Below are positions 1 through 64,000 of a stretch of DNA of 64,000 nt, in pieces. The notes below the pieces were generated by a model, which saw only the letters and a program-made list of their open reading frames with translations, had not been told where the DNA came from and searched no databases. How positions within the stretch are numbered: the stretch's first letter is position 1; each line of letters opens with the position of its first letter. The stretch covers positions 5,954,501 to 6,018,500 of the forward strand of contig NC_091975.1 in NCBI RefSeq assembly GCF_036711975.1, written 5' to 3'. Source of the DNA: Onthophagus taurus. Its lineage: Eukaryota > Arthropoda > Insecta > Coleoptera > Scarabaeidae. Position numbers and translations under genes: made by a program.

Positions 1-2560
1 AAATTTGCTTTTTAATCATTTTTATTTCACACCGATATCTCAATTAGTTCTTAAGATACAGCTTCTTAAAGTTCTCGGATCAAGTTAACCTTAAAATCAA
101 GCAGGGTTTAATTCAAAAAATCGTATCAGAGAGACTTATAGAAATGAAGGAATTATTTATGGTGGGTAGAAACTGTATTAAATTTGCTTCAAAATGGTTT
201 ATATTTCATCTCGATATCTCAATTACATTTTGAGATATGATTTTTTTTAAGTTTAGTCTTTATAAACGTAAACTGTCAAAAATTGGTATGAAGGGTTTTA
301 TTAAAAAAATCAGAACACCCACAATTATAAAAATGAAGAAATAATATTAACTACATCAAACATCGATAAAATTTGCTTTTTAATCATTTTTATTTCATAC
401 CGATATCTCAATTAGTTCTTAAGACACAGCTTCTTAAAGTTCTCGGATCAAGTTAACCTTAAAATCAAGCAAGGTTTAATTCAAAAAATCGTATCAGAGA
501 GATTTATAGAAATGAAGGGATTATTTTTGGTGGGTTAAAACTGTATTAAATTTGCTTCAAAATGATTTACATTTCATTTCGATATCTCAATTATATTTTG
601 AGATATGACTTTTTTTAAGTTTAGTCTTTATAAACGTAATTTGTCAAAAATTCTTATGCAGGGTTTTATTAAAAAAATCAGAACACCTACAATTATAAAA
701 ATGAAGAAATAATATTAACTACATCAAATATCGATAAAATTAGCTTTTTAATCATTTTTATTTCATATCGATATCTCAATTAGTTCTTAAGATACAGCTT
801 CTTAAAGTTCTCGGATCAAGTTAACCTTAAAATCAAGCAGGGTTTAATTCAAAAAATCGTATCAGAGAGATTTATAGAAATGAAGGGATTATTTTTGATG
901 GGTTAAAACTGTATTAAATTTGCTTCAAAATGATTTACATTTCATTTCGATATCTCAATTACATTTTGAGATATGACTTTTTTTAATTTAGTCTTAAAAA
1001 CGTAACCTGTCAAAAATTGGTATGAAGGGTTTTATTAAAAAAATCGTAACACCCACAATTATGGAAATAAAGAAATAATATTAACCACATCAAATATCGA
1101 TAAAATTTGCTTTTTAATCATTTTTATTTCATGCCGATATCTCAATTAGTTCTTAAGATACAGCTTCTTAAAGTTCTCGGATCAAGTTAACCTTAAAATC
1201 GAGCAGGGTTTAATTCAAAAAATCGTATCAGAGAGATTTATAGAAATGAAGGGATTATTTTTGGTGGGTTAAAACTGTATTAAATTTGCTTCAAAATGAT
1301 TTACATTTCATTTCGATATCTCAATTATATTTTGAGATATGATTTTTTTTAAGTTTAGTCTTTATAAACGTAAACTGTCAAAAATTGGTATGAAGGGTTT
1401 TATTAATAAAATCAGAACACCCACAATTATAAAAATGAAGAAATAATATTAACTACATCAAATATCGATAAAATTTGCTTTTTAATCATTTTTATTTCAT
1501 ACCGATATCTCAATTAGTTCTTAAGATACAGCTTCTTAAAATTCTCGGATCAAGTTAACCTTAAAATCAAGCAGGGTTTAATTCAAAAAATCGTATCAGA
1601 GAGATTTATATAAATGAAGGGATTATTTTTGGTGGGTTAAAACTGTATTAAATTTGCTTCAAAATGATTTACATTTCATTTCGATATCTCAATTATATTT
1701 TGAGATATGATTTTTTTTAAGTTTAGTCTTTATAAACGTAATTTGTCAAAAATTGGTATGAAGGGTTTTATTAAAAAAATCAGAACACCCACAATTATAA
1801 AAATGAAGAAATAATATTAACTACATCAAATATCGATAAAATTTGCTTTTTAATCATTTTTATTTCACACCGATATCTCAATTAGTTCTTAAGATACAGC
1901 TTCTTAAAGTTCTCGGATCAAGTTAACCTTAAAATCAAGCAGGGTTTAATTCAAAAAATCGTATCAGAGAGATTTATAGAAATGATGGGATTATTTTTGG
2001 TGGGTTGAAACTGTATTAAATTTGCTTCAAAATGATTTACATTTCATTTCGATATCTCAATTACATTTTGAGATATGATTTTTTTTAAGTTTAGTCTTTA
2101 TAAAAGTAACCTGTCAAAAATTGGTATGAAGGGTTTTATTAAAAAAATCATAACACCCACAATTATAGAAATGAAGAAATAATATTAACCACATCAAATA
2201 TCGATAAAATTTGCTTTTTAATCATTTTTATTTCATACCGATATCTCAATTAGTTCTTAAGATACAGCTTCTTAAAGTTCTCGGATCAAGTTAACCTCAA
2301 AATCAAACAGGGTTTAATTCAAAAAATCGTATCAGAGAGATTTATAGAAATGAAGGGATTATTTTTGGTGGGTTAAAACTGTATTAAATTTGCTTCAAAA
2401 TGGTTTATATTTCATCTCGATATCTCGATTAGATTTAGAGATATGATTTTTTTAATCTTAGTTTTTATAAACAAAACCTGTCAAAAATTGATATGAAGAG
2501 TTTTAATAAAAAAATCATAAGGTTCACATTTATAGAAACCAAGATTTGTTTCTTAGATAG
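1..2560. repeat. Dimeric satellite array, ~367-bp period
   Basis: About seven tandem copies of a unit that restarts near 1, 369, 738, 1106, 1472, 1840 and 2208. Each unit has two related halves of about 184 bp. One half starts AAATTTGCTTTTTAATC and the other AAATTTGCTTCAAAATG; both continue into a shared CGATATCTCAATTA block. The array runs off the left edge of the window. The last half-unit (about 2400-2560) is more diverged, as is usual at an array edge. No coding capacity is seen. Confidence 0.95.
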
Positions 2561-3120
2561 AATTTAATTTTAAATTTATTTTAAGTAAGTTTTTCTTGAA
2601 GAGTCAACGAACGGCTTTAGATCACCAAGTATAAAACACGTAACATAACACAATATGATTGTCTTAAGAGCTTCCTCTTTACAACAACAACCGCTGGCAA
2701 TCGACCGTTTGCCATTCGCATTTCATTAATTTTAATACACGTTCAACCTTTAAGCGTCACGTACCGAGGAGAATCGTTTAATAACAGATGAGGTGTAAAC
2801 ACCGATAGTAATTTCCGTTTCCTTGACGTAAACGATTAGTTATTAGTAATTACGAACTATTCGAATCGATTTTGAATCTTTATTTTAAAATTCTCATTTT
2901 AAGTTTTAATTTTTCATATTTAATCCCATCGAGTTCTGAGCTGTTTGAATTTAAACAAAAAATTTGATATTGAGGATTAATGTCAATATCAAAGATGTTT
3001 TTCGGCATTGATGTCAAAACATTTTAACCTTACATATTTTTATTAGGTCAAAGAATAATTATTTTGTGCGTTTTGTGGGATAAATTTAGATTTGTAGTAG
3101 TTAATTAATTGTTATTTCAG
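2561..3120. other. Unassigned sequence between satellite and exon
   Basis: Single-copy looking, moderately AT-rich DNA with no long open frame. It ends in a good splice acceptor (TTATTTCAG at 3112-3120), so at least its right part is probably intron of the GRAMD2-type gene. Nothing else was recognised. Confidence 0.5.
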
Positions 3121-3297
3121 GTCTTCAGGCAACTTTGGGAGCGCGGGGGCACGCTCAGCCCCAAGTACGCCCCAAGGATTGCTCGGGACGTCTTCAGGAA
3201 CGTTTACAGACCATCTATCTCAACCATCTAGTCCAGGATACATAACTCCGTCTATTCAAAGAAGTCCCAGTCATAGTTTGTTTGGAAAATACGATAA
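3121..3297 (+). CDS. Alternative upstream coding exon of the GRAMD2-type gene
   Basis: A 177-nt open segment between an acceptor (TTATTTCAG) and a donor (GTAAGT at 3298). Read with one leading base it is free of stops and rich in Ser, Pro, Gly and Thr, ending ...SHSLFGKYDK. Its donor leaves two bases (AA), which join the exon at 5449 to give Lys-Gly-Thr-Leu-Lys. That is the same phase as the donor of the ATG exon at 5031-5104, so the two exons can substitute for each other before 5449. I infer a longer isoform whose start lies left of the window. The sequence is low-complexity and has no recognised domain. Confidence 0.55.
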
Positions 3298-4058
3298 GTA
3301 AGTTTTAAATCCAATTAAAAAAATGAATTACAATAATCACATAAAATATAAGTTTTGAATGGCATTCTTACTTGGAATTGCCCCTTATTACTCATTGTTA
3401 AATTCCGAGAATTAAAAATAACTCGTTTTCTTTGCAATTTCTTGCCATTAAAAGTTTAAACCCTGATTATAGAAAAACGTTAACTAACGGCTCTTTATCC
3501 TTTTATACTTTACATTCAATGTAAAATAATAAATAACTTGCGTAATACGCGCGCGGCGAATGTAAATTACCGTTTTGGTTCGGTTTTCTTTGCCGATCGC
3601 GCACCGAGTAAAATGCAAATAGACGCGTGTTTACCGTTGATAATTTTCGATTACGCAACAACAATTTTTGGTATATAATTAAAATGAAAAGGAGCGTCGA
3701 TAAAGTTAAAGCACTTTGAAGTGAAGATTTCGAATGCTGCACGTAAATTTTTAAAGGTAAATATTGCGATCGAACGGAAATAGAGCGGATTGTGTGTGGT
3801 TTTTTGGGAACATGTGACCCAATTTGCGGAACTATAAAGATGGGTGTTTCGACAATAACTCATTTTGAAAGGAACACATTCTATTCAATGTTTAATAAAC
3901 AATGTTTTACAATTGTAAGCTTTCAGAACTAAATGTTTAAATGTTGAAAAGATAATCTGATAGAATTAAATACCTTTTAACATTCACTTTTAGTAGTTTA
4001 AATAAATGCTTTCTCATTTATCTTTGGTGAGGTTCATACCATTTCATACCAAGTGAAT
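3298..4058. other. Intronic sequence, no feature recognised
   Basis: Intron between the two alternative 5' exons of the GRAMD2-type gene. The part from 3540 to 3850 is less AT-rich than its surroundings, but the short open frames there show no family resemblance and overlap on one strand, so none is called. Confidence 0.5.
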
Positions 4059-4335
4059 TCTTCTGGACCAGCAGAATCTCGTCTTTTATCAGCAGTAAAA
4101 TGTCAATGTGGTCCTGTGGACTTCTAGTGACCAGTGTTTAATCTCCTGCAAGCAGTATCCAGTCTTTTGCAAGCAGTGGCGAGTGTTTCATTTATTGCAA
4201 GGAGCAGCAACGAGTTTTTTGTCCAGTTTTCTAGTCTTCTGCCAACAGTATCTAATATACTTCTAGCAGTTAGAAGTCTTCTTTATGCAGTATCTAGTTT
4301 TCTATTAGCAGTACGATTAATAATTTGTTATTGCT
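4059..4335. repeat. Degenerate ~20-25-bp minisatellite
   Basis: Loose repeats of a phrase like AGCAGTATCCAGTCTTTTGC with variable spacing. The same motif family fills 8690-9180 inside the TTAA element of the next intron. A short open frame across it reads as repeats of Leu-Leu-x-Ala-Val, which is a by-product of the repeat and not a gene. Confidence 0.75.
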
Positions 4336-5030
4336 AGAAAACAGTTTCATAACCCATCGAGTAGTTTAGCCAACCCAATTCAACAAGATAAAATTTAAAA
4401 ATTAAATAATAGATTACTTAATTGCGTAATTTTCTCCCCTCTACTTCGCCAGCAATGTTATTCATGTTACAGGTCGACATTAGGTCATAGATATGAAATT
4501 CTTGGTAGTTCGCGGCAATAAAATTTCCATGCAAAAAGTATTAAAGACAATAATGATTTTAATAACCACCGCATACTGCAATTACAACAATTGTTCCCAA
4601 ATTCACCTTGGTAATATTTTTTCTTAAATTATATTTCATATTCAGTATTCTGATGGTTATCTCAAAACCAGGTTGAGATAACGTTATCAGTCACAAAAAA
4701 ATTATCTACACCTATAACGATTAAACACCTGGGTTTTATGACACTAAAGCCATTCGCTTTCATACACTTCTCCAATAAATGTGAATCATTTACGCGCGTT
4801 GCTTGCGGTTAAAAAACCAGAAAAAGAGAGGTCGAAAAGGTGATTTCCTTCATTCTCGATAATACTATGACGATAAATCTCGGTTGTGGGATCGTGTTTG
4901 TTGTTAAAATTAGCCGATAAACGTTGTACTTTGCCTTTTAGCGTTTTAAGACGCGTCGAGTAAACCGATGTAAATGGTCAATATCATTCGTAGACGATTT
5001 AAAGTTGCGCAAATTAAATTGTTGTTAAAG
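4336..5030. promoter_or_regulatory. Probable 5' flank/UTR of the short GRAMD2 isoform
   Basis: Non-repetitive sequence directly before the ATG exon at 5031. There is no acceptor immediately before that ATG, so I infer that a first exon with its own promoter lies here. No TATA box or initiator was assigned with confidence. Confidence 0.3.
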
Positions 5031-8000
5031 ATGGCTTTATCGCATAGTAAAGATTCCGATAGTTCTTCGTCGTATTCTTCATCATCCTCAGGAGAATATT
5101 ACGAGTAAGTATATAATTTTATCAAATTTGAATTTGTTATCGATTTTAAATTATTATCTCGTAATTTAATATATATTTAATTATTTGAACAGCTGCACAT
5201 AAAAAAAGATAAATCGTGTATATCTTACTGCGCGTCTCTATTTCATTGTTTTAATAATTCAATTTCGAATCGATCGATTTAATAAATATTTATCTCGTGG
5301 TTTATTAATATAATCGCGTTATTTTTTTTTTGTTGTTTCGCCTTCGGGATCGAACCTAAGCGATGCGTTTTAAATCAAATATTTACATTGATATCTATCT
5401 CATCGATCATCAAGCTAATGTTAAAAATTAATTTTTAATAAATTTCAGAGGAACGTTAAAACAATTATCTTCTTCAACGCCAGCGATGACGGCTCAAGCT
5501 CAATCTCCAGAGCCACCGAGTCCAAAAACTACATCATCTAAAGAAGAAAAACATCATACAACTTCAAAAGGGAGACAAAAAAAGTTTCATCGACATTTTC
5601 CTATGGTGGATATCGATGAGAAAGTACTTAATCGTAAGATTTTTTTGATTTAAGGCCGGTTGTATAATATACCGATATATGTATGTACTTCCCGACAATG
5701 TTATCTGGTCGATAAGTTAGTCGGTGAGATTATAACCTGTTAGATATATATAGTTACCAAGGTTTTTATATAAAAACTTTGTATGGTTACTGCATAGGTT
5801 AACCTATAACATACGTTGTGTCAGTTGTGTGTCGTGAAAAAATTTTTTAAACAATTATTATTGTCAAAATCTTAATTCAAATTTCAAAGAAAGACGTTAG
5901 CGTTATCAACATATGGCACAAATTACTAGATATGGGGAAAAAGTGCTACCAACCGCCTCTTATTTCGCCGATACCAATCTTACCAACAAAAAATTGATAT
6001 CTTGAATTAAAAAATGTGGTTTTTCTCGAAATTCCGCTGTATTAACATACAACTGTACAGGTGTCCCAATTTCGATGTCCGCATAGGCTATCTCCGAAAC
6101 TAAAAGAGATAGAAAAAAAGTAGCTTACATGTCATGATCTCGTTTTTCGAGAAAATGCTAATGCCGAAAACTCCGAACAGCTGTCGTCTTTTGTTTTCAC
6201 CCTATCGGCAAAAACTGAAAATTTTGCAAAAACGACAATCGCGAATATCTCACTTATTATCAAAGATGGAGTATTATAAATAAAACATTATATGGGCAAC
6301 TTTTTACGAAGAATTCAGTGGCGTAGGTAGAATTTTTTTCCCATCTTTTATTTTAGAAATTTTAGACGTAACTTTATTTTTTTAAATGGAACCATAGTTG
6401 GCAATGGCTTAAAATAATTTGTTATTTTCTTCTGATAACAAATATATATAGTTTGTGGGTATATTTCTTATCGTTATTAAATAATTAACAAAAATTCATT
6501 TTGTTCCATCTAAATCTAATGTATGTATTTAAAAGCTAATGTTGCTGTGGTGATAACCATACATACTATGATAGAACATAAAAAAAAATTCGATAACAAC
6601 TCTGGCATTATGTGCTGGTACGATGCAAGGTTTATATATAAAAGGTTGTCTAGGTTCGTACGCAACCATACTGCGCATTACGTCACATGTGGAAAATAAT
6701 ACCGCCAAGCAATTCAAATTAAACAAATGCATGGAACACCATATGGCCATGAGGTTGCGTGCGCAATCCGTGATCGCTTACGTCACGAAACACTCCTGCT
6801 CTTGCCCCTCGCCCACAAACTAAAATCAAAGTATTGCAGCATAGGAACTTAGACAACCTTTAATATATAAACCTTGGGTACGATGCACCAGCATGTTAAG
6901 TGTCAAAGTATAACAAAACTGAATAAAACTTTACAATGAATTTTGAAAATTATGAAAAATGTAACATGATGGAATGCTATATATTGTCAGATAAAAATGC
7001 GACGTTAGCCGCGGAATTTTATTTCACAAGATATCCAGAAAGAAGACGTGCGGTTGTCTTCTTTCTGGTCTTTGCTCGTTGTAAGAGCCTTCAGCCGGTT
7101 AGCAGAAAATTTAATAGATATTTGGTCCTTCTCCAAACCACACACAAAAACATACCAAAATGACCTGCAAGAGAAATTGCAACAAGACGTCTGACCCAAA
7201 AGCCGCTGCTCCCGAATATGATAGAGAAATAAGTATAAACCATACAAAGCGGGGCTAACTCATTATTTACGTGCTGGAGATGTCAATCGAAGATTAGAAT
7301 TTTGTAGATGATATTTAGAAAAATTAAATAATCTGCTGTTTGTTCAAAATGTTATCTGGACCGATGAAGTCTCTGAGTGTTCAAAGAAGATTGGGGTTCA
7401 ATATATGGTGTGTCCTTTTAGATAATAGAATTTTGGCATATAGTATCTACCATAAAAACTTAAACTCAGGGAAATACCTCAATATATTAAGGCTGCACAT
7501 TGAGCCTTTGGTCGACAATTTGCCACTAAATATGTCTCAAATGATATATTTTCAGTATGACGGAGCACCAGCACATAATGCCAGAGTTGTTAGTGAATTT
7601 TTAAATACTACTACAAACTCAAGGACAGTAGAATCTAATAGGACTGCTACATCCATTGTTGTGACAACCTACCCGCAAACTACATTTTCCACGCCCAGCT
7701 GTTGTTATGGTCTATGCGTTTGCTGTGTGTTTTTAGAGGTTATATCCTAGACGTATTCATATTAGTTTTGAAATTTTATGTTTTTAGGCGTATTAATGTC
7801 TATCATATAACCTCTAAAAACACAGACAGTTACCAGACGTGGTAAATAGTGTGACGTAGATTGCGGGCAACCAACCCGTAGTCGACTACAAAAATACAAT
7901 GGTTGTAACAGTCCTGTTAGATTCTACTGTCCTTGCTACAAACTTTGGCAATAATTGGAAACAATGCTTTCCCTCATGGTATGGTTATCACCATAACAAC

Positions 8001-10217
8001 ATTAAGTTCTAAATACATAACAATAGTTTTAGAAAGAACAAAAAAAATTGATACATTATATTCAATCATAGTATGTATGGTTATCACCATAGCAACATTA
8101 GCTTTTAAATACATACATTAGATTTAGATGGAACAAAATGAATTTTTGTTAATTATTTAATAACTATAAGAAATATACCCCACAAACTATATATATTTGT
8201 TATCAGAAGAAAATAACAAATTATTTTAAGTCATAGCCAAGTATGGTTTCCATTTAAAAAAATAAAGTTACGTCTAAAATCTCGAAAATAAAAGATGGGA
8301 AGAAAATTCTACCTACGCCACTGAATTCTTCGTAAAAAGTTGCCCATATAATTATATTTTATTTATAATACTCCATCTTTGATAATAAGTGAGATATTCG
8401 CGATTGTCGTTTTTGCAAAATTTTCAGTTTTTGCCGATAGAGCGAAAACAAAAGACGATAGCTGTTAGCAGTTTTCGGCATTAGCATTTTCTCGAAAAAC
8501 GAGATCATGACATGTAAGCTACTTTTTTTCTATCTCTTTTAGTTTCGGAGATGGCCTATGCGGACATCGAAATTGGGACACCCTGTACAACAGCGAATAT
8601 CTTTATCGTCTGGATAGTTATGAGATAGATTTATTATTAATAGTAGCGAGCCTACATAAAATATTCAGTCTTTTTCCAGCAATAACAAATCTATGTAGTT
8701 GTCGTCATGTGTGAAGTCTTCTGTAACCATTATCTGGTCTTCTTTTAGCAGTATCTAGTCCCCCAATAGTATTTTCTAGCCATCTGCATGCAGTATCCAG
8801 TCTTTTGCCAGCACATTTCATCATTGTTAAGCAAGAAACAGGGTGTAGTTTCCTTCTACTGACGTCTAGTTTGCTGTTAGTTGTAGCTAGTCCTCTGCAA
8901 GCAATTCCCAGTCATGTGCAAGTAGTATCCAGCCTCTATCAGCAGTATCCAGCCTTTAATCAGCAGTAAAAAGTCTATGTAATCGTCATCATGCAAAAAA
9001 AAAAACAGTTTATGGATTTCTGCAATTAGTGTCTAATCTGCTGCAAGCAATATCTAGTCTCCTGTTAGTAGTATCCAGTTTTCACAATAACCAATCTTTT
9101 GACAGCACTAATAAGTTCATGTCGTCGTTATGCATGAAACAGTGTTTAATCTCCTGTAATGAGTATCTACTCTTCTCCGGATAATTATAAAATAGATTTA
9201 TCGTAATATTGTACAACCGGCCCTTAATTAATTTAAGTTGTATTAAATGTGCTTTTTTTTAGATTATTCTTGTGCCCTTTTGGGCGACATTCTCCTCCAA
9301 GGGCAATTATATATCACCAACAACTACTTCGCCTTTTACTCGAACGTTTTTGGTTACGTCACGAAACTTTTAATCCCGATGCTTTCCGTTGAAAAGCTCA
9401 CTAAAGAGAAAACAGCAAAAATCATACCGAATGCTGTTGGAATCACCACAGCCGAAGATAAACACGTTTTTGGAAGTTTAATGTCTCGTGATAGCACATT
9501 TAGATATATGATTACCGTTTGGGAGAGAGCTAGGAATGCTCAACAGCTTTTAGAACCAGAAATACTTGTAAATACGGAAATTTTTTGAAAATTTTGATTT
9601 TAATAATTTTTTTTTTAGCCCATTGAACATAATTCAGATAGCGATAGCAGTGAAACTCGGGAAGAAAGCGGGCGAGAATCCGCAGCCTCTGAAATAAACG
9701 CTCGATTTACAAAGTGTATCATAAAAACGGAAATAAGAAAATCGATCGATTGCGTTGATAACCCATCGATGCTCATTAATAAGAAGTTATCAGAAGAAGC
9801 AGGAATTACGACGTATTTCTCAAAACAAAGGCTCCTCATTTTCGCGAGCACCTTAATTTTGGTTCTTTTATTTTTTTCCGCCGCAATTTTGTTGTATAGA
9901 ATAGGAAGAATCCAGCAGAGGTACTCCTTGGCTTTACAAGATTACCTTTCAATTCCACAAAACGAAGACGTTTACAGCGAGATTTTAAACTGGCAAACGC
10001 ATCTTCATTCAAAATCAGCCGGGGCGGTGCATAGCTTTTTAGATACAAATTTGGATCAAATCGCAAAGGTAAAACGAATTGAATTATATTTATTTCTCAA
10101 ATAACAATAAAACAATAGGTTCGACAATCTTTGGAGGCCCTTTCAACTTTATTAATGCCAAACGATAGCAACGTGAATCATAGTGTGCAATCAACGCAAG
10201 ATCAACAAGAAAGTTAG
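5031..10217 (+). CDS. GRAMD2: GRAM-domain, single-TM protein (GRAMD2-type)
   Basis: Five coding exons: 5031-5104, 5449-5633, 9263-9567, 9619-10068, 10119-10217. All have GT-AG boundaries and the phases close, giving 370 residues. Residues 1-80 are Ser-rich and disordered-looking. A GRAM domain spans roughly 78-170 (HYSCALLGDILLQGQLYI, then FYSNVFGY, KEKTAKIIPNA, FGSLMSRD). A Ser/Glu-rich linker follows, then one hydrophobic segment at about 261-282 near the C-terminus. There is no VASt/StART-like sterol domain between GRAM and TM, so this matches the GRAMD2A/2B branch and not the Aster/GRAMD1 branch. Family members are ER proteins that bind plasma-membrane lipids at ER-PM contact sites. Length is close to vertebrate GRAMD2A. 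An alternative 5' exon lies at 3121-3297. The third exon follows an intron that is almost entirely transposon. Confidence 0.88.
6626..6876. mobile_element. MITE with CAAGG ends and 9-bp target duplication
   Basis: A 251-bp segment flanked by the direct repeat GGTACGATG (6617-6625 and 6877-6885). Its ends are inverted copies: CAAGGTTTATATATAAAAGG at left against CAAGGTTTATATATTAAAGG at right, with similarity extending to about 30 bp. It has no coding capacity. It interrupts the left inverted arm region of the Tc1-like element. Confidence 0.8.
6936..7612 (+). pseudogene. Decayed Tc1/mariner-type transposase
   Basis: Three separated pieces of one transposase in different frames. An N-terminal helix-turn-helix piece (6936-7020) contains AAEFYFTRYPERR, matching the DUF4817-type head of insect IS630 transposases. 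A middle piece (about 7255-7360) contains LRAGDVNRRLEFC and a WTDEV first-aspartate motif. A C-terminal piece (7340-7612) contains YFQYDGAPAHNARVV, the second-aspartate motif. The third acidic motif is missing because a MITE begins at 7620. Frameshifts between the pieces make it inactive. Confidence 0.75.
7620..7935. mobile_element. Second CAAGG-ended MITE, 9-bp target duplication
   Basis: A 316-bp segment flanked by CTACAAACT (7611-7619 and 7936-7944). Terminal inverted repeats are CAAGGACAGTAGAATCTAAT at left and CAAGGACAGTAGAATCTAAC at right (complement). An inner inverted block carries TTTTTAGAGGTTATAT. It shares the CAAGG terminus and 9-bp duplication with the MITE at 6626-6876, so both may use the same transposase source. 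It cuts the transposase relic. Confidence 0.85.
8690..9180. repeat. Degenerate minisatellite inside the TTAA element
   Basis: Irregular repeats of phrases such as AGCAGTATCCAGTCTTTTG, the same family as 4059-4335. It occupies most of the right flank of the TTAA element between the Tc1-like insertion and the right terminus. Confidence 0.7.
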
Positions 10218-11448
10218 CTGAATTAATGGAAAGACTGATGGAGAATTAAAATGAATGGAGAGGCAGAACAAATATTAACACACACCAAAAGATATAGCCA
10301 AAAAAATAATAATAAGAAGATTAAAAATTAAAAAACAGAAAAACTGCAAGTTCCTTTTACAAAATAGATGTCCTCATGCTGCAGTATTAAGACACATTTT
10401 AACACTTTTCGGTCGTGTTTCAAAAATGATTTTTAAAAGTGTGATTTTTACGAAGTTAAAACATTCCTCGGGTGTGCTAATGAATGCTATTTTTTAAAAA
10501 TTTCTTTAAAATAACTAAAACGGGCGGAAATAGACTAAAATTGTGCCATGTCAATTAATTTCGATTTCTTACATTTTAAAACGACGAAATGGTAACAAAC
10601 TTGGAATAAATCTGGAATAAACAAATATAATCTATTAAAATAAGAAGTAACCCACCCCAAGATTCAAGAAAGAAGAAACGCATTTAAAAAAAAATAGATT
10701 AATTTTAATTTTTTTTTAATGGACAGAAAGAATTGATTTATTTAATTTATTTTTCTTTGAATTTTCTTATTGCTTTACGGCTAATAATGAGATGTTTAGA
10801 TATTTAAAATCATCTAGACATAACGTGGTTTCAAATTGAAATATAACGTAGTGTACGCCTAATAATAGGGTGGGCTTTCGAATGAGAATTGAACGGAATT
10901 AAAACAACTTCATTTCCATCAATTAGCGTTCGGAAGCTTTCATTTTAATTTACCTGCACTGTGCTGGGTATTTACACCCCGGCTGTTAGAACTTCTTAAA
11001 CGTTTACATGCTTATATACGAAATAAAAATGAAAAAGGAAAAGTTATTAATAAAAAATAAATAAAAACGTATAAAGCATGTTGTGGTAAATTACGATTAA
11101 AAAGTGTAATAGTTTCCTCTATTCCTATACGTATCGTTATTATTATTAATCAATGGTTTTTTATATAGCGAGTTTTATTGGTGTATAAATTTGTATAGTT
11201 TATTTATTGTTTTTTATTTTAATTTGTACTGTTTTTTCTTGAAGATGTTTGTTACTTTGTACTTTATAGGACAACTGTGATACTTTAATTTTCATTTTAT
11301 GTTTTATTAAACGATCTTAGAATCCAATTCGAGTGTTTATTTACAATCAAAACGTAATAATTAATCAGAGATTCTCAAACTAATTTCTTCAACACCCTAC
11401 TTTGAGAATCAAATATTTTCTAGGGCACCCTTAATTGTTCTAATCAGA
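10218..11448 (+). other. 3' UTR and downstream flank of the GRAMD2-type gene
   Basis: No coding capacity after the TAG at 10215-10217. Candidate polyadenylation signals (AATAAA) occur near 11022 and 11049-11060, with a weaker context near 10617. The rest is AT-rich sequence up to the first satellite unit. The exact transcript end cannot be fixed from sequence. Confidence 0.55.
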
Positions 11449-11832
11449 ATGTTAATGGAAATATTACACCGGCGCTCAAATCGCGATTTACCAAGATTTG
11501 TTTTGGTAAAAATAAGAAATAAAAAAATTTGGAAACGACTCACCGAGTGGATGTTGTTTTCCTTGGTTCTCACATTGTAGCTCAGCTGGAAAGAAAAAAT
11601 AAATTAATCTATTGTGACAAAAAATGAATTAATACGATACCTTTTAACATCCACAAAATAGCAATCCGGCGATCTCAACGTCACTAATGTCACTAACATC
11701 ACTACCATCACCCAACACTTAGCACAAATATAAGATGTATTTATCACTTAATTCGCGTAATAAGTTTCAATTTTCGCAACTATTTTAACTTTACTAAAAC
11801 GCGTTATTAGCCAATCAACATCCCCTCCTTAA

Positions 11833-14261
11833 CCCTTTGTGTCCTAAGAAGTCAAACATTTTGAAACTTTGTAACAGAATCAAACAGAATTAAAACGCTA
11901 TCAAAATACACTCGGTAAAGGCCTTTGGAATAAAATTTTAGCAAAATATGCAATCCCCCTATTTTCGCATAGTCTAAGTGTAAAAAAAGATGCTAATTAA
12001 AAAATTTTTGGAAACCGTGTTTATTGAAATTAAGAAATAAAACTTATTTTAAATTCAAGCTTGAAGCTTTCTGTTTAAATCGATGTATAACAATCGATGG
12101 GTTGAATTAAAAAAATATTGAGAAAAAGAGTATTGAGTTAAAACTAACATTTTCGTATAATCTAAAAGTGTCAAAAAAGATGCTAATTTAAAAATTCCTG
12201 GAAGCCGTATTTATTGAAGTTAAGGAATGAGACTTATTCTAAATTAAAGCTCAAAGCTTTCTCTTTAAAATGATGTATAATAATTGTTGGGTTGGATTGG
12301 AAAAATATAGAGAAAAAAAATTTTGAAACAAAACTTACATTTTCGAATAACCTAAAAATGTTAAAAAGATGCTAATTTAAAAATTCCTGTAAGCCGTATT
12401 TATTGAAATTAAGGAATGAAACTTATTTTAAATTAAAGCTCAAAGCTTTCTCTTTAAAATGATGTATAATAATTGTTGGGTTGGATTGGAAAAATATAGA
12501 GAAAAAAAAAGTTGAAATAAAACTTACATTTTCGAATAACCTAAAAATGTTAAAAAGATGCTAATTTAAAAATTCCTGTAAGCCGTATTTATTGAAATTA
12601 AGGAATGAAACTTATTTTAAATTAAAGCTCAAAGCTTTCTCTTTAAAATGATGTATAATAATTGTTGGGTTGGATTGGAAAAATATAGAGAAAAAAAAAG
12701 TTGAAATAAAACTTACATTTTCGTATAACCTAAGAGTGTCAAAAAAGATGCTATTTTAAAAATTCCTGGAAGCCGTATTTATTGAAGTTAAGGAATGAGA
12801 CTTATTCTAAATTAAAGCTCAAAGCTTTCTCTTTAAAATGATGTATAATAATTGTTGGGTTGGATTGGAAAAATATAGAGAAAAAAAATTTTGAAACAAA
12901 ACTTACATTTTCGAATAACCTAAAAATGTTAAAAAGATGCTAATTTAAAAATTCCTGTAAGCCGTATTTATTGAAATTAAGGAATGAAACTTATTTTAAA
13001 TTAAAGCTCAAAGCTTTCTCTTTAAAATGATGTATAATAATTGTTGGGTTGGATTGGAAAAATATAGAGAAAAAAAAAATTGAAATAAAACTTACATTTT
13101 CGTATAACCTAAGAGTGTCAAAAAAGATGCTATTTTAAAAATTCCTGGAAGCCGTATTTATTGAAGTTAAGGAATGAAACTTATTTTAAATTAAAGCTCA
13201 AAGCTTTCTCTTTAAAATGATGTATAATAATTGTTGGGTTGGATTGGAAAAATATAGAGAAAAAAAAAGTTGAAATAAAACTTACATTTTCGTATAACCT
13301 AAGAGTGTCAAAAAAGATGCTATTTTAAAAATTCCTGGAAGCCGTATTTATTGAAGTTAAGGAATGAAACTTATTTTAAATTAAAGCTCAAAGCTTTCTC
13401 TTTAAAATGATGTATAATAATTGTTGGGTTGGATTGGAAAAATATAGAGAAAAAAAATTTTGAAACAAAACTTACATTTTCGAATAACCTAAAAATGTTA
13501 AAAAGATGCTAATTTAAAAATTCCTGTAAGCCGTATTTATTGAAATTAAGGAATGAAACTTATTTTAAATTAAAGCTCAAAGCTTTCTCTTTAAAATGAT
13601 GTATAATAATTGTTGGGTTGGATTGGAAAAATATAGAGAAAAAAAAAGTTGAAATAAAACTTACATTTTCGTATAACCTAAGAGTGTCAAAAAAGATGCT
13701 ATTTTAAAAATTCCTGGAAGCCGTATTTATTGAACTTAAGGAATGAAACTTATTTTAAATTAAAGCTCAAAGCTTTCTCTTCAAAATGATGTATAATAAT
13801 TGTTGGGTTTGATTGGAAAAATATTAAGAACAAAAATGTTGAAACAACACTTACATTTAAAAGAGTCAAAAAAGATGCTAATTTAAAAATTCTTAGAAAC
13901 AATGTTTATTGAAATTAAAGAATAAGACTTATTTTAAATTTAAGCTCAATGTTTTCTTTTTAAAATGATCTGTAATAATCACACTTAATAACCATTTATC
14001 AAAGAAATACCTTCTTGAACAACAAAATTCAACAGCACCACTTTTCACTAAACTTCTAACCTCACATCTGGATGAATAAGTTTAAAGTGTGCATAAAAAT
14101 CCTACAGTGCGGATTGCGACGTTTTTTATACAGATTATTTCTTGTATACACTTGTATAGTAGAAAGTACAGACAGCTCTAAATGCGCCGAATAGATAACT
14201 ACAGTTTAAAATGAGTGTTTAAAATTACAGGTACTTTAAAGTACCGTCGGGACACAAAGGG
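11833..14261. mobile_element. TTAA element carrying a 190-bp satellite, copy 1
   Basis: Complete copy flanked by TTAA (11829-11832 and 14262-14265). The left terminus is CCCTTTGTGTCC and the right terminus is its inverted copy, GGGACACAAAGGG. TTAA target and CCC start are typical of piggyBac-type ends. There is no transposase. Eleven tandem monomers of about 190 bp fill the interior. Near the right end there is a 16-bp palindrome, GGTACTTTAAAGTACC. It sits in a unit of the 764-bp array, and an uninterrupted TTAA of another unit (17354-17357) shows the empty site. Confidence 0.9.
11975..13900. repeat. ~190-bp tandem monomers inside TTAA element copy 1
   Basis: The word AAAGATGCTA recurs near 11985, 12178, 12368, 12556, 12747, 12935, 13126, 13316, 13505, 13696 and 13874, giving 11 monomers of 178-193 bp. 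Two subtypes mix. One has CCTAAAAATGTTAAAAAG and TTCCTGTAAGCC; the other has CCTAAGAGTGTCAAAAAAG and TTCCTGGAAGCC. The edge monomers are more diverged. Confidence 0.92.
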
Positions 14262-17200
14262 TTAAATTGCAATGCAGAGTAGAAATAGTGGAGGTGAATA
14301 AACAAAAACCTAAGGATGCCGAAGCGAAACGGGTTTTAATCTTTTTTGATTTTCAAACTCAACCTTTCAAAAAAAAAAATTACTTGTTTTCTCGAAACAT
14401 TTCAACTAAAACGTACGTAATTTTATTAAAATAAATCGCACTAACTTTAATGTGCAACACACCCTAGAAAAGAATCAGGTGTCAAACGAAATCTTATGCA
14501 TCATCCTACATTCTTTCTATCATGAAATATAAATTTGAAAAATAAAATGTTATGATTTTTCAAGCAGAAAATGTAAAAATGTATTGAATCGTAACGTTTT
14601 GTCAAGTACAAATCCAATGAATAGGGTTCGAATTGGTTTTTATATGGAAATATTACACCGACGCTCAAATCGCGATTTACCAAGATTTGTTTTGGTAAAA
14701 ATAAGAAATAAACAAATTTAGAAACGACTCACCGAGTGGATGTTGCTTTCCTTGGTTCTCGCATTGTAGCTCAGCTGGAAAGAAAAAATAAATTAATCTA
14801 TTGTGACAAAAAATGAATTAATACGATACCTTTTAACATCCACAAAATAGCAATCCGGCGATCTCAACGTCACTAACGTCACTAACACCACTACCATCAC
14901 CCAACACTTAGCACAAATATAAGACGTATTTATCACTTAATTCGCGTAATAAGTTTCAATTTTCGCAACCGCTTTATCACCCCACAATGCCCGCATATCA
15001 ACTAAAATGCGTTATTAGCCAACCAACACCCCAACATCCCCTCTTTGAATAGCAATGCAGAGAAGAAGTGGTGGAGGTGAATAAACAAAAAGCCTAAGGA
15101 TGACGGATTTTCTGGTTTTAAAACTGAACCTTTCAAAAAAAAATTACTCGTTTTCTCGAAACATTTCAACTAAAACATACGTAATTTTAATAAAATAAAT
15201 CGCACTAATTTCAATGTGCAACACATCCTAGAAAAGAATCAGGTGTCAAACGAAATCTTATGCATCATCCTACATTCTTTCTATCATGAATTATAAATTT
15301 GAAAAATAAAATGTTATGATTTTTCAGGCAGAAAATGTAAAAATGTCTTGAATCGGAACGTTTTGTCAAGTACAAATCCAATAAATAGGGTTCGAATTGA
15401 TTTATATATGGAAATATTACACCGGCGCTCAAATCGCGAATTACCAACATTTGTTTTGGTAAAAATAAGAAATAAACAAATTTGGAAACGACTCACCGAG
15501 TGGATGCTGCTTTCCTTGGTTCTCGCATTGTAGCTCAGCTGGAAAGAAAAAATAAATTAATCTATTGTGACAAAAATGAATTAATACGATACCTTTTAAC
15601 ATCCACAAAATAGCAATCCGGCGATCTCAACGTCACTAATGTCACTAACATCACTACCATCACCCAACACTTAGCACAAATATAAGATGTATTTATCACT
15701 TACTTCGCGTAATAAGTTTCAATTTTCGCAACTACTTTATCACCCCACAACGCCCGCATATCAACTAAAACGCGTTATTAGCCAACCAACACCCCAACAT
15801 CCCCTCTTTGAATAGCAATGCAGAGAAGAAGTGGTGGAGGTGAATAAACAAAAAGCCTAAGGATGACGGATTTTCTGGTTTTAAAACTGAACCTTTCAAA
15901 AAAAAATTACTCGTTTTCTCGAAACATTTCAACTAAAACATACGTAATTTTAATAAAATAAATCGCACTAATTTCAATGTGCAACACATCCTAGAAAAGA
16001 ATCAGGTGTCAAACGAAATCTTATGCATCATCCTACATTCTTTCTATCATGAATTATAAATTTGAAAAATAAAATGTTATGATTTTTCAGGCAGAAAATG
16101 TAAAAATGTATTGAATCGGAACGTTTTGTCAAGTGCAAATCCAATGAATAGGGTTCGAATTGGTTTTTATATGGAAATATTACACCGGCGTTCAAATCGC
16201 GAATTACCAAGTTTTGTTTTGGTAAAAATAAGAAATAAAAAAATTTGGAAACGACTCACCGAGTGGATGTTGCTTTCCTTGGTTCTCACATTGTAGCTCA
16301 GCTGGAAAGAAAAAATAAATTAATCTATTGCGACAAAAAATGAATTAATACGATACCTTTTAACATCCACAAAATAGCAATCCGGCGACCTCATCGTCAC
16401 TAATGTCACTAACATCACTACCATCACCCAACACTTAGCACAAATATAAGATGTATTTATCACTTAATTCGCGTAATAAGTTTCAATTTTCGCAACTACT
16501 TTATCACCCCACAATGCCCGCATATCAACTAAAACGCGTTATTAGCCAACCAACACCCCAACATCCCCTCTTTGAATAGCAATGCAGAGAAGAAGTGGTG
16601 GAGGTGAATAAACAAAAAACCTAAGGATGCCGAAGCGAAACGGGTTTTAATCATTTTTTGATTTTAAAACTCAACCTTTCAAAAAAAAAATTACTCGTTT
16701 TTTCGAAACATTTCAACTAAAACATACGTAATTTTAATAAAATAAATCGCACTAATTTTAATGTGCAACACATCCTAGAAAAGAATCAGGTGTCAAACGA
16801 AATCTTATGCATCATCCTACATTCTTTCTATCATGAAATATAAATTTGAAAAATAAAATGTTATGATTTTTCAAGCAGAAAATGTAAAAATGTATTGAAT
16901 CGTAACGTTTTGTCAAGTACAAATCCAATGAATAGGGTTCGAATTGGTTTATATATGGAAATATTACACCGGTGCTCAAATCGCGAATTACCAAGATTTG
17001 TTTTAGTAAAAATAAGAAATAAAAAAATTTTGAAACGACTCACCGAGTGGATGTTGCTTTCCTTGGTTCTCACATTGTAGCTCAGCTGGAAAGAAAACAT
17101 AAATTAATCTATTGTGACAAAAAATGAATTAATACGATACCTTTTAACATCCACAAAATAGCAATCCGGCGATCTCAACGTCACTAATGTCACTAACATC

Positions 17201-20200
17201 ACTACCATCACCCAACACTTAGCACAAATATAAGATGTATTTAGCACTTAATTCGCGTAATAAGTTTCAATTTTCGCAACTACTTTATCACCCCACAATG
17301 TCCGCATATCAACTAAAACGCATTATTAGCCAACCAACATCCCAACATCCCCTCCTTAAATTTCAATGCAGAGTAGAAATAGTGGAGGTGAATAAACAAA
17401 AAACCTAAGGATGCCGAAGCGAAACGGGTTTTAATCATTTTTTGATTTTAAAACTCAACCTTTCAAAAAAAAATTACTCGTTTTCTCGAAACATTTCAAC
17501 TAAAACATACGTAATTTTATTAAAATAAATCGCACTAATTTTAATGTGCAACACACCCCAGAAAAGAATCAGGTGTCAAACGAAATCTTATCCATCATCC
17601 TACATTCTTTCTATCATGAAATATAAATTTGAAAAATAAAATGTTATGATTTTTCAAGCAGAAAATGTAAAAATGTATTGAATCGTAACGTTTTGTCAAG
17701 TACAAATCCAATGAATAGGATTCGAATTGGTTTTTATATCGAAATATTACACCGGCGCTCAAATCGCGAATTACCAACATGTGTTTTGGTAAAAATAAGA
17801 AATAAAAAAATTTTGAAACGACTCACCGAGTGGATGTTGCTTTCCTTGGTTCTCACATTGTAGCTCAGCTGGAAAGAAAAAATAAATTAATCTATTGTGA
17901 CAAAAAATGAATTAATACGATACCTTTTAACATCCACAAAATAGCAATCCGGCGATCTCAACGTCACTAATGTCACTAACATCACTACCATCACCCAACA
18001 CTTAGCACAAATATAAGATTTATCTATCACTTAATTCGCGTAATAAGTTTTAATTTTCGCAACTACTTTATCACCCCACAATGTCCACATATCAACTAAA
18101 ACGCGTTATTAGCCAACCAACACCCCAACATCCCCTCTTTGAATAGCAATGCAGAGAAGAAGTGGTGGAGGTGAATAAACAAAAAGCCTAAGGATGACGG
18201 ATTTTCTGGTTTTAAAACTGAACCTTTCAAAAAAAAATTACTCGTTTTCTCGAAACATTTCAACTAAAACATACGTAATTTTATTAAAATAAATCGCACT
18301 AATTTCAATGTGCAACACATCCTAGAAAAGAATCAGGTGTCAAACGAAATCTTATGCATCATCCTACATTCTTTCTATCATGAATTATAAATTTGAAAAA
18401 TAAAATGTTACGATTTTTCAGGCAGAAAATGTAAAAATGTATTGAATCGGAACGTTTTGTCAAGTACAAATCCAATGAATAGGGTTCGAATTGGTTTTTA
18501 TATGGAAATATTACACCGACGCTCAAATCGCGATTTACCAAGATTTGTTTTGGTAAAAATAAGAAATAAACAAATTTAGAAACGACTCACCGAGTGGATG
18601 TTGCTTTCCTTGGTTCTCGCATTGTAGCTCAGCTGGAAAGAAAAAATAAATTAATCTATTGTGACAAAAAATGAATTAATACGATACCTTTTAACATCCA
18701 CAAAATAGCAATCCGGCGATCTCAACGTCACTAACGTCACTAACACCACTACCATCACCCAACACTTAGCACAAATATAAGACGTATTTATCACTTAATT
18801 CGCGTAATAAGTTTCAATTTTCGCAACCGCTTTATCACCCCACAATGCCCGCATATCAACTAAAATGCGTTATTAGCCAACCAACACCCCAACATCCCCT
18901 CTTTGAATAGCAATGCAGAGAAGAAGTGGTGGAGGTGAATAAACAAAAAGCCTAAGGATGACGGATTTTCTGGTTTTAAAACTGAACCTTTCAAAAAAAA
19001 ATTACTCGTTTTCTCGAAACATTTCAACTAAAACATACGTAATTTTAATAAAATAAATCGCACTAATTTCAATGTGCAACACATCCTAGAAAAGAATCAG
19101 GTGTCAAACGAAATCTTATGCATCATCCTACATTCTTTCTATCATGAATTATAAATTTGAAAAATAAAATGTTATGATTTTTCAGGCAGAAAATGTAAAA
19201 ATGTCTTGAATCGGAACGTTTTGTCAAGTACAAATCCAATAAATAGGGTTCGAATTGATTTATATATGGAAATATTACACCGGCGCTCAAATCGCGAATT
19301 ACCAACATTTGTTTTGGTAAAAATAAGAAATAAACAAATTTGGAAACGACTCACCGAGTGGATGCTGCTTTCCTTGGTTCTCGCATTGTAGCTCAGCTGG
19401 AAAGAAAAAATAAATTAATCTATTGTGACAAAAATGAATTAATACGATACCTTTTAACATCCACAAAATAGCAATCCGGCGATCTCAACGTCACTAATGT
19501 CACTAACATCACTACCATCACCCAACACTTAGCACAAATATAAGATGTATTTATCACTTACTTCGCGTAATAAGTTTCAATTTTCGCAACTACTTTATCA
19601 CCCCACAACGCCCGCATATCAACTAAAACGCGTTATTAGCCAACCAACACCCCAACATCCCCTCTTTGAATAGCAATGCAGAGAAGAAGTGGTGGAGGTG
19701 AATAAACAAAAAGCCTAAGGATGACGGATTTTCTGGTTTTAAAACTGAACCTTTCAAAAAAAAATTACTCGTTTTCTCGAAACATTTCAACTAAAACATA
19801 CGTAATTTTATTAAAATAAATCGCACTAATTTCAATGTGCAACACATCCTAGAAAAGAATCAGGTGTCAAACGAAATCTTATGCATCATCCTACATTCTT
19901 TCTATCATGAATTATAAATTTGAAAAATAAAATGTTACGATTTTTCAGGCAGAAAATGTAAAAATGTATTGAATCGGAACGTTTTGTCAAGTACAAATCC
20001 AATGAATAGGGTTCGAATTGGTTTTTATATGGAAATATTACACCGGCGTTCAAATCGCGAATTACCAAGATTTGTTTTGGTAAAAATAAGAAATAAAAAA
20101 ATTTTGAAACGACTCACCGAGTGGATGTTGCTTTCCTTGGTTCTCACATTGTAGCTCAGCTGGAAAGAAAAAATAAATTAATTTATTGTGACAAAAAATG

Positions 20201-23200
20201 AATTAATACGATACCTTTTAACATCCACAAAATAGCAATCCGGCGATCTAAACGTCACTAATATCACTAACATCACTACCATCACCCAACACTTAGCACA
20301 AATATAAGATGTATTTATCACTTAATTCGCGTAATAAGTTTCAATTTTCGCAACTACTTTATCACCCCACAATGCCCGCATATCAACTAAAACGCGTTAT
20401 TAGCCAACCAACACCCCAACATCCCCTCTTTGAATAGCAATGCAGAAAAGAAGTAGTGGAGGTGAATAAACAAAAAGCCTAAGGATGACGGATTTCTGGT
20501 TTTAAAACTCAACCTTTCAAAAAAAAATTACTCGTTTTCTCGAAACATTTCAACTAAAACATACGTAATTTTATTAAAATAAATCGCACTAATTTCAATG
20601 TGCAACACATCCTAGAAAAGAATCAGGTGTCAAACGAAATCTTATGCATCATCCTACATTCTTTCTATCATGAAATATAAATTTGAAAAATAAAATGTTA
20701 TGATTTTTCAAGCAGAAAATGTAAAAATGTATTGAATCGTAACGTTTTGTCAAGTACAAATCCAATGAATAGGGTTCGAATTGGTTTATATATGGAAATA
20801 TTACACCGGCGCTCAAATCGCGAATTACCAACATTTGTTTTGGTAAAAATAAGAAATAAAAAAATTTGGAAACGACTCACCGAGTGGATGTTGCTTTCCT
20901 TGGTTCTCACATTGTAGCTCAGCTGAAAGAAAAAATAAATTAATTTATTGTGACAAAAAATGAATTAATACGATACCTTTTAACATCCACAAAATAGCAA
21001 TCCGGCGATCTCAACGTCACTAATGTCACTAACATCACTACCATCACCCAACACTTAGCACAAATATAAGATGTATTTATCACTTAATTCGCGTAATAAG
21101 TTTTAATTTTCGCAACTACTTTATCACCCCACAATGCCCGCATATCAACTAAAACGCGTTATTAGCCAACCAACACCCCAACATCCCCTCTTTGAATAGC
21201 AATGCAGAGAAGAAGTGGTGGAGGTGAATAAACAAAAAGCCTAAGGATGACGGATTTTCTGGTTTTAAAACTGAACCTTTCAAAAAAAAATTACTCGTTT
21301 TCTCGAAACATTTCAACTAAAACATACGTAATTTTAATAAAATAAATCGCACTAATTTTAATGTGCAACACACCTAAGAAAAGAATCAGGTGTCAAACGA
21401 AATCTTATGCATCATCCTACATTCTTTCTATCATGAAATATAAATTTGAAAAATAAAATGTTATGATTTTTCAAGCAGAAAATGTAAAAATGTATTGAAT
21501 CGTAACGTTTTGTCAAGTACAAATCCAATGAATAGGGTTCGAATTGGTTTATATATGGAAATATTACACCGGCGTTCAAATCGAGAATTACCAAGATTTG
21601 TTTTGGTAAAAATAAGAAATAAATAAATTTGGAAACGACTCACCGAGTGGATGTTGCTTTCCTTGGTTCTCGCATTGTAGCTCAGCTGGAAAGAAAAAAT
21701 AAATTAATTTATTGTGACAAAAAATGAATTAATACGATACCTTTTAACATCCACAAAATAGCAATCCGGCGATCTCAACGTCACTAATGTCACTAACATC
21801 ACTACCATCACCCAACACTTAGCACAAATATAAGATGTATTTATCACTTAATTCGCGTAATAAGTTTCAATTTTCGCAACTACTTTATCAACTCACGATG
21901 CCCGCACATCAACTAAAATTAAAATGCGTTATTAGCCAACCAACACCCCAACATCCCCTCTTTGAATAGCAATGCAGAAAAGAAGTGGTGGAGGTGAATA
22001 AACAAAAAGCCTAAGGATGACGGATTTTCTGGTTTTAAAACTGAACCTTTCAAAAAAAAAATTACTCGTTTTCTCGAAACATTTCAACTAAAACCTACGT
22101 AATTTTATTAAAATAAATCGCACTAACTTTAATGTGCAACACATCCTAGAAAAGAATCAGGTGTCAAACGAAATCTTATGCATCATCCTGCATTCTTTCT
22201 ATCATGAAATATAAATTTGAAAAATAAAATGTTATGATTTTTCAAGCAGAAAATGTAAAAATTTTTTGAATCGTAACGTTTTGTCAAGTACAAATCCAAT
22301 GAATAGGGTTCGAATTGGTTTTTATATGGAAATATTACACCGGCGTTCAAATCGCGAATTACCAAGATTTGTTTTGGTAAAAATAAGAAATAAAAAAATT
22401 TTGAAACGACTCACCGAGTGGATGTTGCTTTCCTTGGTTCTCACATTGTAGCTCAGCTGGAAAAAAAAAATAAATTAATCTATTGTGACAAAAAATGAAT
22501 TATTACGATACCTTTTAACATCCACAAAATAGCAATCCGGCGATCTCAACATCACTAATGTCACTAACACCACTACCAACACCCAACACTTAGCACAAAT
22601 ATAAGATATATTTATCACTTAATTCGCGTAATAAGTTTCAATTTTCGCAACTACTTTATCACCCCTCAATGTCCGCATATCAACTAAAACGCGTTATTAC
22701 CCAACCAACACCCCAACATCCCCTCTTTGAATAGCAATGCAGAGAAGAAATGGTGGAGGTGAATAAACAAAAAGCCTAAGGATGACGGATTTCTGGTTTT
22801 TAAACTCAACCTTTCAAAAAAAAATTACTCGTTTTCTCGAAACATTTCAACTAAAACATACGTAATTTTAATAAAATAAATCGCACTAATTTCAATGTGC
22901 AACACACCCAAGAAAAGAATCAGGTGTCAAACGAAATCTTATGCATCATCCTACATTCTTTCTATCATGAAATATAAATTTGAAAAATAAAATGTTATGA
23001 TTTTTCAAGCAGAAAATGTAAAAATGTATTGAATCGTAACGTTTTGTCAAGTACAAATCCAATGAATAGGGTTCGAATTGGTTTTTATATGGAAATATTA
23101 CTCCGGCGCTCAAATCGCGAATTACCAACATTTGTTTTGGTAAAAATAAGAAATAAAAAAATTTGGAAACGACTCACCGAGTGGATGTTGCTTTCCTTGG

Positions 23201-24500
23201 TTCTCACATTGTAGCTCAGCTGGAAAGAAAAAATAAATTAATCTATTGCGACAAAAAATGAATTAATACGATACCTTTTAACATCCACAAAATAGCAATC
23301 CGGCGACCTCATCGTCACTAATGTCACTAACATCACTACCATCACCCAACACTTAGCACAAATATAAGATGTATTTATCACTTAATTCGCGTAATAAGTT
23401 TCAATTTTCGCAACTACTTTATCACCCCACAACGTCCTCATATCAACTAAAACGCGTTATTAGCCAACCAACACCCCAACATCCCCTCTTTGAATAGCAA
23501 TGCAGAAAAGAAGTAGTGGAGGTAAATAAACAAAAAACCTAAGGATGCCGGAGCGAAACGGGTTTTAATCATTTTTTCATTTTAAAACTCAACCTTTCAA
23601 AAAAAAATTACTCGTTTTCTCGAAACATTTCAACTAAAACATGCGTAATTTTATTAAAATAAATCGCACTAATTTCAATGTGCAACACACTCTAGAAAAG
23701 AATCAGGTGTCAAACGAAATCTTATGCATCATCCTACATTCTTTCTATCATAAAATATAAATTTGAAAAAATCAAATGTTATGATTTTTCAAGCAGAAAA
23801 TGTAAAAATGTATAGAATCGTAACGTTTTGTCAAGTACAAACCCAATGAATAGGGTTCGAATTGGTTTATATATGGAAATATTACACCGACGCTCAAATC
23901 GCGAATTACCAACATTTGTTTTGGTAAAAATAAGAAATAAAAAAATTTTGAAACGACTCACCGAGTGGATGTTGCTTTCCTTGGTTCTCGCATTGTAGCT
24001 CAGCTGGAAAGAAAAAATAAATTAATCTATTGTGACAAAAAATGAATTAATACGATACCTTTTAACATCCACAAAATAGCAATCCGGTGATCTCAACGTC
24101 ACTAATGTCACTAACATCACTACCATCACCCAACACTTAGCACAAATATAAGATGTATTTATCACTTAATTCGCGTAATAAGTTTCAATTTTCGCAACTA
24201 CTTTATCACCCCACAATGCCCGCATATCAACTAAAACGCGTTATTAGCCAACCAACACCCCAACATCCCCTCTTTGAATAGCAATGCAGAGAAGAAGTAG
24301 TGGAGGTGAATAAACAAAAAGCCTAAGGATGACGGATTTCTGGTTTTAAAACTCAACCTTTCAAAAAAAATTACTCGTTTTCTCAAAACATTTCAACTAA
24401 AACATACGTAATTTTATTAAAATAAATCGCACAAACTTTAATGTGCAACATATCCTGGAAAAGAATTAGGTGTCCAACGAAGTATTATGCATCATCCATC

Positions 24501-25261
24501 ATGATGAAATAAAAAACATTTTAAAGCAAATTTCATACAGATTTAATCCAACAAAAATAATTTCTTAATTTCCATAAACTTAATTGTTATGGTTTTTTAA
24601 ATTCAACTCTTCCCGCAACATTTTAACGATCAATTTCTAATATCTCTATCTATATTCTTCTATATTTCTCTACATTCATATTTTCTAATTAACAGCGTTG
24701 CTGTAACAAATTTACTAACAAAATACACGTTATGTAACAATAATATATATATAACAATATCTTAATAAAACAATTCTTATGTGGTATTTCGATTCAATGT
24801 TTTCTTTCGGCCAATTAATTTCTTAATATTTGCCAAATCATAAAGAGGCTTAGATCTGCAACATGTTGAATACTAAGTAAATTTGCTTTAATTGCTTTTC
24901 ATTTCATAGCGATATCACAATTATTTGGTGAGATAAATAATAGTATATTAAAAAACTAGTTTCGTAAGACACGCTTGAAATGCACAAATTCAAGTTTTTT
25001 ATGCTATTTCTTGTAATACGCATTTTTATCGTTTCTTTTTAACAAAAATAAAATAAATTTTGACAATGTAGGGAACTAGGTTTGTAGCAGTTGGTAACAC
25101 CGTAAAAATTGAAAATAGAAATTTGAATTGTCTAAAATAAGGGAAATTGCTCCCTGTAGGGCTCTAGTGGCCACAAGAGGGTGTTATCACTCACTTTGAG
25201 AAAGACTGCTAATAATAAATAAATCAAAAGAAAATTTATTTGGTGCAAAAAGAAATTAAAG
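24501..25261. other. Spacer between satellite and BABAM2, with a lone satellite relic
   Basis: AT-rich sequence without genes. At about 24879-24940 there is one diverged half-monomer resembling the satellite at 1-2560 (AAATTTGCTT, then TTTCATTTCATAGCGATATC). Minus-strand AATAAA (TTTATT at 25235-25240) lies just past the BABAM2 stop and is its probable polyadenylation signal. Confidence 0.6.
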
Positions 25262-26573
25262 TTAAGACATTTTATTTAAACAATAAGTTTTAAATTGTGG
25301 CATATTTTCCTGAATTTTTATCAATGTTTTATCAACCATCTGCTTCACATCCCATCCTGGACTATAAGGATAAGATTGAAGCATAAAAGTTATGGGAATT
25401 CCAGAAATTTGATGGTAAATGGAACGAAAAGTTATTGAGGGTTTTGTAGTTGGAAAGTTGTCACCTAAAATATATGAAAACAAATTTAAAAAGAAACTAT
25501 TTTTTTTGAGTACTTACTCAAACAGAATTTCACAAAACAAGCAAATGAATCAGCTTCGAACAAAAAAGTGGCTTCTGTAAATGAAATACTATCATATTCA
25601 ATGATATTATCCCCCAATGCAGATAATAATAAAGAAATATAGTTTTCTTTCTTCTTAAACATCATTTCAATATTTTTCATCTTAACTACTAAAGTTGTTC
25701 GAACTATTTCAAAATATTCTGGAAGTGTCATACTTTCGTTATGTTTTGGTACATCTAACGGAGAAAAATTAGAAAAAAAGCGATCAATTAATGGTGAAAG
25801 TTGTAAGCTCACGCTCGTTCTATAACCAAAATTAATTTTTAAAATTACTTGATCTTTACTAGGATTTTCCAAATTTCCATCATCAAAATACTTCCTAAAA
25901 ATTAAAGCAATTAACATCAAATTTATACCTTAAAGCAACAATTACTTATAAATATATTTTGGAAATGTTGTAAAATCTAAATTCAGAGAAATCAAAATGT
26001 GTAGTGTATTATTTCCAATGAGCAATTCCATATCATTATCATTTAGTTTACACTGACTTTTCAATAAATTATAATCGTCAGGTTGAAAGGAGTATTTTGG
26101 ATCCTGCAAAAACTTCTCGATTTGATGTTTTTTATACAAATCACGTAATTGAATAATAAAATTTAATAGTGATTTGGGATTTTGCAAAGACCAATCAGTA
26201 AGTGAAGGCAAATGCTTTTCAATCAAATCAACATCCGGATCATCCAAAAATGTATCATTCAAAATATCAAAATCGGGAGGAAATGTTAAATCTTCATCAA
26301 TGAAAATAATTTCCACCGAAAGGAATTTGCCTGCATAAGGTAAATCCAATATTATTGAATTATTGCAGTTTATATCATAGTTATCCAACAATTTAAGTGA
26401 TGGAAGTTTTATTTGAATCAAAGATTTTGTTAAACCTACAAAAGTTTGAATCAAATATTTTATAACTTATTGAATGTGTTCTTACCAATTCCATTTGTAA
26501 CAAGTTCTTTTAGATTACTTCTAATGCATTCAGGATATCTAATAAGCATTTCGTCAAGAGTTAATTGAGACAT
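25262..26573 (-). CDS. BABAM2: BRISC/BRCA1-A complex subunit BRE (BABAM2)
   Basis: Four exons on the minus strand: 26573-26486, 26435-25946, 25894-25518, 25464-25262. GT-AG boundaries and closed phases give 385 residues (human BRE is 383). Family signatures: LPYAGKFLSVEIIF followed by FPPDFDILND in the first UEV-like half, a KKENYISLLLSALG stretch in the middle, and PSITFRSIYH with YPYSPGWD near residues 350-357 in the C-terminal UEV-like half. BRE is the scaffold of the K63-deubiquitinating BRISC complex and of BRCA1-A in vertebrates. It lacks UEV catalytic residues and bridges other subunits. Introns are short (49-53 bp), typical for insects. The start is the only in-frame ATG upstream, giving MSQLTLDEML. 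No disruption is seen. Confidence 0.93.
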
Positions 26574-27177
26574 TTTTGATAAAATGTACGATATTTCTTT
26601 GGTAATGAACCTAACCTAAACCAACCTAAACAAAGCAAGGCGCGGACTTTTGGTGGTCTAACCAGTTGGGGTTAAAATATGAAAATAATTTAAAATTTAT
26701 TTAAAATGTGCTAAAAAATAAGATAAATTTTTAACGTTAATAAATCAAATTTTGAATTTAAGGTTAAGACATGAAATATTGACATGAATCAATTTTATGT
26801 CAAATGTCAAATGTAATTTCAAACATTAACATTTTTTTTTTAAACAATAATTTATTAATAATTAACACTATATCTTAATAAAAAAAGTTACTGCTTTAAT
26901 TTGACGAAATAATAATTTATTTATTTTAATAAACAAGATCAGAATCATAATTTAAACAATTTGGGTATTTGAGTATATTTGGTTGCCTACTTTCATTAAA
27001 AATTGAATATTTTTATAAAAATTTTCTAAAATTAGTTATTTAAAGTTGAATTTCAAAAAGAACAAAAACAATTTTTATTGTATTTATATTTTTAAACTTT
27101 GGTTTACATTTTCTATAAATATGGCACTCTAATTAACTAAAGAAAAATACTTATTTTTTAATATTTAATATTTCAAA
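26574..27177. other. Intergenic: BABAM2 5' flank and Prrx 3' flank
   Basis: The part next to BABAM2 (26600-26640) contains CCTAACCTAAACC and CAACCTAAAC, telomere-like words also found at the RRP8/AFG1L promoter. The remainder is AT-rich. Minus-strand AATAAA near 27074-27079 could end the Prrx transcript. No gene is seen. Confidence 0.5.
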
Positions 27178-30100
27178 TCACATGGGGGGACTCAAAGAAA
27201 ATTCGTGGCTTCTATACCTGAACTCCAAACGATTACAAATATTATTCGCATTGATATTTGGATTGCAATAATTAAAAGTTGTCGGTAAAAACGAACACGA
27301 TTGACTTGTAATTGCATTTAGATTAGAATTATTATAGAACTCCTCTTGACTTCCATAATGAGGGAATTTCCAGGGAGGAACAACATATTGCAAATCGGAA
27401 TTATTCATTCCAATCGTTGTTTGATGCGGATACAGAGGCTGTTCAACGCTTTCTTGTCTTGATGATGGAAATGGTGATTTTGATGATGATTTCGCCGCCG
27501 ATTGTTGTTGTAACGATAAGCTTCGTTCGTTTCTTCGAAACTTAGCGCGGCGATTTTGAAACCAAACTTGAACCCGAGCTTCAGTTAAACTCACTTTTGT
27601 AGCTAAATCTTCGCGAACGAAAGCATCCGGATAATGAGTTTTTTCAAAAACTCGTTCTAACGCTGCTAATTGAGCCGTTGTAAATGTTGTGCGGTTTCTT
27701 CTAGGTTTTTTAAGTTTTTCTTGGTCCCCAATGCAAGAATCTATTTTGAAAACAATAAAAGAATTCGTTAATTAGTCATATTTGTGAGATTCTTTTAAAT
27801 AAAATTAAATTTACTGCCAATTGACTTGTTTTGAGTAAGTTTGCTTTTAAAACTCGATATATCAAGCAATTAGTGATGATGAACGTCGGCAGAGTTCGGT
27901 CGGCCTCCTTTTTGAGTCCGAATTGGAGTGCATCTCGGCACCGGAGCGTCAAAAGAGGCGAGATCAAAGGACGGTCTGTCTTATACTCAATGAATTACTG
28001 TTCGCGTCCGTCAACCGGCGGTAATGTGATACGTGAACTGCTTCTCTCCAGGAAATATATCTCCGTCACGCCATCTTCAGAAGGAATTTGTCCCGGCGCC
28101 GACCGAAAGTTAATGTTAATTTACCTCTTAATTGCTCTCAAATGAAAATTACTGCTTTAACATTAATAAAAAACAAAAAAGAAATTAAGTGTAATCAATA
28201 TTAAGTAGGCAATTTTCTACATAAGTTGCTAGTTTAAATACTTTAGCTCAAAAAGGATTATTTCAGCTTTAAACTGATATGAACAGTTATCGCTTACTTT
28301 CCACAAATACGATATGTGCGATTTTTTTAAGTTGTTATTCAAATTGATTTTGAGTTTTCAACTTTAAGGATTTTCACCAAAATTTTCCGACGGATTTCGA
28401 TTTTGAATACTTTATATTAAAGGACACACTTTAAGCTTTAATTGGATGTGGTCATCATTGCTTATTCTCAATCATTAAAGTTTTTACGGTTTTTTAAAAT
28501 TGAAGAATTTTAAGTGAACATTTTGACACTTACACTTAATATTTCTTGATGGATTTTTGATTTAAACATCTTGATTCAAAGTGAACACTTTAAACTTTAA
28601 GCTGATATAAACAGAATTTCTTACATTCCATAAATAAGACATGTGCGATTTCTTAAAATTGACGAATTATTACTCAAACTGATTTAGACAAAAACAGAGT
28701 TTCAAACTTTATGGATTTTCACCAAAATTTTCCGACGGATTTTGATTTTGAATACTTTATATTAAAGAACACACTTTAAGCTTTAATTTGATGTGGTCAT
28801 CATTGCTTATTCTCAATCATTAAAGTTTTTACGGTTTTTTAAAATTGAAGAATTTTTGTTATTTACTCAAAAATGAAGAATTACATTTTGACACTTACAC
28901 TCAATATTTCTTGATGGATTTTTGATTTAAACACCTTGATTCAAAGTGGACACTTTAAACTTTAAGCTGATATAAACAGAATTTCTTACATTCCATAAAG
29001 AAGACATGTGCGATTTCTTAAAATTGACGAATTATTATTCAAACTGATTTTGACAAAAACAGAGTTTCAAACTTTAAAGATTTTCATTAAAATTTTCCGA
29101 CGGATTTCGATTTTGAATACTTTATATTAAAGAACATGCTTTAAGCTTTAATTTGATATGGTCCTCATTACTTATTCTCAATCATTAAAATTTTTATGGT
29201 TTTTTAAAATTGAAGAATTTTTGTTATTTACTCAAAAATGAAGAATTACATTTTGACACTTACACTCAATATTTCTTGATGGATTTTTGATTTAACCACC
29301 TTGAATCAAAGTGAACACTTTAAACTTTAAGCTGATATAAACAGAATTTCTTACATTCCATAAATAAGACATGTGCGATTTCTTAAAATTGACGAATTAT
29401 TACTCAAACTGATTTAGACAAAAACAGAGTTTCAAACTTTATGGATTTTCAGCAAAATTTTCCGACGGATTTTGATTTTGAATACTTTATATTAAAGAGC
29501 ACACTTTAAGCTTTAATTTGATGTGGTCATCATTGCTTATTCTCAATCATTAAAGTTTTTACGGTTTTTTAAAATTGAAGAATTTTTGGTATTTACTCAA
29601 AAATGAAGAATTACATTTTGACACTTACACTCAATATTTCTTGATGGATTTTTGATTTAAACACCTTGATTCAAAGTGGACACTTTAAACTTTAAGCTGA
29701 TATAAACACAATTTCTTACATTCCATAAACAAGACATTTGCGATTTCTTAAAATTGACGAATTATTACTCAAACTGATTTTGACAAAAACAGACTTTCAA
29801 ACTTTATGGATTTTCTCTAAAATTTTCCTACGGATTTTGATTTTGAATACTTTATATTAAAGAACACACTTTAAGCTTTAATTTGATGTGGTCATCATTG
29901 CTTATTCTCAATCATTAAAGTTTTTACGGTTTTTTAAAATTGAAGAATTTTTTGTTATTTACTTAAAAATGAAGAATTAAATTTTGACACTTACACTCAA
30001 TATTTCTTGATGGATTTTTGATTTAACCACCTTGATTCAAAGTGGACACTTTAAACTTTAAGCTGATATAAACACAATTTCTTACATTCCATAAACAAGA

Positions 30101-31050
30101 CATGTGCGATTTGTTAAAATTGACGAATTATTATTCAAACTGATTTTGACAAAAATAGAGTTTCAAACTTTAAGAATTTTCACCAAAATTTTCCGACGGA
30201 TTTCGATTTTGAATACTTTATATTAAAGAACACACTTTAAGCTTTAATTTGATGTGGTCCTCATTCCTTATTCTCAATCATTAAATTTTTTACGGTTTTT
30301 TAAAATTGAAGAATTTTTGTTATTTACTCAAAAATGAAGAATTACATTTTGACACTTACACTCAACATTTCTTGATGGATTTTTGATTCAAAGTGGACAG
30401 TTTTAACTTTAAGCTGACATAAACAGAATATCTTACATTCCATAAACAAGACATGTGGGATTTCTTAAAGTTGACGAGTTATTACTTAAACTGATTTTGA
30501 CAAAAACATAGCTTCAAACTTTAAGGATTTTCACCAAAATTTTCCGACGGATTTCGATTTTGAATACTTTATATTAAAGATCACACTTTAAGCTTTAATT
30601 TGATGTTGTCATCATTGCTTATTTTCAATCATTAATATTTATACAATTTTTTTAAAATTGAAGAATTTTTTATTATTTACTCAAAAATTAAGAGTTACAT
30701 TTTAACACATATATTCAATATTTCTTGATGGAGTTTTGAATTAAACAGCTTGATTCAAAGTGTAATAAGGTTAATTCGATATAACTAATATTAAAAAAAA
30801 ATCTTAGTAATTTTTTAATTCATGCTTTTATTCTAATCTAACCAACAAATTATATTATTAAAGAATATTTAATTGTTAGTTCATAAATACAATTTTTTGA
30901 AGTACCTTCATTGGATTCTCCATCAGATAAATTCTTCTTATTACTCCCCCTCAATAAATTACTAACCGAAAACTGTTTACTATTTTCCGAATTTTCCGAA
31001 AATTTCTTCTCGTTCCCATCAATCATCGCATTATACCCATAACCCAGCAT
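27178..31050 (-). CDS. Prrx: Paired-related homeobox transcription factor (Prrx)
   Basis: Two coding exons on the minus strand: 31050-30906 and 27740-27178. They join in phase 1 to give 235 residues (vertebrate PRRX1 is about 245). The N-terminal exon carries [10 protein letters not shown] near residue 27, matching the conserved FSVSHLL motif of PRRX1/2. The homeodomain occupies about 61-120: PRRNRTTF at its start, [12 protein letters not shown] in the middle, and [15 protein letters not shown] at its end. Gln at position 50 and the FRRNER tail favour PRRX over DRGX or ARX. The C-terminal [13 protein letters not shown] resembles a divergent OAR motif. It is a nuclear DNA-binding developmental regulator. 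The start is the first ATG after an in-frame stop. The 3.2-kb intron contains a satellite array. Confidence 0.9.
27870..28110. other. GC-richer island in the Prrx intron
   Basis: About 240 bp with several CpG dinucleotides in an otherwise very AT-rich intron, 130 bp upstream of the homeobox exon. Frames are open in places, but no splice-consistent exon joins to Prrx in phase. It could be a regulatory element; function is not shown. Confidence 0.3.
28240..30770. repeat. Dimeric satellite in the Prrx intron, ~365-bp period
   Basis: The word TCCGACGGAT (or a close variant) recurs at 28386, 28731, 29096, 29461, 29826, 30192 and 30543, giving seven copies with spacing 345-366 bp. Each unit is two homologous halves of about 183 bp. 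One half has ACACTTTAAGCTTTAATTTG and the other ACACTTTAAACTTTAAGCTG. It is clearly related to the array at 33650-35520. Confidence 0.93.
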
Positions 31051-33649
31051 CTTTTCAGTGCAAAAAAACTCCTCTCCCACTCTTTCCCGTTGGTTAATAA
31101 AATCCGAAGAGACTCTAATTCGATTCAACTCGTCCAAAGTCAACTTTAAATTGATATTAATGCTTGTTTACGAATGGAGTTAATCTAATCAAGGCCCAGA
31201 CGCCACGTTGAGGCAAAACTGGCACGGGATTTCAGGAGCTGAAACGTCGCCCGACGTCGTCGTCGTCGTGACGCCGACGGGGGCTGGCTTAGTCCCCACT
31301 CAAAATGCCTTAAATTGACGAAAAGAGGCGGAGATTGAGATGACTTAGAAACGCGATCGGTCCAAAGAAGTTTTGGAGGTTTTGACTTTTGCCGAAAGAG
31401 AAGGGATGACGACGTGGTTCAGGTTTTCAAAAAATATGGTCTCACTAATTGGTTATAATTGGTTGCTCGTAATTTTTCATTAAGAACTTTCTTTAACGTG
31501 GTTCCGTGTTGACGCGTCAATGTATGGTTCTTTCAACAACCACATCATTTTAAAACATTGATTCAAAGATGAATATGAGATGAGAAAATTAAGGTGGATA
31601 TTCGTTATTGGGCAGATGTCCAGTTAGCAAATTCAATTGTAAATGTATTCAAAGACCAATTTAATAAGCAACCACGTGCGGGTACCAACAGCCCACGTGC
31701 CATCGTCGTTACGGTGCAATTTTCAATGCAAACGTAATGAACCGAGGTTAGCCGGTCATAATATATTAAATAAAAATCATCGTCCTCGGTAGATGATCGT
31801 CCCGATAGCGCAAAATTAGGGGAAGCTACCTCAGTACCCATTCATTTTAACGCGCGTATTGACGATAATGATGGCAACAGCGGGTTTTTCACGTTGGGGA
31901 GTGAAGCACAATGCTTACACACAATAAATTCAACAACAATAAGTAGGTGTAAACTCGCTACATTACTGATTGTCATCATCAGTGTACCACTTGCGGAAGT
32001 TACTCCTACATGATGAAGCCTTTTTCTTTCAATTTTTTCAATCATAATCATTGAATTGATTTTGACGTGAAAATAAAATTGATGATATAAAAATAAAGTC
32101 GTGAAAATTAACTCGTGTTGGTTTTATCACCTGAATTCAAGACCGGAAACGAGCCGAATTTAACTTAAGCACCCGCATTAATATCAAGACATGGTCCGGT
32201 AAATTAACGTTGGTATGGCAATCGCTCATTAGGTTATGATTTAGGGGAACGTTCCGCCCCCTTCATAGAACCCTTACGCAATTTGTGCCAATCGACGATG
32301 TCGTTCATCTTCCGACGTTGCTCGTAAGTCTTTTACAAACAGTTAAACACCGCATCTGTAACTGTCATTCCAAACATTCAAGTTATTTCTAGAATTCGAA
32401 ATTTTTTTATCCAATAAAATTTCAAAAATACTTCGATTTATTTTCGACAAGAAAGTACCCCATTGGGAGATGTGTCAACGCTTATTGGTAACTTACGAGG
32501 CTCCCACAGGGTCGCAATGACACGGAGAATTCTTAAGGACAGCTGTAAATGTCGGAAGGAACGCGACGGATGTCAATCGAGGCAGTTTGGCTCGACGTTG
32601 ATCTCTTTATAATTAGGTGGGCTTTGTGCGGAAGCCCAGAACCGAGACGACGACGTCTGGACCCGAAATCGTTGCGGCATTGTCTTCTTCCTATTCCGCG
32701 TCTGCAAACTTCACCCCTCAAGAATCGCAATGAAGAGAACTAAAAGTAAGAAAGAGAGAGGGCATCGAATACACACCTGGTCTAATACGGGGTCGGGGAA
32801 GAAGACGGTTTTCAATTGTTGAACAAGTACAAAAGGATGGATGTCTGTACCACTCTGAAAATCGCACCCTCCGCACTTTGGTTTTACGATCTTCTGACTC
32901 CTTCGGCTAAAGCGGCTAAAAAATAAAAAGATTTCGATTGAGGACTCATTCAGATTTAGAAGAAGCAATTTTATTTCATTATTTACAACAAAAATTAGAA
33001 CTTTAACTCGTTAGAAATCCAACAAAAGAGACACCCCAATTTTTTTTTATATAAAAACCTCATTAGTTTCCATGGAATCCTTCAGATTACGGAAAGGATC
33101 GTGTGAAAATCGGGAGCGGAAAGGGCCCAGCCACAAGGAGAACCCCCTTTAAACCTAATTATCGATGAACTTCTTTTGATAACGCGATCATCGTACGGAA
33201 CGTTGCTTCGTTCACTCATTCACTCGAGGATTAATACATTTCATAAAAAATATTCAAACAAGATCCAATTTAATTTTATATTTATAACTTAGAGGGGGTT
33301 AAAAAAAGCTACGCTCGTTAAAACACAGAAATATTGAGTTATTTAAGTACCTCTTTAGTAGAGGTACTTTGTCAGTGTTTAACCCAAATTTACAAAACAT
33401 TTCTACTACTTCCGGTTGTCATCTCAACGCTAAAGAAAAAGATTTTCTTTGATCTCCATCGAAAAGTTCACCTGACGCGTCACGTCAAATCTCCTCGCGG
33501 AACCGTTAATTTTATTTGTGGACTGAGAAAATGGGTCGTAAAGTTATCTTTTATACGAAATTAAAGTTTATTTCTACCATAAAAGATTTTCATAAACCGA
33601 ACAATTACAAAGATCTCGATTTGACTTAATTTTTCTCCCCAACCCAATC
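31051..33649. other. Upstream region of Prrx, no gene confirmed
   Basis: Non-repetitive sequence with GC-richer patches at 31190-31330 (including a CGTCGTCGTCGTCGTGACG run), 32530-32760 and 33060-33130. These could be Prrx 5' UTR or regulatory DNA. Several 60-85-codon frames lie here on both strands, and none shows a recognised family. A possible minus-strand exon ending at a donor near 32776 is listed in findings. Confidence 0.35.
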
Positions 33650-35520
33650 AATCTTTAAAAAGTGATAACTAATTTAATTATGAGGTTTAAGAAATGATTT
33701 TTATACGAAATAAAAGAAGACATTTTAAAATTTAATTTGCATCATAAACGTTAAAAAGTTTGTGTTATATAATACTTCTTGGTTAATTCGAATTTCAACG
33801 TAATCTTAAAAATGATGTATCTCCTCGATTAATATCATCTAAGAAAAGCTTCTTATATCGAATTAAAGAGGAGATTTCAAGCTTTAATTTGGTGCATGAA
33901 TTAATTCTTAGTTCCCATAAATGCAGTCTTGGTATATTTTTAAAGTTGTGTTTGAAATTAAGTAACTAAATCATCGCAATCTTAAAAAAATGATAACTAA
34001 TTTAATTAAACGATTTAATAAACGATTTTTATATCAAATTAAAGAAGAGATTTTAAAGTTTAATTTGCACCATAAACCATTTTTGAATTCCCATAAATAT
34101 TACAAAGTTTGTGTTTGAAATTAATACTTCTTGGTTAATTCGAGGTTCAACGTAATCTTAAAAATGATGTATCTCCTCGATTAATATCATCTGAAAAAAG
34201 CTTCTTATATCGAATTAAAGAGGAGATTTCAAGCTTTAATTTGGCGCATGAATTAATTCTTAGTTCCCATAAATGCAGTCTTGGTACATTTTTAAAGTTG
34301 TGTTTGAAATTAAGTAACTAAATCATCGCAATCTTAAAAAAATGATAACTAATTTAATTATACGATTTAATAAACGATTTTTATATCAAATTAAAGAAGA
34401 GATTTTAAACTTTAATTTGCACCATAAACCATTTTTGAATTCCCATAAATATTACAACGTTTGTGTTTGAAATTAATACTTCTTGGTTAATTCGAGGTTC
34501 AACGTAATCTTAAAAATGATGTATCTCCTCGATTAGTATCATCTGAAAAAAGCTTCTTATATCGAATTAAAGAGGAGATTTCAAGCTTTAATTTGGCGCA
34601 TGAATTAATTCTTAGTTCCCATAAATGCAGTCTTGGTACATTTTTAAAGTTGTGTTTGAAATTAAGTAACTAAATCATCGCAACCTTAAAAAAATGATAA
34701 CTAATTTAATTAAACGATTTAATAAACGATTTTTATATCAAATTAAAGAAGAGATTTTAAACTTTAATTTGCACCATAAACCATTTTTGAATTCCCATAA
34801 ATGTTAAAAAGTTTGTGTTTGAAATTAATACTTCTTGGTTAATTCGAATTTCAACGTAATCTTAAAAATGATGTATCTCCTCGATTAATATCATCTAAGA
34901 AAACCTTCTTATATCGAATTAAAGAGGAGATTTCAAGCTTTAATTTGGTGCATGAATTAATTCTTAGTTCCCATAAATGCAGTCTTGGTACATTTTTAAA
35001 GTTGTGTTTGAAATTAAGTAATTAAATCATCGCAGTCTTAAAAAAATGATAACTAATTTAATTAAACGATTTAATAAACGATTTTTATATCAAATTAAAG
35101 AAGAGATTTTAAAGTTTAATTTGCACCATAAACCATTTTTGAATTCCCGTAAATGTTAAAAAGTTTGTGTTTGAAATTAATACTTCTTGGTTAATTCGAG
35201 GTTCAACGTAATCTTAAAAATGATGTATCTCCTCGATTAATATCATCTGAAAAAAGCTTCTTATATCGAATTAAAGAGGAGATTTCAAGCTTTAATTTGG
35301 TGCATGAATTAATTCTTAGTTCCCATAAATGCAGTCTTGGTACATTTTTAAAGTTGTGTTTGAAATTAAGTAACTAAATCATCGCAATCTTAAAAAAATG
35401 ATAACTAATTTAATTAAACGATTTAATAAACGATTTTTATATCAAATTAAAGAAGAGATTTTAAAGTTTAATTTGCACCATAAACCATTTTTGAATTCCC
35501 ATAAATGCGATTTACACGAT
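33650..35520. repeat. Dimeric satellite, 352-bp period
   Basis: The phrase AATGATGTATCTCCTCG recurs at 33811, 34163, 34515, 34867 and 35219, exactly 352 bp apart. Each unit is two homologous halves of about 176 bp. Compare TATCGAATTAAAGAGGAGAT with TATCAAATTAAAGAAGAGAT, each followed by a CCCATAAAT block. Copies are nearly identical. There is no coding capacity. Confidence 0.95.
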
Positions 35521-37429
35521 TTCTTAAAGTTTGTGTTAAATATTCGAATTATAATTTACGTTTGTATTTAAATTCATTTTGGAGATATTTTGAAAAGATT
35601 AAAAGATCCTCATATATTATGTTGCAATGCAGCCATCAACACCGCAAAGATAAAATCAACTTTATCTTACATTTGCTTCCTGATTTTCGTTCCTTCTCCT
35701 TCCTTCTTTTCGTTCTTTCTTTCCTGTAAGTTCGTACTCACTAAGAGCACGATTCGGAGTCTTTTACCAGTTCAAGGCGGGATTGAGCGGTGGGGGTCAA
35801 CTACTGAAGAACCCTTCGAGGATACAAAAGGGCTCCAGGTATAAGCTCAGGTAAGAGAGGCTCACACGTTCTCGGACACTTGCCGGTTTCACTTCGCTCG
35901 TGTTTTAAATTTCAGTGTTGAAATTGAACTTGTGTTTTGTGATTTTAGTGCGGAACTTTTCTGGAGTATCATCAAATGAATTAGTAAGATATAATTTTTA
36001 TGACAACTTTTAGTTATTAATATTTTTTTAATATTATAATTAAAGTATTGATTTTTATTTGATTTATAATGCAAGTTAATCCTTGTTTCCCACAAAGATT
36101 CTAATCAGACTGGTTTGAAAACACCCTTTAACGGCCCGTTTCTGGATAAGGGATCTATTTGTAATAGGAAAAGGTTTGTTGTGTCATGCTTCAGGTCATT
36201 TTTCTTGAAGGGTTCAAGTAAGACTTGTTTTATGATGTTCTATAAATCATATCCAATTTGAAACATTAAAATATGTACGTTTAAATTATAAAAAAAAATG
36301 TAACATCACATTTTTTATCTTATTCGAGGGTTTGTTTCAGGTAAGAATAAAAAAAATTAAAAAGATGTTGCGAATAAGAAATCCGGGTCTAGATCCGTTA
36401 CAGTTTCCGAAGGCCCTTTTTTTGTACCTTCGATCTTATTCTTCTCTTATTCTCTTCCGATCGGAGGGAACGTCAAAAAGCGCGAAATCCCGTATAGTGT
36501 ACCCATGGAACCGCTAAAACCAGGGGAAAGTACCCAACAACACCAGCTGAAAGTTGTCGAGGTAAACCTGACCTAACCTTCGGGACCCTCTTGGGTACAA
36601 TACGCGATCTAATTTTTGAATAACACAATGACTCCCGGACCTAAAGGTGCTCGCAGGCAGTTCGACCAAAACCTATAGTTTTCTCACGAATTGGGGATAT
36701 AAAATAGGGGTTCAACATTTTATACAATTTAAAAAAAATTATTAATTTGTTGATATCTCTTAATATATTAATTTTTCGGCGATCGCGTGACTCTTTAAAA
36801 GTCAACACGGTTCAAGTACCAGCATATGTCAATCATGAGCTAAAACCATATGGCCTTTTTTGGTAGCTGTACTTTTATGTAGATATAGTAGAACCATAAC
36901 GTACTCTCACCTGGTTGTGTACGCTTGGCGGATCAGCGTATTTAAATTAGACTCGGACGATCAAGATACATTTCAAATTCAATATTTATCGGCAACATAT
37001 GTGCTCTAGTAAAATAAGAGAGGGTGACTTTTTTATTTATTCCTATGAGTAATACCCAATTTTTTTTTTAAATAAAGCTAGAATTAATTAGATTTTTAGT
37101 ACTCTTACAAGGAATGTCTTGTGGCACGTGGCAGGTGACCCATTATACCATCATAAACGGTTGTCCTTCTTGTATTCACCTGCACCCACCATTCAATTTA
37201 AAATCAACTAAACACGAAAAACGAAAGAGGAATAAGAAAAGGGATACGGGTAACGGATCTTTTATTATTATACAGGTGGCTTTATTATCAAATGACAACG
37301 ATAATGACTTTAAATTATTGACGTCTGCCGTTTTATCTAAGATCTCACCCTCACGGTATCATTTTAGATCTATGATAAAGTTGCAAAAATTAAATTTCAT
37401 TTTAAGTCTTTAAAGAATTTTCTTAAAGA
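35521..37429. other. Spacer, no gene confirmed
   Basis: Moderately AT-rich, non-tandem DNA. A GC-richer stretch at 35735-35850 ends in donor-like sites (CTCCAG/GTATAAG and CTCAG/GTAAGAG at 35851) and could be a non-coding first exon of PsGEF, whose ATG exon begins with a splice acceptor. That is inference only. Open frames such as 37114-37413 show no family resemblance. Confidence 0.35.
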
Positions 37430-37995
37430 AAGAAACATTTCCTTACATCTTGAAAGGTTTTGCAAACATTACAAGACTTCTGATTATTATTACAAGAAAT
37501 CTCGAGGTTGCATTGGTCAACACATCTCAGCTGCAAATGAACAGCTAAGCTTAGGATTGGGTTGATTAATAGATTACTGCACCTCTGCCAAACTCAAAGG
37601 AGAGAATATCGCATGCAACCTCCGAATTCAGAAGAGAAAATAAAGAATTTTATTTGATAAAGCCTCCGTTTCTTGTGGTAGATGCTATACAATTGTATCA
37701 TATCATCCCACAACTGGTTAACAAGATGCTATTCCTCGGCCGCAAGCAACCTAAGTTGAACTTAGAAGAGAAATTTCATGTTTTGGCCAAATAGTCTAGA
37801 ACTTCATCTAATTAAGTCAAGGAATCCACCAGGTTATCACATTCTGCACTGCTTCAGCAAAAAGCGACCTCGGCTAAATTTACAAAAAAGTTGGGATTTC
37901 CAGGTTGCTTGCTTTCAAGACCTTAGCTAAACTTAGAATGTTGTGGTTCTGCCTCATTAGGCCGAGGTCGCTTGCGAGTAAGACATCATAACTGT
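37430..37995. repeat. Degenerate repeat block flanking TTAA element copy 2
   Basis: Recurring loose phrases such as CAGCTAAGCTTAGG, CGGCTAAATTTA and TAGCTAAACTTAGAA. A matching CAGCTAAACTTAAAATAG occurs on the other side of the element near 39632. The element therefore seems to have landed in an older low-order repeat. No gene is seen. Confidence 0.45.
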
Positions 37996-37999
37996 TTAA

Positions 38000-39577
38000 C
38001 CCTTTGTGTCCCAAGAAGTCAAACATTTTGAAACTTTGTGACAGAATCAAACAGAATTAAAACGCTATCAAAATACACTCGGTAAAGGCAAAATATGCAA
38101 TCCCCCTATTTTCGCATAGTCTAAGTGTAAAAAAAGATGCTAATTAAAAAATTTCTGGAAACCGTGTTTATTGAAATTAAGAAATAAAACTTATTTTAAA
38201 TTCAAGCTTGAAGCTTTCTGTTTAAATCGATGTATAACAATCGATGGGTTGAATTAAAAAAATATTGAGAAAAAGAGTATTGAGTTAAAACTAACATTTT
38301 CGTAAAATCTAAAAGTGTCAAAAAAGATGCTAATTTAAAAATTCCTGGAAGCCGTATTTATTGAAGTTAAGGAATGAAACTTATTTTAAATTAAAGCTCA
38401 AAGCTTTCTCTTTAAAATGATGTATAATAATTGTTGGGTTGGATTGGAAAAATATAGAGAAAAAAAATTTTGAAACAAAACTTACATTTTCGAATAACCT
38501 AAAAATGTTAAAAAGATGCTAATTTAAAAATTCCTGTAAGCCGTATTTATTGAAATTAAGGAATGAAACTTATTTTAAATTAAAGCTCAAAGCTTTCTTT
38601 TTAAAATGATGTATAATAATTGTTGGGTTGGATTGGAAAAATATAGAGAAAAAAAAAGTTGAAATAAAACTTACATTTTCGTATAACCTAAGAGTGTCAA
38701 AAAAGATGCTATTTTAAAAATTCCTGGAAGCCGTATTTATTGAAGTTAAGGAATGAAACTTATTTTAAATTAAAGCTCAAAGCTTTCTCTTTAAAATGAT
38801 GTATAATAATTGTTGGGTTGGATTGGAAAAATATAGAGAAAAAAAATTTTGAAACAAAACTTACATTTTCGAATAACCTAAAAATGTTAAAAAGATGCTA
38901 ATTTAAAAATTCTTGTAAGCCGTATTTATTGAAATTAAGGAATGAAACTTATTTTAAATTAAAGCTCAAAGCTTTCTCTTTAAAATGATGTATAATAATT
39001 GTTGGGTTGGATTGGAAAAATATAGAGAAAAAAAAAGTTGAAATAAAACTTACATTTTCGTATAACCTAAGAGTGTCAAAAAAGATGCTATTTTAAAAAT
39101 TCCTGGAAGCCGTATTTATTGAAGTTAAGGAATGAAACTTATTTTAAATTAAAGCTCAAAGCTTTCTCTTTAAAATGATGTATAATAATTGTTGGGTTTG
39201 ATTGGAAAAATATTAAGAACAAAAATGTTGAAACAACACTTACATTTAAAAGAGTCAAAAAAGATGCTAATTTAAAAATTCTTAGAAACAATGTTTATTG
39301 AAATTAAGGAATGAGACTTATTTTAAATTTAAGCTCAATGTTTTCTTTTTAAAATGATCTGTAATAATCACACTTAATAACCATTTATCAAAGAAATACC
39401 TTCTTGAACAACAAAATTCAACAGCACCACTTTTCACTAAACTTCTAACTTCACATCTGGATGAATAAGTTTAAAGTGTACCTAAAAATCCTACAGTGCG
39501 GATTGCGACGTTTTTTATACAGATTATTTCTTGTATACACTTGTATAGTAGAAAGTACAGACAGCTCTAAATGCGCC
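38000..39577. mobile_element. TTAA element with 190-bp satellite, copy 2 (truncated)
   Basis: The left end is intact: TTAA at 37996-37999, then CCCTTTGTGTCCC. Seven internal monomers lie at AAAGATGCTA words near 38135, 38328, 38516, 38705, 38895, 39085 and 39263. The right flank matches copies 1 and 3 up to AAATGCGCC (about 39577) and then diverges. The last 80-90 bp, including the palindrome and right terminus, are missing. It lies upstream of the PsGEF start. Confidence 0.88.
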
Positions 39578-39902
39578 AAAGCTTTATAATTATTTCATAT
39601 TACCTCAAAATTGATCAATGCATTTCTACGCCTCAGCTAAACTTAAAATAGAGAATCGGGATAGTTTCTAAATTATAAATCATTGAGAAACTCATAAAAA
39701 CCCAACAACTTAAAAATAAAAACCCACAAACTTCACAGGCAATTGATCCAACCACATGACGACTTAAAATGCGTCACAGAAACTTAACCACCCCTTAAAG
39801 AATTCGTTCTTTTGAAATAACATACGTTAACCGTCCCTTACAATTAAAATTAAAATACAATTTAAAATTTCTTTTCAGAAACAATTAAAGAAATCTTTCA
39901 AA
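39578..39902. other. 5' flank of the PsGEF ATG exon
   Basis: Contains a splice acceptor, CTTTTCAG ending at 39878. The ATG at 39903 is therefore preceded by only 24 nt of 5' UTR in its exon, and at least one non-coding exon must lie upstream. No promoter motif is called. Confidence 0.5.
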
Positions 39903-42900
39903 ATGTTAAAATGGACCGTAATTAATAAACGAGCGACCGATAAAGACGATCTTCAATCGCCACAACAACCAAAATCATCGGAAAAACCTAAAAGAAGACG
40001 TTCGAGTACTTCTAGAAGATCATCAACGACGAAACGATCGAATAATAATCATAACAGAAGGAGTTTAAATTTGAGCCATGATAAAGAAAATCGGTTTACT
40101 TCGACACCGATTAAATCGAATGATTATTTTCAAGTTGAAGCTTTAAGAGATGTTAGTAATATAACGCCGAAAGAAACGAAAACGAAAGTTTTAAGTGTTG
40201 ATGGGGAAAAATTGTTTTCGCCGAAACATGTAAAATATAAAAAGAAAAAACGGTGTTTAGATCCAAATCATAAAGATTGCCCGATTAATTATTTTAAAGC
40301 TTTCGAATCAGTTGATTCGCATATTAGGGGGGATAATTGTTTATGTAACGATGATTTGAATAAAAATGTGCACGAAAATATCAAGAATGATGTTGTTAAT
40401 AGAATTCCGTTGTTATCGAGAATTTTGCCAACAACAAATAACGATGATCCTCCATATAAAAAACCGAAAATTGATCACGTTAATGATTTTTTAAATCAAA
40501 TAGCTTTTATTCAATCGCCTGAAGATAAAGGTACGATAGATATTGATGAAAAAGATTTAAAAGTTTCACCTTTAGTACAAAGATTTTTAGATTTACGATT
40601 TTCGAAAAAAGATCAACACGAAAACTCATCGTACATAAACGAGCTATCTTTAGATGAACTTGTAAATGTTATATTAGATAATTCTGGGACGAATGATGAT
40701 AAAAAACATCCGGTTAAAAAAACTAGAATGACCGAGCTTGAAAATGAACTTAACGAATCTCGCGAAGAAAATTTATTAAACGCTAAACAAGAAAAACGTA
40801 TTAGTTTTTCCGATAAAAGTTCGATGGATTCTGGATTTCGATCGAACTTTGATGAAATCTGTAAATTACCTGAGATAATTAACTGTGATAAAACCATCAT
40901 TAACCTCGAGGAAACTTTTAATGAGAGATGTGTTGATGATATTAGACCTAGAAGTAGAAAGAGGAGTTTATCTCAAGATGATGCTAGCTTATTTACATTA
41001 AAAAGGCAAAAATGTGTTAGAAGAAGAAGGTTTACTGATGACGAAGCAAAACCAAGTTCCGGTTGGACACCGCAAAGATTACATCAAGATTTAAACGCAA
41101 CTTTTTCAATTAACGATGATGTTAACGATGATAATTCGTTTGATTCGAGTGTTATGGAGAAAGATTTAGGAAATAAAAAAGATTTAATCGAAACGACTCC
41201 TTGTTTTAATAATGGCACGGGAATTAGGAGGTGTTTACTCTTCGATTCACCACCTAACCAAAAAAATAACTCAATTTCCGGTTGGATGGATTTAGAAATT
41301 AAATTTCGAAACAACGAATTATTATTAACAGGTTAGTAATTATTGTCATTGAGTATCATTATTAGATAATTTTAATCCTTAAATTTATTTTTTTTCAGTT
41401 TTCCGGTGTGGTAATTTATTCAGATCGGATGGAAAACCGGCGAACGCTTATATTAAGGTGAGTTTGATTATTTTCGAGGCGGACATAATTTGAGATTTCG
41501 CTTGTAAATCAATCGAAACGCGTGTTTAACACAAACAGCTGCGGAATGGAAGTTTTGCGATCGCGACGTGCGTTTCCGGTGTTTTTTTTGGGGGCGTGTC
41601 TCGCGTTCGAACAATTCTTACCCCTTCGAATTTCTTATTAACTCACCGACGACCTAATAACAGCCTAACGTCTTTTATATATTTTGGGTGTAAAAGGTGT
41701 TTGTAAACCTTTTAAAAACAATCATAAAAAATTGTCTTAAAAAATCATGTTGTTTTTATTTGGGAGTTTCAATTTCTTTTGGTGCAATCTTGCACCTTGT
41801 AAATATCGTTCAAGTAAGACTTATCGGGATGATGTGTCCAGAACGGATTCATCCAACATTTTCTTAACAACTGGAGTTTTAGTGAAATAACCTCGAGGTT
41901 CACGACAACCATGTCTAGTTCCACAATGATTGAGTCTCACCAGTTTCGATGTGCTATGATTCAAGAACACAAGAAGAAACTAAGATCCTGAAGAAGAATC
42001 CAGAAATCAGAAAAAAGTAATAAGTGCGAATGAAGTAAGTTTTGAAAAATAAGATAGAATATGGAGAAGATTCCCAAATAGTTATAAGAAGTCAGAATGC
42101 CGAAATCAAGAATACTGCAGAAAGCGAGCAGATATGTAATGTTTTAATGATGCAATAAATTTTGGAAGCAAAGATGAAAAATTGGAAATGGTTTGTCAGG
42201 GGAAGAACGGAGTGTGGTGCAGGTTAGGGCAGAACCAAAAACAGCTTTCGCATCAGCAAAAATTCTGATTACTCAACCTAGAAATCTCAATTTAATCATA
42301 CATTCATAAGCTATAACTGCACAAGATAAGGACCACAATGATCTACAAGAAAATATTTCAATACAGAACCAAAATAAAAAAAAATGTAAGCCAGTACAAG
42401 TAGAATGTAAGTCATTATACACAGTGGCGTAACTAGAAAATATGGGCCCAAATATGTCTTTATAGCAAAGGTAGTAATACTATGTATACATATTATGGTA
42501 TACAGAAAAAAAAACACAAATTAAGTTGAAAATACTTATTTATTTTCAAATTTACTAACAAAAAACCAAGAACTAAGAACTAAATTATTACAAAAGTTGT
42601 TTTCTTCTAGATTTCATCGCTGCAAATATACTTATTAAATTTTTTAAATCCATTTTCTTAGCCTCACTGCTTTCAATTGCTAATATAGAAAGATTATTCA
42701 GCCGCGATTGTCCCATACTATTTCTTCTATAGTCCTTTATTATTTTTAACTTGCTAAATGATCTTTCTACAGAAGCAACTGTTGCAGGGAGTGTGAAGAA
42801 CAATATAAAAACAGAAAATACATCCGATATATCAGTTTCTAAGCAATTATATTTGGTCATTACTAAGTTAGCAAAATCTTTTACACTTTGCAATTCTTTT

Positions 42901-45900
42901 AACTTGTCTTTTAAAAGCGAATGAACATGAATAAAATGCAATGAAAATTGTTCACTTAAAAAAGTTGAATACTTCTTTTGTAATTTTTTACATTCTCTTA
43001 AAATATCTTTGTCTTTTAACGTTGATAATCTTTGTGGATCCAGAAATCCAAAATAATTTCTTAATTTTTCCATGCTTTTAAATCTTTCATGTAGTTGATG
43101 TGAAATAGTATCTATGACAACATTAAATATTCCAACTCTAAACATATCTTCTCTTGAAGAAAAGTGATAATTTTTCGCCAATTCATCAAAATGGTGTTTC
43201 ACTTTAGGCTGTCGTTTCTTTTGAAACTCAAGGGGAACATTCCAAGTTCTTGCAATTTCTGCAGCCTCACCTTTTATTTCAGTAAATTTTGATCTACGTT
43301 CTGAAACTTTATTATAAGCTTGGTTCAAAACAGTTTTGGCTTCATCTAAATCTACATTTTTCTTTTGTAGAACTTTTCAAGCTAAATTAATATCTGCTAG
43401 AATTTTATGCAAAAAGACGCACATAAAAATAAACTCAAATTTTTCCATTCTATCTTTTATGTTTTGAGCTTCATCACGAATTTCTTTTTTCTCTGTCAAC
43501 ATCAAGTGTGTTAAAGATTTTATAATATCTAAATAACGTAGTTTCACAGCTAGTAGAGAAGTCAATCTTCCAGACCATCGAGTAGGATTTAATTTTTTTA
43601 AAGTTACATTTGATTCGCCTGTGAACTTTGAAAGCAAATCCCATCTATTAATAGAATTTCCAAAAAATGAATATATTTCTTGGAGTGTAACGAAAAATGC
43701 GGACACATCTTTATTGACAAGATTTAAATTATGGCTTGCACAATGAACGTACTCTGCATTTTGTTGAATGTTCTTTATTTTTTGTTCAGACCATTGTATA
43801 TACCACTCATTACATTCGCTCCGTCGTATCCTTGACCAATACATTTTTCAATTGGTATCTTCATTTCGTCTAATATAGATAGAATTTTATTTTTCATTCC
43901 CTCAGCAGTAAGATCTGTTTGATCAAAAAATCCTAAAAAAAGTTTCTTTAATTTGAAACCCTTGAGATTCTAAGCGATCATTTCTTAGAATATGCACATG
44001 TCTAATCATTACACTTAATTGGTCCTTTTTCACTATATCTTGGGTAGTATCCAATAAAAGCGAATAACATAAACTATTGTTAATTTCACTCATTAAATTT
44101 CCTCTAAGATTTTGCCCTGCACATTGAATTAGTTCGTTTTGAATTTTGGGACTTAAGTATCTAACTGATCCATTTGGCATGTCAATTACTTGTTTTAAAA
44201 TATTGTCATATTTAGCCAATAATTCAACTTCTGCTATAAAATTGCCGTTATAATCATCTCCGATATTTTCTGAATGGCCACGAAATGAAGTACGATTTCT
44301 TGCCAACTTTAAAGTAATATCAAACAAACGCTTTAGAACCTTTCTCCAAAAGATTTCATTTTGGCGAATAAGCTCCTCTGAGCATTTGTCTATTGTCTTA
44401 TTTTCTTGCCAAATTTTATGCACTGCCAACGCTTCAATATGATGCTTTGTAAGAGAATGAGTGTTCAACTTATTGGAAAAACTTTGCCAATCACGCATAC
44501 CAGTACACCATTGATTTTTTTGGCCAGAGAATAACCAACATGGTTTACAGTAAGCTGCAACAAGAATTTTCGAATAGTGTAACCAAGATCGAGGAACTGG
44601 ACCATATTTAGTAATGCATGTGAAAAATTTTGCAGAAAAGCAACGATTATTCTGCATCGGATCTCTGGGAAATGGTCCTTGTGGTTTGTTTATTGTATCG
44701 TCTAGACCCACTAAAAACCGTCTAAGTTTATCTGTTAAATTGATGTTATTTTGTACATAATAACCCAAATCCGGATCTCTAAATTCTGAGTTTTCTTCGT
44801 CGTTGTTTTCCTCATTTTCATTTAGGAAGTGCAGCACTTGTGATTTTTGATGTTGTGTTGTATTTATTAAACCAGCAGTACTTGAACCAAAAGCACTTAT
44901 TTCTACTTCTGGAGTGGAAACATTTTCCTGTGTCTCCACACTTTCTACTCTTTTCAATTTTTGGAGGAATGTATCTATTTTTGGTAACTTTTTTCTTTTT
45001 TCATCCTTTTCTCTTTTTATCTTTCGCTTTTGTGCCCCACTGGCAACTTTTTTCTCCATTGTATTTTATGGACTAAAACAAATACATACATTTTGTAATT
45101 TTGTAAGCACATATTTATGAACATATCCATATACAGTATTAACAGTATTATACAGTTATACAATATTAAAGTAATGTAAATACAGGGCTATTTAAAAGTA
45201 GAGCACCAAACTTCAGCTACGTTTTGCTTTTATAAAACTTTCAGTTGTTACCTACAACACTGAAAATAAAACTTTAAAGTCGATTATCTCGAAAACAAAG
45301 ACCGATCGGAAAAAATGGTTTCATTTCGACTTGAAATCAGAAGTTCTACACGGGCTTCCAGTTTGGTGCACGATGTCTCAGCAAGACCGTTTATTAGACG
45401 TTTATGGGGTTCTGGCCAAAATAAAAATTTAAGTACAATCAGTTTTGGTGCCGAGAAGGGCTGTCTATATCGTTTGATCACTTTACTATGGCACGTTAAT
45501 TTTTCGAAATTTGGAAGTACCATAACTTCATTTGTTTAAACGGCAACCCCCATATTTTATTACTTAGTCGTCTTCACCGTTTCATTTTACATCTTTTATA
45601 TCCCATACGTGCTATACCTAACATTAATAGTTTGGGAGATAATTAGGGTATTTTAAGAAATGCACACATATCATATTGATGCATAGTGTGCATAGTAACT
45701 TGCAGATTGTTTAATGAAAACTATCCACATTAACCACATTCCGATGACAAAAGGTAAATTTAGAAGAATGGAAACAAAATTTTTGCAATTTTGGATTAAT
45801 CACGTGTTTAACCGACCAAAATAAATTGGTAAGAAAGTAATAAGTGCGAATGAAGTAAGTTTTGAAAAACAAGATAGAATATGGAGAAGATTCTCAAATA

Positions 45901-48900
45901 GTTATAAGAAGTCAGAATGCCGAAATCAAGGATACTGCAGAAAGCGAGCAGATATGTAATGTTTTAATGACGCCATTCGGCGTGGATTATTAGCCTGATG
46001 TTGCAAGTGCAATAAATTTTGCAAGCAAAGATGCAAAATTGGAAACGGTTTGTCAGGGGAAGAACGGAGTGTGGTGCAGGTTAGGGCAGAACCAAAAACA
46101 GCTTTCGCATCAACAAAAATTCTGATTACTCAACTTACAAATCTCAATTTAATCATACATTCATAAGCTATAACTGCACAAGATAAGGACCACAATGATC
46201 TACAAGAAAATATTTCAATACAGAATCAAAATAAAAAAAAATAATACAGGGTTTTCCAATAAGAGGTGTTATTTTGATATTCAAAGAAAAATGCCATTTT
46301 TTAGTATAAATGATCGGATGTTTATTTCATTATAAAGAAGAAGGTATGCCGATAATAGTGGAAAATAACGCTAGGCAAATGACCACCACGACCACGCTTA
46401 CAGGACAATATCCTTTCCATGAAATTTTCCATAACCAAATTGCAAAGTGGCTGCCCTATGTCCTCAATAGCCTCACGAATTCCATCTTTGAGGTCTTGAA
46501 TCGACGCTGTGCTGTTGGCGTACACCTTGTCTTTCACGTGGCCCCAAAGGAAGAAGTCGCAAGATCTCGGTGGCCAATTGTGATCACCTCTTCGAGAGAT
46601 AACACGGTCCGGAAACTTTTCCCGTAAAAGATCAATGGTTTCGTTGCTTGTGTGGCACGTAGCACCGTCTTGTTGAAAGTAAACGTTGTCCACATCAATA
46701 CCATCCAATTCCGGCCATAAAAAATCATTACTCATCTCTCGATAGCGCAATCCATTCACCGTAACTGTTGCTCCAGCCTCATTTTCGAAAAAGTAAGGTC
46801 CAATGACTCCGTCGGACCATAAACCGCACCAAACAGTCACACGTTGAGGATAGAGAGGCTTGTCAACAATAACTCTTGGGTTTTCCGAGCCCCAGATGCG
46901 ACAATTTTGCTTGTTGAAGCCGCCGAGGTGGAAATGGGCCTCATCATTCAAGATGATTTTTCGATGAAATTCCGGATCATTTTCATGCATTTCAACGACC
47001 CAATCAGCAAAGACGCGACGTTGTTGATGATCGGACGGCTTGAGTTCTTGTGTTAACTAAAGTTTATAAGCCTTAAGACCCAAATCTTTATGCAAAATAC
47101 GGTGTAATGACGTTTGTGGAATGCCTAATTCCAAAGAACGACGAGGAATGGACAAACCTGTTTTTCTTCAACACTTTCCGCTACAGCAGCAATATTCTCG
47201 GCTGTTCTTGAGCGACGTGTACGGGTTTTGTTCTTCACATCACTAACTTATCCCAACAGCTCGAATTTTTCCACCAATATCTGTATTGCGGTCCGACAAG
47301 GTGCTTCGCATTCGACTTTTACGAACCGTCTCTGCCAAAATTTCACCACTTTTATATTGAATTTTAATAATTTCAATGCGTTGTTGATGCGTGTATCGTT
47401 CCATTTTTATTAATGGCGTACTTCCTACTTGTCAAATGTCAAAAAATGACAGCTTCAAAAGTGACATCTACCGAAATAACGGGCTATTCAAAATAACACC
47501 TTAATGAAAACTATCCACATTTACCTCCGATGACAAAAAGTAAATTTAGAAGAATGGAAACAACATTTTTGCAATTTTGGATTAATCACATGTTTAACCG
47601 ACTGGATGTTTAAAATTTTTGAAGCCAATTCTAATGCCTCAATTCGAGGTGGGAATCAGTAGGTGTTCAGTGCAGAGGATCTTGAAGAAATATTAGTTCC
47701 ACGAGTACAAGTTCTCGTTAGTGCAAGACCTTCATCCTCAAAATCCCGACGACCGACTGAATTTGTGTCAAATCCGCTATTAAGAAGATGAACACTTTTT
47801 GAAAAAAGTTATATGGACAATTTGGGCTTCCGTCAACCCGCATGCAATCCGAAAAACAAACTATGAGGTTAGGTTTAGTTTCAACGTTTTTGCCTTATGA
47901 TGGAAGGCAGGTTCTCTTACGTCATTTATGACAGTGTTTGATGGCAAAACGTTACCTGAATTTTTACATACTGTATAACTTCTCTTGGTACTTGATAAGA
48001 AGCTGTTGGTATTAACTAGATGGAGGTCCGTCTCATTGCACCCAGGAAGTATCCTAGGAACTCACCTCTCAATATTCGAAGACAGGTGGCTAAGACGGTT
48101 AGGACATGGAAGCACATGGACAGTCTCTTTCCTCAAGATGTACAAAGAGGCGGACGGCTACCATTTCAAACATTTCTTGTAACTTGTTTCTAGCTTTTTA
48201 TATGATATACATATATATCTTGGTCACACTATTAAAATTGTCGAAGAAAATCAACCAGCTGAAATAAAGTGGCGGATTCAATGATCGTTTGGAAATCTCA
48301 TTTTTATGCTGAAAAACAAAGAAATACCGAAACGCCTAAAATGAAAGGTGTGTGACAACTGCATATTGCCGGTGACTTGAAATCATGGCTTTCACAAGGA
48401 AGGTTGCAGAAACTTAATGTAACCCAAAAAGAGATAAAACGAGCAAGCTGGAAGATTCGAAATAACGATTTCGCAGAATAATCCAAGTGACAGATGTTAT
48501 GAGTCGAGTAGTAAGGGTTAATTGGAATAACCTTTTAGAGACCACGAGAAGCTAGAAGAGGTGGATGGATAATGTGATAGGTGTGGTGGGGAAAGAATGG
48601 ATAAGAACAGCTAAAAGCAGAGTCTATGTCCAGCAGTGGATGAAAACAGGCTGAGGAAAAAGAATCATAAAATAATTCATAACAACTACACCTAAACAGT
48701 TATATTTATTATATTTTTACCAGTTTCATTACCTAAATAGTGACATCCTCAGGAATTTTTCGTTGAAATTTTAAACATATAAAATGTAAAATCATGGTGA
48801 TAAGATTTAATAAATAAAAAAAAATTAATTTATATTTTAAATCTTAATCTTTTTTCTTCGGTAGTACCTAAGTAGACGTTTATTATAAAAGAAAATTTAT

Positions 48901-51900
48901 GATCCCTCCAATTCGAAAATATGTAAGTACTAAAAAATCCGGTAGTAATAAATCTCAAATCGTGAAGGGGGTCAGTTTTCTTGTCCCCTAGGTCCCCACG
49001 GGGTGGAACCGCGGACTACAAATTGAATTTATTGTAGCGTATAAATAACGAGTGCCGTCTTCAAAAGGATAGGAAGGTAACGGAAGAGCAGACGTCTGCC
49101 CTTTTTCTTTTTACCTTTTTTTTCCTTTCACTTTTTTTCTTTCTGTTTGCGTCTGGATGCAAAAGATCCAGTGCGAACGCATTCAGCCAACCAAATACAA
49201 AAACGGATGCGTCGCGGTTGCATCTCGCTTTTCCCTCGGGATCAGAGGGCCGTTTCAATCATATTCAAAACCGATTAGCTGAAACTGGCCTACGGTTGAA
49301 GGCGAAGGGTTGGCAGCTACAAGAATCCTTGACGCGTAGCAACAGCTGACTGGGAATTTACCCTTCCTTTTTGACGATTTATATTTAGGTTTAAACGCGC
49401 CACGTCTTGAAAACCTTATTTATTCGAGAATTGTTCGTTTCTAATTAATTTTCGAGGTTCAACTAAAATAAAGATTGACGCAACGTGTCACCTTGGAAGT
49501 TTAGAACTTTGTAATCGATATCTTTTGAGATACCCACTCTAATTAGAGTGACTCTCTTTGTGGTTTCGTTTCATTTTCGGTGTGTATGTTATGTTATTAA
49601 GCGTAAAACACGCAACTTCACCATTAATAACTAAAATAGATATGTTTCGGTTTTGTGGACAAATTGAATTGTTATTTAACAAAAAAAATTCAAATTAGTC
49701 TAATGATAGGTTTAAACCGCAACTTAATTAAAGAGGGGATATTTATTTTATTTTCTAAACCGTAACTAATTGTGTAAGGGGTGGTTTTTATGTGGTTTTA
49801 GAAATATTTCAATTTTTTTTATTTTTTGAAAGGTCTCCTTGAGCCAACGCGATAATCGAAAAGGACGAGGAACTTTACAGAGGACCGCCGTCCAAGCCGA
49901 ATCCAACAAGCCGACCTTCAACCACACCTTCAATTTAGCCGTTCTTCGGGACGAAGACGTTTACGAAAGGGTTTATATTGAAGTTTGGCATCGAGATAGA
50001 ATACGAAGGTGAGGCGCCGAAAATTAAAAACAACTTAAAATTTTATGATTTCTTTAAAAGATCAATATTTTCAAAATTGTACGATTTTTTTATCGTTAAT
50101 AATAGAATATGATAAAATCGGTTCTTGGAGAAATAGCGCAACTCTGTTGGAGTGTACGATTTGCGCAAAATCCGCTCAGGATCGATGCGATCGCAACATT
50201 AGAGTCCCTGTAACCCGAAATCAGTGGCGTTCGTGTGGCTTTTCCTCGACCCTCTTCGAGCAAGGTTAAGGTGTGCCTAAAACGATTTGTGAAATATAAA
50301 TAAATATATATCATCAAAAAAATAAAAATAAATTTCGCGATAAAATTATGTTTTGATCAAATTAAAAATCGTTTTAATTTATTATTTCCAATGGTTTGAA
50401 ATCATTTAAAACAATTCGATTTCTTTTATCGCGATCTTTTTGACTCCAATCCAGTGTTGCAAAAAAAGCGCATTGCGGATAAACCAAGTCTTGACGTCTA
50501 GTTATCTTACCCCGGGGTTAAAAATGTCCAGGAAACCTTCAGACTGCGTGATACGAGGTTAATCGATAAGTAAGCTATTTTTTCTTTCCATCCCGGTATA
50601 CTGACCTAAATCGAATTAATAATTGACCTAAAACCGAATTTATTAAATTTTTCTTTGCAGAAAAAGCGAATTCTTGGGATGTATGTCTTTTGCGGCCGAA
50701 AATGTCATTACAAAGGTAAATTTTATTTTAATTAAAAAGAAATTAAATTAAACAAGTTAATTTTTATTTAGGATGTTAAAGGCTGCTTTTACCTACTTCC
50801 ACAATCCACCGGAAGATGTAAAAATGTTCCGATGACCCTGGACATTCTACCGGATTACAATCCTCATCTTGATAAAACGATGTGTGATAGTCATTCAAGT
50901 ATCGATGAAGTTGCCACGGCAGTCTTCACAACCGGTGAAGACCTCGAAGACCTTCGAAAAACAACAATTGGATGTAAAGCCGCCTTGAGCGAACAACAAA
51001 AGCTTGCGGATGAGAATCTTTTTCTCAGGTAAATAAGTAATTTTTGAAATAATTCGTTTTTAAGATATTTTCTTGCTAGGTACTTGGAGTTGGATCCAAC
51101 GGAAGGTCCTGAGGCGATACCAGCCGCTCTTCAACGTAAAGCGACCGGGAATAAGAACGGTCGCACTCCTTTCACAACCACCAAAAAGTTGATGCGACAA
51201 CCGAAGACCGGTTTTGGATTCTCGGTGGTCTGGACGCATCCTCCGAGAATTGAAAGGGTCGAAAAGGGGCTCCCCGCGGATAAGGCGGGAATCTTGCCTG
51301 GAGATTACGTCATTTTTGTCGATAAACATAATGTGGTTATGATGCCCGAGATTGATATTCTTAATTTAATCAGGTAAATATTTTTCACTTTTATTTTTTA
51401 TTAACCCTTTGTGTACCAAGAAGTCAAACATTTTGAAACTTTGTGACAGAATCAAACAGAATTAAAACGCTATCAAAATACACTCGGTAATCCCCCTATT
51501 TTCGCATAGTCTAAGTGTAAAAAAAGATGCTAATTAAAAAATTTCCAGAAACCGTGTTTATTGAAATTAAGAAATAAAACTTATTTTAAATTCAAGCTTG
51601 AAGCTTTCTGTTTAAATCGATGTATAACAATCGATGGGTTGAATTAAAAAAATATTGAGAAAAAGAGTATTGAGTTAAAACTAACATTTTCGTATAATAT
51701 AAAAGTGTCAAAAAAGATGCTAATTTAAAAATTCCTGGAAGCCGTATTTATTGAAGTTAAGGAATGAAACTTATTTTAAATTAAAGCTCAAAGCTTTCTC
51801 TTTAAAATGATGTATAATAATTGTTGGGTTGGATTGGAAAAATATAGAGAAAAAAAATTTTGAAACAAAACTTACATTTTCGAATAACCTAAAAATGTTA

Positions 51901-54900
51901 AAAAGATGCTAATTTAAAAATTCCTGTAAGCCGTATTTATTGAAATTAAGGAATGAAACTTATTTTAAATTAAAGCTCAAAGCTTTCTCTTTAAAATGAT
52001 GTATAATAATTGTTGGGTTGGATTGGAAAAATACAGAGAAAAAAAAAGTTTAAATAAAACTTACATTTTCGTATAACCTAAGAGTGTCAAAAAAGATGCT
52101 ATTTTAAAAATTCCTGGAAGCCGTATTTATTGAAGTTAAGGAATGAGACTTATTCTAAATTAAAGCTCAAAGCTTTCTCTTTAAAATGATGTATAATAAT
52201 TGTTGGGTTGGATTGGAAAAATACAGAGAAAAAAAAAGTTGAAATAAAACTTACATTTTCGTATAACCTAAGAGTGTCAAAAAAGATGCTATTTTAAAAA
52301 TTCCTGGAAGCCGTATTTATTGAAGTTAAGGAATGAAACTTATTTTAAATTAAAGCTCGAAGCTTTGTCTTTAAAATGATGTATAATAATTGTTGAGTTG
52401 GATTGGAAAAATATAGAGAAAAAAAATTTTGAAACAAAACTTACATTTTCGAATAACCTAAAAATGTTAAAAAGATGCTAATTTAAAAATTCCTGTAAGC
52501 CGTATTTATTGAAATTAAGGAATGAAACTTATTTTAAATTAAAGCTCAAAGCTTTCTCTTTAAAATGATGTATAATAATTGTTGGGTTGGATTGGAAAAA
52601 TATAGAGAAAAAAAAAATTGAAATAAAACTTACATTTTCGTATAACCTAAGAGTGTCAAAAAAGATGCTATTTTAAAAATTCCTGGAAGCCGTATTTATT
52701 GAAGTTAAGGAATGAGACTTATTCTAAATTAAAGCTCAAAGCTTTCTCTTTAAAATGATGTATAATAATTGTTGGGTTGGATTGGAAAAATACAGAGAAA
52801 AAAAAAGTTGAAATAAAACTTACATTTTCGTATAACCTAAGAGTGTCAAAAAAAGATGCTATTTTAAAAATTCCTGGAAGCCGTATTTATTGAAGTTAAG
52901 GAATGAGACTTATTCTAAATTAAAGCTCAAAGCTTTCTCTTTAAAATGATGTATAATAATTGTTGGGTTGGATTGGAAAAATATAGAGAAAAAAAATTTT
53001 GAAACAAAACTTACATTTTCGAATAACCTAAAAATGTTAAAAAGATGCTAATTTAAAAATTCCTGTAAGCCGTATTTATTGAAATTAAGGAATGAGACTT
53101 ATTTTAAATTAAAGCTCAAAGCTTTCTCTTTAAAATGATGTATAATAATTGTTGGGTTTGATTGGAAAAATATTAAGAACAAAAATGTTGAAACAACACT
53201 TACATTTAAAAGAGTCAAAAAAGATGCTAATTTAAAAATTCTTAGAAACAATATTTATTGAAATTAAGGAATGAGACTTATTTTAAATTTAAGCTCAATG
53301 TTTTCTTTTTAAAATGATCTGTAATAATCACACTTAATAACCATTTATCAAAGAAATACCTTCTTGAACAACAAAATTCAACAGCACCACTTTTCACTAA
53401 ACTTCTAACCTCACATCTGGATGAATAAGTTTAAAGTGTACCTAAAAATCCTACAGTGCGGATTGCGACGTTTTTTATACAGATTATTTCTTGTATACAC
53501 TTGTATAGTAGAAAGTACAGACAGCTCTAAATGCGCCGAATAGATAACTACAGTTTAAAATGAGTGTTTAAAATTACCGGTACTTTAAAGTACCGTCGGG
53601 ACACAAAGGGTTAAAAAAATTGCAGACATAGTATTAAATATGTAATTTGTTTGTTGCCAGTATAATTACAAAGTTTTTCTTGAAAACTGCAATTTTGCCA
53701 GATAATTTTAGTTATTTTCAGTGTTATTCTTGCAGTCTAAAACATGATAGTGTAACTCCAGATTTTTTTTGATACTCTCTGTACTCCTGATAGTGAATAT
53801 TTTAAACTGTTTCTTGCACTTTGGAAATTGTCCAGCTAATTCCTGACATGTCGTTAAAGTTTCTATTCTGGAAAGAATAAATTTATGCATTTTCTTTGCT
53901 ATACTATAAAAGTAGAAATGTTGGTTAACTCTGCATTTTTTTGTTTAGGTCATATGGTAATCAATTAACATTAGAAATATTCAGAAGAAACTCTTCAAGG
54001 AATGGTTCAGTGCCTAGCGTAAAACCACTGATGAGTTTCGAAAATATCGGTGGAGGTTTACCAGCTCCATCTTTATCGACCCAAAGAAGACCTTCAACGG
54101 TTTGTTCGACGACTAATACAGCATCGGTCGATTACAGCAGAAAAAAACTCCAATTACCTCAAATCACGTTTAATTCGGAGGTTGGTAGCGGTGTCTTCGT
54201 GTAAAAAATTGTTTTTATTTATATTACACAGCCAGTATTTTTAATTTCGTTGCTTTTTATAAGTATTTATTCAAGGCCAGTATTTTCTTTTTCAAGCTAG
54301 AGAAATCTCGAAGTATTATGGGCATATAATTCGTTTCTCTATTAATTTTTTTTTCATTTGTATTTTATTTCCTAATTTATTTTTTGTATATTGTTGAAAC
54401 GAGTTTTTAGTTATTATTATTATTAATACATTATATTTTGTTTTTATAAACACAACTTTTTATTTTTGATTTCCTAATTATCCTTTTCCCTTTTTTAAGA
54501 AACATCTCGTTTTAAAAATTAATTTCAGAAATTAACCAGTAACATTGACGACTCGAGAAAAAAATCGATCCTTCAGTTAATAAGCAAAGAACAACAGTAC
54601 GCCACTGGTCTTCAATTTGCAATTACAAGATTCGTTTCGGCGTTGGCAGAAAGGAAAGATCTCGTGACGCAACGAGAACATAAAGTGCTTTTTCAAAATT
54701 GTGATGAGGTAAAAAGGAATTTTATCTGGTGATGTTGTTAAAAGAAATACTTTTAGCTTCTTCATATAACGGAAGAAATCTTGGAACATTTAGTACAAGA
54801 GGATGGCGATTCTCAAGTTCACATCCTACCAAAAATTTACTTTGCAAAATTAAGTGAAATGACCTCGGCGTACAAAAAATACTGTTCTGGGATAAAAAAA

Positions 54901-57900
54901 TCCGATTGCGTTTTGGCAAATAAATTAAAAAATTCAAATTCAGAATTTGTAAGATTTATACAAGTTCCTGCGATTCCTAGAAGAAGACCGGATATAACGG
55001 CGTTCATCCATAAGCCTTTAGAACATTTTAGAGATGTTCTTAAGTCGTTTAATGTTATCCTAAGCCAAACTAAACCCAATCATGAAGATTATGCTGTGAT
55101 ATCACAAATCGTGCACGATTTACAAGTTGGTTTATTCTATTTTTATTTAATTTTGCTGGCACATAAAGGAAATTAAATAATTATTTTTAGATAACATATA
55201 GAGAAATTACAAGTGAAGGTGGGATGATGGAACCAATAGGAGAAGGTCGACCTTTATTATCAGTACAAGATCTTGAAAATAGATTAGTATTTACTAAGTG
55301 CAAAGTTGAGATTAATTTATTTTTGATTTACCATTTCTTAACCATCTCAATTTTTTAGCCATTCGTTTTAAGTAAACCAGGTAGACAATGGATATTTGGT
55401 GGTGATCTTAGTAGAGTTGAAGGTCGCAATGTTAGACAATACTGGGCGTTGTTGTTTACCGATATTTTGCTTTTTGCGAAAGTTTCAAGAGATAGGGTGT
55501 TGTTTATTTTTGAAGATCCACTTCCTTTGTCGCATATAACAGATTTAACTTTTAATGTTAGAAAAAAAGGTAAATACTTTTTTATTTAAACAATTTTAAC
55601 TTAAAATAAAATTTTAGTTAACGAATTTCGGATAACGGTAGAACCTGGTGGAAAAACAGCTAGCAGCCCAACTGTTCATTGCGGTCCAGATTTAAGTAGA
55701 ACACCTAGAAAGAACCCAAACAAAAAGTGTATCCTTCTCCGAGCACCAACGACGGAATTAAAAGCTGTTTGGCAAAACCTTCTTCAACGGCAGATGTGAG
55801 TCAGTTGTTGTCATGCACAAATTAGCACTTTCCCTTTTTTCTATCAGATTATCCATAAAATTTCTAGTTTTAGTTTTAAATTATCATAGAATATTTTATT
55901 AATTTCCTCAAATAAGTAGTACTTAGACCCAATAGTCCTCTTAAGAGATTGTGTTTCTTGTCGTTAACGCACGCAGCTTCCACGTTAGCGCGGTTATGGA
56001 CGGCAGCGCCTTTAGCAGCCCGTTAGAATCACCAGACGTCCCAATCACTTCTTCGGTGGTCACGCTACAATCCGCCGATTCGCTGTCCATACGTCGGCAG
56101 GTGCGTTCTAACACCATCGGCGAGCAAAAAAACGTAGTAGACAATAGTAGTAGTAGACCGCCGCCGCCGCAGGCAGAACAACACCATTTACTTTTCTCAA
56201 CCAAATCCTTCTCTTTGGATAAAACACCAGAAACTCCTTCAGCAAACCTCACACTCTCCTCTCCCGAACAATCCCAATGCTTTTCTTCACATTTTAATTC
56301 AGAATGTAGCCTGGTGCAAAGATATAACCTACCAGATGACGTTTCTATATCTCCATCTGCATTGTTAACTCCAACCACCAGTGCTACATCTACCTCCCAC
56401 GAAGAAGAAGCTGATGGTACAAATTATTCGGAAGAGTTAGATTTTTTAAGGTTTGAAGGTGACTTAATTTGTCTTGAGTATGAAATTGATACCTTAAGTA
56501 TCGAGGAGTATCTCAAAAAAACGTAATAATGTACCATCAGGATCTCAAATTCGATGCGAAAGTCACATTATTTCAGTTACACAACAATCTACATTGCCAA
56601 TACAATATTCATCACTTAATTTCTTTTAAATTATAATTAGTACAATTTTTACTCATCTTTTCTAAAGGTTTTCTTTAAGATATAGAGTTCCTCAATATGT
56701 GCCAAAGAAATTCCTCTTTATATTTAACTTTTAACTCGGGCTTCCTTAAATTTTACCTCAAAGGTTAATACTCATCTATCATTGATCACCACGATCTTCA
56801 AGATTACTTCTTGTCTTCGAACGATCGAACTATTAATTTATGTAATTTATGTCAATGACATGTGAAGCAAGTATTGCGATCTGGTCTCGGCAGCATGAGA
56901 TCTTCTGCTACTTTCCAGCAATCTGGCACATGTCTGAGTCTAATTGCAGCATTACATAACGATACCTTTTGTGTCGAGGAGAAATATACCCAAATATTTT
57001 AACTAAATTATATTGCTAGATTGATATGAAACTGAAATAATGTAACTCAACAAGTTTTGCCAAAATATTTCCAATTTACAAACTGCCCTCTTTACACAAA
57101 TAAAACGAATAACAAATACTAAAAAGAGAACAAACATTGTTAGCACAATTTTTTTAAGTAGTCGCAGATAGATAGTCAATGGTTTAGTTTTTAATTAAAA
57201 AAAAAATCGTCGACGTCTTGTGGAAGATTGTAAAACTACTATATATTTGCAAAATAAAACCATTGGTTCTTAACTGTTGGCTTTATTCATTTGGACCCAA
57301 AGCCGGTAACCTCCTGATGCGCATTTTTCAGAATATACGACTCGTAAAGGAGAAAAGTGACTCTCAAAAGCACATAGACGAACTTATAGAGCACAAATGC
57401 AAACAGCTGGGCAAATCTGCCACCGGTCATAAAGGAAGTGCCATTCACCTCGAGCAATGGATGAAAGGTCACCTGGGTACCACGACGACACAATCGGCGC
57501 AATCCCCCGAAGAAGAAAACGGTGATTTTGAAGTTTGGACCGAGGAGATGCTTAGGAAACGATCCGCAGAACTCCAAATCGTTCTTAATCAGAAGAATAC
57601 CATGTTTCGATGTGAATCCGCGCTCGAAGAAATCAATATTTCGGAATCCGATGATCATAGTCCGTCCAAAAGCACCACCTCTGAAAGTCAAGTAAGATAT
57701 TTTTCGAGAAAAAAATGCTTAATTTTAAAGTTGGAATTTTGAAATATTTAGTAGCCGCTTTTGCTTACATTTAAATATTTTTGCTAAAACTAAGTGTTTG
57801 TAATAATAAAATATGGGTAAGTATATACTTTTTTGATTTTGATAATTTTCGTTTTTATTGAAACGTTAAAAATGAAAATTTTCAGGTTACGGTTCGGTCA

Positions 57901-59949
57901 AGTCCTGTAGTTCCAGAAACTCTATCAGTTTGCAGACAGTGTCACAGAACTTGCTTGACCAATCAAAATGGAACTTCAATTTTTTTCCCTAATAACAATC
58001 AAGACGTATTCGGAGAAAAGATAATGACTCAATCAAACGATGATTTAGGAGGTGGATGGAGACCATTAGTTTTAATGGGATTGACAGCGATGAATCCAGC
58101 AAGAAGTTTAATAACGCCAGATCCCTTCGCAGCTCCAGTTCCGAAAATATCAATTGTGCCTCCGACTCCTGATCTAACAAAAAAAGTTTGCGAAGACAAC
58201 AATTACGATAAAACTAATTGTAATTGCACGGAAGGAACCAATCAAACCAACAATGATAATTCGCCGGATTCTCCTCAAACTGAAGACCAACCATATCACT
58301 CCTTAAATAGTTCAAATTTAACTCTGAGAAGATATGGAACAGTTTCGAGTTTAGAACGGGTTGGATCCGATGAAATTATTGAGGAGGAAGAAGAAGCCAA
58401 CGATAATTCTAGTGAAGAAGATGATGATGAGGTGTTTGAAGAAAACCAAGAAAAAGGATTTTATAACGAAGCCTTTAATCATTCAGGAATTAGAGGATGG
58501 ACTGCAAGAGCCGGATCTTTCGTAGCCGAAAAAATGTCTTTTCTTGAAAGATTAGGTGAAGATTATAAAGTTGGAAGTAGATTTTTCGAACGGTATTAAA
58601 GTTAACTTTAATTAGCTTTAATCGTAATTCTAATTATGTTTTTTAAAAGATATTTAAGATCTTCTGAAATACAAGTAAACGGTGAAGATGGGCAAGAAGA
58701 AGAAACATCCGGGGCAACTTCCGGCGAAGATGTTTGGGGTACTCCAACAAGTGGTGGTGAATTAGATGACCCCTTAAGTTCACCTTTGGAAGGGAGGCGT
58801 TCGGTTAGAGAATTCATTAGATATTTCGAGAAGCTTTCAGAACTGCATGGGCATGCTTAAAACAAAAAGCTCTTCTTGTTCTTTTTTAGTGTGAAACCCC
58901 AAAAATGTTATAATCCTTTTCCTTTTATATCTTATTCAATAGCCTAATGATGGATCATTATCATCTAACGACGACAACACTGAGCTAATGATGGATGAGC
59001 TTTTGATGACTCCTCCGGTTACCAGCGCTGCAATAAGAGGGTTATTACCTAGAAGAACATTAGAACCTTTAATGGAAGAAGAATATTCTGATACTTATAC
59101 TTCATCATCTTCTTCTTCTTCTTCAGAACGCGGTCAAACCGATCCTTCGGGATCACCAGAACAGGTAACTATTTGAATTAATTGATGATGAAAGCTTTTT
59201 TAGTTTTTGTAAAGATACATTAATTTATTTATAATCGCTTTTGCTACAATAATTGCGTCGTTTTTAATTTTTGGTGAAAGACCTCAACGGTTCTTGTCTT
59301 TTTTTACATTGTGGGCAGGACAACGGAACTGGAAGTGCTGCTGACAAATGTTCGACTGCTGCAGAAAGAGACACGCCAAGCGTGGCCGCGACAGCTTCCG
59401 ATTTCGAAGAATTAAGTGTTCAAAGGCGGGAGGTAGTGGTAGTGGCGGAGTCAAGTTCTTGCAGCTCGACTCCTTTACCAAGGATCCAAAGATCGGACAG
59501 TTACAGACACATCATCGATCAGGAGGACGAGAATCCGAACTTCTTTGCCCGACTGAAACCCACGGTGAAATTCGTAAATATTGAACGAATCCCAAGATCA
59601 AAAGGCATTAAGTTGTAAGCTAATTCAATCAGAAAGGTGTAATTATTAATTTGGTTTTAATAAAACTTAAAGGTTGGAGTTTTTTAATATGAAACGAGAA
59701 AGAAAAATTCACGAGTCTTTTACGGGGGCCCCGCCAATGATCAATATGTACAGCAGAGAAGATTTCTTCGACGAAGTCGAGGAATACGATGCGAAACCAA
59801 TTTCAACAAAAATTTTAAAAGTAATATTTTTGATTTTAACACATTTACAAATGTAATTATTTTTATTTTAGGATAAACAAATCGATAGAAGATTCTGGAA
59901 GCAGTTGAATAAACGAAGAAACCAAAAGCCCCTACAATTATCGGCCTAA
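39903..59949 (+). CDS. PsGEF: Protostome-specific Rho GEF, C2-PDZ-DH-PH (PsGEF)
   Basis: Twenty coding exons: 39903-41331, 41399-41457, 49833-50008, 50661-50715, 50772-51028, 51080-51373, 53949-54180, 54529-54708, 54757-55125, 55191-55304, 55359-55569, 55618-55795, 55977-56100, 57332-57691, 57886-58592, 58650-58803, 58943-59164, 59319-59614, 59673-59820, 59872-59949. All phases close, giving 1880 residues. The first 450 residues are basic and disordered. Then come C2 (~460-585; WMDLEIKF to EFLGCMSF), PDZ (~700-770; TGFGFSVVWTHPP, PADKAGILPGDYV), DH/RhoGEF (~845-1025; LISKEQQYATGLQF), PH (~1060-1185; WIFGGDLSR, YWALLFTDILLFAK) and an acidic Ser-rich tail with a CRQCHRTC cysteine motif. The order matches insect PsGEF, a GDP-GTP exchange factor for Rho-family GTPases. 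The C2 domain is split by an 8.4-kb intron full of transposons. Donors at 41332, 54181, 55126, 55305 and 58804 are weak GTT types. Confidence 0.88.
42014..42384. repeat. Direct repeat A, copy 1 (in PsGEF intron)
   Basis: About 370 bp starting AAAGTAATAAGTGCGAATG and ending in an A-rich run. It is nearly identical to 45834-46243, except that the second copy has an extra segment of about 40 bp containing CGCCATTCGGCGTGG. Identity of the repeat is unknown. It lies just left of the hAT remnant. Confidence 0.85.
42422..45185 (-). mobile_element. hAT-superfamily element, one end lost
   Basis: The left edge is a hAT-type terminus, CAGTGGCGTAACTAG, at 42422, which is the 3' end of the element relative to its transposase. 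The matching inverted terminus (TACGCCACTG) was not found between 45060 and 45840, so the other end is lost or unrecognisable. The right limit given here is approximate. It carries the transposase pseudogene 42588-45059. Confidence 0.65.
42588..45059 (-). pseudogene. hAT transposase (ZMYM1/DUF4371-like), inactivated
   Basis: Three minus-strand frames form one protein: 45059-43923, 43844-43377 and 43328-42588. The N-terminal part has a TTF-type zinc-finger-like region (YGPVPRSWLHYS, AYCKPCWLFSGQ) followed by DUF4371-like sequence. The middle has CASHNLNLVNKDV and LNPTRWSGRLTSLL. The C-terminus has the hAT dimerisation signature LPATVASVERSFSKLKIIK. Frameshifts near 43930 and 43800 and a stop near 43376 break the frame, so it cannot make an active transposase. 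Its direction is opposite to PsGEF. Confidence 0.88.
45186..45710. other. Unassigned repeat-like intronic sequence
   Basis: Lies between the hAT remnant and repeat B copy 1. It starts CAGGGCTATTTAAAAG and has short overlapping frames on both strands with no recognised family. It may be a further mobile-element fragment, but no terminal repeat or target duplication was found. Confidence 0.35.
45711..45815. repeat. Direct repeat B, copy 1
   Basis: About 105 bp beginning TTTAATGAAAACTATCCAC and ending TGTTTAACCGAC. It is repeated at 47502-47605 with about 90 percent identity, including GGATTAATCAC. Copy 1 is followed almost directly by repeat A copy 2. Confidence 0.8.
45834..46243. repeat. Direct repeat A, copy 2
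   Basis: Second copy of the 42014-42384 segment with an internal insertion of about 40 bp. It is followed immediately by TACAGGG, the left end of a Tc1/mariner-like element. Confidence 0.85.
46247..47501 (-). mobile_element. Tc1/mariner-like element, right end truncated
   Basis: The left terminus CAGGGTTTTCCAATAAG follows a TA and continues AGGTGTTATTTTGA. The inverted copy AAATAACACCTT is at 47490-47501, but the outermost bases of that end are absent and repeat B copy 2 starts there. The element carries a broken transposase on the minus strand. It is a separate family from the element at 6058-8585. Confidence 0.8.
46322..47404 (-). pseudogene. Tc1/mariner-like transposase, inactivated
   Basis: Start ATG at 47404 gives MERYTHQQRIEIIKI, a DUF4817-type N-terminus. 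The frame is lost by frameshift and stop around 47210-47060 and resumes as HENDPEFHRKIILNDEAHFH (first Asp), VYFQQDGATCHTS (second Asp) and WPPRSCDFFLWGHVKDKV. Related insect transposases have about five more residues between the Asp of the third motif and FFLWG. An in-frame 15-nt deletion has probably removed them. The C-terminal part (46322-46990) is one open frame of 222 codons. It lies antisense to PsGEF within its second intron. Confidence 0.85.
47502..48190 (+). mobile_element. Repeat B copy 2 and probable further transposase relic
   Basis: 47502-47605 is repeat B copy 2. Beyond it the plus strand contains fragments in shifting frames, such as VFDGKTLPEFLHTV and EDRWLRRLGH, that recall the C-terminal half of insect Tc1/mariner-type transposases. 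The match is by eye and weak. No termini were found. Confidence 0.35.
48490..48665 (+). mobile_element. Non-LTR retrotransposon 3' fragment
   Basis: A short plus-strand stretch reads KRWMDNVIGVVGKEWIRTAK and then YVQQWMKTG before a stop. This matches the extreme C-terminal tail common in insect LINE endonuclease/reverse transcriptase proteins (R-W-x-D-D/N, then W-x-R-x-A, then Y-V-Q-Q-W). Only the tail is present. Confidence 0.55.
48666..49832. other. Rest of PsGEF intron 2
   Basis: AT-rich intronic sequence with a GC-richer stretch at 49000-49330. No repeat, exon or RNA gene was recognised. It ends in an unusual but frame-consistent acceptor, TTTTTTGAAAG, at 49832. Confidence 0.5.
51405..53610. 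mobile_element. TTAA element with 190-bp satellite, copy 3
   Basis: Complete copy in the PsGEF intron between exons 51080-51373 and 53949-54180. TTAA flanks are at 51401-51404 and 53611-53614. The ends are CCCTTTGTGT(A)CC and its inverted partner. Ten internal monomers lie at AAAGATGCTA words from about 51525 to 53222. The right subterminal palindrome here is 18 bp, CGGTACTTTAAAGTACCG. It starts 31 bp after the donor, splitting the PDZ-encoding exons. Confidence 0.92.
53615..53948. other. Remainder of PsGEF intron 6
   Basis: AT-rich intron sequence between the TTAA element and the acceptor TTTGTTTAG at 53948. No feature was recognised. Confidence 0.5.
54181..54204 (+). other. Possible read-through C-terminus after PsGEF PDZ
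   Basis: The donor GTTGGT at 54181 is weak. If the intron is retained, the frame runs seven more codons (VGSGVFV) to a TAA at 54202-54204. That would give a short C2-PDZ isoform without DH-PH. Inference only. Confidence 0.25.
55977..56526 (+). CDS. PsGEF: PsGEF exon 13 and its in-frame terminal extension
   Basis: The exon starts in phase after the PH-domain exon (acceptor GCACGCAG). A donor GTGCGT at 56101 joins it to 57332 in phase. If that donor is skipped, the frame stays open for 141 more codons to TAA at 56524-56526. The extension is Pro/Ser/Glu-rich (SSRPPPPQAEQHH, then an acidic end with EEYLKKT). It would be an alternative last exon that ends the protein shortly after the PH domain. 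The length and composition of the open extension favour real coding use, but no transcript evidence is available. Confidence 0.5.
56527..57331. other. PsGEF intron 13
   Basis: No gene, repeat or RNA was recognised. A splice acceptor GCATTTTTCAG ends it at 57331. It may include the 3' UTR of the alternative terminal exon. Confidence 0.45.
58804..58860 (+). CDS. PsGEF: Alternative PsGEF C-terminus (donor skipped)
   Basis: At 58804 a weak donor GTTAGA joins in phase to exon 58943. Without splicing the frame reads VREFIRYFEKLSELHGHA and stops at TAA 58858-58860. The read-through looks like ordinary helical coding sequence, so this may be a genuine alternative end. No other phase-compatible donor was found before the stop. 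Confidence 0.45.
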   Translation, partial: VREFIRYFEKLSELHGHA

Positions 59950-60502
59950 AAAAAATATGTTAAATCCATTTCCGCTCAAATGATAATGATGTTTCATTTT
60001 AAAATTTTATTTATTTACTATTTCCAATACGAAAAAGAAAAGCCCTAGTAGTTTGTAAATATAATCTTATTAAGATATTAGAAATACATTTAATTGATTT
60101 TAGAAAAAAAAAACGCCTCTGCACTTTAATTCAATACTTGTGGCCTCGTTTGAAAAGTAATATTAGGACGTTTTTAAGGTATGTGAAAAGATAGAGTAAT
60201 GAATAGAGTCAATTGAAAACTAAAATCGAGGTTGAATTTTTAATATTAAGAGTTTATTTTATTCATTTTTAGTATCCCTTTAACGTTCCGTTTTAAGAAT
60301 AATGTTAGTGTTTAAATGATAAATCAAAAAGGAATCCTCGTTGCGTAATAAAATCAAGTTTTACTAAAATGATCCGTCACAGTCAATTTGTGATAAGACC
60401 TTTTTTGTATACCGTTAAAGATAATGAAACTGTGAAATCAAAATCAATAAAATAAAATCTTAAATTAAAACTATTTTTGTTTTTATTTATTTAAATGCTT
60501 TA
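59950..60502. terminator. Convergent 3' ends of PsGEF and RRP8
   Basis: PsGEF 3' UTR with overlapping plus-strand AATAAA signals at about 60446-60456. A minus-strand AATAAA (TTTATT at 60482-60487) sits about 16 nt past the RRP8 stop. The two genes are tail-to-tail and their transcripts may overlap by a few tens of bases. Confidence 0.65.
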
Positions 60503-62862
60503 TTAACGTTTCTTATACAAACAAGGTAATAACCCAACACTCGGCAATTTATTTTTATTTCTACACTCAGTCATCTTCTTAAAATCAATAAAATAAAATA
60601 AATCCTTCGTTAAATCCTTCCAAGATTGTTTAAATCCAAACTGCTCGATTCCTTTAATAAACACGTCGACTTTTTCAAATCTACTTTGCACCTCAGCAAT
60701 TTTTAATGTACCCCTAGAACATTAAATTAAATAAAAACGTCATCTCAATTCAATTTTCTTACCCAATTTTTAATATCCTATTAGCTTCAAAAATGAAATC
60801 TTTAATATTCGTTCCCATTAATGATAAACAAAATACAACGACGTCAACACTATTTTTCTCTAAGGGTACTTTAGACATCTCACATTCTGTTACGTAATCA
60901 TTTACAGCTTGCAAATCGAAGGAGTAAACTTTTTGGGGTACACTTTGAGATAATTTTGCCTCGCCACAACCCATATCTGCAACTATTTTATTTCCATCCC
61001 TAAAAATTAATTTCAAATATTGATTTATCATAAATATGGGGAATAAGGGAGAATATGGGGATCAGGGCAAATAACGCTGAAATTTTGTCAAATAAACGAT
61101 TTATTGTTTGGAATAAAATAATAAATTTAGACTTAGAGGAGGCAAGATAAATCACATACACCCAGAATCTCCAAAACAGAGTCGAGGAAGTAAAGACTGA
61201 AGCAGAAGCAGAAATGGGAACCAACCACAGAGAAGTAATGGCAACTATTAATAATATAGAAATGAAAAGAGAAGAGATGAAAACCTACGTGAAAATAAAC
61301 ATCCATAAACTAAATCAGGAGAAAGAAAGACAAACACTGGAGGAAAGGTGGAGAATTTTTAAAGAAATAATGCGAAACAAAGCTATGGAGGTGTATGGAA
61401 TGAGAAAATATAATAATCAGACAAAGAGAAACACACTGGTGGAATGAAGAGGTCCGACAAGCAATCAAGAAATACATAGAAAGAAGAAATACATAAGAAC
61501 GAATTTGGAAGAGGATAGAGCAAACTATAGAATATGGTAAGAATAGCAGGAAATTCTGGAACCAAATCAGAAAACTGAAGGGAGATCAAAGGAAACAAAT
61601 AAAAGCCGTCAAGGATAAAAACAACGAGATAAAGACAACTGTAAGGGAAATTCTGGACATATGGGCGGGTTTTTTATGCAGAAAAGTTCAAGGATGGAAA
61701 ACGTACACAAATATTGGAGGAGGGAAGAGAAGATAATAAAATGTAAATAAGAAATAACGCGGAAGAAAAATTCATATGAGTACTTGGGCAGTATAATATC
61801 ACAGATGGAAGGATAGATTTAGACATCAATGCAAGAATAAGGAAAACAAACAACGTATATCATACTCTAAACAGAACAATTTTTGGGAAAAAGTGTACAA
61901 CTCGACAGCAGTCCCAATATTAACATATGCCAGTGAATCATGGACACTCCAAGATAAACAAGAAGGAAAGATCACAGCAATGGATAAGAAAATAAGACTG
62001 GAAATAGATCAAAAGGAGATAATCAGCAAAATAGAAAGAAAGCAACTAAACTGGTACACCTACATAATTAGAATAGTAAAAAAGGTATTTGAAGCAAAGA
62101 ATAACAATAAGAAAAAGAGGAAGAAGTGGGAGGAAAGAGTAGCAGATGTTGAAAAGAAGACAGGGAAGACTCTAGCAGATATAAAGGAATTAACCAGGAA
62201 CCAGAGGGAATGGATTTATGCTATATCTGATGCCATCATAATAAATGTTTTAAAACATACATTTTTTTGATACTTTTAATGATTACATCTAAAGGATTTA
62301 TAGGCCATTTATTAACTTGCTGTCTATATCCTTCATGGTAAGCTTGAAAAGCTTTCGGATCTTTTTTAAACATATCTTTAGCTGATTTTCCTTCGATTGT
62401 GTATAATTCTTCGTTTATATAACGAAATCTCGACGATTTCAAACGTTCCATCATTCGTTCTCTTAACGAAAGTTTCATAAATTCCTTTCTTGATTTTAAT
62501 AACGTGTGGTACTCATTGGATTTACCACCAGATGTGGAATTTTTATTCTCGATACTTTTTATTTTTCGTTTTTGATTTACAACTTGATTTTGAGTTAATT
62601 TTTTTTGGTTAATTTTTAATTGTTTTGATGGGTTTTCGGGTTTATTAGGCAAATTATTTTTGGGTTTTTTATTTTTTTCCTTCTTTTTGGATGAAACACT
62701 TTCATTTGATGCTTTTGATCGATGACTTTTCTTTTTCTAAAAAATTTGATGTAATAAAATGATTAGAAATAATAATCTTTTTACCTTTTTTTTGAAGAGA
62801 TTTTTAATTTTTTCATCGGATACTTCACTATTATCCCATTTAGGAGTTTTAAATGTGTCCAT
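60503..62862 (-). CDS. RRP8: Ribosomal RNA-processing protein 8 (SAM methyltransferase)
   Basis: Four exons on the minus strand: 62862-62785, 62736-62261, 60999-60763, 60713-60503. Phases close to give 333 residues. A Lys-rich nucleolar-type N-terminus (to ~95) precedes the conserved RRP8 region: RERMMERLKSSRFRYINEEL, KKDPKAFQAYHEGYRQQV, then the SAM-binding loop VADMGCGEAKL (~191-201), YSFDLQA, VPLEKNSVDVVVFCLSLMGTN (motif around 232-249), and a C-terminal LLPCLYKKR that matches the family end. RRP8 makes the m1A mark in large-subunit rRNA in the nucleolus. All catalytic-domain motifs are present, so it should be functional. Exons 2 and 3 are separated by a 1.26-kb intron holding a dead LINE. 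Confidence 0.93.
61090..62255 (+). mobile_element. Degenerate non-LTR retrotransposon in RRP8 intron
   Basis: Plus-strand fragments in several frames. 61214-61447 resembles the endonuclease-RT linker of insect LINEs (ERWRIFKEIMRNKAMEVYG, followed in another frame by a WWNEEVR-like stretch). 61893-62270 has the post-RT signature AVPILTYASESWTLQDK and a long Lys-rich tail. Much of the RT core, including the catalytic YADD-type motif, is missing between them. It is a 5'-truncated and internally deleted copy antisense to RRP8. Confidence 0.7.
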
Positions 62863-63438
62863 GATTATAAAAATCACATTGGTAAGAAAAGTAAGGTTAT
62901 GTTAGGTTATGTTTCTGTTTATTTTGATTATTTTTATCAAAAAATTAGGTTGGTGTCAATGAGTGTCAAATTTTTTTGAGTTATGTGAGGTTAGAATTAA
63001 GTGTCAAAATGTAAGTAAAAAAATTTATGATTAAATTAAATTCGTTTAAATAAAACGGAATTAGGTCGCGCTATCTTATCTTGTACTCTCGTCGACGACA
63101 ATATAAGTCAATATTTTTATTTTAATTAATTTATTTTCGTTTCGATATCTCTAAGCCCCATTCGACTCTCTACTAAAGGCTTCGAAATGACCTTACATTT
63201 CATATTTATTTTCGTTGGCGGTCACGTTCGTGACGAAATTCGCGGTAAATATTACGTAAAATCGAACGAATCGTCTCTATTGTTTGGATTATCCGATACG
63301 GGGACCGTTCCGTTTGGAATTCCACTTGGAATTCCGCTAAAACAAAAAGGTTAGGTTAGTTATGTGTTTTATGTGTTATCTCGTTTATTTAAACCTATTT
63401 TTTTTCAGTTCTTTTAAGAATATCTCGGTGGAAAACAG
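62863..63438. promoter_or_regulatory. Shared divergent promoter region, RRP8 / AFG1L
   Basis: The two start codons face away from each other across 576 bp. Words of the TTAGGTTA type occur near 62895-62915, 62985 and 63350-63356. On the AFG1L side a short intron (63350-63408; donor GTTAGG, acceptor TTTTTTTTCAG) lies in the 5' UTR. No TATA box is clear, as is common for housekeeping bidirectional promoters. Confidence 0.55.
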
Positions 63439-63479
63439 ATGGCAACTATATTTCTTGTGAGAGGAAAATTCGTTTGTAA
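63187..63479 (+). other. Spliced upstream ORF overlapping the AFG1L start
   Basis: ATG at 63187 opens a frame that crosses the 5' UTR intron (63350-63408) in phase and ends at TAA 63477-63479, giving 77 residues. It overlaps the AFG1L start in another frame by about 40 nt. The N-terminus is hydrophobic (MTLHFIFIFVGG). No family was recognised. It could be a regulatory uORF if transcription starts upstream of 63187. Confidence 0.3.
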
Positions 63480-64000
63480 ATGTTGTTCGTTACAAATACG
63501 ACGGTTATCACAAAGTAGAGTTAATTTTAAAGCTGATGGACCAACACCAGTGGAAGTTTTAAATAAAAAATTAAAAAATGGGGAGTTGTTGAGGGATGAA
63601 GGACAAACGGAAGTAATCGAGGCGTTACAAAGACTATACGAGAATATTCAAGGTTATGAACCACCTAAAAAAAGTCTACTAAATCGCTTGTTTAATAAGA
63701 AAAAGCAAGTTCCTATTAAAGGTTTATATATTTATGGATCAGTCGGTGGGGGTAAAACTATGTTAATGGATATATTCTTTAATTGTTGCAAACAAGAAAA
63801 AAAATCAAGGGTACATTTTAACCAATTTATGTTAAAAGTCCACCAAGATATTCACGACATCAAATCGGATATTAACATAGATCACCGTGATAAAGATGCT
63901 AAAATTTATGATCCAATCCCAAGAATCGCGGAAGTAATCACCGATAAAAGTTGGTTAATGTGTTTTGATGAGTTCCAAGTAACCGATATTGCTGATGCAA
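63439..64000 (+). CDS. AFG1L: AFG1-like mitochondrial AAA ATPase, 5' part
   Basis: Partial: open from ATG 63439 to the window edge (187 codons). The first ~25 residues are basic with no acidic residues (MATIFLVRGKFVCKCC, then RRLSQSR), as expected for a mitochondrial presequence. A family block follows (DEGQTEVIEALQRLYE), then Walker A GSVGGGKT (residues 100-107), HFNQFMLKVHQDIH, and Walker B MCFDEFQVTD with the Asp-Glu pair at 177-178. AFG1/LACE1 proteins are inner-membrane ATPases that assist turnover of respiratory-chain subunits. The start is the first ATG of an exon that begins at acceptor 63408. Confidence 0.9.
   Translation, partial: MATIFLVRGKFVCKCCSLQIRRLSQSRVNFKADGPTPVEVLNKKLKNGELLRDEGQTEVIEALQRLYENIQGYEPPKKSLLNRLFNKKKQVPIKGLYIYGSVGGGKTMLMDIFFNCCKQEKKSRVHFNQFMLKVHQDIHDIKSDINIDHRDKDAKIYDPIPRIAEVITDKSWLMCFDEFQVTDIADA

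Follow-up and report, generated by a model that had tools for sequence, protein, structure and literature searches.

It is still an open question how satellites escape heterochromatin and come to lie as short arrays between genes, and a 64,000-nucleotide stretch of Onthophagus taurus DNA (contig NC_091975.1; hereafter the window) raises it for a tandem repeat of about 190 bp. A sequence-only reading of the window had described three copies of one TTAA transposon holding 11, 7 and 10 monomers, and the same numbers were obtained when monomers were counted by anchor. Copy 1 (+ strand, 11829-14265 including both TTAA at 11829-11832 and 14262-14265) has a body at 11833-14261, which consists of a left end with its subterminal part (11833-11967, including the whole left junction word), an array of 11 monomers (11968-13976), and a right subterminal part with the right end (13977-14261). 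Copy 2 (37996-39580, + strand) starts at 38000 directly after its left TTAA and holds 7 monomers; its common sequence stops at about 39580, which leaves its right end short of the final ~70 bp. Copy 3 (51401-53614, + strand, body 51405-53610) holds 10 monomers with TTAA on either side. The TTAA flanks of copies 1 and 3 and the loss of the right end in copy 2 were therefore as described, as was the irregular alternation of two main interior monomer types. The copies also have the same ends, but the terminus is not strictly common to all of them, as copy 3 begins with CCCTTTGTGTAC rather than CCCTTTGTGTCC. Copy 3 lies 27 bp past the likely splice donor, predicted from sequence, of a PDZ-domain exon. 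An Rfam scan of the window at gathering scores returned no family.

These copies are very probably non-autonomous transposons of the piggyBac superfamily that carry a captured host satellite, that were moved by the transposase of relatives, and inside which the number of units changes. A genome-wide search with 35-bp end patterns (at most two mismatches) gave 294 left and 299 right matches, while a control with the end pattern read backwards gave 0, and thus the end patterns do not match by chance. Forty-nine pairs of a left and a right end could be formed, showing that the termini co-occur elsewhere, and at least 5,022 monomers were found across the genome. The satellite block is spread to several hundred genome sites at many lengths. 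As in tandem-repeat-carrying non-autonomous transposons, which are an already known kind, the transposon ends here enclose a tandem array whose copy number varies. The observation made in the sequence-only reading was confirmed, and its interpretation was partly supported.

Support was weak for the view of the transposon as a satellite seed. In that view, a stretch of the transposon itself was tandemly duplicated to give the monomer, and free satellites came later. The array directly adjoins the end at 30 left-end and 30 right-end loci among the best matches, with a left-end query that included ~14 bp of the array and favours such copies, and the flanks read to the left and right of an array at C5:180077-182545 contain no element end. 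However, the monomer has no match in a transposase-bearing element with the same ends, and its diverged relatives are free arrays without ends, whose divergence points to a greater age. Two of these lie in the window on the - strand, both without element ends: a satellite with a 365-bp period (28300-30762), related to the monomer mostly at model positions 12-106, and a satellite with a 352-bp period (33743-35507), in which the 190-bp profile matches one half of each unit. The best E-values of the monomer profile against them were 1.5e-5 and 1.8e-5, compared with 1.1 for the reversed control. The link to the 365-bp-period satellite spans ~95 bp, and in a single-unit test the score of the 352-bp-period satellite was reached by 10 of 200 shuffles, which is not significant. 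Given this kinship with two free satellites, the array looks captured by the transposon. It is thus probable that the transposon picked up a satellite, in the direction opposite to the seed, and a birth of the monomer within the element is unlikely. Some arrays without listed ends (the C5 array and, on C1, 8 of the 30 listed monomer clusters, for which the nearest 2.5 kb hold no listed end) lend weak support to a seed role, but none of the free arrays seen was very large. Such arrays may be decayed elements. Other candidates for relatives of the monomer were rejected: for the 368-bp satellite at 1-2517, the pair-test score of 21 was reached in 188 of 200 shuffles, and no match to Tenebrio molitor satellites was established from the sections consulted of PMC13192020. 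The beetle telomere repeat TCAGG gave no match.

Paired ends (n = 49) spanned 913-6,898 bp in steps of ~190 bp, from a shortest copy of 3 units (913 bp) to a longest of 6.9 kb among the pairs listed. Classical satellite DNA forms long heterochromatic arrays, and any arrays of greater size may be collapsed in the assembly. The Rayleigh R of the ~190-bp ladder was 0.67 for these end pairs and 0.87 for 38 array pairs. The paired copies have a mean of ~10 units, and the largest array among those listed has ~34. The three length states first proposed were an undercount, since 26 fully read satellite elements had 13 different monomer numbers, by length, ranging from 3 to 21. Near-identical units assemble poorly, and the lengths were taken from the assembly alone, such that they might reflect collapsed repeats. 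However, ends, TTAA copies, and flanks were all assembled at many loci, and the lengths increase by whole units from the shortest copy; it is quite improbable that the array lengths are assembly artefacts.

The monomers themselves were then compared by position. First monomers were 94.2% identical across elements versus 83.4% to the interior monomers of their own element, and eight successive identical monomers were present in one copy. A point against the proposed reading is that interior monomers were only a little more similar within an element (94.8%) than between elements (93.7%), and that the best match of an interior monomer was found in its own element in only 31 of 140 cases (26 tied). 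None of the 20 pairs of copies with ends at least 99% identical had an equal monomer number, and no correlation between array length and end identity was observed over 351 copy pairs. Array length turns over fast relative to the ends. The two pairs with the closest ends (99.76%) each differed by one unit, and some short-range memory of array length may exist. The proposal that the array changes length while moving was thus borne out for the fast change in length, not for its timing during the move itself. In a variant copy (L091), transposase-side sequence was retained at the left and the right junction was different. Its last monomer has 27 of 45 end-monomer columns in common with copy 1, compared with 8-10 for its own interior monomers. 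Many of these columns correspond to one deletion or to alignment edges, and overall this monomer is 88.9% identical to copy 1, a value within the range of its identity to interior monomers (82.7-89.5%). One common capture for L091 and copy 1 is only suggested.

TTAA adjoined 38 of 39 left ends and all 41 right ends read (3 of the 41 having been chosen with a pattern that itself contains TTAA), and 24 of 26 complete satellite elements had TTAA on both sides, in agreement with the proposal of one mobile unit with a TTAA target. The inverted ends, taken from the matched genome patterns, are 13 bp long and start with CCC (CCCTTTGTGTCCC / GGGACACAAAGGG). A piggyBac-like affiliation, initially proposed from TTAA and the CCC start, gained support from an element at C3:9161303-9163389 that has both matching ends and, between them, broken pieces of a DDE_Tnp_1_7 (PF13843) transposase (E 2.9e-12, 7.4e-6, and 1.4e-4). 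The reading frame is broken in this element, the one transposase-bearing element read, and its N-terminal piece, one of four searched, matched no transposase family. Joining its flanks gives one open retrotransposon frame, and the right-hand 285 bp of copy 1 (13977-14261) match this element at 88% identity. The N-terminal part of the transposase was also found on the opposite strand just inside 8 of 125 right ends, and likewise for 10 of 100 right-junction words (0 in a wrong-side control), these further transposase-bearing copies being assigned by position only. The satellite-bearing copies are without transposase; with TTAA duplicated at the target, short inverted CCC ends, and DDE_Tnp_1_7 pieces between the same ends in the C3 element, they are piggyBac-like as judged from sequence. 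Kolobok elements likewise use TTAA, and mobilisation by this or another TTAA superfamily was considered. The same-ended element has PF13843 pieces rather than a Kolobok transposase, and one piece weakly matches the piggyBat transposase (E 0.035), making such mobilisation highly improbable. The idea that right ends lacking a listed left partner form a separate sub-family was borne out only in part: of three read, one was transposase-bearing, and the other two were satellite copies of an older or variant type.

Copy 1 is inserted in a tandem array of 764-bp units (11429-24497, + strand), in which 13 other units cross the site uninterrupted, and the unit at 16955-17854 shows TTAA precisely at the insertion point. 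The 2-kb flanks of copies 1, 2, and 3 have nothing in common. Segmental duplication of the three copies, the alternative named at the outset as refuting, is ruled out by these unlike flanks together with the uninterrupted site, and, although 3 of 435 pairs of 30 left loci have a common flank of 146-328 bp reaching the junction, the near-invariant TTAA also argues against all copies being segmental duplications or scattered satellite pieces with incidental TTAA ends, an explanation with almost no likelihood left.

For the captured-satellite transposon, we propose that an ancestral element kept ~90 bp at its left and ~280 bp at its right, and that the transposase gene lying between them would have been swapped for a piece of a host-satellite array. 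As both ends were retained, transposase from full relatives could mobilise the unit in trans, and would have moved it into TTAA sites until a few hundred were occupied. The array would be carried along with the element, since the first and last monomers are position-specific and common to copies, and whole 190-bp units may be gained or lost in the interior by unequal exchange, slippage, or a repair step at the excision gap. It is conceivable, if rather doubtful, that the transposition cycle itself resets array length, each excision and gap repair re-drawing the monomer number. The piggyBac element would then mutate the copy number of the satellite that it has captured, and would stock the genome with a library of short arrays, more closely spaced near contig ends, as a source of new satellite blocks. 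Because a single genome holds the vehicle with its ends and target, a relative with transposase pieces, an uninterrupted site, and natural copies by the hundred with arrays of different length, the rate and timing of satellite expansion are measurable against the clock of transposon-end divergence. This is one case of satellite DNA transported by a cut-and-paste transposon of the piggyBac kind, its own gene apparently replaced by 190-letter repeats.

A literature search for a piggyBac transposon carrying tandem repeats found none. A survey of beetle piggyBac elements describes, in the parts consulted, TTAA, CCCT/CCCTTT starts, full elements of 2,074-3,465 bp, and inverted ends of up to 26 bp in the text and up to 46 in a table; TTAA, short inverted ends, and a CCC start are also found here, and the main text of that survey uses neither 'MITE' nor 'tandem' (PMC12732532). 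miDNA4 (Scalvenzi and Pollet, via sections of the review PMC12628747), a Xenopus MITE of the Tc1/mariner superfamily that holds one satellite monomer or an array of them, is likewise non-autonomous; the copy number of its internal satellite varies, capture of this satellite was argued, and decay of its ends was proposed to free satellites. In contrast to miDNA4, the elements described here are piggyBac-like, use TTAA, hold 3 to ~34 units, and have a same-ended transposase-bearing relative. The Tetris foldback transposon and TIR-220 of Drosophila virilis also combine repeats of variable number inside a transposon with longer free arrays, but the Tetris repeats lie within the inverted ends, with a 37-bp stretch common to both, and the mobilising element was not found according to the sections consulted (PMC4079207). 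In the present elements, the array occupies the centre and showed no relation to their ends. Cg_HINE Helentrons of Crassostrea gigas, as described in part of PMC7492417, are similarly non-autonomous elements present at many sites with a central array of satellite-like ~165-bp monomers, but they are rolling-circle elements with a mean of ~5 monomers in the three largest clusters, whereas the elements found here are of the cut-and-paste kind, with about twice that number in the 49 paired copies (~10).

The three satellite-bearing elements of the window, copies 1, 2 and 3, were present at 11833-14261, 38000-39577 and 51405-53610, where the sequence-only reading had placed them, and its counts of 11, 7 and 10 tandem monomers were recovered. 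TTAA flanks were likewise found on both sides of copies 1 and 3 and on the left side only of copy 2, the right end of which is missing about 70 bp. The left terminus said to be common is shared by the copies, but copy 3 differs by one change (CCCTTTGTGTAC). Tandem Repeats Finder also called the three arrays and gave their periods as 190 and 379 bp. The likely splice donor (site inferred) of a PDZ exon (PF17820, E 4.5e-7) precedes copy 3 by 27 bp.

Copy 1 is an insertion. It interrupts a tandem array of about 14 units of 764 bp (window ~11429-24497), which is absent from the output of the tandem-repeat tool, whose period limit is 500 bp. When the flanks of copy 1 were joined at one TTAA, they aligned across the insertion point to 13 other 764-bp units with 87-93% identity. 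One of these units, at 16955-17854, carries TTAA at the exact insertion point, and the remaining 12 carry TTGA where TTAA is expected. Compared to copy 1's own unit, all 13 have 8 extra bp a few bases left of the site, the only difference near it apart from substitutions. In matches running to the terminal base, a condition that set aside 7 on the left and 9 on the right, TTAA preceded 38 of 39 left ends and followed 41 of 41 right ends, most of these loci coming from similarity searches with queries lacking TTAA and three of the 41 right ends having been chosen by a pattern that includes it. Both-side TTAA was found in 24 of 26 complete satellite elements. No flank similarity was detected within 2 kb between copies 1, 2 and 3, and 3 of the 435 pairs among 30 left-end loci had a common flank (146-328 bp, up to the TTAA junction); the loci involved, L012, L022 and L026, may be nested copies, perhaps in the same repeat, or duplicated ones.

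Judged by its sequence, the satellite-bearing element is piggyBac-like. Its two ends are inverted repeats of 13 bp that begin with CCCTTTG; for beetle piggyBac elements, short inverted ends with CCCT or CCCTTT at the start have been reported (PMC12732532). Of the transposase with matching termini that the sequence-only reading had proposed to seek, broken pieces were found at C3:9161303-9163389 (C3 being a contig of the same assembly), one of the three right ends lacking a listed left end that we read. A left end is present there too, and transposase pieces lie between the ends on the minus strand, three of them matching PF13843 (DDE_Tnp_1_7; E 2.9e-12, 7.4e-6 and 1.4e-4, the last just under the Pfam cut-off). 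The fourth, N-terminal piece had no transposase match in Pfam, and one piece, when compared to PDB, matched piggyBat weakly (E 0.035). In the joined flanks of this locus one frame stays open for at least 70 aa and the other two have stops, and a reverse transcriptase domain (PF00078, E 1.3e-18) lies in the flanking stretch. Copy 1 and the transposase-bearing element have in common 285 bp on the right at 88% identity and 51 + 36 bp on the left; the common left part stops at CAATCCCCC, the common right part starts at AATCACAC, and between the two copy 1 holds the array alone. The N-terminal piece has 129 matching stretches genome-wide, listed at 85 distinct places. Among the matches listed, it lay on the opposite strand 66-1,057 bp inside 8 of 125 right ends and 108-379 bp inside 10 of 100 right-junction words (the array/subterminal boundaries), and never at the wrong side or in the wrong orientation. 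In a variant copy, L091 1-1801, transposase-side sequence lies to the left of the array, and the right junction differs. A literature search on piggyBac and satellite, with most subscription papers outside its coverage, returned no piggyBac-borne satellite.

The "three length states" proposed for the element did not hold, since 26 fully read satellite elements show 13 different monomer numbers, from 3 to 21 by length; the transposase-bearing element and one listed pair that wrongly joined copies 2 and 3 are not among the 26. Pairing of 107 left and 125 right ends among the matches listed, within 15 kb and on one strand, gave at least 49 pairs of 913 to 6,898 bp, the longest two of which (6.8 and 6.9 kb) would hold about 34-35 units if array throughout. 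A right-junction partner was found for 38 of the 100 left-junction words among the matches listed, with arrays of 870 to 4,671 bp. Lengths cluster at a best-fitting period of ~189 bp, and the Rayleigh R, taken at 189.6 bp, is 0.67 for the 49 end pairs and 0.87 for the 38 array pairs.

First monomers are 94.2% identical between elements, whereas they share 83.4% identity with their own element's interior monomers, and the last monomer spacing is 178-179 bp in 23 of 26 elements, as opposed to ~190 bp elsewhere. The array thus travels with the element, and its edges are kept. Interior monomers are 94.8% identical within an element and 93.7% between elements, a difference reached by 0 of 1,000 label shuffles; the best match lay in the same element for 31 of 140 and was tied for 26 of 140, and the element C15_3982637 has a run of 8 identical monomers. 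Equal monomer numbers occurred in 0 of 20 pairs whose ends reach 99% identity, compared to 35 of all 351 pairs, which are not independent of each other; across the 351, end identity and the difference in number show no correlation (Spearman 0.075, p 0.16). Copy 2 and C7:3875736, with ends 99.4% identical, have 7 and 21 units. Array length thus changes at a higher rate than the ends acquire mutations, in agreement with the earlier proposal that the array expands and contracts. The two closest-ended pairs (99.76%) are one unit apart each (18 and 19, 7 and 8), and there is perhaps some length memory at the shortest range.

In the 290.8 Mb searched (33 contigs), the left-end and right-end patterns had 294 and 299 matches (≤2 mismatches in 35; controls 0), the junction words 145 (left) and 232 (right), and the monomer word 5,022 (control 0), the latter amounting to ~0.95 Mb, 0.33% of the assembly. 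At 0.845 monomer-word matches per unit and, in 49 paired elements, 9.95 units on average, this is about 600 elements' worth, or ~2x the counted ends, and thus a sizeable share of the monomers may sit in copies with decayed or lost ends.

The monomer has no match to the transposase-bearing element. A profile of it matched, on the window minus strand, 13 stretches of a satellite of 365-bp period at 28300-30762 (E ≤0.012, best 1.5e-5), in both halves of the unit, and a satellite of 352-bp period at 33743-35507 (6 matches with E <0.001, best 1.8e-5), once per unit; the best E in a reversed-window control was 1.1. Both satellites, which thus lie on the opposite strand to the monomer, share with it a ~95-bp box, mostly model positions 12-106. 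A single-unit alignment test agreed with the profile for the former (0 of 200 shuffles) and was not significant for the latter (10 of 200). Element ends are absent from both. One unit of the 365-bp satellite used as query found further genomic arrays at 67-76% identity, including stretches with 190-bp spacing and a 70-71% match at C5:45055-51035, near the contig start, where the 190-bp repeat may form a larger free array. These related satellites place the monomer in a wider satellite group, and capture of a satellite by the transposon is the simpler reading. Another satellite, of 368-bp period (window 1-2517), has no detectable relation to the monomer.

Array edges were sampled for element ends, a check that the sequence-only reading had proposed. 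Among five arrays sampled, the one at C15:630-633 kb has element sides at both edges, and none was found in the flanks read of that at C5:180077-182545 (182147-182499 lying outside the sequence read). The arrays at C10:286-291 kb and C5:124-126 kb extend beyond both stretches sampled, and that at C5:1944 kb beyond the single stretch sampled. On contig C1, a listed end or junction lies no more than 2.5 kb from 22 of 30 monomer clusters among the matches listed, and 8 have none so near.

Among the matches listed, 62 of 100 left ends fell in the outer fifth of contigs >10 Mb, compared to 25 of 84 transposase pieces (p 2e-6), a comparison in which the left list is mainly of exact matches, age may confound, and contig ends may not be chromosome ends. 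Elsewhere in the window, a 244-aa open frame at 46322-47056 (minus strand), which we take to resemble a mariner-type transposase, had no Pfam match at 0.001, and open frames with a hAT dimerisation domain (PF05699) and DUF4371 at 42588-45065 (minus strand) are probably a decayed hAT transposon.
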